NCBI GenBank assembly: GCA_002189035.1
Contig: NEEC01000018.1
Span: 2,418,001-2,482,000, forward strand
Origin: Utricularia gibba
Lineage: Eukaryota > Streptophyta > Magnoliopsida > Lamiales > Lentibulariaceae
DNA length: 64,000 bases
Reading direction: 5' to 3'
Part shown: positions 1-64,000 of the stretch, in pieces
Layout: the number at the start of each line of letters is the position of its first letter
Position numbering within the stretch: position 1 is the stretch's first letter
Notes under the pieces: model-generated
What the model was told of the DNA's origin: nothing
Database searches by the model: none
Seen by the model: the letters and a program-made list of their open reading frames with translations, nothing else
Made by a program: the position numbers and the translations under genes

Positions 1-830
1 CTTTGTGAAATGGAAGGAGGGGAGGCTCTTCAAATGCATACAAAGTCATTTTATCAATTCCATTCAGCCAGCAGCATGAAACCCAGAAACAGACTGTGTC
101 AAGAATTCACACATAGTTAAGCAGGCAACTAAAGCATTCCGAAATCAACCCATGATTCGACCTATGCATTAATGCAACGCCCTTCCCGGAAAGAAAAACG
201 ACATACACGAAACCAATGCCAACCCCTCCCCCTCCAAAAAAAAGATATAAAGAATGCAACTGGCATTCTGCAATTCGGACCCGCAGTATACCATATCAAC
301 TATCGAAAGATACAAAAACAACAAACCAACGTAAGGCTTACCCGCGTCCCTGTCTCCGCAAGTGACTGATCGTGAGCCAGGACGAAGGGGGCGATTGACA
401 ATGGTGAAGAGGTATAAACCAATCGACGTAATCGAAAGGGATTCACAAAGTTGTAATGGAATAAGATGTTTGGCGTCCGGGCGGCGGTGTCTTTTGATAA
501 AAATATTGTATATAATTTTCGAGTTCCCCGGGCAATTCCCCCGTCCGGGCCGCAGTCAGCCCTGCGACTCCCGAGTTGACCCCACCCACTAATTTCCCCT
601 TTTCGCCAACAATTTCAATCATCACTACTAATTTAAAAAATCCCGACCGCTTTTACTTGGTAATGGTTCATGATGAGTCAAGCTTGAATTATTCGGCAAA
701 CTCAATTATATATAATTGAACACTGGATCAAAACATTACTCAATTGGGCTTGAATTCTCCCCAAAGACGTCATCTCACGGGCGTCCAACAAAGTATTGGG
801 CCCCAACCCCACCTCCTTAAATTTGGTGTG
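1..830. other. Window edge and upstream region of the first UGT gene; no gene recognised
   Basis: Only short open frames without family resemblance are present. The right end, from about 778, is the promoter of the first UGT gene, and it is the part that recurs at 10951-11160 beside the UGT relic. Confidence 0.5.
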
Positions 831-840
831 TTATAAATAA
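831..840 (+). promoter_or_regulatory. TATA box of UGT copy 1
   Basis: The sequence ttataaataa lies about 100 bases before the ATG at 939. The same box with similar flanks (taatataaataag near 11008-11020) recurs before the UGT relic. Confidence 0.6.
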
Positions 841-938
841 GAATTGTATTTTTCACGTAAAAAAACACCACTGGTTTATCTTCTGTCCATTTCATTTATT
901 TCCGGGGCTGCAGCAGTCCACCATACGCGGCCAGCATC

Positions 939-2475
939 ATGTCCCCGGGCAGCGGCGCGGCGGCGGAGGAGATCCAACTCCATGCTATCATGGTCTCAGC
1001 CCAATACCAAGGCCACATCAACCCCTTCGTCAATCTTGCTCTCGCCCTCGCTTCAAAGGGAATCACCGTCACTTTTGTTCACTTCCAGCATGTACACCAG
1101 ATGCTCTCTCGAGCTCATCATGCTACAGATGATGCTGACATCTTCGGGGAGGCCCGGGCCGCCGGCCTCGATATACGCTACGAGACGATAAGCGACGGGT
1201 TTCCTTTGGACTTCGATAGAGATCACAATTTCCATGAGTACGCCCAGGAGCTAGTTGTCAAGTTTCCACTCATTGCGGAGGAGTTTGTGGGGAAGAAGCT
1301 GAAACAATTTGGTTCTGGTTGGAGAAATTTCGTGGTGTTTGACACTCTCTATTTCTGGAATACCGGCATCGCCAAGAAATACAATATTGTGAGTGTTTCT
1401 CTCTGGACGCAGCCGGCGCTTCTATTTAACATTCTTTATCATCTGGAACTCCTCCGAGAGAAGGGCCATTTCCCCTGCAAAGGTAAATTCTCTTCTTCTG
1501 AGAACCCCTGGCTTCTTATCCAGTTGCTGATTTGTTCGGTCCACCTGTTGCCAAACAGATGATGCTGTGGAGGAGATAACTTATCTCCCTGGAATCCCAT
1601 CGATAAACACCAGAGACTTGAATTATCTCAAGGAATGTGAAGCCTTGACTGTGATCGGCAAAATCCTCACACACGCCTTTGGGGAGGTGAAGAAAACGGA
1701 TTTCGTTCTGCAAAACACGGTCGAGGAACTAGAGCCAGAGGTCCTTGCAGCACTAAATGGACACCAACCAAATTACGCCATTGGGCCCTTAAACTTCGCC
1801 GAAAAGTTCTTCTCATTCAGTCCCATAATGAAGAGCGTCTGGGCAGAGTCCGACTGCACCAAATGGCTAGAGTCCAAGCCCCCTGGCTCTGTCCTGTATG
1901 TCTCGTTCGGAAGCTTCGTCCATTCGAACAAAGAGCTTGTGGACGAAATAGCACATGGACTTCTTCTAAGTGAAGTGAACTTCGTGTGGGTTCTCAGGAC
2001 AGGAATCTTGAGCACTGGAGAACCCTACAATCTGCCTGATGAATACCAAGAGAAAATCGCGGGGAAAGGGCTGATAATCCCGTGGTCTAATCAGATCAAG
2101 GTGCTCTCGAATCCGGCCGTCGGAGGATTCCTGACACACAATGGATGGAACTCTACGGTGGAGAGCATGTGGTGTGGCGTTCCAATGATCTGCTTTCCAT
2201 TTGCACATGATCAGGTGACGACTAGGAAGCTAGTAGTGGATGATTTGAAGGTAGGAGTGAACCTCCTTCCAGATGGTGGAAGGTCCATTGACAGAAACCA
2301 AGTCGCGGAAAATATCAAAAGCTTCTTTCGCGATGGAGGAGGTTCAGACAAGTTAAGAGACAAGGCCAGCCGAGTGAAGGAGATGATGCATACTGCCTTC
2401 GAGGTTGGTGGTTCATCCAACAGAAACTTCGATCAGTTCCTTCAGGATTTGAAACAGAAGATCCTCAGCCTCTAA
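939..2475 (+). CDS. UDP-glycosyltransferase, UGT86A-like (cluster copy 1)
   Basis: Two exons, 939-1482 and 1559-2475, joined in phase 1, give 486 residues, the usual plant UGT length. Family 1 UGTs are cytosolic and move a sugar from a UDP-sugar to small acceptors such as phenolics or terpenoids. The N-terminal domain carries the catalytic His in the stretch QYQGHINPF. The C-terminal PSPG box begins at WSNQIKVLSNP and ends in FAHDQ; the final Gln is typical of UDP-glucose use. The single intron falls after GHFPCKG, at the same place as in copies 2 and 3. Oddity: the central PSPG signature reads HNGWNS, not HCGWNS. The nearest family I recognise is UGT86A; the acceptor cannot be told. The ATG at 939 sits about 100 bases after a TATA box. 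Confidence 0.9.
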
Positions 2476-2495
2476 GGGATTCAACCGCCTAGATT

Positions 2496-2692
2496 GACTC
2501 TTTTTTATTTCCAAATAAAAACTCGCAAGCTCCTAGAATCATCTATGTTGTTGACTCTTGTCATTTCTGAGTAGAAACTCGCCGTTTTATCAACTCAGTA
2601 GCTAGGAGATGGAGGAAAACATGCAAGTAGCCCTAGCCCATAGAATCATCTCACCTTCTTATTTCTAAATAAAAGCTCTCCATTTTATCAAC
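2496..2692 (+). repeat. Three imperfect repeats in the 3' flank of UGT copy 1
   Basis: Three related segments at about 2496-2526, 2552-2593 and 2645-2692 share the pattern tatttctaaataaaa followed by ctcgc or ctctcc and, in the last two, ttttatcaac. Each contains an AATAAA-like polyadenylation motif or a decayed version. Small local duplications of a 3' UTR are likely. Confidence 0.5.
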
Positions 2693-3051
2693 CCGGTCTT
2701 TTAAAGCTACAGAAAATGAAACGCATTGAATGCTACCCCTCAGTTCAGTCTAACTGGATGCTCGATCCCTTGGCGCAAAAGAGAGTTCCGGAGCAAATGA
2801 ACCTGACGGCTTGTTTCTCTTTTTCTTGTCTATGGCGACGTCAAGTCATTTTCTCTGATTTTCCAGGTGCACCTACTACCCCTGTGTTTTCAAAAGAAAC
2901 GCCAATCCTCTCGGAGACAAAGTCCAACACGCAATGCAGGAGAGGCGTGTTTGAAGCATTCAATATCCTAAAAGACAAATCAATCCCATAACCGATGAAT
3001 TGATCTATTCGATGGAGACTGCTGCGGTCCTGTGGAACATTCAACGTGTAA

Positions 3052-3058
3052 TATAAAG
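3052..3058 (+). promoter_or_regulatory. TATA box of UGT copy 2
   Basis: TATAAAG about 50 bases before the ATG at 3108; the flank between 2700 and 3050 contains no other recognised gene. Confidence 0.45.
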
Positions 3059-3107
3059 CCGTACAAATGAAAACCTGCAAGTAGCTCAAAGGAGGTAAAG
3101 CAAAAGA

Positions 3108-4633
3108 ATGGCTGGGATGGGGATGCAGAATCTCCATGCTCTGGTGTTCCCTCTCCCACATCAAGGTCATATCAATCCTGCCATAAGCCTGGTTTTCAAG
3201 CTTGCTACCAAGGGCCTTTCAGTCACCTATGTTAACTTCGAGCATGTACACAAAATGCTGGCGAAAGTGCATAACAAGACAACTACAGAGTTCAATATGT
3301 TTTCTGAAGCCAGGGAATCAGGACTCGACATACGATACACAACCATTAGTGATGGTTTACCGGATGAGTTTGATAGAGTTGCTGGATTTGAGGAGTTCTA
3401 TGAACACATGATGAGCGGGTTTCAGCCTCTTCTGGATGATTTTGTTGCGGGGGTCCTCAGGTCAGATCCTAGGTCGATATATTTCTTGGTAGCAGATACT
3501 TTTTTCACATGGCAAGCAGCAGTTGTGGAGAAGTACAACATTGTGCATGTATCCTTATGGACGCAGCCTGCCGTAGTCTTTTCTTTGGCATTCCACAAAG
3601 AGCTCTTGAGAGAAAAGGGCCACTACCCACTAAAAGGTAATATCCAAAGACAGAGCAACCTAGGCCTGTAAAGCTGTTATTTTTCAGCACATCACTAACA
3701 AATTCGTGCTTTCGAACCAGATAATGTTGAAGAGCTTGCTGATTACATACCTGGAATCCCATCAGTTAATACAAAGGACTTCATGCCATATCTAAAGGAA
3801 TCCAATATCCATACAATCTCCTTCAAGCTTACTTCCGCAGCATTTGATCAGGTGCACAAGGCTGATTTTGTTCTACACAACATCGTCCAAGAACTAGAGT
3901 CTGGCGTCCTATCAGCCCTCAATCTACACCAGCCACATTATGCAATTGGTCCCATTAACTTTTACAAGGAGCTCACAGAAAATCCCATACAAAAGAGTTT
4001 GTGGGCAGAATCAAGTTGCACCAGCTGGCTTCAATCCAAGGCTGCTGGATCAGTTTTGTACATATCTTTTGGAAGCATAGTTCCAGCCAGCAAGCAAATG
4101 GTCGAAGAAGTAGCTCATGGGCTGATCCTCAGCCATGTGGACTTCATCTGGGTCACTAGAGATGCAGTAGAGAGAGGCAATGGCATGTTCCCTGCTGGAT
4201 TGGAAGAAGAGGTAAGAGATAGAGGATTGATTATTCCTTGGTGTAACCAGGCAATGGTTCTTTCAGACCCTGCAGTTAGAGCATTTCTCACACACTGCGG
4301 CTGGAATTCTGTGATAGAGAGCATCTGGAATGGGGCTCCGATGCTGTGCTACCCTGTAGATTTTGATCAGCCTATCAACAGGAAACTCGTGGTGGATGAC
4401 TGGGGATAGGGCTTAATCTTTGTGATGGAAAAGCAGTTAACAGGACTGATGTTGCTGCAAAGATTAGTTCCCTGATGACCGGATGTATACCAAAGGGTAG
4501 ACTTACAAATCTTAAGGATATCCTGAGGAATGCAACAGAACCCAGAGGATCATCTGAGAGAAACTTCAATGAATTCATCATCAACCTGAAGGAAAAGGTT
4601 CGCTTGAAATGTGCAGATGAGCAAAAGGCATGA
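3108..4633 (+). pseudogene. UDP-glycosyltransferase, UGT86A-like (copy 2), frame broken near the C-terminus
   Basis: Exons 3108-3636 and 3721-4633 use the same phase-1 intron position as the sister genes. The reading frame is intact through the catalytic His region (PLPHQGHINPA) and the PSPG box (WCNQAMVLSDP, HCGWNS, ending DFDQ). It meets a TAG at 4407, just after the residues VVDDWG. Adding one base to the G run 4402-4405 restores a frame that runs to the TGA at 4631-4633 and matches the last 75 residues of copy 3. Without that base the protein lacks its C-terminal helices. Because the only defect is one base in a homopolymer, a sequencing error is at least as likely as a true pseudogene. 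The PSPG box also reads AVRAFLTHCG where the family has AVGGFLTHCG. Confidence 0.85.
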
Positions 4634-5114
4634 AACATGAATCGAGTGGGAGTTTGGCCTACGCCTCTATTGAGTGGTTTTTTTTTTTTCGACACAATGC
4701 CGCCGGTTAGTAAAAGAGAGCCAGGAGAGATCGAAGAACATTTGATTCAACTGAGATGCATAGATCACAGTGAATGTTTTACAGTAAAACGAACCTTTGT
4801 TTCCCTACAACTCACACACGTGAGACTGGTCCGCATTGTCCCCGATAGAAAGTTCTTTATCTGCAAAATTCAACGCCCTTAAAAAAAAAATGAACTGGAT
4901 TTCAACGATGAATTAACCTGTTCATACTAATTACCAGAACGGTCCAAATAGGCGTCTTATTCAGGTTTATTCAAAGAAACAATAATCTGACCTGCAACAT
5001 TGGAGCTCCGTTTACGGCAATTGCTTCCGTCCAAGACAAATGAATCGCCCTCACCCATTCCAATTTGATCAGATAGGAAAAGTCCACTGCGGACCACTCA
5101 ATCAAAACTTGTAC

Positions 5115-5123
5115 TTATAAATG
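5115..5123 (+). promoter_or_regulatory. TATA box of UGT copy 3
   Basis: The box ttataaatg lies 47-55 bases before the ATG at 5170. It is too close to the upstream in-frame ATG at 5131 for that one to be the usual start, so it decides the start codon. Confidence 0.6.
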
Positions 5124-5169
5124 AATCTCTGTGTACCTCCGAAAAAAATCAGAACAGCTATCACGAAAG

Positions 5170-6701
5170 ATGGCTGAGAAGCAGAAGCTCCGTGCTCTGG
5201 TGTTCCCCTTCCCACTCCAAGGTCATGTCACCCCCGCCATAAATCTAGTCCTTAAGCTCGCTTCGAAGGGTCTTGCAGTCACCTTTGTTAACTTCGAATA
5301 TGTTCATAAAATGCTGGCCAAAGTGCATAGCAAGACAGATGCAGAGTTCGATTTGTTTTCTGAAGCACGGGAGTTTGGACTCGACATACGATACACAACC
5401 ATTGGTGATGGTTTACCCGATGAGTTCAATAGAGTTGTTCGACATCTGGAGTTCATGGAGTACATGCTGAGGGAGTTTCAGCCTCTTATGGAGGAGTTTG
5501 TGGGAAAGATCATAAGGTCAGATTCTGAATCCATGTATTTCTTAGTAGCTGACACTTTCTTTTGTTGGCAAGCAGCCGCTGCGGACAAGTTCAACCTTGT
5601 ACATGTATCGTTATGGACTGAGCCAGCCTTCGTCTTATCCCTGGTATGCCATCGAGGGCTCCTGAGACAAAGAGGCCATTACCCACTAAAAGGTATGCAC
5701 TACAGAGAGCACAACCTAGACCTGCGAAGCTGTTCATTTTCAAACATTTAGCAAATCACCGAAACAATTGTGCTTTTGAACCAGATAATGTTGAAGAGGT
5801 TATTGATTACATACCTGGCATCCCATCAGTGAATACGAAGGACTTCATGCCATATCTAAGGGAATCCGATATGGACACGATCTCCTTCAGATTTGGTACC
5901 AAAACATTTGATCTGGTACCCAAGGCTGATTTTGTTCTGCACAACACAGTCCAAGAGTTTGAATCCAGTACCCTATCCGCTCTCAGTAAATACCAGCCAC
6001 ATTATGCAATTGGCCCAATTAATTTCTACAAAGAGCTGACCAAAAGTTCCATAGACAAGAGTTTATGGGTGGAATCAAACTGCGCCAGCTGGCTTCAATC
6101 CAAGGCCCCTGGATCAGTTTTGTACATCTCATTTGGGAGCCTAGTTCCCGCCAGCGAACAAGTGGTTGAAGAAATAGCTCACGGGCTTATTCTTAGCCAC
6201 GTGAGCTTCATATGGGTGACTAGAGATGGAGTAGAGGGAAGTCATTTACACGTACTCCCAGTTGGATTGGAGGAAGAGCTCAAAGATAGAGGATTGATAA
6301 TTCCTTGGTGTAACCAGACCATGGTTCTTTCAGATCCCGCAATTGGTGGATTTCTCACACACTGCGGCTGGAATTCTGTGATAGAGAGCATTTGGTATGG
6401 AATTCCAATGTTGTGTTATCCATTAGATTATGATCAACCTATCAACAGGAAACTAGTAGTGGATGACTGGAACATAGGGCTGAATATCCAGAATGGGTAT
6501 ACAGTTGACAGGCATGATGTTGCCCAGAAGATTAAATCCCTGATGGCTGGAAATATATTAAAGGATGGTCATAAGATGAGAAATCTGAGTAACATGTTGA
6601 GGAATGCAATAGAGCCCGGTGGATCATCTGAGAGAAATTTTGATCAATTCATTACTGATCTCAAGGGAAAGCTTCACATCAAAGTTGCAGCAGAAGCATG
6701 A
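5170..6701 (+). CDS. UDP-glycosyltransferase, UGT86A-like (cluster copy 3)
   Basis: Exons 5170-5692 and 5785-6701 join in phase 1 to give 479 residues with no break. The N-terminal acceptor domain has the catalytic His in PFPLQGHVTPA. The PSPG donor-binding box runs from WCNQTMVLSDPAIGG through HCGWNS to LDYDQ, with canonical residues throughout. The protein is very similar to copy 2 and more distant from copy 1, so copies 2 and 3 are the younger duplicates. I chose the ATG at 5170 because it gives an N-terminus (MAEKQK) matching copy 2 (MAGMGMQ) and is well spaced from the TATA box; an in-frame ATG at 5131 would add 13 residues. Role inferred from family: cytosolic glucosylation of a small acceptor, identity unknown. 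Confidence 0.92.
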
Positions 6702-7258
6702 AATGTTTCAGACAGGTTCACATCAGTAGAATGTGCAATGTACTATTCAGTCAATATATTTGGTTAAAATTGTTATTCCCAGACACGTCATTTGATAATG
6801 ATTACCTTTCGAAAATGGTTTTTTCCAAGTGTGAGACTGTAGGCTGGTTTCAAGGAATAAAGTAGTATCAGAACGGGCAGGAGCTAGCATCATCCCAGAG
6901 AAACCAGAAGAACAGCTGACTGAATTTGAATACGAGATAAATAAATCATCCAATAGAGACAAAAAGAAACAAAACAAAAAAAAACAGTTGTTTGGAAAAC
7001 ATACCCCACCGTATCAAAAATACATTTCATATAGATAAGTCCTGAAAACATGGACCATAGATTGATTGGCAAAGCTTCATGGCAATTTGTAAATCAGGAA
7101 TCGTATAAAAAGAAACACAAAGAACGTTACCAAGAATTTGTTAAACGCACGAATCTATTCAGTATTTGTACAGGGAGACTTTTACCTTTTTACTAAACTT
7201 AATAGCCCTTGGCATGAAATTCATTGAGGTCATCCATAAGGATTGAATTTTCTTTAGT
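6702..7258. other. Convergent intergenic region between UGT copy 3 and the PGK-TrmB gene
   Basis: This holds the 3' flanks of two genes that point at each other. No coding similarity was seen. Confidence 0.5.
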
Positions 7259-10200
7259 TCACTGTTCAACTTTTGTGAGTAAAAGTCTATACATGGGATC
7301 TCCACGAAATAGAACATGCCTCTCCCAATCTGAGGGCACTCCAAATGGATTTTCATTCAGCCAAACCTGTTCATCATTTTCCATAGCCCCTTGAAGTTGG
7401 GAAATAATGATGTATCCTTTACCATGTTTTATGAATTCCCTTTTCATTCTAATGGCTACACCTTCGATGTCAGACTGGAGAAAAACCTGTTGATCAAGAG
7501 TGGAAAAGTCAGGAGAACAATGAGCGTCAACTGGCATCCTAAAGACTAAAATCTCGATTATTTAAGTTGATATTATGTGATGAACCTAAAAGGACCCCAC
7601 CCGAAATTAAAGGAAATGTAAACATTGAGTACCTTTCCACCAGGCATAAGCATATCAATAATTGCTTTGACTAATGACCTTCGCAACATTCGTTGACAGT
7701 ATTCTGATTTTTTGAAATCAGGGTTTGGACACTGAAAAATGCGTACCAAAAACATCAGCTAGGGACATTACTGTACAAACATGAGAAACTTCCACAAAAG
7801 GAAATTCAAAGCATGAGACAAAAACCCATTATTGGCATAGCTTCTGAAAGGCAACTTTCCTGAATGGAGACAAGAGCCAGCTTCCCAGGATAATTGGAGA
7901 CTATAGATCTAAAGGTTGAAGTTACATCTGTTGCAATGAAATGCCTGAAAATAAATAAACAACTTGGTTTTTATGGGCTTAGGCAACTCCTTGACTGCTA
8001 CAAATCACAGAAAAAAGTTATATAAATATACAGATATGTGCATTTTCGATCTCTAAAGGTCAAAATCGAGGCTATTTCAAGAAACGAAAAAGCATACATA
8101 TTGTGAATTTCAAGCTGATGCACATCATCCAGGCAACGATCCACCAGCTGACCAGTAGCGGTGCAAAAAGTATTAAATTTGGAACCTCAAACCATAAAAG
8201 ATACTTTGCTGTAACAGCAATACCTTTGCATTCATTTCAAGCCCAAGGAAGTTCATATCATTTCTCCTTGTTGCCATTCCAAACAAGAACAAACCATTGC
8301 CTATAAGTACACATTATTATGTTAATTTCCTGTCAGCCCATGGACCAGATGAATCACAATTTGAAAATGCAATAATTGTAGAACAAACCAATGCCATGCC
8401 AATAACTAATAGGTGTATGCCAGTCTTATGCATCATGATGTAGAACTGTTTCAATAAAAAACTAAGTACCACTTCCGACATCAATAAATAGAGGCTTCAT
8501 TGGATCATCATAGACAACACTCCAGTCAATTTGGAAGGAATACGCCTGCATGAAAAAAAGTTACATATTTTCGTATATTATCATGAGGTAAAGAGATACT
8601 CATACTTTATCTAATGCCATAAGTCCAGGAAGCTTTCTACCCTTGAGAACCTCCCAAACAACCGTGGCACTGGCAACAAAATCACAGTTTGAAATATTCT
8701 TTGACCTCACCGCGAAATCTTTAAATTCCATTCTCCCAACAAAAGTGATATTGCAACTGGACACCATTACGAGTGCTTGGGCAAGCTCCAACATTCTACC
8801 TTTTCTTGAAGTGTCAAATGTCAATGGACCAATCCATAACACTTTCTGGAGAAAAAAGTAAATACAAAAGGTGAACAGCAGCATTCTGCACATCTTAGTT
8901 TCTCCGCAATCTATGATTCATCCTCATTGATACATTAAGTTTGTGTCTCTTCATGTGCTCAATCAATCCAAGTGTGGTTACTTGCATTTTAGAAGAACAT
9001 AAAAATGAATTCTCAAACGTATGATAGCGTTACCTTTGATTTAGAAAGAGAGTTGAATATTTCGTCCAATGATCTGGGTCCAATGTCAACTGGCTGCCAA
9101 CCTAGAATTACAAGAACACAAAGCCTCAGTGGAAAAAACAACATCGAACCAAAATCAGACACAAATTTAATCCGAGAACGTGAACTGACTTCCAAATTCG
9201 TATTCCACTCTTAATGTATTTCACATATGGTAAAAAGAGCTGCATAAAGCATTTTTGGTAGGCCTTGCTTCACAAAAAACCAAAATTTAATGGAAATACC
9301 TGGAGGAATAGAACAAACGGAAAACAGCTCCATCTCATAAGAACTATGGCCTTTTCTGCACCAAAAGTCTTTCGGAAGAATAAGAGGAATGTTTCTCGAC
9401 TTTACATGCTTCACTATGCTGGAAGCTTCTGCTAGTTCTTTAGTATTAATTAATTCCATGGGAACAGGTATGCCTAGGCCATGCATTATTTGAAATGCCA
9501 AGGTTCCCACAACGACCAAGCCATCGCATAATGAAGCCAAAGTATGCACTGCAGCAGCCTTGGCAGCAAGGTTTCCTCCTGTAAGCTAAATAAATTGCAA
9601 TCGGCAAGTTAATGCAAAAGAGGGCTTATGTATAAGTTTTAGCTAACACAAAATATACAAAGTTATAATCATTACAATAGCATAATAGGGCCTTTCGGCA
9701 GTGCTGATGATTCCCTTCATCTTGCAAAGATTCTCCTCAAAGAAAAATCCAGCAATATAGGCACCAGAGAAGCCAGCAATACCAACCGTCGATGCAAGAA
9801 TTTTATGAGATTCAGAAAAGGCATCATTGATGATCATATCAACCCAAGAGGCAAGTTCTTTGGAAAATTTGGAACAGTTGGCTGTCTCTTCTTTTAAGGG
9901 GTAGAGATTCTCAAGTAAAAGCACAACCTTATTTCCTTCAGTCTCCAAATTTGGAAATGGAGACCTGCTAATATATTTTTTTGGAACAACTTCAATTCCA
10001 AGCACCTCTGATAGAAAATCTGTACACAGAAAACTATTAAAAACAGGCTCGACATTAAAAAAGGATTACAAGTTTCGATATAATAATTGACCCACTTGCA
10101 ACAGTTTCAGATGGACAAGGTTCTGAAAGAGTGTCTGACCCAATGTTCTCATCCCATCTGCCAACGAGGACCACTTCAGCACCTGCTTTGTGTAAGTATG

Positions 10201-10835
10201 TAATTGTTTTTAAAGCACTTTCTGGCAATAATTTATGATCCATCATTCCTTGCAGTATAATCATGGTATCCATTCTGACCATGGCAATTTTTCCATGAAG
10301 CTCACTCTCGGGGAAGTTTCTAAGAAATTGCACGTGTGGAAATGTATATAATTCTCTCCTAACATCCTCAGATGCAATCTACAGAAGAGCATCTCAAGAT
10401 CAATGTTAATTAACTCAAAAGTGCAGGAGGCGATTTCGAGGACAATTATTCATAAGTATCCTCTGGAATTTTCTTAAGAAACCAAGAACATCAAATATTA
10501 AGAAAATCTGAATACCTTTCTTACACATGGATCTTCAACTTTCTTACCCTGAATACTTACTGCGTATAAGCAAAACCGCACACGGTGAGCGATTCAGAAA
10601 AATCCCATTTTCCTAATCAAAGAAATAAGTTTTGTGCTCTCCACAAATAAAGAATCTATCGAGGACCTAGAGACGGGATGAATGCGCATCTGCCTTTCCT
10701 TTTCTTGAACGCAGCACCATTTCTGGAATGAATAATCACATTTCGACAAGGAACCTCAGGCAATGTCAAAACAAAACCTTGATAAGTCGAGCTGAGACAG
10801 TAAATTCCTCCAAAATGAATGAACTGATTCATCAT
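7259..10835 (-). CDS. Phosphoglycerate-kinase-like / TrmB-type tRNA (guanine-N7) methyltransferase fusion protein
   Basis: Thirteen exons (10835-10667, 10559-10516, 10378-10096, 10019-9676, 9585-9300, 9101-9034, 8845-8606, 8545-8470, 8300-8224, 8147-8098, 7944-7860, 7731-7633, 7486-7259) join in phase to 682 residues. About the first 70 residues look like an organelle transit peptide; exons 1-2 are the least certain. Then comes a PGK fold: LHGKIAMVRMD, ENLYPLKEE, NDAFSESHKI, VDIGPRSLDE, WIGPLTFD and GRKLPGLMALD line up with PGK landmarks, but the nucleotide-binding glycine loops and several substrate arginines are gone, so kinase activity is unlikely. The last 210 residues are a class I SAM methyltransferase: DVGSGNGLFLFG for SAM binding, CPNPDFKK in place of the TrmB PDPWxK motif, and the C-terminal ENPFGVPSDWERHV. 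I recall the same two-domain protein from other plants, usually annotated as phosphoglycerate kinase. A plastid tRNA m7G46 enzyme is inferred. Exon 11 ends at a non-consensus donor. Confidence 0.8.
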
Positions 10836-10950
10836 CGTCGTCTACCACAGAGGATCGCAGACACCAGATATTTAATTAATTACGATTTTTCTTTTCTTTT
10901 ACCATTTACATTAACGGTCGACTGATCTAACGAGCCGGGCCACACTTACA

Positions 10951-11233
10951 TCATGGGCGTCCAAGAAAGTATTGGGCCCTCACCCCACAAAAACTTCAAA
11001 TTTATTGTAATATAAATAAGAAATGAATTTATATGTGATTTTCCATGTACGCAAACAAAGATTCAATAAAAAAAGATAAAAATCTACTAAAATATCTTTT
11101 TTCTGTGCTTGATTTACTTCCCGGACTGCAGAAGCCATCCAAACGCGGCCGACAAATATGTCCAAGAACAGCGGCGCGGCGGCGGAGGACTGGGAGGCAG
11201 AACCAGGCTCTGGTGTTCCCTCTCCCGCTAAAA
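10951..11233 (+). pseudogene. Relic of a UGT gene: promoter plus about 25 codons
   Basis: The stretch follows the upstream region and start of UGT copy 1: gcgtccaa(g)aaagtattgggcc, the box taatataaataag, cggactgcagaagccatcc, and an ATG at 11158 followed by the GC-rich tract agcggcgcggcggcggagga. It then matches the ALVFPLPL segment found at the start of copies 2 and 3, but in a different frame, so a frameshift is present. Nothing UGT-like follows 11233. This is a truncated fourth member of the cluster, now separated from it by the PGK-TrmB gene. From 11240 to 11560 I see no other feature. Confidence 0.75.
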
Positions 11234-11564
11234 AAAGCATTAACCAAAATAAAAATATGATGTTATTGGCCTCGTGGGTGACTTTGGCTTGAATGAGTGG
11301 ACACAGACACAGCACGAGGCGCCTCTCCTAACGAAACCCAGGCATGAGTTCATTCCTTCACCGGCGAGGTGGAAAGTTATTACAGTGTGTTTGCTGTGCG
11401 TCCCCACAAGGGTGTAGAGTGCTGCAACTTACGAATAACTCTACCCATCTCTAATCCATTCACACATGACTGACTATAACAAGCCAAGTGTTGTGTTGGC
11501 TATAAATATATATATAGAGTTGGATGACGGCAGCCACGTTCTTCCGCTGGTTGCTATGTTCTAT

Positions 11565-13365
11565 TCAAGTTAGTGTCTTTCGAGACTCCAAGAAGTTCTT
11601 CCCCTTGGAATCGCGGGAGGCTAGGTAACTAAGGAAGTCAGCGAAATGGGTGTCCTTGTAACGCCGTGGATTGGCATCCGTGAGCAGCCGAGGCGCCGGG
11701 CCCACCGTGGTGGTGAAGGGGAAGCTGTGGAGCGAAGCCACGGACATCCGTTTTTTGTTCGAATTCACGAGCACCCGGTGGAGCACGCTTGTGTATCGTC
11801 CGTTGGAAAATATCTGACCAAAATGAGCAATGTATATGACGCACAATGACAAGATACAAAGAAAGGATATATAAAAAAATATCCACCATCCCTAGGCTAT
11901 TAATGAGGGAGGGAGGAGGACAAAGTTTCACTTTTGCCGATCAGCCTAGGGGAATACCTCCCTCCCTCCCCTCCCCTCCCCTCGCCCACACTCACACTAG
12001 ACTCTAGAGTCAGTCGTCAGATGAAACTGGAGTAAAAATGCAGGGAGGGAGCGGGGATATTTCCAGCCAGGGGTGGGGTGATGTCATGGATGATGAAATA
12101 TGGAGAGAGTGGGAGAATAGAAAATAATAATAAAAGGGTCCATGAGCTCCTCGAAGATCTCAAGGGGCGGCGGAGGCAGCGGGACGTGAATTAACTAATT
12201 ACTTATATTCCTACGTGTCGTGTCAGGTAGTGATGTAATCACCTCGAGATGATCGCCCACGTTGACGACCAAAGATCCGGGTACCGGTGCCACCGTCACC
12301 CAGTCATCTTGATGAAGAACCTGCAAGCCCCCTACTTCGTCCTGGACGAGGAGGGTGAGGAGCCCGAAATCGGAATGCGGCGGCATTCCCAGCGTCACAT
12401 CCGGCTCCGGGCACGGCGGGTAACAATTCACCACCAGTATTTGGCTTCCGTTTTCCACATCCTCGGCCTTAAAGTCGTCGTTTTGAAGACCAAGACTCTC
12501 CAGCACGGCCTCCACCAGCTTCAGAAACAGCCTTCTTATTTCCGTCGCGTAGGTAACCCCTGATCGCCTGAATCCAAACATTCACGGGTGTTAAATATAT
12601 GTTTGATTGGGCGGAGATGATGATGATGATGGCTCGAGAAGGGCCACGACTAATTTTTCATTTTCTTTTCCTTCTTCCTGTGCTTAGTGTGTGATTCGAT
12701 TATTGGCAAACTGTTGAATGTTGAAGGACCTGAAATCTTGAGGGGAAGAAGGCCATTGGTGGAGAACTTCAGGGAGAGGATGCGAGACCAATTTGAGAAA
12801 GTCTCTCCAGCAGAAGACCCGGTCGTTTATCTGGTTGAAGCTGGTACCATATCTGACCGGCGCCTTGGTGTCTGAGGACATGTACTTCTCTCTCTCAGCC
12901 AGAGGCAACTCGAAGAATCGGTTGCCTACATCCACCATTTTGGAGATCTTTTCTTCGTCAATCCCATGATTCACCAGCTGCAGCAGATTCACAGCACAGC
13001 AACAACATTCAAATTCCAACATCCTCGAAACTAATTCAATGTTTTGAACGACTCACGTGAAAGATACCGAATTTCTCGCAAGCACGAGCAAGTGAATGAA
13101 GAGCCTTGGCCCTGTCGGGACTCTGTAGCTGTGCGAAGTCTATGACAGGTATTTGAATTTGATTGCCTGAAGGTGCTGTTCTGTCGGTAGAAGAAGAAGA
13201 AGAAGAAGAAGAGGAAGAGGAGGGGCGTTCGTTGGTGGGAAGTATATACTTGTCTGGAACATGCTGAATCCCGGAGTCGTACAGATTCTTCACCCCTTTC
13301 TCGTACACAAGTGAGTCGTTTTGATGCTTGGTTTGTTCAGTAGGGGTGGCTACTGAAGCAGACAT
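11565..13365 (-). CDS. 2-oxoglutarate/Fe(II)-dependent dioxygenase, DOXC class (DMR6/2ODD19-like)
   Basis: Exons 13365-13057, 12977-12730, 12567-12243 and 11813-11565 join to 376 residues. The N-terminal non-haem dioxygenase domain (IPVIDFAQL, then KFGIF joined to LVNHGID) precedes the catalytic jelly roll. The iron ligands are His and Asp in PPHSDFGLL and the His in SVLHRVLV; the 2OG-binding pair is the RMS in NKKRMSVAS. NCYPPCPEPD is the usual plant signature. Family members hydroxylate salicylate, flavonoids, gibberellins or alkaloids; the signature FNQ...CWRDFLKL places it nearest the DMR6-like/2ODD19 group, but the substrate is not predictable. A GAA/TTC microsatellite in exon 1 encodes an 11-Ser run just before the conserved domain. 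The first ATG, at 13365, lies about 85 bases from a TATA box. Confidence 0.9.
13187..13222. repeat. Trinucleotide microsatellite (GAA/TTC) inside exon 1 of the dioxygenase
   Basis: Uninterrupted aga/gaa units grading into gaggaagagg encode the poly-Ser linker on the minus strand. It keeps the reading frame and is likely length-polymorphic. Confidence 0.8.
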
Positions 13366-13448
13366 CCGGGACCTAAGTAACAAGGGAGAAGAAGGGAAGT
13401 CGTAGGACGGAATGCTGCTGGGGAATCACCTCAATGATAAAGGGATAT

Positions 13449-13457
13449 TATTTATAG
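13449..13457 (-). promoter_or_regulatory. TATA box of the dioxygenase gene
   Basis: On the minus strand it reads ctataaata, about 85 bases before the start codon at 13365. Confidence 0.5.
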
Positions 13458-13459
13458 AG

Positions 13460-15700
13460 GATTTCCCCTTGGGAAAGTAGGCAGTTTTGGGAACGGTTGT
13501 TCCTTGTTTTTACTTTTTTTCCTTCCGGAAGGCGTTGACAGTTTTGTGGTTGGAACTCGGAACTGTTACATCCAAGTGAAGGAGAAACACCCACGAGCTG
13601 TCTCTCTGCAATCATAAGGTCCCGACGTCCGTCATTTTCGCCCAAATTCAGAGAACCAACCCACTGTGATCTGCGGTTGTGGCTGAGATTCCTCCCATCT
13701 GGATATGTGTGCTTTTTCGGTATCCAGATATTTTATACGCATCTTCGCAGTAAGCTTTGATTTTTCTTTTTCTTTGGGGACGGAGGAGCACTACCATTTT
13801 TGGGATTACGTACCTTTTGCGTAGGTGCTCGCTCGGCTCGGCTCGGACGTGCTATTCTGAAACACACACAGGTCAATCTGACATCCAAAGCAAAGAAAAG
13901 GAACTGGTGGCCTATTCTAGATTCAATGGTTCTCCATGTGTACATACATAAACAATTCGGATATCTCTTGGACAACAACACGAAAAAGGATAAGATGCTA
14001 TAAAAGACACCAAAACGCACTAACTAACTACGTATCATCCATAAGTCAATCTCCTGCTGCGTCAATGTCTTGCGAATCTTGTTATAGATTGATGCACGAG
14101 CTCCACGACAAGACACCGGCAATTGGTCGGCGTGGGTTCATTTCTTAATGCCCTCACCCCACCCCACCAACGAGGTTCGGCTTGTAATTTTCTTCATGAC
14201 GGGTGGCCTAATCGAACTCCAGCTTGAGCGCAACTCTGTCCATCTGGACAGGCTTAGGCGCCGAGGAACGAGAGGACAACAAGATTACTCCGCCAATCAC
14301 AAGGCGTGCTGGGGATGGTCGCCCTCCTTGTCAAAGCCAATCTGATAACATTTTCTTTTGCATTCCGCGTCATGGTAGCTTTTATTTAAGCTTAAACCAA
14401 AAGTCAAGGAGCAACAAAATAGTTCAGATGCGTTGCATTCGGCAGAATGCCCGGTTTGTCTTGAGAAAAATAGTCCACTTTCACTGGGCGTCCTCCAGGT
14501 CTGACGCCCAGTTATAATACAGCAATCCTAGTGATCTGAGAGCAACCGGAAACAGTCGCTGGATTGCCTTAGTTCATCTTGCCCTCCTTTATGAGGATTG
14601 GGGTGGGGGGGGGGGGGGTGGGGGGGCATGGCGCAAGTGGCTGCCTGTGTCCGGGTCGACAAGTACAACTTGCGGTCTCGTCAACGAGACACATCCATCC
14701 AGCGAGTGTCCGAGTGACGTGAACCGCCAGGCGTGAATTTGAGAGAAGAATGATCTGAACCGAGCATTGCATGGGTACTCCGATGAAATAAACGAAAGCA
14801 AAAGAAGATACTAACACACGGTCAATATCCAGACTAGATAGATACTTGGCACTGGGCATGGCCATCTGATCTGGTGCTCAGTAAATTAATTATTCAGGCG
14901 CAGGTACGCAGCTCAGCTCGTGGAGTTTCTTTGGTTTTCTTGAAATCAAATCTTTCCGTTTTGCATACCGCAGACGGGAGCTGATTGTTATACATAAATG
15001 AGGACGGGACGGGACCCATGCATATGCATATTCCTTTCCGACCGAGATGGAGCTGGAACTGTCCTTGTCAAATGGCGGCCGGCCCTGGCCCAGTCAGGCA
15101 CAAAAGTAGCCGGGACGGGAGTGGATGGATCCAATTAGGTGGCCGGCCCATCAGTAATTCATCCGAATCCCTGACGTCAGCCATCCAAATCCAGTCCAGT
15201 CCAGATACCACAAGAAAAATTGCGTTTTTGGAGTACCCTGAGAGGAGAGGAGAGGAGAAAGCCGAGCACAACACTTGGTTTGATTGGATTATTTTACAAC
15301 TGCCATGAGATCGTGTCATCCAGGTGTAAAAGGGAGGGTGATCCCTCCCGCCCCCATACAACAAAATATCTCTAATATTTAAAACCTGAGGTTGGCCCAG
15401 ACGCCACATCACCACCCCTTCTAGATGAAAAAACCTACTTGGTGATTTTTTGTGTGGATATTTTAAACGCTAGGTGTATAATCCTGGTAACCTAAATAGA
15501 TTCATGAGGTCCAGGATGACTCCTACCTAACGCCCAACAACTACTCCTTTTTTTTTTAATTTTTACCTTAAATGGGATTGAAAACATTGTAATCCATCCA
15601 TTCCTCTCCATCTTTGCTTTGTATTTGTATCCCCCCACCCCCACCCGGATCACATCATCTCTCTTGCTCGGACTCCGCCCCCTCGCACAACACACGCACT
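13460..15700. other. Intergenic region without recognised gene
   Basis: It separates the divergently transcribed dioxygenase and RING-H2 genes. Open frames here lack family resemblance and codon-level conservation cues. A striking G-rich tract lies at 14599-14627. The stretch 15600-15719 is the pyrimidine-rich leader of the RING-H2 gene. Confidence 0.5.
14599..14627 (+). repeat. G-rich homopolymer tract
   Basis: Runs of G of length 4, 14 and 7 are separated by single T residues. Such a tract can form a G-quadruplex; no gene start lies within 1 kb. Confidence 0.7.
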
Positions 15701-15719
15701 CTCACCCAACTTATTTCGA

Positions 15720-16469
15720 ATGGATAGTGCGAGCGCCAGCGCGAGCGCCAATGCGGCCAACCAAACTGGGCCTCCCATCTCCTACTTGAGGCCCCTCATG
15801 ATTTCCATGTTCGGAGTTGTTCTCACCGCCATCGCCATACTACTCTACCACTTCATTCTCGCGGGAGTCTGCAAGCGCCGCCGGATGGAGGCGGAGGCGG
15901 CCATGAGGTCGTCGTCTCGGCAACCGATCGCGGGAGTCGATAAGAAGGTTCTAGAAAGAATTCCGATCATCAAATTCTCCGCCCTCACAGAGGGAATGGA
16001 CCAGGAAGCGGAGTGCGTGGTGTGTTTGGGGGAAATGGAAATTGAGGAAATGGTGCGGGTGTTACCGACTTGCAGGCACGCATTCCACGTGACCTGCGTG
16101 GATGAGTGGCTCGCCGGGCACGTGACCTGTCCGCTCTGCAGATCGCCGATCGAGCCGGGAGCGGGTTTCGATCCGAAGCTATTTATTCCTCGGAATGGCA
16201 GCGGCGGCGCGGCGCTCCCCCTCGGTGTCATTTTGCCGACGGAGAGGAGCGGCGCGGCCCCGCAGCGGTTGGAGCGATCGCTGTCGATCGATCAATCGAT
16301 GATCGCCGATTTGGAGCGCGGCGGTTGCCCGTCGCCATCGAGAGAGAGGCTGAGGAGGAGCGAGTCTACTGCATCGATTTCATTAAGCGGAATGGAGCGC
16401 CGAGCGGGCAAGTGGATCCCGAGCTTTTCGCGGTGGCGCGTGGTGAAGGGACACACGTTGCCATACTGA
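15720..16469 (+). CDS. RING-H2 finger E3 ubiquitin ligase, ATL family
   Basis: A single uninterrupted exon of 249 residues, as is typical for ATL genes. An Ala/Ser-rich N-terminus is followed by one transmembrane helix at about residues 24-50. A degenerate GLD-like segment (IAGVDKKVLERIPI) comes next, then a RING-H2 domain with ligands Cys99, Cys102, Cys118, His120, His123, Cys126, Cys137 and Cys140. The Trp of DEWLAGHVTCPLC is the E2-contact residue. The C-terminal 100 residues are Ser/Arg-rich and low complexity. Family role: membrane-anchored ubiquitin ligase in stress, defence or C/N signalling; the particular ATL number is not assigned. Confidence 0.93.
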   Translation: MDSASASASANAANQTGPPISYLRPLMISMFGVVLTAIAILLYHFILAGVCKRRRMEAEAAMRSSSRQPIAGVDKKVLERIPIIKFSALTEGMDQEAECVVCLGEMEIEEMVRVLPTCRHAFHVTCVDEWLAGHVTCPLCRSPIEPGAGFDPKLFIPRNGSGGAALPLGVILPTERSGAAPQRLERSLSIDQSMIADLERGGCPSPSRERLRRSESTASISLSGMERRAGKWIPSFSRWRVVKGHTLPY

Positions 16470-16934
16470 AAAAAAAAAAAGAACAGTAATCCATGAATGA
16501 GAGGCCGGATGAGGTGACGTCATGCTGCTTGGCTTGGCTTGACTTGACTTGGCTTGTGTTCAGATAACGGGCCTGTATAAATAAGATGGGCGGCCCAATA
16601 TGTAGATAGGCAGGGCCCGGTTTATCGTACGTGTTCTTTTTGTTTAAATCATGGGGATAAATAGGAACAATGCAGCGCAAGTACTTGTTGAACTCAAATT
16701 GGCTCTGCTCTGCTGTGCCGTGAGTTGGTCAAACCATAAATACGCCCCTTTAAAAAAGTCAATGGAACTAAGTTTGAAGATAGTGGTCCCCACCCTGTGG
16801 CCAATCCTGTGGGTCGCTCCGGGTCTATGGGCTGCCCTCGCCCCCCTAAACCGGCTGCTGCTCCGGTTGTTTTCTCTCTGCACGGAAGCGGTTTTGGTTT
16901 AGACATCCTTTTCTTGGCTTTTATTTGGTTGCGC
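16470..16934. other. Intergenic region between the RING-H2 and trihelix genes
   Basis: Short tandem ggcttg/gacttg units occur near 16528-16558. The trihelix frame is open back to 16797, but I place the start at 16935 because the upstream part reads like leader sequence. Confidence 0.45.
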
Positions 16935-18352
16935 ATGGAATCAGAAGCGGCGATTGCACTCGCAATGGCTGCTACTACCGATATGTATCCGCGACCTCCT
17001 CCCGATCTTCAGCCCGGTGCTAACAGCGTCTTAGCCCTCGAAATGTCCCTCAACCGGAATCCTAACCAGCTTGATTTCCACCACAGTCACCAGCAGCAAC
17101 AGCTCCTCCCCCAGCCCAAGATCCAGCAAGCTTTCACATCCCACAGCGACGACGATGATCCGGCCACTCAAACCTCAATGGGAGGCCCCGAAAATGATGC
17201 TGCCAAGAGAAAGGTCTCGCCTTGGCATCGGATGAAGTGGACGGATAATATGGTCAGATTGCTGATCACGGTCGTTTACTACGTCGGCGACGAGGCTCCC
17301 GTCTCCGACCATGGACCCACCAACGACGATAGCACCAAGAAGAAGGGCGGTTCCGGCTCTGGCTCTGGCTCCGGCTCCGCCGCGTTGCAGAAGAAGGGGA
17401 AGGGGAAATGGAAGTCTGTCTCCAAGGCGATGATGGAGAAAGGGTTCTTTGTTTCTCCGCAGCAGTGTGAAGATAAGTTCAACGATTTGAACAAGAGGTA
17501 CAAGAGGGTGAACGATATTCTCGGCAAGGGTACTTCATGCAGAGTTGTGGAGAATCCGGCTTTGCTGGATAAGCTCGATCATTTGTCGCCCAAGATGAAG
17601 GATGAAGTCAAGAAGTTGCTCAGTTCCAAGCACTTGTTCTTCAGAGAGATGTGTGCTTATCATAATACCTGCGGCCATGCTGCTGTTAATGGAGTTGCAT
17701 CTCAACAAGAGCTCGACCACCATCTCCACCAAACGCAGAAACCATGTTTGCATTCAGATGAGGTAATAGTAGTCCCCAATCTGAACAAATCTGAGAATGA
17801 AGGATCCAAACTGGCAGCCGCAGCAATAGAAACAGTGTTGCTCCCTGAAAACAATGTTGAAGTTGCGGCCGCAGAAGAAGATGAAAATGAGCATGAAGCA
17901 GATAACGAGGAGGAAGATGATGATATTGATGTTGATGAGGATGATGAGGATAGGAGATCCAGGAAGAGATACAGAAAGGGGGGCGTTCTTCTTCGGGCGT
18001 GGTGCAACAATTAGAAGCTGATATAATAAACATTTTGCAAGATGCATCCAAGAGTCACACGGAGAAGAGGGAGTGGGTGAAGGGGAGGTTGGCGGGATTG
18101 GAAGAACAACGTGTAAACATCGCCGCCCAGTCGTTCGAGCTTGAGAAACAGAGATTCAAGTGGCTCAAGTTCAGCAGCAAGAAGGAGAGGGAAATGGAGA
18201 GGGAAAAAGTGATGAACGAGAGGTTGAATCTGGAAAATGAGAGAATGATGCTGATTCTGAGGCACAAGGAATTGGATTTGATTCATCATCAGCTTCAACT
18301 TCAACAACAGACGCATCATCATCATCACCACAACAGTCACGCCCCCAAGTAG
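16935..18352 (+). CDS. Trihelix transcription factor, HRA1/At1g21200-like, with a 1-base frame break
   Basis: The first frame (16935 to TAG at 18012) encodes a His/Gln-rich N-terminus, then the trihelix DNA-binding domain (WTDNMVRLLITVVYYVGDE, KGKWKSVSKAMMEKGF, SPQQCEDKFNDLNKRYKRVNDIL), the conserved block NPALLDKLDHLSPKMKDEV, and a long acidic tract. The rest of the family protein, starting VVQQLEADI and continuing through the coiled coil EKQRFKWLKFSSKKEREMERE, lies in the next frame and ends at 18352. One more G in the run 17978-17983 joins the two into a 472-residue protein with the usual architecture. Family role: nuclear DNA-binding regulator; HRA1 (At3g10040) dampens hypoxia responses, but orthology is inferred. 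The start could instead be the in-frame ATG at 16965. Confidence 0.85.
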
Positions 18353-18354
18353 TA

Positions 18355-18828
18355 AGATTCTATAAAAACTAGTAGTTGCCTACCTGCCGACTACGCCTTT
18401 CCTGGCTTTGTGAGAATTGTGTTGCTTCGCTTTGCTTTTTTTTTTAATCGGTGATGGGATCTGAAAAAAGCTGCTGCTTCTCTCGGGTTTTGCTGCAGAT
18501 TTCTTCTTGTGATCTCTTCACTGAGTCAATGTTGCACAAGTTTTTCTCCATGGAGATTAGTGCAAATGCTCGCATATTTACATTTACGCATGGAGACTTG
18601 TTCAAACCCATCTGCGTGAAGTACGAAATGTATGGGTTCATATGACAATTGCATTTAGAAGGCAAAATGAAAATATATGGGTGAGGAGGAACGTGAACGT
18701 GAACATGAAGACGAAGACTAACTCCACTGGTTGGTTATCTTTAGAGAAGGCCGGTGGCAAAAAACGGGACAGCTGATATTCAAAGGTTCCACCGTGAACT
18801 TGACGTGGAATGAAAAGGGAAAAAAGAG
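18355..18828. other. Trihelix 3' flank, no gene seen
   Basis: AT-rich flank between the trihelix gene and the tRNA. No coding similarity was seen. Confidence 0.45.
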
Positions 18829-18901
18829 CACGCCCAGTGGGATTCGAACCCACAATCGCCTGATTAGAAGTCAGACGCCTTATCCATTAGGCCATGGGCG
18901 C
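18829..18901 (-). tRNA. tRNA-Arg (anticodon TCT)
   Basis: Read on the minus strand, the 73 bases fold as a tRNA. The acceptor stem is GCGCCCA with TGGGCGT, the D-arm is around CCTAATGGATAAGG, the anticodon arm is CTGAC-TTCTAAT-CAG with TCT, and the T-arm is GTGGG-TTCGAAT-CCCAC. Box A (TGGCCTAATGG) and box B (GGTTCGAATCC) of the Pol III promoter are intact. It has no intron, and the overlapping open frames are artefacts of this gene. Confidence 0.95.
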
Positions 18902-18982
18902 TTCTTGTGTAAAGTGATGACATAAATAAGTTGTATTCGATAAAAATTATCAACAACAACCAAACAAAGAAAAACATGGTAC

Positions 18983-20270
18983 CTCCAATGCTCCACTGAA
19001 GCTCCGTCTCAGCTGATTTGTCTTGAGGCGAGGAGTCACTACGGATAAAACCTGCATTATGTTGAAAGCAACATTGATTTATACCACAATAAAAACCGTT
19101 GAGGGCATTTGGCCACATCCAACTTGACTAACCTGGCAGCCAGACCGGATGAGGTAAAACATATTACAACAGAAGCTTTTACTTTGATGGTAGCTCGGAC
19201 ATGGATGACATATAAATGATCAAACAGATTGTTCGGAAAGCAAGTCATATTTTGTCCCAAGAGGGTGGTGATCTTGAAAAATGCAATGGCCTCCATATGG
19301 GTAATGGTACAGTCACCTTGTATAATGATCTTGATTGAAAACCTTTTCGGACTAAACGAAATGGTACAAAAATGGAGGTTAATAAACACCAGCAGCTAAG
19401 GGAAATTACTATGTGCGCAAGCTCATTATAAACAGCATGATCCAAAATCAAAGCCAAGGGGAATTTAAACGTATCGACTGAATTACTTGCAACCTTGAAC
19501 CTTGATAACCTCTTTTTATACCTCAACGTATATTTTCCTCACAGCAGAAATAGTTTAGACAGGGTACTGTGCCAGTAATATTTCAACACCTAGACGTATA
19601 GCATCACATCCTGAAACATAAAGTTTCAGTAAAATAAACCTGGATAGAGTTTATAGGGAAGTCTAATAAATTAAAGCTCATGTGAGGAAGTTCCGGAAAC
19701 CCAACTCCTTCCCTAAGAATATAGGATACCAACTGACCATCCAATACAGCATTGGCATCATCAGTTTCTTCTGCTCTTGTGGGCCTTCGATTGTCAGTAA
19801 TGGCCTCAACAACAGAAGTTATCACAGCTGGCTCCTCCACCGTATTACATTTGTATATAGCAGACTTCTGTAACGAAAACACCTACTAAGAAATAAGAGT
19901 GATTTTCAATCACAACTATCAGCATGAAGTTATGGATCACAAACAACTAAAGCTGGCATCAGTTACAACAGCATCACTGGAGATGGAATGGCTGCACCTA
20001 CCTTCTCAGGTGGGAGATCTATACCAAGGTTTCCAATAGAAAGTTGAGCTCTCTAAGGATCTCATCCAAACGAGTCAAACCCTATCGGTATGAGAAAATT
20101 GATCAAACGAAAAACTTGATGCAAGCCACCCGAACACAGATCATTTTACATCTGCAGTGATCAGAAAACACACAAAAAAAAGAACATTTCGAGCTCACCT
20201 CTGCAGTTTCAATTTTAGCAAAGATTTGGGTTTGCCATAGATCACGAAGCTTGGACAACAGCTCCCTGGC
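18983..20270 (-). pseudogene. Cytosolic pyruvate kinase pseudogene (partial, decayed)
   Basis: Exon-like blocks in order on the minus strand match plant cytosolic pyruvate kinase. 20270-20199 encodes ARELLSKLRDLWQTQIFAKI; 20081-20002 ends GNLGIDLPPEK; 19867-19738 encodes [17 protein letters not shown] and [16 protein letters not shown]; 19610 onward encodes [18 protein letters not shown]; about 19200-19137 encodes IKVKASVVICFTSSG; 19051-18983 encodes VVTPRLKTNQLRRSFSGAL. The copy is dead. In block 2 the catalytic loop segment (normally DGIxLSRGNLGID) is shortened and out of frame, and its Arg is lost. A TAA at 19555-19557 replaces the Glu after YPV, and the N-terminal half of the barrel and the C-terminal tail are absent. 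The functional gene must lie elsewhere. Confidence 0.82.
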
Positions 20271-20720
20271 CTGAAGAACCAAGGAACCTTCAACTATTAG
20301 CAACATCAATGAAAATAAACATTCAGCAGATTCTCAACACAGAGAGAGAGACCAGAATAAACCGCCCAAGGCTTTTACATCCAACGGCGGAAAACCGTTT
20401 TTTTTACCAAAACAGAAAAGACATCGAGATTACAAGATCGCCCTGCATTATTCCTGCTAATGACATTCAACGTAGACCTAAGCCGGGCAATGATGTGTTC
20501 TTTAAGACAGCAGCGTACAAGCGAGCAGATCATTTGAAAACTTGTTGGTTAAAGAATCCAACTGGTGCGCGCGTGCGTTCGTTGACGATCTTGCCATTGC
20601 CATGTGATGAGTGACGACAGCCCTACTTCTGTTCACGTCATCAACGCTGCTGACTTGTTTGTTACCAATGCTTATATTGCGCGGATGATGGCTTCCTTGC
20701 ATGGTGCTCACTGAATATGC
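20271..20720. other. Region between the pyruvate kinase relic and the KDO transferase gene
   Basis: No further pyruvate kinase exons (N-terminal part) are visible upstream of 20290 on the minus strand. The rest is the 3' flank of the KDO transferase gene. Confidence 0.45.
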
Positions 20721-23220
20721 TCAACTGAAGCAGCCCCAAACGTTGTCAATAACTCCCTTGGACAGAACAAGATAGGCCTGTCGGGCAGCTGCACGGCGAG
20801 CTCCCATGTTTCTGGAACAATCGAGAAGTGCAGCTATAATGTCTGCTAGTTCTTCACCCGAAGCCTGGTTGAGAAGTTAGCATTCGTGAGTAGAAATAAA
20901 CAACGATGGCTCAGATCAATTTCCCATACCTGGAGAACTGAAAGGGGATTGACCCTTTGCATTTTGGAAATAATGTGCGAGAAATGCCCCACGTGATGGC
21001 CTGTTATGATGGCACAGCCAGCCGCAGCAGCTTCTAATATATTATGACCAGCCGATCCTGGAGTGAATGACCCACCTATCACAGCTACTGGTGTTAATCC
21101 ATATAACTCCCTCAGCTCACCTGCAATCACAGGAGCGAATAATGGTCCCAATGCACCACCCATTTCAAGTTTGAAAGCAAAATCCACTTGGCGTTCAATG
21201 AACAATATAACACATTGGAAAAGAAAAATCAGAGCAAAAAAAAAAAAAAAAAAAAACCTAGTGAGTCGACCATGTATATGCTTGTTGTAGGAGTAATTTG
21301 ATCCTCACGAGACCTCAAGGCAACAGGAATACCTTGCTTCTCTAATTTCTGCACTTTCAGATGAAAAACATAAGATTCAAAGACTAGCGCCCGGAGAACT
21401 TTTTCACACATTTTTTTGATAAAAAATTTGAAGGTCATTCTCATAAGAGTAGGAGAAGCTTCTAGGTATATAATTCATCTTCCAAGTGCAAAGAAGCAGG
21501 TTTCAAAAATGAAAAGCCATACCAGAGCAATGTCTCTTCCATCATGAGGTTGACGGGGGACAATAATGGTAACCAAATTGGCATACTTCCGTTTTAGCAT
21601 GTTGTGAGCATCTAGGAAGACTGCAAACAGCTGAATAAGGACTTAGTTGGCAACAAATACGTAATTCATATAATTCGCAACGCATATGGCATCATAACTT
21701 AGTAGTCAATTTGTCACCTGAACAGAATATAGTACGACACTGTCCATGTATTCACTTACCTTGCTCTTCACCTTTGTGTATGGAAGAAGCCATCCATACT
21801 TTTCTGTGGTTAAGCTGGGAGCGAATATCTTCTGGAAAATATCCAGCATCCCTCTTAGAGATAGCATTGTCAAGATCCACAACTGTTGACGAAAAAAAAA
21901 CAGAAAATTATCCATAAATGGAGATGTCAGAATGATACTTTTACTGATTGCAAGCATATAGAAGTAACAGCAGAATGTTCTCAAATGCGCATAAGCTAAT
22001 GTTTCTATCACGATTCCATTTTATTTAAGTAAACGAATACATGACCATACCACATTTCAGGTCTCCACAGTAACGAATAGAAAAAACTGGAGCTTGCAAA
22101 AGCTGAAACCTGATTCCTTGGGTAGTACTCTGGTGTGATGAAGAGAAAAAAGAATCGGATATTAATCAGAATACTGAAGAAATTGAATCATAACTTGGCC
22201 ACATACCAAGGGAAGAATGAGACAAAATTTTGAAAGCATCAACTCAATCAACGAACAGGTTAGAGGATGGCGCCAATTTTTGAACGAGTTTGCAGATACT
22301 CTGGCATTTAGCAATGCCAAGGCTATCTACAGTTGGAAGAGGAATCAGAAGCTGAGTGAAAATGAAAATACAGTGGGTTATGTGATTAAGAAAGCAATGA
22401 GCTACTAAAATAATGCCAAACAGCTCTTGCAAATCTTACACCATTTCTCGAAGCACCCATGATGAGATTCGGCCACAATTCACTTTCCATTAACAAGACA
22501 GCATCAGGTTGCCAGTATTTAAGGAAATGATCGACACTGGAAGGTATATCAAGAGGAGCAAACTGGAGCACGGCAGGTGTCAGTGCTAGAGGCACTTATC
22601 GTTTATCTTTATGGTGTTTTTGTGAACTTAAATCATCAAATGTTCAGACAAATAATGAGAAAGCAGGAAAATTAGCAGTGCCCACCTGATATATGACGCT
22701 CTTTGGTAGTTTAACCTTCAATACTTCACTGCAAAAAATGCAAAATTTGAATCAACACAGTTTGCAGATCAGATCCAAACGTAGAAAACCCAATCAACGA
22801 AAAAAACACTTCCGAAGAAGCGGTGAAAACTTTTCTTGAAAAAAATCCGAGCTGCTCTCACAATGCCGAAGCTGAAGTGGTTGTCATCAGGACGTTCACA
22901 TCCGGACTTGTCTCCAAACAGCGTTTGATTATCGGAAGAGCGATAATGCCTTCACCTGAATTACAAGATGAGATAGGACTAAGAACCAACGAAAACTCGG
23001 AGGATTACATGCCACGAATACCCAGAGACACTGCGTGAAACCAGACAAGACGACCGGCGGGGCGAAGTGCCGAGGGACATCCAAGACGTTCCCGCCAGCG
23101 AAAAGGGTGCTCTTGGCCGCAAAACCTGCGCCACTGTAGATGGAGGCGTATCAGCGGTGAGATGGCGTATGTTAGCACGCGGTAAACTCTGTAAGCCATT
23201 TCACTGTGGCATTCCGCCAT
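20721..23220 (-). CDS. KDTA: 3-deoxy-D-manno-octulosonic acid (KDO) transferase, KdtA/WaaA type
   Basis: Eleven exons (23220-23022, 22955-22862, 22728-22686, 22562-22440, 22326-22207, 22129-22051, 21882-21760, 21620-21523, 21348-21258, 21120-20930, 20864-20721) join without a break to 434 residues, matching the plant KDTA length. The N-terminal GT30 domain has LVWFHAVSLGEG, with the acceptor-side Glu, and MESELWPNLI. The C-terminal donor domain has VAVIGGSF, GHNILEAAAAGCAIITG and GHF. In bacteria the enzyme adds KDO to lipid A precursors; the plant enzyme is reported to be mitochondrial, with an incompletely understood lipid-A-like product. The start at 23220 (MAECHSEM) could also be the Met 7 codons later. 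Exon 9 ends directly beside a 16-base A/T homopolymer in the intron. Confidence 0.92.
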
Positions 23221-24260
23221 GATTCCCAAACCTGCAAAGGCCGGCCTCGTCGGGGGGTCGTTTTGTCTGTGAGCCCAACCCCTAGCCCTGCAAGGGTTTG
23301 TTTTCTGGGCCCAATTCGCCAACCTCGCAAATTACCTAGAATTTTTAATAAAATACATATTTGCACGCACGGGCATTTGCTTGTAATGAAACAGGTAAGG
23401 ATGTAAGAAATGGGTTTGTCATAAGCAGCCCCTAATCTTGGTGATGATGTATGTGGGTGGTAGGTGGAACACGACTCCAGGCCTGTAATAAGAAAGGGAA
23501 GTTGATCGGACGGCTGCGGGAGCTCCTTATCACAAACCGCTGGTCTTTCTTCCACCGACGCAACCAGCCCCACAGATCATCAATCAGGGTATTAAGGGAA
23601 CAAAATCAGGTGTATTAGAAAACATAAACAACATGGTTTCTTCAAGTTAGGACAATCGTATTCGTCTTTGGAGTGGACAGATGGTCAAGTTTCTCCTAAC
23701 CATAGTTTTCGACATTGAGGCTAATCATTAGGGCTATCGAAATACAGAGCAACCATGAGGTATTAAAACCGCCAGGCTGTGTGGCCCGGCACTGTGAGCT
23801 GTATGCTGGGTGTAAGCGCCTCCCTTGCTAGTGGCGCACGACCATCTCCCGCATTCGGCTCCTCCTCCTTGAGGCATGTTGAATGAAGAGCAATGAGGCA
23901 GGAGTATGGAGGACCTGTGGATGGAATCAACTACTTTCCTTGGATCCCATATATCAATTCTTAGTTGGACATCATTAAGGATGCATTCAAACAGTGGTTA
24001 TTCATGGAGTTCGACCTTTAAATAGTGAGCTAATAATACAGCAAAATAGGTGGCCAGCTAACATTCGAGGGGTATGAATGAATGAATGAATGATCCATCA
24101 TTTAGTGCTGCTGTCTGACAGTATTGCCGGAATTCCACAGCAGGTCGCCGGTCCGGAGTGAGTGTGTGTATGTGGCTGTTGCGCTGTTACTTTCATTTCT
24201 TTTTCTTAATTTCCCAGCAAACAACACAAAAATCCCCAAACAAAACAAAAATATAATGTG
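23221..24260. other. Divergent intergenic region, no gene recognised
   Basis: It separates the divergent KDO transferase and CslA genes. A short tgaa tandem repeat (24073-24092) is present. No coding similarity was found on either strand. Confidence 0.45.
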
Positions 24261-24263
24261 AGC

Positions 24264-24272
24264 TTCTATAAA
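24264..24272 (+). promoter_or_regulatory. Probable TATA box of the CslA gene
   Basis: The sequence ttctataaatg is followed by a long pyrimidine-rich leader to the ATG at 24649. Confidence 0.4.
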
Positions 24273-24648
24273 TGTGGGATATTCCCTCCCTCCCTCAGGC
24301 TCACTCGCCACTGCCCTGCTCCATCTTCCCCTCTTTTTCTCTACCTTCATTTGCTCTTCTCAGTTTTTGTTTCATTCTTCTTGTACATTTGTTTTCTCCA
24401 CTTCTGTCTTTCCAGCTTTCCGTGGCAAAATCCAGGTTTTCTTGGCTATCATCAAGCTCATACTTGTACATTTGAAATGAAAGGCGTGGCTGCAACAAGG
24501 AGTTGCTGACATTCCAGCTTTGCTCCCATTACTTTTGCCTCCCTGTGAAGCAAAATCAAATTCGTCACCTTTTTGCAACCCACTGTTCCCCTGTAGTATT
24601 TATTTTAGTCCTGCACCTGCAGATCTGGTTTTGTTTCCACTAGTAAAA

Positions 24649-27289
24649 ATGGAGTATCTCCCCTCGACGACCATTTTCTCCGGATCATATTCCAGCGATG
24701 TTAGACAGCAAATGGAGATGTTTTGGGAGCAGATCAGGGTGCCTTTGATTGTCCCCGTACTCAAACTGGCGGTTTTCTTGTGCTTGTCGATGTCAGTCAT
24801 GCTATTCATTGAGCGGGTGTATATGGCGGTTGTGATAACTCTGGTGAAGGTGTTCGGCAGAAAGCCTGAGAGAAGATATAAATGGGAGCCATTGAAAGAC
24901 GACGTGGAGCTTGGGAACTCTTCTCATCCAATGGTCCTTGTTCAAATTCCAATGTACAATGAGAAAGAGGTGAGAGTCAGATATCCAATTCCCCGATGCC
25001 TGCTTGTGTATATTCCCAAGACCAAGCTCTTTGGTTCCTCTTTTCCAGGTTTATCAGCTGTCGATTGGAGCTGCATGCGGACTCTCATGGCCGTCCGATA
25101 GGATTATAGTCCAAGTTCTTGATGACTCAACGGATCCCATCATCAAGGTAACAGCAAACAAAGTTGCGCTTGCAGTGAAATCGGGAGATAATAAACTGAA
25201 ACAAGTATTGTGTATGTGGGTGGGCGGCGGCAGAGCATGGTGGAGATGGAGTGCCAGAGATGGGCGAACAAAGGGATAAACATAAAATATGAGATCAGAG
25301 GCAATCGAAGTGGATACAAAGCTGGAGCTCTGAAAGAAGGACTGAAACACCCTTACGTCAAACAATGCGATTTCGTGGCCATCTTCGACGCTGATTTTCA
25401 ACCAGAACCTGATTTCCTCTGCCGCACCATTCCCTTTCTGGTTCACAACCCGCAGCTGGCCCTCGTCCAATCCCGCTGGAAATTCGGTACTTAACCATCA
25501 TTATCTTCAATAGAATCATACCCCATGTACGTAAGTGAGTGTTTTCAGAATGATGCATATCCAAGCAAGTGTCTGTCGGTGAGCCTAGAGCCATGGGGAA
25601 AAGCCAATGGGTAGGTGGTAGGCATAAATACCCAACCACCCATTCTTCTCCCACTAGTCAGTCACATGAGGAGGCTTTTTTTTGTGGGCTGGGCATATGT
25701 TTTTTATGCTAAAAATCTAACCCGTGGTCGGAGATTGTGGTGTGGTTCCTCATCGGTCCTGGGCCATGTGAAGCGATAAAGTGCTTCATCAGGGAAGGAC
25801 TTAAAGTGAAAGGAAACAAGGGATGATGGGACCGGGGCCGGGGCCGGGCCGGGATCGGGACCAGCAATCTTTGATTCCCAACCTACCAACTGATTGTGTT
25901 CCATCTTATCATTTTTCAGCAGCCCATGTCTTGTTGTGTAGTCATATAACATGTGTTGAATAATTTTTGGTTAAAGTGAATGCGGACGAATGCCTGATGA
26001 CCAGAATGCAAGAGATGTCGCTGGACTACCATTTCACCGTCGAGCAAGAAGTCGGCTCTTCCACATACGCCTTCTTTGGCTTCAACGGTGCACATCATGC
26101 AATAGTCATAATGTCCTTCTGGGTCAAGGCATGTAACAGTATTTTCTTAAACTAGGGACCGCGGGGTGTGGCGATTGTCGGCCATTGGTGAAGCCGGAGG
26201 GTGGAAGGATCGTACCACGGTGGAGGACATGGACTTGGCGGTCCGTGCCAGCCTCAAGGGATGGAAGTTCTTGTATCTTGGCTCCTTGAAGGTACGCATG
26301 GGTAGGTGCTTCAATAATTGATAGGAGGAGGAGGTGGTGCGTGCGTGAGAGTAGAGGGCCTGGGTAGATAACCGGGCAGGGTGCTGTGGTGTGTAGGTGA
26401 AGAACGAGCTGCCGAGCACATTTAAAGCGTACAGGTATCAGCAGCACCGTTGGTCGTGTGGTCCAGCAAACCTTTTCAGGAAAATGGTGATGGAGATTAT
26501 AAAGAATAAGGTTAGGTGAAGCAGTCATAATTAAGGCATCGCACTTCATTGATGATGTCTAATGATGATTGACTCGGCAGAAAGTGTCGGCGTGGAAGAA
26601 GGTCCATGTGATCTACAGCTTCTTCTTCGTCAGGAAGATTGTCGCCCACATCGTCACGTTCGTCTTCTACTGTGTTGTGCTCCCTGCCTCTGTGTTGGTA
26701 CCCGAAGTCGAGATTCCTAAATGGGGCGCGGTCTACGTACCCTGCGTCATCACCCTCCTCAACGCCGTCGGAACTCCAAGGTAAACAACGGTGGGGATTT
26801 TCGAATTGCTTTAGAAAGAAGATGAATGGGACAGGGGTGATCCGTGGATCAGGTCTCTGCATCTGCTGGTGTTCTGGATTCTTTTCGAGAACGTGATGTC
26901 GCTTCACCGGACGAAAGCCACCTTCATCGGACTGCTGGAGGCTGGGAGAGTTAACGAGTGGATCGTCACGGAGAAACTCGGTGACGCACGCAAGTTCAAA
27001 AGCGCCGTTAAGAAGCCCAGGTTTAGGATCGGAGAGAGGTAACCGGCACCGACCATCTTTCTCAAAGAAAAAAAGAAACATATCTTTTTACTGTTATTAT
27101 ATCTGCTGCCGGCGATGGGAATAGGTTTCATTTACTGGAGATGGCGACGGGGGGTACCTGTTGCTGTGTGGCTGCTACGACGTCTTTTATGGGAGAAGCC
27201 ATTACTTCCTATACCTGTTCGTACAGGCGGCGGCATTCTTCGTCGCGGGATTTGGGTATATCGGCACCTTCATCCCATCTTCGACTTAG
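24649..27289 (+). CDS. Glucomannan 4-beta-mannosyltransferase, cellulose synthase-like A (CslA), with two 1-base frame breaks
   Basis: Nine exons: 24649-24969, 25049-25147, 25234-25486, 25977-26087, 26156-26291, 26397-26510, 26581-26780, 26853-27038 and 27125-27289. They encode a Golgi GT2 enzyme of 528 residues once two single Gs are supplied, in the runs 26163-26166 and 27149-27154. GT2 motifs are all present: [28 protein letters not shown] and the QQHRW signature. An N-terminal membrane helix (about 40-60) and C-terminal helices frame the cytosolic catalytic domain. Family role: backbone synthesis of (gluco)mannan for the cell wall from GDP-mannose and GDP-glucose. Without the missing bases, exon 5 would lose the reading frame right after the FGFNG segment and exon 9 the last 50 residues. 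Sequence similarity to CslA9 is strong. Confidence 0.9.
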
Positions 27290-28259
27290 GGGCTGTGAAC
27301 CGCCGGTGCTCAGTCCGCCGCCGTGGCCCTTCTTTATACAGGCCCCTTGCTGCTTTTCAATTGATGATGCTTGTGTATTGCAATTCACAGATTCTTGTTC
27401 CACCCCAAACTCAAAGCCCTTTCTTTTTGAAGTCACAAAGCGCAATGATTTGAATACAGAGTAAAATTGGTTCAAAATACCTAAAAAACAAAAAAAAAAG
27501 CTTCGACCAATCGAAAACTTGCACAGCTGATCCTCTTCCTCGGCACATGTTTCTTCTCATCGTCGGTCGACCGGAAAAGTCTCAACTCCGCTCTTCGCCA
27601 ATATAATGGATTCAATTCAAAATTGGATTAAATTAAATCTAAATCCATGATTTTTTTTAATTTCATTCCAATAACTTATTAAAAAAATCTATAAATTAAA
27701 AATATTATATTTAAACACAATTCGAAACATTTTTTAATTGAAAGTATAGATTGGTTTTAAAAGGCTGGGCCAAGTATTTGAGGTCAGCTTAAACTCCTCA
27801 GAGTCCAATTCAAGAAAATCGGGGTGTTTCAAACATGGGCCCAAACCTGAGCCCAAGGAGATTGGATAACGCAGATAAGGATCCTTCACTAAACTTCCAA
27901 GGAGAAAACTGGCCACCGGTCTTCGTAGGTCGGGTCCTCATTTTCGCCGGTGAGTTTCACTTTCAGCATTCGTCTACTTATCCGTGCCATCACAACTCTG
28001 CCGTTTATTTTCACGATATTCAAGGAGGCTGGAGTTTTCGTTGATTCTTTCTAGTGTTTTTCTGTTGTACTCCGTGCGAGGAAGTCCCTGTTTTCTGATG
28101 CGTGTCGAGGCGATATGTGAATATTGAGGAAAATTAATTGGTTATGTTGCTAATTGAGTTCTAGGCCTGTGATATGTGCTCTATTTGTTTTTTTCAGTGT
28201 GCAAATTGTCGCGAGTGGGGGCGGCAGATTTGTTTGCAAACTGACATTCTTCAGGAGAT
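27290..28259. other. CslA 3' flank, AT-rich segment and MTERF6 leader
   Basis: 27600-27740 is very AT-rich. A likely non-coding leader intron of the next gene runs from a gtgagt-like donor at about 27950 to the ttttttcag acceptor ending near 28197. Confidence 0.45.
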
Positions 28260-29243
28260 ATGGAGGGTAGTCGCCAAGGCAGCTGCAGCGTAATGTGGTT
28301 CTTTAAAGACAAGGGTTTTGATGATAACAGCATCCACGAAATGTCTCGGCGGTGCAAGCGCCTGGAGGATGTGGACCGTGTGCAGGCATCTGAAAACTGG
28401 GAGTACTTGAAAAGCATAGGCATCCAGGAAAGGAAGCTTCCGGCGATAGTTGGAAAATGCCCCAAAATTCTGACTCTAGACTTGCGGGAGAAGCTCATTC
28501 CGATGGTTCAGTGTCTTGCATCTCTGGAGACAAAACCAAATGAGTTAGCTTCTGTCATTGCAAAGTTTCCCCATATACTCCTGCACAGGCTAGAAGAGAA
28601 GCTCTGTCCTCTCCTAGCCTTTTTTGAAGCTCTCGGCGCTCCTGAGAAGCATCTCGGTAAAATTATACTTCTGAACCCCAGAGTCATTAGTTATAGCATT
28701 GAAACGAAGCTCTCAAAAACTGTTGATTTTCTTGCCTCCATCGGTCTTTATGAGGATGGAATGATTGGTAAAATTCTGGTGAAGCATCCATGTATCATGA
28801 GCTATAGTGTCAGCAAACGATTGCAGCCGACTTATGACTTCCTGAAATCATTGGGTCTGTCGGTGCCCCAACTCCAGCGAGTTGCCTTAAACTTCCCTGA
28901 AGTTTTATGCCGAGATGTTGACAAGATCCTTAAGCCTAATGCTCTCTACCTGAAGTCATGTGGGTTCGATGGAGGTCAGATAACTGCCGTGGTGGCTGGT
29001 TATCCTCCGGTGCTGATCAAGAGCGTGGGTAACTCTTTAGAACCAAGAATCAAATTTCTGAGGCACGGAATGGGCAGAAAAATCCATGAAATTGTAGAGT
29101 ATCCGGATTTTTTTAGGCATAGCTTAAAGAGGAGGTTGGAGTTCAGGCATAAGATGTTGAGCCAGAAGCAGATAACCTGTAGCTTGAGTGAAATGTTGGA
29201 CTGCAACCATGGAAAATTCATGGCGAGATTTGGCTTCGTTTAG
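28260..29243 (+). CDS. MTERF6: Mitochondrial transcription termination factor family protein, MTERF6-like
   Basis: A single coding exon of 327 residues. It opens with MWFFKDKGFDD and ASENWEYLKSIGIQERKLP, which match Arabidopsis MTERF6 (At4g38160/PDE191). It has about seven tandem mTERF motifs of roughly 30 residues, each with a Leu/Pro pattern such as KCPKILTLDL, KFPHILLHRL, LNPRVISYSI, KHPCIMSYSV, NFPEVLCRDV and GYPPVLIKSV. The C-terminal EMLDCNHGKFMARFGF is also conserved. mTERF proteins bind nucleic acid in organelles; MTERF6 is known to support plastid rRNA and tRNA-Ile maturation or transcription termination. No classical transit peptide is evident from this start, as in its relatives. 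Confidence 0.93.
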   Translation: MEGSRQGSCSVMWFFKDKGFDDNSIHEMSRRCKRLEDVDRVQASENWEYLKSIGIQERKLPAIVGKCPKILTLDLREKLIPMVQCLASLETKPNELASVIAKFPHILLHRLEEKLCPLLAFFEALGAPEKHLGKIILLNPRVISYSIETKLSKTVDFLASIGLYEDGMIGKILVKHPCIMSYSVSKRLQPTYDFLKSLGLSVPQLQRVALNFPEVLCRDVDKILKPNALYLKSCGFDGGQITAVVAGYPPVLIKSVGNSLEPRIKFLRHGMGRKIHEIVEYPDFFRHSLKRRLEFRHKMLSQKQITCSLSEMLDCNHGKFMARFGFV

Positions 29244-30223
29244 GTGGTTGTGTTGCTCTTTCTCCACCTGGATATGGCTTGTATCCATTACTCAAATGGA
29301 CTTCGTATGTGTATTTATTTCTATGCATAGTTGAGGCTTTCTTCTCTCTTTTTTAAAGGAACTTGGCACTCGCAAACACAAGCCATGTTTGATTTTGGAG
29401 GATGCATGCAAACAGTGTTGGGCCATTCTTGAAAAAAGAACAATGAATTATGGGCTGGAGCTGAATGTGATTATGAACGCTTCTTGGGCCCACTGAAAGA
29501 ACGAGGCCCAGGCTGGCCTTAGGTGTACAATCATCGATCGCTGGGAAGCGGACATTCCGCCGTGTTCTTCCTCCTCCTCTACCGTAAAATTTCTGACAGT
29601 TTGGACCGGCATATCTTCGCGGGGAATGCCCCGGGTCCCGGATGACCGATATTCCGCCGTCTTCTTCCCATTTGAGCAACAGGACAGAGGCAGATAGGTG
29701 GTGAGCTATTATCCATGTTGCAATCGAGGCCTAAGATGAGTCCAAAGCCACTGGTACGTGAGTCATTTGGTTGAGTTGAGTTATCATCACGTGGACCCGA
29801 AAGCAACTATACGTATGCATGTATGTATGTATGTATAGTGTGTTGTAAGGGCTTTTTCTCCAACCCACGAAGCCTAGAGGCTGGTGTATCCAATCTTCTT
29901 CACCATGTGGGTGTATCGCTGCAACAACAACGATATGGTCGATGAATCCCGGTGTTTTGGACCTTTCACACGGCGTGGTGTCGTGGGGGAGGGACCCTCG
30001 CCGCTGTAAATGTCTCCTCCAAAGCAGCTCACACCTTACAATAATCACATGGCACATTAAGACAGCTAAAGCTGGGAAGACACGCGTGTCCGATATACAG
30101 AGGTAATGGAATACAGGAGCAACGTTACATATCAACCTTCCCTTCCTAGAATCAAATCACACTTCGGAACATCAAACCCATCACAGATCTTTTACACGAG
30201 CCACATGTCTGTCACCAACGCTG
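29244..30223. other. Convergent intergenic region between MTERF6 and the DUF662 gene
   Basis: No gene was recognised. A (gtat)n microsatellite lies at 29814-29836. Confidence 0.45.
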
Positions 30224-31119
30224 TTACTTCTCCTTTGTTTCTAAGTTCAGGTTCAATTCTTCCAGTTTCTTCAGCCTCATCTGCTCGCTCTCGCTCAGCA
30301 GCTGCGTGCAAATAACAAGGTTTGTATTTCTCGCTCAAAGAAAAGACAAGTTATGCTTGGCATCACCTCCATCAGCCTCGCGATGAGTAGCGATTTTTCC
30401 TTGGTCCTCTCGTTGAGTACTTCAAGGGCTTCCTTGTGTTCTTTCTCCTGTTATCGATCACAAACAGCGGAGAGTATCAGGAACCAAAAACGGAGTAGAG
30501 CAGAAATAACTACTTCCCGTCTGTACCTTCTTCCGGCAGGTGACTCCAAGTGTTTTCAAGTCCTTGTCTGCAGCTTCAATTTTCTTTCGAACGAGAGACA
30601 CCTCTTTCTTCAGGGGTCCCCAGAGTTTCCAATTCCTGGTAATTAAGAGACGAAGAAGATAATAGCTACGGAAATGCAGGATTTTTTCAGCTGGATGAGA
30701 ATCTAGTGAATCTGATTCACATAAGATGATTAGGACAAGAAATGATTTTTTTCCAGCCTGGGTAAGAAAGAGAAGCTGTACCATACCAAGGAAAACATCT
30801 ACCGGCGGTTTAACTACAGGCAAGACCTAAAAAAGAGCTAGATACCGGGGGTTGAAATATTGAGGCTAATCGAAGGCAAGACCTCAAGAATCGTGGAGAG
30901 GCGCTTGGTTTCTTCTTCAATACGGCCGAGCTGCGCCTGGACTTTTTCTTTGACTTCCGTCTTCCTCTTCCGGATCTCTTCCTCTTTGGCCCTGTAAGCC
31001 GAAAGAGCAGACTTGGTCATCTCCTCGTCCACCTCCGCCGTGGGCCTGCGGAAGCTGGAATCCCCCAAAACTTGGTCGGAATGATCCGATACAACACCCT
31101 CTGACACTGCATCGGCCAT
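30224..31119 (-). CDS. RAB6-interacting golgin-like protein (DUF662), with a 2-base frame break
   Basis: Exons 31119-30883, 30635-30527, 30447-30367 and 30301-30224 give a 168-residue, almost wholly helical protein. The DUF662 core is clear: YRAKEEEIRKRKTEVKEKV, AQLGRIEEETKRL, VSLVRKKIEAADKDLKTLG, EHKEALEVLNERTKEKSLL and MRLKKLEEL. In exon 2 the frame changes between ELETLG and PLKKEV. Adding one G and one C (coding strand) in the adjacent G4 and C4 runs at 30613-30621 gives LGDPLKKEV, as in the family, and restores one frame to the TAA at 30224-30226. Function in plants is not established; the animal relative GORAB acts at the Golgi. A coiled-coil Golgi or cytosolic role is inferred. Confidence 0.85.
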
Positions 31120-31146
31120 TAAAAGCAAGCAAACCCAGGCTTTTCT

Positions 31147-31174
31147 TCTCCTCTCCTCTCCTCTCCTCTCCTCT
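31147..31174. repeat. (CTCCT)n / (AGGAG)n microsatellite in the DUF662 5' leader
   Basis: Five or so ctcct units lie immediately upstream of the start codon on the minus strand, a typical plant CT-rich leader repeat. Confidence 0.75.
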
Positions 31175-31199
31175 TCTTCCTTTTGGAGGCGACTGGGTG

Positions 31200-32733
31200 T
31201 TCTTTTAGCCAATCACAGCATGGCGCTGTCAAGCTGCTCGTCGGGTGACAGGGAAATAAGAAAGAATAGAAGCCCTGTTTTTATTTATTTTAAAAAAAAT
31301 CTAAAAACTAAAAGCTAAGTTGGATTTTCTTTCTTTTATTTTGAAGGGTAGCTTATTTTGTTGTATTCATGGAGATGGAGCTTTTAATATTTAAATAGAT
31401 TATTTATTCCACTTCACTGCTCTGCTCACGGCTCACAGTGAATGATAAGACATTCGGCAGGTGAATATTGTATTATTCCTTGGTACGAGAAGTGTGTCTT
31501 GTCCTCGGAAACCTTGTCTTGCAAAACTAGCGCCAGCCACTGGGGCTCTCCTTGTAGGTGATGTGCAGAATGGGAGCATGAACAAGCCCGCCCGCCCGAG
31601 AGGGTTGGCCTCTTCTTCACTCATCGGCCAAGGCATGCATGATGCATGATGCACTCACCAGTCACCACTGCTGTTGGCTGCTGGCTGCTCTAAGAGGGTG
31701 CAGAAACCATGAATGACAGAGGTCCCTCCCTGTACCACCCTTCCTGTAGACATGCCGCCACATTTTTCCAACAGACGGGATCCTCGATCCAATGAATACA
31801 TAACAAGCGACAAAATGGGGGAACCACAACACAGTGGCTGGATGCAATAATAAAATCACTTACGCTGGCTGTCCATCGACCGGAGAGCAACGTCATTTTT
31901 ACCCCAACAAAGTGCTTGGTCATGACTTTCGGCATAGGTAACACGCTTCTCGAGCCACCATGTGTGAGAAAGAGTGTGCACGATGCCTCCCCTTCTTCAA
32001 TTTTCAGGTGTACTAACTATCAACCACAGAATTTCAGACAGCTTGCTTGAGCCTTGCTATCCACTTGTCTGTAATTTCCATGCGTAAACGGAAACCAATC
32101 CCAACTCCACCATCTTGGACAGGTTTGCCAATGTGCAAACTGGGAGCAATAGAACAGATTCATTTTCAACAGATGAGGAGTGAGGACTATCTATGAATAC
32201 TGGGCTCAATGAGGCCCATTTTGATGGGCTATCGTTTTGGGTTATAATTGGGCTTAAATCTCGATCCCTTCGTCGACTTGGAACAACTTTTGATTCCTCC
32301 CTCTGCTCTTCGTGTCTGGTGTCTGTTCTCTAGGTCAGATCATATAGACGAGCATTCTCCTTCGGGGTGATTAGTATATTCCGAGAAATTCTAGTCAGGT
32401 AAAGCATCATTTGTTCGCTAACTCCAGCTGATCACGAAGAGTGAGCTGATCTTGTTGACTTTTTGTTTGAATTTCTTTATCTCCGCCCCTGTTAATATTT
32501 TTCCTGAAGTTCTCATGCGTGTAAATCTGAATTCTTTATGGCTTCTAAATTCTTCAAGTACCAAATCTGATTAGTTAGTCAGTTAGCCGTGATTGAGGGG
32601 ACATACCTGAATTTGTTTAAGTAAGCTTCTAGCCTGCGGATTCCCGGCATATGATTCTGGTGCCTGTAAATTATTACGTGCGCAAGTTCAATGTCAAATG
32701 AATCATTCTCAGGAGAGAGACTAGTCGATACAG
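31200..32733. other. Divergent intergenic region and ERDJ2 leader
   Basis: No gene was recognised between about 31200 and 32280. From about 32300 this is the ERDJ2 leader, with a probable non-coding intron from the gtaaag donor near 32400 to the cattctcag acceptor near 32711. Confidence 0.5.
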
Positions 32734-35700
32734 ATGGCTGAGGCAGAAGACAACAGTGTGCTGTTTACCATTTTCGTCTTGACTATAATCTTGCTTCCTC
32801 TTGTGCCGTATACTGTTGTCAACATTTACCAGAATTTCAAAAAGAAGAAGTCCAGCATAAATTGCCGTTGCTCAGCCTGCTTTCGATCGGGAAAGTACTG
32901 GAAATCCATACTCAAGCAGGCAAATTGTTCATTCTTGACTTCTCATTATGTCTTATATGGCTGCTGGACTTCTCCTCATTCGTCTTTGTTTTCATGATAT
33001 GCCAGATTTCAAACTTTTCAACTTACAGTAACTTGACAGTAGTATTGCTTTGGGTTGTTGTGGTGCTACTGGTGTGCTACATCAGGCATACAAACACCGA
33101 GGTACAACCTTTTTTTATTTGAACTGTTATCAAGCATGGGCATTGATCTCCTCCGAGAATCTGTTGTACGTTTTCACGTGTTTTTGTCATCCTCGCCTCT
33201 GAAATATGAGTTTGAATGATTTTGTTGCCAGGTCAATATTTTTGATCCGTTTAGCATACTTGGATTAGAGTCGGGAGCTTCAGAATCAGAAATAAAAAAG
33301 GCGTACAGGAAACTTTCCGTATTGTACCATCCTGATAAAAACCCTGACCCAGGTTTATGTTATCAAGTATATTTTGTTGTTTTCTCTAACCACGCAAAGG
33401 TACTAGTTCTCAATTCTTCAGATGATTAACTATTTCCTAACCTTTCTTTTCAGATGCGCATAAATATTTTGTAAATTCTATCTCAAAGGCTTATCAGGCA
33501 TTAACTGATCCTGTCTCACGGGAAAACTATGAAAAATATGGCCATCCTGATGGTAGACAGGTATTTGATTTTTGTAACAAAATTAATAATACAGAAATTA
33601 CTACCGTTTCTTTTGAGTTCTCTTAGTTGGGGATGAAATTAATGTGCTTGCTACTGTCCAGTTGTTGATACAGAAAAAAATTGGTTCAAATGCTTTTTTT
33701 TAACATCCAGGGCCTGCAAATGGGAATCGCCCTGCCCCAGTTTCTTCTTGATATTGATGGTACTTCTGGTGGAATTTTGATACTTGGAATTGTAGGGGTT
33801 TGCATTATCCTACCCCTGACGATAGCAGTGATATATTTGTCAAGGTCTTCCAAATATACTGGAAACTATGTTATGCACCACACCATGTATGCTTATTACC
33901 ATTTTATGAAGCCATCATTAGCTCCAAGGTACCCATCTGAAAACATATTGCCTGTTGGGTCATATTTTATTATCAGGACGTTGGTTGAATAGAATTTGAT
34001 AGTATTGTGCCTTTTTCACCTACAAATGGTTCATTTAGAGTTTTGCCTTCACTTTCTGGTCCTAAATGATTTCACGGCATGGCTAGCTGTTTTATCCCTT
34101 AGGCATATGATCCTCTGCACTAGTTTTTTTTTTATTATTGAAATTCCTCATTTCTTGTCTCTTATTCCTATTTTGTCCACATGTTACAGCAAGGTTATGG
34201 AAGTTTTCACCCGGGCTGCTGAATACATGGAAATTCCAGTACGCAGAACAGATGAAGAGACACTTCAGAAACTGTTTCTGTTAGTCCGAAGTGAGTTAAA
34301 TCTTGATCTCAGAAATATTCGACAGGAACAAGCCAAGTTTTGGAAGCAGCATCCTGCTTTGGTGAAGGTAAAATCATAGTCTCTTAACCTTTTCCAGTAT
34401 TTTGATAGGCTTCTCTTTCAATTATTTCTGATTTTTCTGGCAGTCAGAATTGCTGTTGCAAGCGCATTTGACTCGTGAAACTGCAACCTTATCACCACAT
34501 CTGCAAGGTGATTTAAGGAAAATGCTTTCACTGGCTCCTCGTCTTCTTGAAGAACTAATGAAGGTAATTCATCTTACTGCGGATGAGTTTCACATTAGGG
34601 TTCAGGTGCTAGTCTCTCGTTCAGTGGTTGTTTCAAATAGTTACTGTTTAGTTGGTTGAAATGTTCACTCCTAAATTTGTCTTATTTTAGGAGCTATTCT
34701 CACATAGATGACCATGTAATGTCTGTTTGTCACAGATGGCTATTATTCCGCGCACACAAAAGGGTTATGGATGGTTAAGACCTGCAATTGGAGTGGTGGA
34801 GCTATCCCAAAGTATCATTCAGGTAGATTTTCTTGAGAGTTGTCTGTAGTCAGTGGTCACGGTCCTTTTTATTCAATTGTGAGCTTGTTGAAACTACTTG
34901 GGAAGTAAGGCCGTTTCAAATGCAGGCTGTGCCTCTCAGTACAAGGAAGGCTACTGGAGGATCAAGTGAAGGTTATGGCCCATTCCTCCAGCTGCCGCAC
35001 TTCAGTGAATCTGTGGTCAAAAAGATTGCTAGAAAGGTGGCTTTTTGTTTTTGTTGAAAACTGCGTGGATGTATTCGCTTGTGCCCCGCACTGTATTTTT
35101 AAGGCCCATTTTACTTTGTGCAGAAAGTTCGTTCTTTCCATGACTTACGTCAAATGAAACCAGAAGAGCGTTCAGAGCTTTTGACTCAAGTGGCAGGTTT
35201 CTCTGCTGAAGAATCTCAAGATGTGGAGTTGGCACTTGAGATGATGCCTTCCATTGTGGTTGACATTACCTGCGAGACAGAAGGAGAAGAAGGGATTCAA
35301 GAGGGTGATATTGTCACTATGCAAACCTGGATTACTCTCAGTCGTCCAAATGGCTTGATCCGTGCCTTGCCTCATTCTCCGTTCTTCCCCTTTGACAAGG
35401 AGGAAAATTTCTGGTTATTGCTGGCTGACTCTGCCTCAAACGATGTATGGATGTCACAAAAGATCAATTTCATGGACGAGATGACGGCCATAACTGCAGT
35501 GTCAAAAGCAATTCAGGAGCTCAAGGAGGGATCTGGTGCCAGTGCTAGGGAAATGAAAGCAGCCGTAAAAGAAGCTATTGATAAGGTGAAGGCCGGTTCA
35601 CGGCTGGTTATGGCCAAGTTCCAGGCCCCTTCAGAGGGAAACTATAATTTAACCTCTTTCTGCCTGTGCGACTCATGGATTGGTTGTGATGCGAAGACGA

Positions 35701-35945
35701 ACATCCGCTTGAAGGTCCTGAGACGTAGCCGGGCCGGAACTAGGACCATAACCAATGCAGATGAGGCTCATATCCCAGAAGATGGGGGCGAAGAGGAAGA
35801 TGAGGAGGGAGAAGAGGAGTACGATGATGACTATGAAAGCGAATACAGTGAAGATGATGATGCCAAGGGCGGAGCAGTTGCCAACGGCTCTGCCCATGTA
35901 GAAGACCAGGATGGATCAGGTTCTGATGCTTCTGAAACTGACTAA
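32734..35945 (+). CDS. ERDJ2: ER translocon protein Sec63 homologue, DnaJ protein ERDJ2
   Basis: Ten exons: 32734-32919, 33006-33101, 33232-33352, 33454-33560, 33711-33928, 34190-34367, 34444-34563, 34736-34822, 34926-35036 and 35124-35945. They encode 681 residues with no frame break. Order: a first membrane helix (about 12-28), a second (about 70-90), the luminal J domain with the HPD motif in [13 protein letters not shown], a third helix ([15 protein letters not shown]), then the two-part cytosolic Sec63 domain and an acidic tail rich in Glu/Asp ([20 protein letters not shown]). In the family, Sec63 recruits BiP to the Sec61 pore for post-translational import into the ER. The first intron begins GC rather than GT. 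Confidence 0.95.
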
Positions 35946-36128
35946 TTCTTTCTTATTGGTGGCCTGGCCTCACTTATGAATGGTGTTTCAGACGTAGTAC
36001 CAAATCTTAAATTTTGAGGATTGAGTTGATTAAATTTCCTGCGTCATGTACACGAATAAATACATAAAGAAGCGTTTTGGAGCAGTGGGAGGGAAAGCTA
36101 TGAGACATGGACAACAGGGGCATAACTA

Positions 36129-36497
36129 CTAAGAAGCTGGTTTGGGCAAGTCTGGAATGTGGATTGGAGTAGCTGCGTGGTATGCCGTGGGCGTAAATGC
36201 GGGGGAATGAATCCTGATTACCAAGCCGGGGAAAACGTCATCAGGGTCGTGTATGTGTGGATTCTCCTCGACGATGAACGGGTCACCGCATTTCTCTCCG
36301 ATGCTCTGCAGCGTCTCGCCTTCCTTCACCACGTATATCTCATCGCACCCACCAGCATCGCGATGATGAATCTCTGGCAGAAGAAACTCGCCTCGACCTC
36401 CTCTTCCACCGTCGCAGCAGGTGAGGACCAACGCCAGAGCCAGCAGCCCGGTCCAGTAACAACACGCAACAGCAGCTCCCAGCACAAACCTCCCCAT
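36129..36497 (-). CDS. Small LysM-domain protein with N-terminal hydrophobic segment
   Basis: A single exon of 122 residues. A hydrophobic stretch at about 5-27 (LGAAVACCYWTGLLALALVL) is a signal peptide or anchor. One LysM module follows at about residues 50-97: CDEIYVVKEGETLQSIGEKC, then NPHIHDPDDVFPGLVIRI. This matches the short plant LysM proteins of unknown function rather than the LysM receptor kinases, which have three modules and a kinase domain. A secreted glycan-binding role is inferred. Tandem cgaga units occur in its leader at 36550-36573. Confidence 0.88.
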   Translation of the reverse strand: MGRFVLGAAVACCYWTGLLALALVLTCCDGGRGGRGEFLLPEIHHRDAGGCDEIYVVKEGETLQSIGEKCGDPFIVEENPHIHDPDDVFPGLVIRIHSPAFTPTAYHAATPIHIPDLPKPAS

Positions 36498-36549
36498 TCC
36501 TCCTTTCCAAATGCGGCAAGAAGAAAAGTATTTGTAGCAGAGAGGAGAG

Positions 36550-36573
36550 AAGACGAGACGAGACGAGACGAGA
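36550..36573. repeat. (AGACG)n short tandem repeat in the LysM gene leader
   Basis: Four copies of agacg occur about 60 bases upstream of the LysM start codon (minus strand). Confidence 0.7.
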
Positions 36574-36599
36574 GTTATATGATGGGAGTGGAGAAAAGA

Positions 36600-38630
36600 G
36601 GATTACGCGGTCGTCTTTGCAGTTGAGAAGGTGGTCAAAGAAACCGCCCAGGCTTTCCCTTGTAATCTGCGTGCTGCTGCTACGTAATGTAACACGTTAC
36701 CCTCGTCGCGAGGTGGTTTTGGTAACCGTCTTTTCTCACCAACGGAAACGGAACCCTCTTCTGCTAACATTAAAGGAAACCAACCGTCCCTTTTTACACC
36801 CGCAACTGCATCTGCATCTGCAACCGCAAGCGCAACCCTCCGATGGGATGTTGTGTTGGACCGGGCGGCGCGAGGAAACAATAATGGTGGCCTGGCCTGC
36901 CCCTATTATTACGAATTTGGAGCGCGACCAACGGTACCTTCAACGGCATTCAACCCTCTAGTCTAACTCTAACTCACTCCCTAGTCCCCCTTTTGCTATG
37001 TGGACTCCCTCCCTACTTGGAGTAGGAGTAGCCGAGTAGGTATTCAACTTCTCTCCCCTGTGTGTTCCAGTCAATCTGATAATACAAATTGGACTACAAA
37101 ATGAATAATGGACCCCACGTTCAGTTCTAATCCCTTTCAGTTGGGCTTCCAATGATTAAATTCTACAAACATCCGTCTGGTTCCCAGCCAGGCCCGCTCC
37201 CCCTCACTGTGAGCCGTCACATGCAAATTCCATTCCATCGTTGGGCTGCAATCTGCATGGTGTGTATTTGTTTGTTACTGATTTTTATTTTGATGGTCGC
37301 ACTGGCTCGCTGTGCGTTACTATTTTCTCTAGTCTGGCGACACCGCCTGCCACTGAATCATGAGAAAGAAAGGGGAAACCGGATCCATAACACGCAGGCG
37401 GCAGGACATGTTATCCAAACCTGCCAAATTCTCTTTGCCCCCCTTTTTCATTTTGGTAGTTTCCGTCATCATGTCATGCATGATGCATGGCATTGGTAAT
37501 CGTACAAAATGAGCAGTGTAGACTCGAGTGGAGAGGAAAAAAAATAAAAAAAAAGGCCACCATGCCCGCAGCTTATGTGTTTTTTTTTTTTTCCCCATTG
37601 GAGAGGAGGATGAATCATGATCCAGCTAGAACTGGGGGCATGATTCCAATGAAGGCACTAGGAATAATGATTGTAACAATAGGGCGTAGATGTTGATGGG
37701 CTTTGTATGAAACCCGTTGTGGCTCCTGGCAGTAAGTATCAACCATCCAGTCCCTCCCTCCTCCGCATGCTTATCTAATCTATGAATGTAATAGTGGAAG
37801 ACCAAGGTTGGCAGGGAGGGTAATGATGAATGGCGTATCTTGGGTGCCAACGGATCTTTCACTAATAATTGCAATTATTACATCATAATTACCAACGCGG
37901 GTCGCGTTCATCCATTCGTGGACTGGACTGGAGACAGACGATGAGATGTATCCATAGTTAGTCGGTGTTTGGCAGGCAGCACCGCACATTAATCCAGTGG
38001 ACTGTTTTGCACTCTACAAACTATGCTGCTGAATGGGCGTAATGCCTTTTATTCCAGTGAAGAGAAGAGAATAGAATTCTGGATTGGATGGAGGGAGTGT
38101 CACTCAGTGTATTTTGTTTTTATTGCACACACTTCTGCCACGCAAAATGTGACCAAAATCCTAAAAAATATTTGGCTAATGTGGACTCTCCGAAAATGAT
38201 AATAGATACTCAATAAATAAAACAAAAGAGAATCGATTAGGGGGCCGACCTCCCTTGGCTTCAACCAATCCTTTGCATCATTACGGATCTAGGCGGAGCG
38301 GAGCCGGCCGAGCCTACACCATGAGGAAATACCCATAATGCCCCTGGCGCCATCATTCACATGACGCCATCTCCTAAAAAGAAGTTGAAGCCAAGGGTGA
38401 TTTGATCATCACGATCAGAGTAAAATGGGACTTCCAAAACATCAATTCCCCCCTCCCACGCATGATTGATTACTACCGACTCCCCCTTCCCCCCTTGTCA
38501 TCTTTCTTCTCTTCCTCCCCTTTTGTCCCTCTGGCTATACATGTACTGCATCTAATGCATATGTATATGCATTTGCACATAACAGCAGCGTACATGTGCC
38601 TGTGTTCTGTGTGATGTTCCAGCTTTTTGC
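36600..38630. other. Long intergenic region, no gene recognised
   Basis: About 2 kb of mixed composition. None of the open frames on either strand shows a family motif, and no terminal or inverted repeats were noticed. Regulatory sequence of the ZPR gene is likely in the right part. Confidence 0.5.
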
Positions 38631-38631
38631 A

Positions 38632-38640
38632 CTATATATA
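38632..38640 (+). promoter_or_regulatory. TATA box of the LITTLE ZIPPER gene
   Basis: ctatatata about 540 bases before the ATG at 39181. The distance is explained by a leader intron (donor near 38791 after gaaaaag, acceptor cactgcag at 39178). Confidence 0.5.
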
Positions 38641-39180
38641 CCAGCCACTCCCTCCCTGCCCTGCTGTGCCAGTTTCATCACATCGCACAGACACACACAC
38701 TCACTCGCAGGATTCTGGTTTACAACTTCCTCTGTTTCTCCGTGTTCCTTCTGTTTATTCGCCCGGTCGTCCTCTTCTTCTTGAAAAAGGTGATGGATCA
38801 TTTTTGGAAAATGGAGAGCCCCATGTTTTCTATCTGCATATTAGTTGCTTCTCTTCTTCCTTGTAAGATTGAATACGATAAGGCGGCATATGGGCCTGCC
38901 CTTTGCCTTACTACTAAATCCATGCGCTGGACTGGACGGGACTGGATGCTTGTTTTCTTTATCTTTTGAAATAGAGCTTGTTCTGAGTTCTCCAAAGAAA
39001 GAAGCTTCCATTCCGTTTCCCCTTATATATTATTTATGCCTTGTTCAGAATGCGCTTCTCTTTTTGTGTGTACCGATTTTGTTTTCCAATTTAGTCCTAT
39101 CCAACTTTAACTATCCCTCTCTAGTGAGAACACTGGGAATGGGATTGTGACTGTTGTTGGTCTCATTTGGCACTGCAGAT

Positions 39181-39381
39181 ATGGAGAAGCTCAACTCGAA
39201 GCTGTACTTGGAGAACTGCTACATCATGCAGGAGAATGAGAGGCTGAGGAAGAAGGCACAGATACTGAACCAGGAGAATCAGGCCCTCCTCAACGAACTC
39301 AAGCAGCGCCTCACCGCGGCCGGAAACCCCATCCCCGGCTCTTCCGCTGCCCCCAAGAAACCCACCAACAAGAACATCTGA
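39181..39381 (+). CDS. ZPR3: LITTLE ZIPPER protein, ZPR3/ZPR4-like
   Basis: A 66-residue protein starting MEKLNSKLYLENCYIMQENE and continuing as a short leucine zipper (RLRKKAQILNQENQALLNEL) with a polar Ala/Pro/Lys tail. Length and sequence match Arabidopsis ZPR3 (67 residues). ZPR proteins lack a DNA-binding domain and form inactive heterodimers with class III HD-ZIP factors, which limits shoot meristem activity and adaxial identity; HD-ZIP III factors in turn induce ZPR genes. The start ATG lies 2 bases after a splice acceptor, so the upstream exon is non-coding. If the intron were retained, short upstream frames starting near 38790 would precede it. Confidence 0.92.
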   Translation: MEKLNSKLYLENCYIMQENERLRKKAQILNQENQALLNELKQRLTAAGNPIPGSSAAPKKPTNKNI

Positions 39382-41246
39382 CGTTAGAGAAAAAAGGTGA
39401 AGCAGCAGCAGGAGGCTAGGTCCTGGGTGTACCAACCAGCAACTCTGCAATTATTTTCCGTTTGTTGTTACATTGCATAGGGCGGGCAGCCGGTTTTTGT
39501 TTCAAATACTAGTCGTTTGTTTTTGTGGTGTTGTCGGTAAAAAATATGCTCGAGGATGCAGTTGATCATCATCACTTGCTTACGACCAAGCTTTGTTCTT
39601 CTTCTCCGTTCCGTTCATGATGCGACGTGTTCAGAAGCTCTCTCGCATGCTTTTATGAATTTGTCCGTCCATTCCCATAACTCAGCTGGCTCCTCTCCTC
39701 TGCCCTAAGAAATGCAAATAGGTACAATACGAGCGCGTTAGGATACGGTGGTGCTCTTAACATCAAAACTGCATTGATGGATCATTTTTTAGCGTACCAC
39801 ACGGCAAATGGGAGGGGAAATCGAGTGGAAAGGGATGAAAGTCAATGGCGGTTGGTTTCTCCCTTGCTTCTTGGTTATTATGATTCGCAATTCATATCAT
39901 GTGACGGACATGACAACTTGGAATCACATCATTGACATTGAAAAAGGATACTCGATTGGTATTCCTCTATTTATGTTTGTATGGTATGCATGCTCCTGCT
40001 CTCTCCCAAGGCACCCATCATCCATCGTCTTTTCACTTTTAATTCGGCAGTGCTGCTGCTGCTGCAGTATTCAAACATGACAATGGGAATTGGGAATCCA
40101 TATTTCTTTCTCTGCCAGTGCCAAGCAAAGGTGAAATTATGGTATTGGTGGGCGAGCATTGGGAATGAATGACCGGCCTTTGCTCTCTGCCTGAAGATCG
40201 ATTTTGAGTAGCATGATTGCAACACGACATTCATCACATTAAGCACTACTTACCCCATTCCTATCCCATCTATCTCTCCTCTTGCTTCAGCAGATCTCCA
40301 GGGCATCAACACAGAATCTTGGCGTATCCTTTCTTTTCCTCCTCTCCTCAAGTCACAACACATGCCCGAGAATCATCATGGCACACAACTTGCCATACAG
40401 GCGACATGGCTGATCACTCCCATCTGTTGGCCTGGCAGAAGAGGACACAGGGAGGAAGGTTCCGTCTCCTTATCGATAGATAACAAGAACACCAACCCCA
40501 ACTTGACCATCATCCAGATATCCAAATCACTACAAGTTTCTGCCTTGCCCTGCCCTGCCCTGCCCCGCGACCGCCACCTCATATCTATCAGGTGTTACTT
40601 GTTAGAGACCGTTTCCCAAATTGCATCCCCCCAAAACGCTCAGAGATATAACAGTTCACAAATATGGGCTGTGATCCATCCGCACAAGTTTTTTCCCTGC
40701 TTTGCCCTGAACGTAGCCAGTTCTTTGTTTTTCTGGTTTCCAGGAAAACCCTACCCTGTTGACCGCTTTCCTACGGAACGGTGTTTTATTTAATTTCTTT
40801 CATTTTTTAATTATAGAAAATCTCTGGTTCGCTGTCACTGTTGCGTTGGCTAATTCGGCAGCTGAAATTACGGCTCGGCTCGGTTTCTGCAAGGTGTAAA
40901 CTGTAGCTCTTCTTCCCCGATTGTTTGAGCGACACCGTCATTGGCGTACCTTCATTTTGCCGTTGGTGTCAAGCATTGATTCGTGGAGTTCTAGTCCACT
41001 CGTTTCGAGTTTCATTTGGTTGTTCTTGCTACCATTCAATTGGGCTGCTCCTTTTTTTTTTTTTTTTTTTGGAATTGAAATGTTCGTGAAATGCGCATAT
41101 TTCTTCTTCCCCTGCTTTACTAATTCCTTCCTCTATTTTCTAATGCAGGCTCTTCTGGGGGAAAGAAGTTCTGTTTATGGTGATTTGCCTAATGTGCGGT
41201 GTCGTTTGTCTTGTATAATAAGTTTCAGACTGAAATTCCTTTGCCT
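39382..41246. other. ZPR 3' flank and FtsZ2 leader; no other gene recognised
   Basis: 39382-40850 shows no coding similarity. From about 40900 a pyrimidine-rich leader leads into FtsZ2, including an 18-base T tract near 41053 and a possible leader intron ending at tgcag near 41150. Confidence 0.5.
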
Positions 41247-43632
41247 ATGGCGCAGTTGATACTCCGTTGCTTTACGCATCTGGATGCTCGTCCGCCTGTA
41301 GGATTACCGGCAGTCCGGGCCAGACTGGAAGAGCGAAATGGTCTCTCTAGTTTGGGCCAAAAATGCTCTTCCAACCACAATGTCAGATGTTCATCAAGCC
41401 TACATACCTTCCATCATTTTCAGGATGACGATGAGCCTTTTTTGAACATGCACCCCGACGTATATAGGCTCAGAGGTGAGACAAACTCCGCAGTGGCCAA
41501 CCTTAAGCAGGCCACTTCAATTGGGAATGTGACTGAAATGTTGAGAGACTCTTCAATTTCGCGGAAGTCTAATGACGCCAAAATCAAGGTTGTTGGCGTT
41601 GGAGGTGGTGGCTCTAATGCTGTCAATCGCATGATTGAAAGCTCAATGAACGGAGTCGAATTTTGGATTGTTAACACCGATGTCCAAGCAATAAGAATGT
41701 CACCCGTTTTCCCTGAGAATCGGCTACAGATCGGTCAGAAGCTGACTAGAGGGCTTGGTGCAGGGGGAACCCGGATATTGGAAAGAATGCTGCTAATGAG
41801 AGCAGAGAGTCGATAGAGGAAGCTGTCCATGGAGCAGATATGGTGTTTGTAACTGTGAGGACTTTCTTGCATTAACCAAGTGATAGAAATGCCAATAAGT
41901 CGAATGGAAATTGTCACTTTTATCTTCAACTGGGGTTCTTTTGCATGGGCTATTGTTGTTCGTTATGATGTGCTATGCTTTCGTTCCCATGACTTTGATT
42001 TGCGGTGGTTTAGAATCATCTTTCTGCTGAGAACAAACTATTAGAAGATGTCCTACCATGCATCTGCTATTTCATGTTTGTATTATCATGCACAATGTGT
42101 AAATCATGTTATTCGCAGGCTGGCATGGGTGGAGGAACAGGGACAGGTGGAGCTCCAATAGTTGCAGGAGTTGCAAAGGCAATGGGTATTTTAACTGTTG
42201 GTGTGGTCACAACTCCATTTTCTTTTGAGGGGCGAAGACGAGCTGTTCAAGCCCAAGAAGGGATTGCTGCATTAAGGGAGAACGTTGACACTCTAATTAT
42301 TATTCCAAATGATAAACTGTTGACAGCAGTTTCCCCATCTACACCAGTCAGTGAAGCATTCAATCTTGCTGATGATATTCTTCGGCAAGGAATTCGTGGT
42401 ATATCTGATATAATTATGGTATAGTTCCTGACACAATGTAGGCTCTTCAGAGAGTGAGAGTGTCTGCCTATTCCATTGACTTTTTCGATGATTTTCTCTA
42501 TGGCACATAATTCTCGATAATATCCTTTGATTTGAAAAAATCATATTCTTCATGTGCATCTGAACTCTCGCTTGTTACCATGTTGAGTACTTCTTTGATT
42601 TGCTCGGAGTTATTGTTTTCAGAGCCTTATGGATCCTCTTATTGTGCATTGAGGCATGTGTGAGAACATTGTTTCGGTCATCTACAGATTCCAGGGCTAG
42701 TAAATGTGGATTTTGCTGATGTCCGGGCCATCATGGAAAATGCTGGTTCATCGTTGATGGGAATTGGCACAGCAACAGGTACTCTGAAATGGTCACCTTA
42801 CTTCACAGTGTTTTCCAATTGTTGGATATCTACCTTCATGGCTAGTTATCATCAAGTGTAGGAAGGGTCAATTCTGCAGCACTCATTTCCTAGTTTATTT
42901 TTGATCCCTTGATCACCACTCATTTCCTAGTTTATTTTTGTACTATAAAAAATATTACTTGGGTAAAATTCAGGAAAGAGCAGAGCCAGAGATGCAGCAC
43001 TTAATGCTATTCAATCTCCTTTACTGGATATTGGTATAGAGAGAGCCACTGGGATCGTGTGGAATATAACTGGTGGCCCTGATTTGACGTTGTTCGAGGT
43101 CATACATTCTGATCATGGAAGTTGCTATATTTTCACATATGCTGATGATTCATGCTGTTGTAATGAATGAATGAAAGTGGTAGCTTGCTTTTGGTCTTCT
43201 ACTACAGGTGAATGCCGCTGCGGAAGTCATATACGATCTTGTGGATCCAAATGCCAACTTGATATTTGGAGCTGTGATCGATCCGTCCTTGATTGGCCAA
43301 GTAAAAACTCCCAGCTTTCATATCCATATCTTAGTGTCGATCACCTTTCGTTAGTCTGTCTTTCCGTACTGATGCAGGTGAGTATAACACTAATTGCTAC
43401 TGGTTTTAAACGTCAAGAGGATGGTGAAGGACGTGCAACCCAGCAGGTACGGCTCCTCAATTTTTTTTTTTTTCTTTGTATGAATCCAAAGAACGAATAT
43501 ATGGGTACTCAGGGAGATGGAACACGAGGCGTGAACCAGCAGCCTTCCTCCCCGCAAGAAGGTGGTGGCGGTTCGATGGAGATACCCGAATTCCTGAGGA
43601 GAAAGGGACGCTCTCGCTATCCAAGAGCTTAA
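41247..43632 (+). CDS. FTSZ2: Plastid division GTPase FtsZ2, with a 1-base frame break in exon 1
   Basis: Seven exons: 41247-41854, 42119-42418, 42688-42778, 42974-43098, 43208-43300, 43378-43446 and 43513-43632. They encode 468 residues after one G is supplied in the run 41763-41767. A plastid transit peptide of about 90 residues precedes the GTPase core. That core has [23 protein letters not shown], the tubulin signature [13 protein letters not shown] (GTP binding), and the T7 synergy region [10 protein letters not shown]. The C-terminal peptide [18 protein letters not shown] is the FtsZ2-specific motif that binds ARC6; FtsZ1 lacks it. The protein forms the stromal ring that divides chloroplasts. 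As read, exon 1 runs out of frame after RGLGAGG and stops at 41814; the corrected frame reads [20 protein letters not shown]. Confidence 0.93.
42880..42940 (+). repeat. 24-base direct repeat within FtsZ2 intron 3
   Basis: cactcatttcctagtttatt plus ttg occurs at 42880-42903 and again at 42917-42940, a small local duplication. Confidence 0.7.
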
Positions 43633-44049
43633 GGACCATTAAATAGTAGTTACCAGTTCTCTCTCTCTTTGTATTAACTCCGTCAAAGGCACTGCACAAC
43701 GCAAACTCCCATCTTAAAGAAGCGGCATTGCATAAGTAATGGGCTGGCGTTCGTACTAGCCCGTCTAGTAATTCTGGCCCCTCAAACATGGGCCGACTGT
43801 GAGCCCCTAGAGTTTCCTTAGAAGATTTGCGGCACTGCACGAAACTCGCTGGCGTCCGGTGATGATCCCCTTTTCGGCGGCTTTGCTTCTCTCGCTGCGG
43901 TATGCCCAACGTTTCTTTCTTGTTTGATTCGAGACAAATATGTTCTTAGGAATCTGGCTGTCACTTGATTGCCAACTTATGTTTCTTTCTCTCTTTTTAA
44001 GTTTCTAGGCGTCCACTCCAAGTGCCTGGGAATTTCCCTTCAAGAAAGC

Positions 44050-44523
44050 ATGCGGAAAGCGGAGTTCTCTAGAGAAGAGGAGGTGTTCCAAGTCAGGAAG
44101 TTGGAAATCTCCGACAAGAACAAGGGTTTCGTTGACCTACTGCGACAACTGACTGTTTGTGACTCCATGTCGGATGAGCTATTCAAGGAACGATTTGATG
44201 ATATCGCTAGATATGGCGACGACCACCTCATCTGCGTCATTGAAGACACCAACTCCGGCAAGGTTGTTGCAACCGGTAGCATCCTTATTGAGAAGAAGTT
44301 TATAAGGAATTGTGGCAAAGTTGGTCACGTGGAAGATGTAGTTGTAGACACTGGTGCGAGAGGCAAGCATCTTGGAAAGAAAATCATCGAGTTTTTGTCG
44401 AATCATGCCAGAGAAATGGGTTGTTATAAGGTGATTCTTGACTGCAGCCTTGAAAATATGCCATTTTATGAGAAATGTGGTTTCCAGAAGAAGGAAGTTC
44501 AGATGGTGAGGTACTTTTCTTGA
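44050..44523 (+). CDS. GNA1: Glucosamine-6-phosphate N-acetyltransferase
   Basis: A single coding exon of 157 residues, a GNAT fold very close to plant GNA1: FQVRKLEISDKNKGF, FDDIARYGDDHLICVIED, the acetyl-CoA loop region GHVEDVVVDTGARGKHLGKK, CYKVILDCSLEN and FYEKCGF. It acetylates glucosamine-6-phosphate with acetyl-CoA in the hexosamine pathway to UDP-GlcNAc, at the ER or cytosol. That pathway feeds N-glycans and GPI anchors. It also supplies UDP-GlcNAc, the donor class used by O-glycosyltransferases related to SPY, although SPY itself uses GDP-fucose. The ATG at 44050 gives an N-terminal extension of about 10 residues compared with Arabidopsis. Confidence 0.93.
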   Translation: MRKAEFSREEEVFQVRKLEISDKNKGFVDLLRQLTVCDSMSDELFKERFDDIARYGDDHLICVIEDTNSGKVVATGSILIEKKFIRNCGKVGHVEDVVVDTGARGKHLGKKIIEFLSNHAREMGCYKVILDCSLENMPFYEKCGFQKKEVQMVRYFS

Positions 44524-44668
44524 ATAAACTTTTCCCACCTTTGAAATAATGTGTTGGTGAAGGAAAGAACTCGACCGTCAGGTTTAGAAAGACTTGCTTT
44601 TCATGATTCTTATTATGCTGATCAACAATTCTATGGGAGAAGAGACTTGAATACAAAGTTGTGTGGTC

Positions 44669-44890
44669 CTTATTCCTTGAAAATGAAGATTATCTTGCTT
44701 TTCCTTCACTGAAACCGACATCCGCTTTCTGGTTATTGCGTTGGCGTAGTAACACCTAACATATTGTCTACGGTTGTAGTTCTTATTCTTTGAAAATGAA
44801 GATGACCTTGCTTTTCCTACGCTTACAGTTATCCCCATTCTGGTGATTGCATTGGAGTAGTGTCACCTAACATATTGTCTACGGTTGTTG
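44669..44890 (+). repeat. Imperfect tandem duplication, unit about 111 bases
   Basis: The segment 44669-44779 is repeated at 44781-44890. Both run from cttattc(c/t)ttgaaaatgaagat, through a (t/c)cttgcttttcct block, to cacctaacatattgtctacg plus gttgt. The last 30 bases are identical. It lies in the 3' flank of GNA1. Confidence 0.8.
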
Positions 44891-45076
44891 TTTAGTTCAG
44901 TTATAGTTTGATTATTCTTGAAGTATGAGCAAAAACTGGAGATGAAGAAGCTTTGTTCTTGCCATATTTATTTGAAAGAAAGGAAGAAGAGGTTGCAACC
45001 TCAGCTTCCAGCTTTATTCAAAGTGCATTCTTATTGAACCATCTCCTCGATGAAGAAGATGGCCGTTGGGACTCCC

Positions 45077-45532
45077 TCAGACGAGTACCATCTGCATGCG
45101 GCATTCTCTGGTTTGAAGATTGCATGCGCTGGGTAGCTCTCTGGCCCTTTCGTACACCTGCTCTGACTCCCAGGTTCGGCCTCGCCCCCGGTGCTGCTGC
45201 TGTTGAGCTTGGCGGGCGGCTTCTCTGATGGCCTCACACTGGCATTCCTCGTTAACATTTCGCAGCTCCTGGCAGCAGTTCATCATCTCTTCCTGCATTC
45301 CCTCCTGACCTCGCCTTATCAATTCAATGAAGCGCCCTCTCTGTGAGAGGTACCTTTCGCAGGAGTCGAATCGCATCCCCTCAATCTCCCGTCGGCAATG
45401 CTGCCCCCCTCTTCCCATGACGTCATCGAAAGAGTTTGTGGTTACCACGGTGGTGTACGTGGAGGCGGTGGTCACAGCCACCAGGAGAGCCATCCCTATC
45501 AAGAGACCCGCGGCTGCCTTGTTAGCGATCAT
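45077..45532 (-). CDS. 2S albumin seed storage protein
   Basis: An intronless gene of 151 residues. A signal peptide covers about the first 24 residues (ANKAAAGLLIGMALLVAVTT), followed by a short propeptide. The small subunit contains CRREIEGMRFDSCERYL, and the large subunit contains MMNCCQELRNVNEECQCEAI and CNLQTREC. The eight-Cys pattern C...C...CC...CxC...C...C is complete. The Gln/Arg-rich loop (AQQQQHRGRGR) lies where the family has its hypervariable region. The protein is processed in protein storage vacuoles and stores nitrogen and sulfur in seeds; family members are common food allergens. Upstream are a TATA box (45591-45600) and an RY element (45691-45698), consistent with seed-specific expression. 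Confidence 0.93.
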   Translation of the reverse strand: MIANKAAAGLLIGMALLVAVTTASTYTTVVTTNSFDDVMGRGGQHCRREIEGMRFDSCERYLSQRGRFIELIRRGQEGMQEEMMNCCQELRNVNEECQCEAIREAARQAQQQQHRGRGRTWESEQVYERARELPSACNLQTRECRMQMVLV

Positions 45533-45590
45533 TTCTGCTTCTGCTACTGGTGGGTGTGGTGGAGATAGAGTTGAAGAGTAGTGAGTGGTC

Positions 45591-45600
45591 TTTTTTATAG
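45591..45600 (-). promoter_or_regulatory. TATA box of the 2S albumin gene
   Basis: Reads ctataaaaaa on the minus strand, about 60 bases before the start codon. Confidence 0.65.
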
Positions 45601-45690
45601 ACACTGCATGGGATTTACGTGTTGAGTGCAAGGAGATTAGGTGGACGGAAACACCTGAGAAATGCATTTCAGCCCTCCACATATACGCCT

Positions 45691-45698
45691 GCATGCAT
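45691..45698. promoter_or_regulatory. RY element (CATGCA core) upstream of the 2S albumin gene
   Basis: gcatgcat contains the RY core recognised by B3 factors such as ABI3/FUS3 in seed storage promoters. It lies about 95 bases upstream of the TATA box, the expected zone. Confidence 0.55.
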
Positions 45699-46061
45699 CC
45701 ACCCACTTTCCCTTCATCCCGGCCCCGGGGACGACATATGCACAAGGAAGGTGATACCTCCGAGGCTTCAAAATCCCAGTGAGTATGAATTGGATTGTTA
45801 AAGAAAATGAAACATTTTGAGCCGTTATAATTCACATTGCGGCCCATTGGATTGTTGATCCAGTGTTTCTGGGCTGGACAACTAGCATCTATTTTCCAAG
45901 GGCAAAAAAAGGAAAAACTCGAGTACGCAGGGGCAGGGCGCTCGAACTAGAAGCCAGCAACGGCATTACCTGTCCGATTTGGATCCACTTGAGTTTTAAG
46001 ATCGGAAGGTTAAATATGCTTCAACACCACCGCCCTCGTAGCACTCCTGATTAGGGACACC

Positions 46062-48125
46062 ATGTCTCGGATTTTTAACTCTTACCCTGCTTCAATTTTC
46101 CAGTTACCCTCAACACGCCGGCAATGGAAACGGACAGGGAGCGACCGGGTTTTCTTCGCGTCAACCAATGCTTCCGATTCGCTGCCTTCGATATCGCCAC
46201 CACCTAATTTCAGGGCTCCCGAACCGAAGCCCTTTTCCGTACGTCCAGATAAGATTCTGGACATCATTGGTTCTTCTCTTCCTTTGATTCTTAGACTTGG
46301 CACCGGTGCTCTCGTCTCCGGGTACCTGATTTTCTTTCTATTCACCCCCTTTTAGGATGCCGTGTGTTTCAACGCCCTTTTCATGAGCTTTTGATATATT
46401 GTTCTTTCACTTCTCATTGCAGATATTCCGTTCAGATAGTTCCAGCAAATGAGATTCCATCAGATCAGTATGCTACGGGGTTTGCTGGTAAGTTTTCGTG
46501 GTGTGTTTCTTTTGTAGTTACAAACGTGTTGCAGTGCCTTTTTGGCTTTCCCTTGTTACTGAAGAGCATTTACTGTTCTTGATTAAGAGTTTTTTTTTTT
46601 TACTCAGGTTTTAAGTTTAAGGAAACTTCCAAAATTGGATCTCGATCAGAGAAGCCAATTGAGATATACGAGTTCGAAGGGTACTACTACATATACTTCA
46701 GATCCTCGGTTTTCAAGTTCATGCTAATTGCTCTAATACGGAATTCTGGACTATTATTTAGAAATATTAGGCTGTTTTTTTCTCTGTTGCTTGAGTGTAA
46801 GCTTACATCACATTTTTCTTTTTATGTGCTGATTGGATGGAATGCCATGGGATTTATTCAGCTGCCCATTTTGTCGCAAGGTAAGCTTTGATACGTCGAT
46901 TTCTAGTGATGGGTGGAAGGTCTTTTACCGTGGAAAGTTGTAACTAAATGTAACAGGTTCGGGAAATTGTTGCTTTCTTGGATCTTGACGTGTTGTATTA
47001 TCCTTGTCCTAAAAATGGTCCAAACTTCCGTCCCAAGGTTCTTGAAATGGGTGGAAAACAGCAGTTCCCTTACATGGTTAGGCAGTTCATACCTCAATAC
47101 GCCATGTCTTCCAGTGGAGAAGTCACGCTCACCCTATCCTGTTCTTCGTTCGCTTTGCTGCCTTAGGTTGATCCAAACACAGGAGTTTCTATGTACGAGT
47201 CTGATGACATAATAAGATACTTGGCTGGCAAATATGGTATGCTGTTTCTTTGTGATTGAGACTTGTGGTTCAGCCTAGTTTTACCTGTCGGCATGGTGAT
47301 CTGATAACTTTGTCGTTGCTTGCTCTTGCCCCTAGTGATTTGATTTATTTTAATTGTTCAGGTGATGGTAATATCCCATTCATGTTATCTCTCGGCCTTC
47401 TAACCGTGAGTGTCGTCATCCTTCAAATATGATTGGATTCCTGTATCTTGGAGTATCTATGATGCTCATGATTTCCAATTTCCATTCCCACGTGCATTGT
47501 TTGGTAGACTTTGACAGCAGGTTTTGCGATGATCGGCCGAATGGGAAAGGTAATTTGTTCGTTCTCCCCATGTTCATCACTACTTTTCAGAAGTTCTCAT
47601 AATGTGCTGGGGAGTACTATTTCAGGGTTCTTCCTACACTTCATCAAAGTTGCCACCAAAACCCCTTGTGATTTGGGCATACGAGGTTACATACACTCTT
47701 CCTCGTGCTTGCTCAAACGGCATGTATGTGTTGATTGACTTGTGTTGTTGCGTGGAGTTCAGGCGTCGCCATTCTGCAAAGTTGTGAGAGAATCCCTCGT
47801 GGAGTTGGAAATTCCTCACATACTTCACAGGTAACTCAGACCCGATCGGCAACCCCATTCCGTTGAGTAATCATCTCAACTTTGCAATCCCTGCGTCTTC
47901 AGCTGCGCCCGTGGGAGTCCGAAGCGGCAAGTGCTGTACGAGAAAGTGGGACACTTTCAGGTACGCGGGCTTTATTTCGTTCATCACGGCTATAAGAGTG
48001 AGGAGAAGACCTATGAATCCATAAAATTTTCGCAGGTTCCTTTTCTGGACGATCCAAACACTGGAATTCAAATGTTTGAGAGTGCTGAAATTGTGGAGTA
48101 CTTGAAGGCAACCTATGCTGTATGA
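46062..48125 (+). CDS. Plastid-type protein with two thioredoxin-fold (GST N-terminal) domains
   Basis: Twelve short exons: 46062-46321, 46423-46487, 46608-46680, 46862-46880, 46957-47076, 47167-47236, 47362-47405, 47508-47549, 47626-47685, 47763-47830, 47903-47960 and 48036-48125. They join without a break to 322 residues. A probable transit peptide is followed by a first glutaredoxin-like/GST-N domain (IEIYEFEGCPFCRKVREIV ... VDPNTGVSMYESDDIIRYL). After a hydrophobic linker comes a second copy (EASPFCKVVRESLVELEIP ... DPNTGIQMFESAEIVEYL). It matches the uncharacterised plant thioredoxin-family proteins related to At5g03880/At4g10000. Only the first domain keeps a CxxC pair; the second has SPFC. 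Exon 4 is a 19-base microexon that encodes the CPFCRK motif. Substrate unknown; plastid redox role inferred. Confidence 0.88.
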
Positions 48126-48789
48126 AGCGCCGTTGGTGGAGCATGTAACAGAATAAATGTATCTATCTGTTGGTGCATTCTATGGAAACACACACTACAC
48201 CGTCGCAAATCTCGATACCTGGGCTGCCACTAGTACTACTGCTACGACTACTACTTGCTACCAGGAAAGGAAAATAATGGGCCGTGGGGCATGGTGGTGG
48301 ATGACAATGTATTTATGGCGAGAACGATCTGTCGCCAGCCTTGTTTCAGCCCGCCCAAAACAAGCTTCTGTTTAGCCTGCACTGGCCATAAAAGGTAAAC
48401 CTGGATTACTATTACCTGGGCTGGCTTGGATGCGGTGGCGACTGCGCTCCTGCACCAGAATTTCATTCTCGTAAAACCTGGGCTGCCCAAAGCCACCCAA
48501 AACGTAATAAATTGACACAAGGAAGGGATTCAGATTCAGTTACGACGTGGCGGGCAATGAGTGGGGCATGACATTGAATAATTTAAAATACGGAGGACAC
48601 ACGTGGTTTGTAAATTGGAAGTAGCAAAACAGGAAAAAATTCATCCACCCCCAGCGCAGCGCAGCGCACCCCAGCCCCAGCCCCAATCAATGCTTCTTCC
48701 CTTTCCTTCGTAGCCTATCCATCAATCTGATCCCATCCCTTTTTCCGCCGAGAAGAGAAACTGCGTTGATTTTGGCGGTTCCCTCAATT
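48126..48789. other. Intergenic region and F-box leader
   Basis: No gene was recognised. Short gcgca and cccag tandem motifs occur near 48652-48684 in the F-box gene leader. Confidence 0.45.
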
Positions 48790-50468
48790 ATGGTTGGCAG
48801 GAGGAGGAAGAAGTTGAAATCGTGAGTCTTTTTTTTTTTTTTTTTTTTTTTCTCAAATCCCCATCTTCAATTTCTTATCTTTTCCTTTAGTCCGAATGTT
48901 TTTTCTTCCGCTGCCCAACTCCCTTTTCGTCTAGGCGGTGTTCCTCTTTGTATTTTTCATCTTTGATTCTGAAGAGCTGTTATACTATATTCCGATGTCG
49001 TTACATTAGAGAATCTGGTAAGAATGAGGCTAGCAGTCTCTTTCGTACTTAGGCTAGCCTTGGGATTCAGCTTGTTTAGCTACATCTTTTAGTATAAAAA
49101 TTGGTTTTTTTTTTTTTTTTGGGTATCATAGTGGTTTTCTGTCTTACAATCAAGTTTCAGGAAGGTTTCTTTACTAAGTTGAAACTTGCACGCACGTTAT
49201 TTTGCTCTTTTATTATGTTTCACGGAACGGTAGTTTAGGATCATAACCGCTTCCTAGCGAACATGTTATACAGTCTTCGTGGTTGGATACTGTATTTCCG
49301 AGTTTGGCAACGCGATCACTTTGATAGCCTTTTACGGCATTGAAAAAATTTTGACCTTTTGCAATTTTTGGACTGTAGTTTGGCTGAAACTATCACCGAT
49401 GACAGAACCCTTTCAAGAGCTGCACCACATGGAACACAAACACAGTTTGAACTACCAACTGAGCTTTTAGAGTTGATAATTTCTCGGTTGACCTTGAGAG
49501 ACAATATCCGTGCTTCTGTCGTGTGCAAAAGATGGCTGGATGTTGCATCCTCTGTCCGAGTAGCAAATAAGCCTCCATGGCTGATGTTTTTCCCAAAATT
49601 TGGAAACTTATACGAACTCTATGATCCTTCTCAGCGGAAAACATACTGGCTTGAGTTGCCTGAGCTACAAGGTTGCAGGATTTGTTATGCCAGGGATGGT
49701 TGGTTGCTATTGTACAGGCCCAGAACTCTCAGTGTATTCTTCTTTTGCCCCTACACTCGGGAGCTACTTGATTTACCTAGCCTGGAACTAACATATCAAA
49801 TAGTTGCTTTCTCTGCTGCTCCAACATCTGATAGCTGCATCATTTTCACGGTGAAGCATGTAAGCCCTACTGTGGTTGCAGTTAGCACTTGTCATCCTGG
49901 GGCAAATGCATGGAATACCAACAATTACCAAAGTCGTCTCCCGTTTGTCAGTAGCATTTGGAACAAACTTGTTTTCTGTAATGGTCTCTTCTATTGTTTG
50001 AGTTTGACTGGTTGGCTGGGAGTTTATGATCAGGACAAGAGTTCGTGGACTGTACAATCCGTGCCTCCTCCGAAGTGTCCGGAGAATTTCTTTGTCAAGA
50101 ATTGGTGGAAAGGAAAATTCATGGCAGAGTACAATGGTGAAATTTTTGTCGTGTACACATGCTCTGCTGTAAACCCTGTCATATATAAGCTGGACCAGAA
50201 AAACAAACTCTGGGTGGAGTTGGAGACGTTGGATGGTATGACTCTTTTTGCAAATTTTTTGACTTCCCATGCCAGGACAGATCTTCTTGGATCCATGAGA
50301 AACAATGTGTTCTTCTCTAAGGTCCGTTTCTATGGAAAACGTTGTGTTTCATACTCCGTAGACAATGGGAGATATTATCCAAGAAAGCAGTGCTACGACT
50401 GGGGAGACCAAGATCCTTTTGGAAGCGTCTGGGTTGAACCACCGGATGACTTGTCCATTTTTCTTTAA
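48790..50468 (+). CDS. F-box protein with DUF295/kelch-like C-terminal domain (At1g57790-like)
   Basis: Two exons, 48790-48821 (encoding MVGRRRKKLK plus two bases) and 49379-50468, give 373 residues. The small basic first exon and the phase fit the start of At1g57790 (MAGRGRKK...). The F-box lies at about residues 33-72 (ELPTELLELIISRLTLRDNI, then VVCKRWLDVA). The C-terminal beta-propeller-like DUF295 region follows, with RKTYWLELPEL, DGWLLLYRPRTLSVFFFCPY, VSPTVVAVSTCHPGA, FCNGLFYCLSLTGWLGVYD and QDPFGSVWVEPP. In SCF E3 complexes the F-box binds SKP1 and the C-terminal domain a target, unknown here. A shorter start within exon 2 is possible but would lose the conserved N-terminus. Confidence 0.88.
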
Positions 50469-50735
50469 GGAATTTGTTGTGATGATGGTGATGGAAGTTG
50501 ATTTCTTAGCATCGATCAGACCTATGTAATGCTCGGCCAACATGTATGCTGCAGAGGACAGGATGACCTTTCTTGATAGACTGTTTGCTCTTGCTTATCC
50601 AGGTTTACTTTCTTCAAAAGCAGCTTATCTTAGTAGTATTACGGTCTCAATTTGTTCATTTCTCATCGTGTAACATTCTAGTTAGTATTATAATTACAAT
50701 CATCTGAGAAAAACCTGGAATTTGTCCAGGCAATA

Positions 50736-50881
50736 TCAAGGAAGCGTTAGCCTCATTACTTGATTTGGCAGTGGCACTGACAACTGTGCTGCTCATTGTT
50801 GTGAGGGATCTTTGAAAACCTCAAGCTAAATAACAATTTTGATGTCAAGGAAGCGTTAGCCTCCTTACTTCATTTGGCAGT
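50736..50881 (+). repeat. Spaced direct repeat (37 bases, 2 mismatches)
   Basis: tcaaggaagcgttagcctc and the following ttactt(g/c)atttggcagt occur at 50736-50772 and 50845-50881, 109 bases apart. Both copies can be read as KEALASLL(D/H)LAV in the same frame sense. Confidence 0.75.
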
Positions 50882-51053
50882 AAGTAACAAGAATAGCTGG
50901 ATGCTAAATGTGTGTGAAACTGTAGATAGGAATCGTTTGCGGACTAAGCGAATAAGGACGTCTGTTTCTTCTAATCTTGATGCTCCTCCAACCGAGCTAC
51001 GTGGGTCACCTGATGCAGCTATCTATCGTAATGATGTCTCAAATTGCGGTTGA
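50805..51053 (+). other. Unidentified open frame, possible exon or gene fragment
   Basis: An 82-codon frame open from 50805 to a TGA at 51051, with no early ATG. It reads KEALASLLHLAVSNKNSWML, then a basic stretch (RNRLRTKRIRTSV) and SPDAAIYRNDVSNCG. Its composition looks protein-like, but I recognise no family and no flanking splice partner. It starts with the second copy of the 37-base repeat. It may be the tail of a transposed gene or an unannotated exon. Confidence 0.3.
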
Positions 51054-51059
51054 TTATTC

Positions 51060-51764
51060 TCTGCAGGTACAGAGTTGTTCGCTCTTAGTCGCATGTATGT
51101 GATGGTTGGTTTTTAAATGCATGCGCAGTAATCCACTTGTATTCTTTGATACAAAAACATTATTGTATTCAAACCGAGGACACGTTCACTGAAAATTATT
51201 GGACATTTGTTGAAAATGGACTCTCGACTTGGAGGAAGGGTAGGGCAGGGCAGGATGTGTAGGAGAGTCAAACAGAGTAAATTTATTATTGTGAAAACCA
51301 ACCCTTCGATTTTAAATACTAGAAAACATGTTCATTTGAATGAATCAATCAAATTCGTATAAAATAGAATTATAATTTACAAATAGATTCAAAAATTCAC
51401 ATTTCTTCCCCATGATTGGGTAGGATTGTTTAGAATTTCTTTTTTGATTTAATGAGATGTTGTATTGTAAAACAATATTCTTGAAGGGGTGTTTTCCCAA
51501 CCTAAGCCCTTAAGGAAAAAAAAAATGACTTGAAAATTCAATTTTAACGTCTTCTCTTCCACGGTGCGAGGGAACCGGCCTCAAAATACACCAACTAAAA
51601 ACGGCAAGTTATCGACAATTGAACGCCAACGGCTCTATCTCCGACTCAGATTCCCATCCAGGAAAACAAAGGGAATTCCAGCCTCAAATTGATCCTGATG
51701 TCCTTTCTCAAGGTTGTTTATATAGTCTTCATGCCGCATCATTCACCATCAACCTTGTTTGTCA
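51060..51764. other. AT-rich intergenic region and invertase leader
   Basis: 51300-51540 is strongly AT-rich, with no recognised gene. The invertase leader follows from about 51560. Confidence 0.45.
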
Positions 51765-53958
51765 ATGGAGCATTCAAAGGGAATTCTTGTCTGGGATTTG
51801 CAGATACTTTTCTTGTTTTCTTGTGTAGTTCTGGTCATCATCAATGGAGCCGAAGCGTCACATAAGGTTTATCCCCATTTACAGTCAGTCCTGACGGTAA
51901 ATGTCTTGGAAGATCACCGAACTGGCTTCCATTTTCAACCCCAAAAGCACTGGATCAACGGTAAATATAATCCAAACTATGCTACTTTTTTAGTGTTTCA
52001 TTATTTGCGGGCGATGACATATGTTTCATCCGTTTCATGTGCTGGATGCATGAACCAATCTGTTCCCTGACAGATCCAAATGGTAAGAAAAAAAAAAAAA
52101 ACTGCATCTTTATCTTAATCTTCATGTTCTCGGGAGAAACTGTATCATCAAATTTTTGTATTCAGGACCGATGTATTTCAATGGATTCTATCATATTTTC
52201 TACCAGTACAATCCCAAGGGAGCAGTGTGGGGCAACATAGTCTGGGCGCACTCTGTTTCCAAGGATTTGATTAACTGGAAAAAATTGGAACCTGCAATTT
52301 ATCCATCCGAGCCCTACGACAAATATGGTTGCTGGTCGGGTTCTGCCACCGTACTCCCGGGAAACAAGCCGGTTATCCTTTACACAGGAGTGGTGGATGA
52401 GAATAATACCCAGGTCCAAGACTACGCTGTTCCAGCCAACATTTCAGACCCATATCTCCGAGAATGGGTGAAGCCAGATGACAACCCTTTGATTGTAGCG
52501 GATGTATCCGTCAACAAGACTTCATTTCGTGATCCGACCACCGGTTGGAAGGGAGCCGATGGCCAGTGGCGGATTCTCGTGGGAGGCCTAAACGAGGATA
52601 CCGGTGTTGCGTTGTTGTTCAAGAGTAAGGATTTTTTCAAGTGGGAAAAGGTGGATCATCCGCTTCATTCCGTAGCTGGGACAGGAAATTGGGAATGCCC
52701 TGATTTTTTTCCTCTGAGAATCGGTGCAAGTACAGCGCCGGACACTGACTCGACTTACGGCCCGGATGTGAAATATGTTTTCAAGGTGAGTTTGGACGCT
52801 ACGAGGTACGAGTACTACACCTTAGGGCATTATGATGCCGAGAAAGACCTGTTTGTTCCCGACAAGGATATGGTTGAAGGGTGGAAAGGATTGAGATTAG
52901 ACTATGGAAACTTCTACGCTTCAAAATCTTTCTTTGATCCCATAAAAAAGAGAAGGATTTTCTGGGATGGGCCAATGAATCCGATACAACAGAGGATGAT
53001 GTCAAGAAGGGCTGGGCAGGCATTCAGGTAGTTATCTATTTATTTGTTATTTAACAATAACCAAAATGTCCAACTCTTTCTTGCTTCCTTTTCAGGTCAT
53101 CCCACGGACAGCGCTGCTGGATTCCAGTGGCAGGCATCTTGTGCAGTGGCCAGTGGAAGAAGTGGAGAGCTTAAGAGGGCATAGAGTGGATTTGAACGGG
53201 AACAAGCTTCTAAAGGGAGAAATGGTAGAAATCACAGGAATAACCGCAGTGCAGGCAGATATTGATGTCACATTCTCTTTTGATAACTTGGACAAAGCTG
53301 AGCCCTTTAATCGTAGTTGGGATAGACAGGACGCAGAACACATTTGCAGCCAACGACGCTCTAATGTTTCTGGTGGTCTAGGACCATTCGGAATTGCTAC
53401 ACTGGCCACAGAGAAGCTTGAAGAATTCACCCCCGTGTTTTTCCGTGTTTTCAAGGATGAGAACAAGCACCTGGTTCTCCTTTGTTCGGATGCGTCAAGG
53501 TTGTGTTATTTACTTTTCCTTTCCCACTCCACTCCCTCTCATCATGAAACACTCGAATGCTCATAATTTTTTCCTTCGCCACCAGGTCTAGTTTGAAGGA
53601 TGGGAAATCGCGCATGAAGGATGGTAAGGATGCGTACAGGCCTTCATTTGGAGGATTCATAGACACCGATTTGAAGGACATGACTCTTTCCCTTCGGAGC
53701 TTGGTAAGGGACGTTGCCGTTTATGTCTGTTGAGATCACAATTTCACCTTACGCATGCGCCCATGTATCCAGATTGACACTTCCGTGGTGGAGAGTTTTG
53801 GAGAAGGAGGGAAAACGGTCATCACATCGCGTGTTTATCCCACTCTAGCCATTTTTGATAAAGCCCGCCTGTATGCCTTCAACAATGGAACTGAGCCCGT
53901 GACTATCAAGCGGCTTAGCGCATGGAGCATGAACAAGCCTCAGAACATGAACCATTGA
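51765..53958 (+). CDS. Cell-wall (acid) invertase, beta-fructofuranosidase, GH32; 1-base frame break in exon 3
   Basis: Six exons: 51765-51960, 52074-52082, 52166-53027, 53096-53499, 53586-53703 and 53773-53958. They give 591 residues after one G is supplied at 52964-52966. A signal peptide (about 1-32) targets the apoplast. Catalytic motifs: WINDPNG (Asp nucleophile), WSGSAT, FRDPTT (transition-state Asp) and WECPDF (acid/base Glu). The Pro in WECPD marks the cell-wall class; vacuolar enzymes have Val. Exon 2 is the 9-base mini-exon (gat-cca-aat core) typical of plant invertases. The enzyme splits sucrose in the wall and drives phloem unloading. As read, the frame fails after KKRRIFW; the corrected frame continues [20 protein letters not shown] into exon 4. 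Confidence 0.93.
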
Positions 53959-54353
53959 GCTAAACCAAAGGGAAAAACATACTAGCCCTCGGACATCATA
54001 CTTCATAGCAGAGCCATGAAGTAGTATTTTGTTGTCGTATGGTAAGAGAAAGAACAACGGTAGGAATAAACCAATTAGGGTCGTATTTCACGTGTATTAC
54101 TGAAAACTAAAGGAATTATTATTTAGTTTATTTACAAAGGCAGTAATATACAATTACAGAATGATAGTCGGTCCTTTGGAAATTGCAATATTTATTATAA
54201 AATTATTAATGAATGAATTCACGTATTCGTAGTTCTCATCAAAATCAATTCAATAAATTAGTTCTGTTTCTCCAAATTGGGAAATGGATGATTTGGTTCC
54301 TTGGGATGTCGACGATAAAGCAGAAGCCGTGGACAATTGTTATCAAACGAAAA
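53959..54353. other. Invertase 3' flank and SPINDLY promoter
   Basis: AT-rich sequence with no recognised gene. Confidence 0.45.
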
Positions 54354-54362
54354 TATAAATAG
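54354..54362 (+). promoter_or_regulatory. TATA box of SPINDLY
   Basis: tataaatag about 85 bases upstream of the block that is repeated at 62375. The copied block does not include this box. Confidence 0.5.
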
Positions 54363-54438
54363 CATGGTCCACCCGTAATATACAGACGAAAACCAGGGGT
54401 CCCTTGTTCGGAGACATCAGACGGAATAGGCCTGAAAG

Positions 54439-54858
54439 ACCACTACCGCCGTTGGTCACGCCGTGTCGTCGCCTTGCAAACGGCTGCGGCATGTGTGTTC
54501 CGCCCTGATGTTTTTTGAAGGATATTCTTGAAACTGATTGAGAGTAAGCTTTGAGTTACCTGTTTTCCTTGCTGGTTGTTTGCTTTATCTCTGTTTGTGT
54601 ATTTCCGTTAATTGTTACTTTCTTCAGTTCGAGGGTTTTTTTATGCGGTTTCTCTTTAGTTTTCACTTCAGATAATTTGAGGAAGATGCTGGTTTGTGTA
54701 AACTGAAGTGGGTGAGCAAGGTTCCAGCAGCTTGTGTTTGCTTTCGTAGTGTTTATTTTCTAGACTCACTCTAGAGCCGGTTTGCACTTTTTTCTTATGC
54801 CGGGATGGGTTTTAGGTGTCTAAAGCTGGCAGTTTGGGTATTAGCACCACTCATGGTT
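54439..54858 (+). repeat. SPINDLY leader block, copy 1 of a 420-base direct repeat
   Basis: This block holds most of the untranslated first exon and the start of the leader intron (probable donor gagagtaagc at about 54540; acceptor tttccttag near 55066). It recurs at 62375-62796 with one substitution (gtcgtc/gtcgtt) and one 2-base indel (actcactct/actcacactct). Confidence 0.9.
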
Positions 54859-55100
54859 AGGGTTATTTTGGTACATGAAAACGTCCTCTGTTAGTGATGC
54901 TCATTTCTCTATGGGATGGAGCTTTTAGTATTCATTTATGTGAATCTGCGCAATCGAGGGAAGTCAACTGACCATAAGAAAAATTGGAAATTTGCCTCCG
55001 TCTGTACTTTCTTCCACATCATCAGAGGTGATGCCTCATGCAAGGTTTTCTTTTTCTTTTCCTTAGGGTCTTATTCTAGAATCTGAGCTTTTTGAGTTGG

Positions 55101-58100
55101 ATGGAATTGACTGGACTAGACGGTGATGATTCAAAGCTAAGGGGATTGGAGGGTGATCATGTATTATTGAAGGATGTAATGCCTGATTCTGATGCCAAAA
55201 ATTCTCCAAACATTGATTCCTCAAATAAGAATTCTGGAGGAACTGACGTGCTTTCATATGCAAACCTTCTTCGCTCCAGAAATAAGTTTGCAGATGCACT
55301 TTCTGCTTATGAGAGAGTGTTGGAGAAGGATTGTGGAAATGTTGAAGCTCATATTGGAAAAGGAATTTGCTTGCAGATGCAGAATATGGGAATGCTTGCA
55401 TATGACAGTTTTTCCGAAGCAATCAAGCTGGAACCGCAAAATGCTTGTGCTCTAACACATTGTGGCATCTTGTGTAAGGATGAGGGTCGCTTGGTGGAGG
55501 CAGCCGAGGTAACATTAGGGGTTAGGGTCGGTGGTGCTTGCATATGTTATGGTGTTGCATAATTCTTATCGTTCTTCATATCCTTTCCTTTATACTTACT
55601 TTTCTTTGATATAGATGTATCACAAAGCTCTGATGGAAGATCCATCATACAAACTAGCTGCAGAATGCTTGGCGATTGTGCTAACAGATATTGGGACCAG
55701 CTTAAAGCTTGCTGGTAATAGTCAAGAGGGAATTCAGAAGTATTATGAAGCTATCAAAATTTACCCGCACTATGCTGTAACTCCACATTTCCTTTTTTTC
55801 GCATCTTATGTCCCTCCCTTCCTTCATGCTTGGTGAGTCTCTGCTATTTTCTGTTCTTTTTGCAGCCTGCTTATTACAATCTTGGTGTCGTGTACTCTGA
55901 AATGATGCAATACGACATGGCCCTAAGTTGTTACGAGAAAGCTGCAATGGAGAAGCCCATGTATGCCGAAGCATTTTGCAATATGGGTGTTATATACAAG
56001 AATCGTGGGGATCTGGAGTCAGCCATTGCCTGTTATGAAAGGTGATTGACGAGTTATATCCCAGCTTTTCTCAGTTGTAACTCTTGGAATGCACACAAGC
56101 AAAGCAGAAGTTGAGGTTTAGAATTGCGCGTTTCTAAAATCATGTTTGTATCTGGACACCCTCGATAATATCTGTTCTAAAATATGTGTACGCTATTATA
56201 TTCAAGCTTAAGAAGAGGCCTCACTTGCAAACTTGTATTTGGTTTTTATAACATTTTCAAGGTTCTAATTAACCTCTACTTTCTCTTAACCTCTTGTGAA
56301 TTTTGGTCTTATGGACAGGTGCCTGTCTGTCTCTCCAAATTTTGAGATAGCAAAAAGTAATATGGCTATTGCCTTGACTGATTTGGGCACAAAGGTGTGG
56401 CTCTAGCTACTGCTCATTAGATCATTTATTTAGGAATTCCATCTCGTATTCGTTGGAAATTATTTAAATTCAGAAAAACCATTGGTTTGTCACACAAGAT
56501 GTGCACTGTTTTAAGAGTCCAGAATCTCACAGTAGATCCACCTTATGCACCGTGACCTAACGTGTTGTAATACTTTGGTGTTTTCTATCTTATTTGTGTT
56601 TCTTATTCTTTTGTTTTGATATTTGCACCTAAAACATACTCTGGAAGTTCTTATTTTTTTTCATCAGCATCGCTGGAAGTTCTTATGAATTTACTACATT
56701 CTTCATGTCAATATTTCTTCATTGAAATGCCCTGACCGTGTGCATATATATAAATTTTGAATTTTGAAATTAAGTGGAGCTTGTGGATTTACTTGATATG
56801 AGCTTCGTTTTTCAGCTTATGGTGGCTGACTTGGTGCTTATCAATTGTTTGTAATGTATGTCTAACAATGGGAAACTCTTAAATGGCATATGATATAACG
56901 GATCATTACCTGTCTTGGAATGCTGATCTAGGTAAAACTGGAGGGTGATATCAACCAGGGTGTTGCGTACTATAAGAAAGCTCTATCCTACAATTGGCAC
57001 TATGCTGATGCTATGTACAACCTTGGGGTTGCCTATGGAGAAATGTTGAAATTTGACATGGTAAATGGATTGGTTTTGGTATTTATACGTGTGATATAAT
57101 TGTTTCCTGTATCAGATGCTTTTCTCTTAATCCTATGGGATATTCATTCCTCGTAAGATGTTTCATTGGTTCTCTGGTGTTTCCTGATATTAGTGTTATC
57201 CAGCTAGACTCACGTTCAGCCACCTATGCAGGCTATTGTATTTTATGAACTCGCATTTCACTTCAATCCCCATTGCGCTGAGGCATGTAACAACCTGGGT
57301 GTGATATACAAGGATCGTGACAACCTTGATAAAGCAGTGGAGTGCTACCAAGCAAGTTCTGATGCTATAAAACACTTAACAATGCTATCCCTATACGTCA
57401 TCTGTTTTCTAATTTTAATAATATACTTGCAGCTTGCTTTATCAGTCAAACCCAACTTTTCGCAGTCACTCAACAATCTCGGAGTTGTTTACACGGTTCA
57501 GGTGCTAAATCTTTATTTTTGAACAATTCTTAATCATGGAAAGATGGTTTTCCAGTGATTTTTTTGTACGTAGGGTAAAATGGATGCGGCTTTGAGCATG
57601 ATTCAGAAGGCTATTGATTCAAATCCGAGTTATGCGGAAGCATATAATAACTTAGGTAATCTTGTCTTTGTATTGAGTTTTTGAGTGGATTTGGGTAATG
57701 GTATAACAATCATACAATTAACCTTCACTTGCTATCAGTGACAACCTTTGTGGTTTTTAGGCATATGTCTGGGGGCTTAGTAGTGAATAGGAGTTGGTAA
57801 GGGAAGGTAACTATCAGGTTGGGGATGGTATAGTTCAAAAAATTCGAAAAAAAAAGGAAAATAGAACTTTTGGCCTGTATTTGTTGCTAATTTCTGTGTA
57901 TGTGCAGGAGTTTTGTTTAGAGATGCTGGAAACATAGCTTTAGCAGTTGAAGCATATGAAAAGTGCCTCAAAATAGACGCAGACTCCCGCAATGCAGGAC
58001 AGGTGTTGAGTTTGTTAACTCTGAGAATGCAGCGAAGCACTATGTAGTTTTGATTATGTCAAGCATTTTTTTGTGGCATATTTCTTGTGTTCATACGTTT

Positions 58101-60885
58101 GTGGGGACTCCAAGTTGTTGTGTTATGGATATCTTTCTTTTTCGTACCGTGATGTATGTATGAGGGTATTCTAGTAATTCAGGATGGATTTGGTTTAACG
58201 TTCTGTAATTTTGTGCTATTCCTCCTTTCATACTTTTCCATTTACAATATGTTGCCTTTGTCATTTAGACTATTGGTACCTTTTTACGTGTGCAATAAAT
58301 GTGACAGATCCTTTTTTTTTTTTTTTATGATGGTTGTTTTTGCAGAATCGGTTGCTTGCCATGAACTACATAGATGATGGCACTGATGATCGTTTGTATG
58401 ATGCTCACAGGTCTAGTTAGTTAAATCACACCATGTTAATATGCTTTCTTTTACCTCTTCTATATACTTGTTGTGAATTTGTTTGTGATTGGATGTATGA
58501 CTCCTTGAGTGAGCTTTCTGCATGTGTCTTGGGTTGAATGCATAATTTCAGGGAATGGGGTACACGCTTTATGCGGCTATTTCCTCAGTATACATCATGG
58601 GATAACATCAAGCTTCCAGATAGGCCCCTTGTAATTGGATACGTGTCTCCTGATTATTTTACTCATTCTGTATCGTACTTCATTGAAGTGCCTCTTAACT
58701 ACCACGACTATGAAAACTATAAAGTGGTTGTTTATTCAGCAGTTGTGAAGGTAAACCTCATAGTGCTGAAACCTATGGTAACTTTCGAGTATATTTATTG
58801 TTTTGGTGATTTGCTCTAAGCATCTCATATTGTAGCCGTATGAGTATTTTATAGATAATTTTGGTTTCTGCCAGGCAGATGCAAAGACTAAAAAATTCAT
58901 GGATAGAGTTTTGAAGAATGGTGGAATGTGGAGGGATATCTATGGGATTGATGAGAAAAAGGTTGCTGCAATGGTCAGAGAGGACAAAATTGATATCTTG
59001 GTGGAACTCACTGGTCACACGGCAAACAACAAGTTGGGAACGATGGCTTGCCATCCGGCACCTGTTCAAGTATTTGAGTTGCAAAACATTCATATTTTCT
59101 GTCGTTGTCTATATCTTAGTTTGCTTCGTATCTTGACTGATAATTCTAACTGTGCTGCGGGCGTGAATTTTGAAAATTGAATTATTTATTTTGTTGACTA
59201 GTCAACTTTATCTTAGTCTCTGGAATTTGTTGTCGCAGACTCCCCTCTTCAGGTTATCATGATATTATTATAATCACGGCAATTTACTTGTTTTAAATGT
59301 GGTTGCAGAATCTGAATATTTTCAGTATCAGCAGTTGTTTAGCTACAGTTATCCATCTTCATTAACATCCCGTGCTATCTTTTTCCGAAAAAAATTAACA
59401 TAGAGCCCATGGTTATTGTAGGTAACATGGATTGGCTATCCTAACACAACTGGTTTGCCAACTATTGATTACAGGATATCTGATTCACTTGCTGATCCAC
59501 CTGGTACAAAACAAAAGTAAGAATCTAACATTTTTCCTGGTTCTTGTCCGTTATTTTTCATTTATAGTCATGTGTCATTTTTTATGATGTCAGACATGTT
59601 GAAGAGTTAGTTCGCTTACCTGACTCCTTCTTGTGCTACACTCCTTCACCTGAAGCTGGTCCTGTCTGTAAAACCCCTGCATTGTCTAATGGATTTATTA
59701 CTTTTGGTAGCTTTAACAATCTTGCAAAGGTATTGGAAGTATTAGAGTCCTTTCACAGTGATTGAGTTAATGTTTGTGTTCCTAAAGCGTCTGTTGTATT
59801 AGATAACTCCTAAAGTACTTCAAGTCTGGGCAAGGATTCTCAGTGGAGTTCCAAATTCTCGCCTAATTGTGAAGTGTAAACCCTTCTGCTCTGATAGTGT
59901 GAGACAGCAGTTTCTCTCAACTCTGGAAAAACTTGGTCTGGAGCCACTACGAGTGGATCTTCTGCCTCTAATTCTTCTCAACCATGATCATATGCAAGCC
60001 TATTCTTTAATGGACATCAGGTGATGCTTGTTAATTGGATGAATATGAAGTCCAAATTTTATTTGGATAGTAACATCATTATTATTTTCTCTCCGAGTAA
60101 AAGGGATTCATTAGCAGTCGTTGCTAATATTTGTATATCTGCATGTGTTTTCTACTTCAGTTTCTTTTATATTTCATGGATTGACGGAAATATCCTGTTG
60201 TGGCTAGTTTGGATACTTTTCCCTACGCTGGGACAACCACCACGTGCGAGTCTTTATACATGGGAGTCCCCTGCGTCACCATGGGAGGTTCTGTTCACGC
60301 CCATAATGTCGGTGTGAGTATACTCAAAACAGTTGGTAAGTGTAATGTTCTGCTTCCCTCTTTTAAGATGATAGATATGCCGACATTTACATCACCGCAT
60401 GCATATGCTTTGTGGGCATTCTTTTTGAAAAGTTAGGCCTTCTGGGTGGCATCTGTGCTACAGGTTTGGACAATCTGGTTGCTGCTAATGAAGATGAGTA
60501 CGTGCAGTTGGCTCTTGACTTGGCCTTGGATGTTGCGGCCCTCTCGACTGTGAGAATGAGACTGCGGGATCTCATGCTTGATTCTCCTCTATGTGACGGA
60601 TCTAGATTTACCAAAGGCCTTGAGTTGCAATACAGAAAAATGTGGAAACGGTACTGCGAAGGTGATGTTCCCTCTTCGAAACACAAAGAAGTGCCACCTC
60701 AACTCCATGAAAACTCTGAAGAGGTAACCGTGAAGTCACCTGCTGAACTTGCAACTGTGGATGCTTCTATCAACAGCACCCTTGTACAAGCCAATGGACA
60801 TAATGCTGGGCAAAGTTCAGTATCAAGAACTTCTTCACATGTGAAAGAAAACGGTTTGCTAATAAATGGGAATGGTGATGCATGA
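55101..60885 (+). CDS. SPY: SPINDLY, TPR-containing protein O-fucosyltransferase (GT41)
   Basis: Seventeen coding exons (first 55101-55508, last 60464-60885) join without a break to 924 residues, close to Arabidopsis SPY (914). The N-terminal half has about ten or eleven tetratricopeptide repeats, e.g. [58 protein letters not shown] and [20 protein letters not shown]. The C-terminal half is the GT41 catalytic region, with [84 protein letters not shown] and [22 protein letters not shown]-fucosylates nuclear and cytosolic targets such as DELLA proteins, repressing gibberellin signalling. The intron after exon 57232-57351 starts GC rather than GT. The leader is repeated downstream. Confidence 0.95.
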
Positions 60886-61557
60886 AGGCTAACTAATTCT
60901 GTGGCACTGGTGTTGGAAGGTTCATTATGCCAGAAATCAGGAGGGTGAAAACCAAGAACCCCTACTCGGAGAGGAGGTTGAAGGCACCATCCAAGGATTG
61001 AAGGAGCACAATTGTGACTCTAGGCTGATCTGGCTGTGAATTGTTCCACTCCTTGTCGCAAAATTTAGTTTAGGAACCAGCTACTCTGATATATCATTTG
61101 ATGATGAACCGCATGAGATCTAGTCCAGTGATAAGGTTTTTTATTTTCTCGGGAACACAGTCTTGAATTCTAGTGTTCATGTAGGGCTTTCCGCGCGGGT
61201 CATCTGTGGCTCTGGATATAGAGTAATTAAAATTAGATTTTTAGTTGTCAGTATGAAATAAAAATAAAAACTCAATCCAAATCTTGAAATGACATCCAGA
61301 ATGCCCCTTCCCTTCGTGATGTCCGTTCTGTTATGCTTCTCCATGTCCCTTAGCTTGATGTAAATTAATTGACGGCAGGGCAGACCGGAGCTCACGGACC
61401 TACCCACGATTTTCTTTTCCGACGTCGTGGGTGCAAATGCTGGTTGTATTTTATGGGTTGAAGGGTTGTTTCGGGATGGACACCACCTGCTCGATGAAAT
61501 GATCTTTGCTTCTTATGCATCTTCTTTTTCCTGCTTTGTAGTGGCTTACTGTTCGAA
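60886..61557. other. SPY 3' flank, no gene seen
   Basis: SPY terminator region and leader of the next gene. Confidence 0.45.
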
Positions 61558-62276
61558 ATGAAGTTGAGAGGGGCTTGCAAGAAGATTTACGACTATGTTC
61601 GGTATGATCTCAAGGAGATTGCATTTCCATCCTCTTTGCCCGATCCTCCCAACATCAAAAAAAGGCGCAAGCTTACTTTGAAGGAAAAATTTCTTGTGAG
61701 TTTACTACTGCATCTCATTTTTACTACATATCGGGGAATTTAGTTGTGTAGCATAATGATTCATTTGAAAGATTGCATTTGGTTTGCCGTCCCTCTGTTA
61801 TGTTATTCCATGAATAGTCAACTTGAAATAAATATCAACAGATATTCAAGGAAGCATGTAGGCTTTACAGAGCCAGCTGGACCAGAGATATTGGTCCTGA
61901 ACTGAGGCCACGCGCTTGCAAAAACAAAGACAGAGATGAATCACAAAATGGCAAAAAAGCTGAAGAGAAAGAACCCTCGGTTATCGAGGATCTCGGTAAG
62001 AAGAATCATTGCAGTGCATGTTTTCTAAAACAAGGCGGTGATCAATCACACTGGCATTTCTGTTATTTTATACGTGCAGCTGTGGCTGCAAGAGGGGGTA
62101 TGGAGACTCTAAGACCAGCACTTCAAAGAGTATACATGACCAGAGCCTCTGCCTACAGAGATGCCCTCAAAAGTTTTATCCAAGGTTACCAAGAAGGCAT
62201 TCAGCAAGTCATGGACGGGAAAAAGGAACAGTCCGAGCCTCCACAAAAGGATGATGAAAACCCAAAAGCTAGATAG
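61558..62276 (+). CDS. Conserved plant protein of unknown function, 162 residues
   Basis: Exons 61558-61695, 61842-61995 and 62080-62276 join in phase to 162 residues. The N-terminus is basic (MKLRGACKKIYDYVRYDL), followed by a Pro-rich turn (FPSSLPDPPNIKKRRKLT), a helical middle (FKEACRLYRASWTRDIGPEL), a charged linker and the well-ordered block AVAARGGMETLRPALQRVYM, AYRDALKSFIQGYQEGIQQV. The tail is Lys/Glu-rich. No signal peptide or membrane helix is present. I recognise the sequence as a plant-wide single-copy type but know no function for it. It lies 0.7 kb after SPY on the same strand, and the repeated SPY leader starts 99 bases beyond its stop. Confidence 0.85.
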
Positions 62277-62374
62277 GGGTCATTTTTACTTGTATCCTTC
62301 TGACGATAGTTGGGAGAATCTCGACCTTCCTTAATCAACTGGAGCATGTTAAGCAGTTTGTAATGTGCAGGAGT

Positions 62375-62796
62375 ACCACTACCGCCGTTGGTCACGCCGT
62401 GTCGTTGCCTTGCAAACGGCTGCGGCATGTGTGTTCCGCCCTGATGTTTTTTGAAGGATATTCTTGAAACTGATTGAGAGTAAGCTTTGAGTTACCTGTT
62501 TTCCTTGCTGGTTGTTTGCTTTATCTCTGTTTGTGTATTTCCGTTAATTGTTACTTTCTTCAGTTCGAGGGTTTTTTTATGCGGTTTCTCTTTAGTTTTC
62601 ACTTCAGATAATTTGAGGAAGATGCTGGTTTGTGTAAACTGAAGTGGGTGAGCAAGGTTCCAGCAGCTTGTGTTTGCTTTCGTAGTGTTTATTTTCTAGA
62701 CTCACACTCTAGAGCCGGTTTGCACTTTTTTCTTATGCCGGGATGGGTTTTAGGTGTCTAAAGCTGGCAGTTTGGGTATTAGCACCACTCATGGTT
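62375..62796 (+). repeat. Displaced second copy of the SPINDLY leader block
   Basis: Same orientation and about 99% identical to 54439-54858, 7.94 kb away. It ends abruptly at atggtt on both copies, after which the flanks are unrelated. No SPY coding exon follows it, so it is a truncated, promoterless leftover. Confidence 0.9.
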
Positions 62797-63528
62797 TGAG
62801 AGGGTTCTCCTCCGCCTCTTCGCTTTTTCGCTTGGTCCCGATGAAAAGGGGAGCTTGGTTGTGACGGTGGCAGGAGAAGGTGACTACCATCTCCACATTA
62901 CGAAGGGTCTAGCGCGGGTTTTACTTACTTTCAAAAAATAAAATGGGAAATAAAATAAGAATAATTTCAAAAAATAGATAGAATAATGCAAAAAGTATTT
63001 TTCTAAAGAATTAGATATTTTATGTATCAATGTATAAATTACAATTTTACTATTTATATATTTAAATTAAAATAATTTAAAATCATCAAATAAAATATAT
63101 AATAAAAATAATCAATGTTTATGTAGAAATCTGAGCTTTGATGTTGGTGTGCGAAAGGTTTAGATAGACAAGAAGCATGATTGAATAAAATTGACATTAT
63201 ATATTCTGAAAGTACAACTTATTTATAATCCATTTATGATTTACAATACAAATTGTAGCAATAGAAAATGGTTTATGTTATGTTTCAAAATTATTAATAC
63301 TATTGAATGGAAAATAGTAAGTTGAACTTGCCACGCCACACTGTTTTAACTAACACGGCATCACAGCAGGTGGTACGTAGAACAATCCACTGATCTTCAA
63401 CCATCCTTCTTTTCTTGTAATCACTCTCACAAACGACGATCCAATTCCAGCCCAGCGGGTCGAATGAGAGTCAGCACCAACCATCCTACCTGGTCTCTAT
63501 CAAAGTGGATACATTGGGCTGACTTGCT
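62797..63528. other. AT-rich intergenic region
   Basis: 62940-63310 is extremely AT-rich, with no gene. It may be a decayed non-autonomous element, but no terminal inverted repeats were seen. Confidence 0.4.
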
Positions 63529-64000
63529 TCATTCCAATAGTCGCCTGTGCTTGTACCAGGCAAGCGCAGATACATACAGAAATAGTGTGCCTACGAAGCC
63601 TCCTCCCACAGTAAAAAGAAACCTGGTCATTCCATGTTCCTCATCATTGAAAAGCTCAATCTTGATGTTCATTCCAAAAAGCCCAACAAGAGCAACAAAT
63701 GCACTCAGTACAAGTGTGGCTGTCATCAGCAACACCCCCATTCTTAGTAGATTGTTCTGCTTATCATCCAACATGATGTTGATGTAATCCTCTGTATCGT
63801 CCACGTACTCTCGCAGCTGAATACATGGAAAAACCAACAGTAATTTTTAACATCATTCCGCAGCAAGGATGTCAGGATACTGTGCATGAGTATGGATTGC
63901 TGCATACGTTCGATAGTTTGTTCAGAGTGCCCTCCGTCTGAACAAAGTATGCTTCCAAGAGCATTTCTAGCTCTTCAACGTCAAATGGCTTAGTAGTTGA
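63529..64000 (-). CDS. MRS2/MGT-type (CorA family) magnesium transporter, C-terminal part
   Basis: The two last exons are visible: from the window edge at 64000 to 63908, and 63816-63529. The first encodes PFDVEELEMLLEAYFVQTEG, part of the long stalk helix. The second encodes REYVDDTEDYINIMLDDKQN, then the first membrane helix ending in the invariant pore motif GMN (LFGMNIKIEL), then the second helix and the basic tail WYKHRRLLE. MRS2 proteins form pentameric Mg2+ channels in plasma membrane, vacuole or organelle membranes; the subtype cannot be decided from this end. The gene continues beyond the window. Confidence 0.93.

Follow-up and report, generated by a model that had tools for sequence, protein, structure and literature searches.

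The window analysed here is a 64-kb stretch of the Utricularia gibba genome (G000:C409:2418001-2482000, from an assembly of 100.09 Mb in 516 contigs). It carries a tandem group of UGT genes and genes for a trihelix protein, CslA, a DUF662 protein, FtsZ2 and a cell-wall invertase, together with SPY, SEC63, mTERF, F-box and RING-H2 genes (Table 1). A sequence-only reading had listed G or C runs at which six otherwise intact genes lose their frame, and each of these runs is indeed present in the sequence at its coordinates. Translation shows that the reading frame switches at every one, and frame-aware alignment to paralogues or solved homologues shows that one added G or C per run accounts for each break (for DUF662, two bases). 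The count of seven sites in six genes stands for the genes but is refined to eight missing bases, with DUF662 counted as two. As had also been claimed, these genes show no other indel type: we found neither extra bases nor in-frame stops. The broader statement that all frame breaks lie at G/C runs holds for the genes tested and is not proven window-wide, with the phosphoglycerate kinase- and pyruvate kinase-like exons, a KDO-transferase-like gene, a 2OG-oxygenase and a few small genes lying outside the frame test. Checked over most of their length, SPY, SEC63, mTERF, F-box, RING-H2 and UGT copies 1 and 3 are without a break.

Table 1. Run sites and other features in the window (window positions), with related loci elsewhere in the assembly (contig positions)
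Feature	Position	Strand	Observation
Three UGT genes in tandem	800-6700		one intron each; intact frames in copies 1 and 3
UGT copy 2 (gene about 3099-4650)	G4 4402..4405	+	one base missing
Phosphoglycerate kinase-like exons	9214-10065	-	diverged (Pfam)
Trihelix gene (about 16942-18349)	G6 17978..17983	+	one base missing
Pyruvate kinase barrel-like exon	19607-19882	-	Pfam
CslA, start of an exon	G4 26163..26166	+	one base missing
CslA, last exon	G6 27149..27154	+	one base missing
DUF662 gene	30613..30616	-	G4 on +, C on coding strand; one base probably missing
DUF662 gene	30618..30621	-	C4 on +, G on coding strand; one base probably missing
SEC63 intron	32918-33022		seemingly a GC donor in place of GT
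FtsZ2	G5 41763..41767	+	one base missing
Cell-wall invertase	G3 52964..52966	+	one base missing
Trihelix paralogue	C142:2099501-2101300		open, 523 aa
Invertase duplicate cluster (L014-L016, L020-L022, L026-L029)	C4:1516539-1586762		recent duplicates
Duplicated locus (L075/L076)	C414:3147601-3150050, C415:6151-8600		C415 duplicates part of C414
Plastid-like contig, part read (L083)	C516:30001-40000		long open frames

The individual sites can be followed at the level of codons and exons. In UGT copy 2 the frame switch falls between LVVDDWG and GIGLNLCDG in translation, and a frameshift- and intron-aware aligner places a single missing base at 4402 relative to copies 1 and 3 and other UGTs; an apparent extra base near 3707 in the same gene was rejected, as it disappears under another intron choice. 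The trihelix paralogue is one base longer at the G6 site, and the ten other coding indels that separate the pair are all multiples of three, so that the G6 run is the single exception. CslA is one base short at 26163 when aligned with three intact CslA paralogues. At 27149 the aligner alone hid the missing base in its choice of intron; we used exon length and splice phase instead, and both the length of the paralogues' exon and its phase-2 junction are matched only if a base is added here. Between ELETL and PLKKE, DUF662 has a net deficit of two bases relative to three paralogues; the simplest fit would be one base lost in each of two adjoining runs, and other placements also fit. A base that seemed to be missing from SEC63 at 32918 was rejected after inspection by eye, which identified the intron listed in Table 1.

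For FtsZ2 and the invertase, solved homologues served as references, with an X set at the break. Against bacterial FtsZ structures, FtsZ2 has one incomplete codon at 41763 and nothing else, and a second, intact FtsZ2 on contig C451 is open at the matching place. Against Arabidopsis CWINV1, the invertase likewise has one incomplete codon at 52964 (RRIFxGWANESD) and nothing else, and its paralogues on C3, C4 and C451 are open at this position. The C4 copies form a cluster of recent duplicates, some nearly identical over 2 kb, which also holds truncated, decayed-looking fragments, one with an in-frame stop and one with an extra-base event. We dropped these duplicates as replicates of the error: the single indel separating the closest copies falls in a long T run and is uninformative.

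To place the window in a wider context, we pooled 55 genes with 81.8 kb of coding sequence, most of it outside the window, and tabulated coding indels by homopolymer context, a check proposed in the sequence-only reading. The outcome was one-base losses in G/C runs only: all 28 single missing bases can be placed in G/C runs of called length 2-6, and the 81.8 kb contain no extra bases, in-frame stops, longer indels or A/T-run changes. Eight of the 28 events, those in the window, came from the sequence-only reading; the remaining 20 did not, and they follow the same pattern. The broken fraction of G/C runs rises steeply with true length, from 2 of about 1,340 at length 3 (0.15%) through 11 of about 326 at length 4 (3.4%) and 9 of about 72 at length 5 (12.5%) to 4 of 10 at length 6 (40%) and 2 of 2 at length 7. 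Breaks thus reach runs called as only two bases (true length 3), shorter than any of the sites first listed. By comparison, 0 of 2,276 A/T runs of at least 3 are broken in the same 55 genes (Fisher p = 3e-10 versus G/C runs of at least 3). Overall, 10 kb of coding sequence contain about 3.4 such losses, or about one in every 3 kb. A sample of 195 kb of nuclear DNA has 30 G/C runs of length 6 and 2 of length 7; the numbers are small, and this drop, sharper than at shorter lengths, is as under-calling would give.

The UGT family allowed the direction and placement of the breaks to be evaluated against simulated controls. The sample comprised the genome's 30 best UGT hits and the three copies in the window, aligned with the same frameshift- and intron-aware aligner under equal penalties for missing and extra bases. 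This yielded 16 events in which a base is missing; real extra bases and in-frame stops were absent. The aligner recovered 59 of 60 simulated insertions and 57 of 60 simulated deletions; the absence of extra bases is therefore real. Scoring all one-base edits against three UGT references did not resolve the breaks to single-base precision, since the optimum shifts with substitutions in the inserted codon, and breaks were instead placed by their fitting interval, with simulated deletions as the control, and then read by eye. A G/C run of at least 3 lies within the fitting interval of 15 of the 16 real breaks, whereas for random deletions made by simulation the figure is 16 of 56 (Fisher p = 3e-6), and chance placement in G/C runs is therefore excluded. 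On inspection by eye, lengthening a run of called length 2 to 5 by a single G or C explains all 16 breaks; at one locus (L036) the run is just two bases long and more than one placement fits.

A second line of evidence comes from a locus assembled twice. Contig C415 (50 kb; 50,036 bp) duplicates part of C414, of which it is probably a haplotig; the two may represent haplotypes. We restricted the comparison to the first 2.9 kb, beyond which substitutions appear. Within this interval there is no substitution, and the only two differences are of one base each, both in C/G runs. Through one of these, a CslA-like gene that is in frame in C414 is broken in C415.

Essential genes are affected as well. 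PRP8 is indispensable, and splicing is impossible without it. Its PROCN domain was matched once in the whole genome, and the protein encoded by the PROCN exon matches solved PRP8 closely over 740 residues. Relative to an approximate plant PRP8 template (about 95% identical overall, which shows it to be adequate), the gene has three missing bases, in C4, G2 and C3 runs; if this is the sole copy, these breaks therefore cannot be true lesions. The same procedure revealed no breaks in about 3.5 kb of coding sequence of RPB2. Missing-base breaks are thus independent of gene function, with essential genes included.

Taken together, the losses are one-directional, confined to G/C, dependent on run length, found genome-wide and in PRP8, and discordant between C414 and C415. 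From this pattern, in agreement with the sequence-only reading, we infer as the final step that G/C runs are called one base short in the long-read consensus, and more often so in longer runs; we hold this to be the correct explanation with high confidence, on the basis of sequence comparison. The consensus would drop one base from a G/C run with a probability that climbs with run length, and in coding sequence such an under-call would mimic a frameshift in an otherwise intact gene. The plant itself almost certainly carries intact versions of the genes that look broken in the window, and reads or cDNA would be expected to show the longer runs. It is improbable, at the level of a small residual doubt, that some of the short runs, a minority, are genuine contractions in some non-essential genes (UGT copy 2 and DUF662, for example) among look-alike errors.

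A true germline or somatic contraction of G/C runs in this clone, by slippage or a mutator bias, would also become more frequent with run length, as the observed rate does. Such a process would have had to leave A/T runs untouched, though they are as common and longer; its three hits in the only PRP8 would be lethal, and it sits poorly with two contigs of one locus that differ at a C/G run in a stretch free of substitutions. We regard it as very improbable.

Real decay, in which the plant lost these genes through frameshift mutations, is suggested by a lineage generally known for gene loss, and truly decayed fragments do occur in this genome, such as those with a stop or extra-base event in the C4 invertase cluster. 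However, stops, insertions, longer indels and A/T-run changes would be expected from decay, and none of these occurs in the 81.8 kb. Mixed indels, premature stops and relaxed coding constraint, the hallmarks of pseudogenes, are not found in these genes; the other indels of the trihelix pair all keep the frame, and PRP8 cannot be lost. The sequence-only reading had judged decay of these genes implausible, and the clean coding sequence and the breaks in PRP8 bear this out, leaving it only the slightest probability. A rescue of the frame in many genes by programmed frameshifting or transcript editing is more improbable still and can practically be set aside: the genes do look conserved on either side of each break, but the runs differ in length, base, strand and codon phase, share no slippery motif or element, and have paralogues whose frame continues past the corresponding place with no shift, so that no shift site is conserved in homologues.

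Under-calling in the consensus is, by comparison, an error type with known precedents, and we take the breaks to be an instance of it rather than biology. The losses have the properties of under-calling in PacBio continuous long reads with Quiver-type consensus: bases are missing and not extra, they fall in G/C homopolymers, and their frequency increases with run length regardless of gene function. Presumably the assembly was made from such reads with an HGAP/Quiver-type consensus; a review lists the Utricularia gibba genome as HGAP, 88x (PMC5793159). In Streptomyces albus SM254, sequenced with P6-C4 chemistry and assembled with HGAP v3 and Quiver, 205 residual indels were found, nearly all in G/C homopolymers (PMC4832174). 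As here, single-base indels in G/C homopolymers remained after polishing and appeared as frameshifts; in contrast to our case, a plant in which the errors are deduced from protein homology, the SM254 errors were rarer (205 in 7.2 Mb) and were confirmed and corrected with Illumina reads. Homopolymer under-calling in the PacBio genome of Clostridium autoethanogenum led to 142 annotation errors (PMC4687164). There too, single bases were lost one-directionally in runs and produced false frameshift annotations, but the runs affected were of T and C, mostly 4-8 long, whereas here they are of G/C only, mostly with a true length of 4-6. Our literature search, with the primary genome paper outside it, found no report of this error for the assembly.

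Two observations weigh against the under-calling explanation. For a polished, high-depth assembly, about one error per 3 kb of coding sequence is a high rate, and a contig of 172,489 bp that looks like the plastid genome (C516) appears to be spared: the 10 kb read contain 12 G/C runs of at least 5, yet rpoC2 (1,373 aa), rpoB (1,085 aa) and long segments of rpoC1 are open. The open plastid frames suggest a higher depth or another data source there, such that depth or data source matters.

With one base missing in about every 3 kb of coding sequence, roughly a third of average-length plant genes would look frameshifted, and without short-read correction this assembly would give inflated counts of lost genes, pseudogenes and contracted families. 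The lineage is studied for gene loss, and apparent losses in the assembly need checking against accurate reads. The tabulation by run length provides a per-run estimate of the error that requires no reads. As a minor observation on the window itself, the pyruvate kinase barrel-like exon lies about 10 kb from the phosphoglycerate kinase-like exons, on the same strand.
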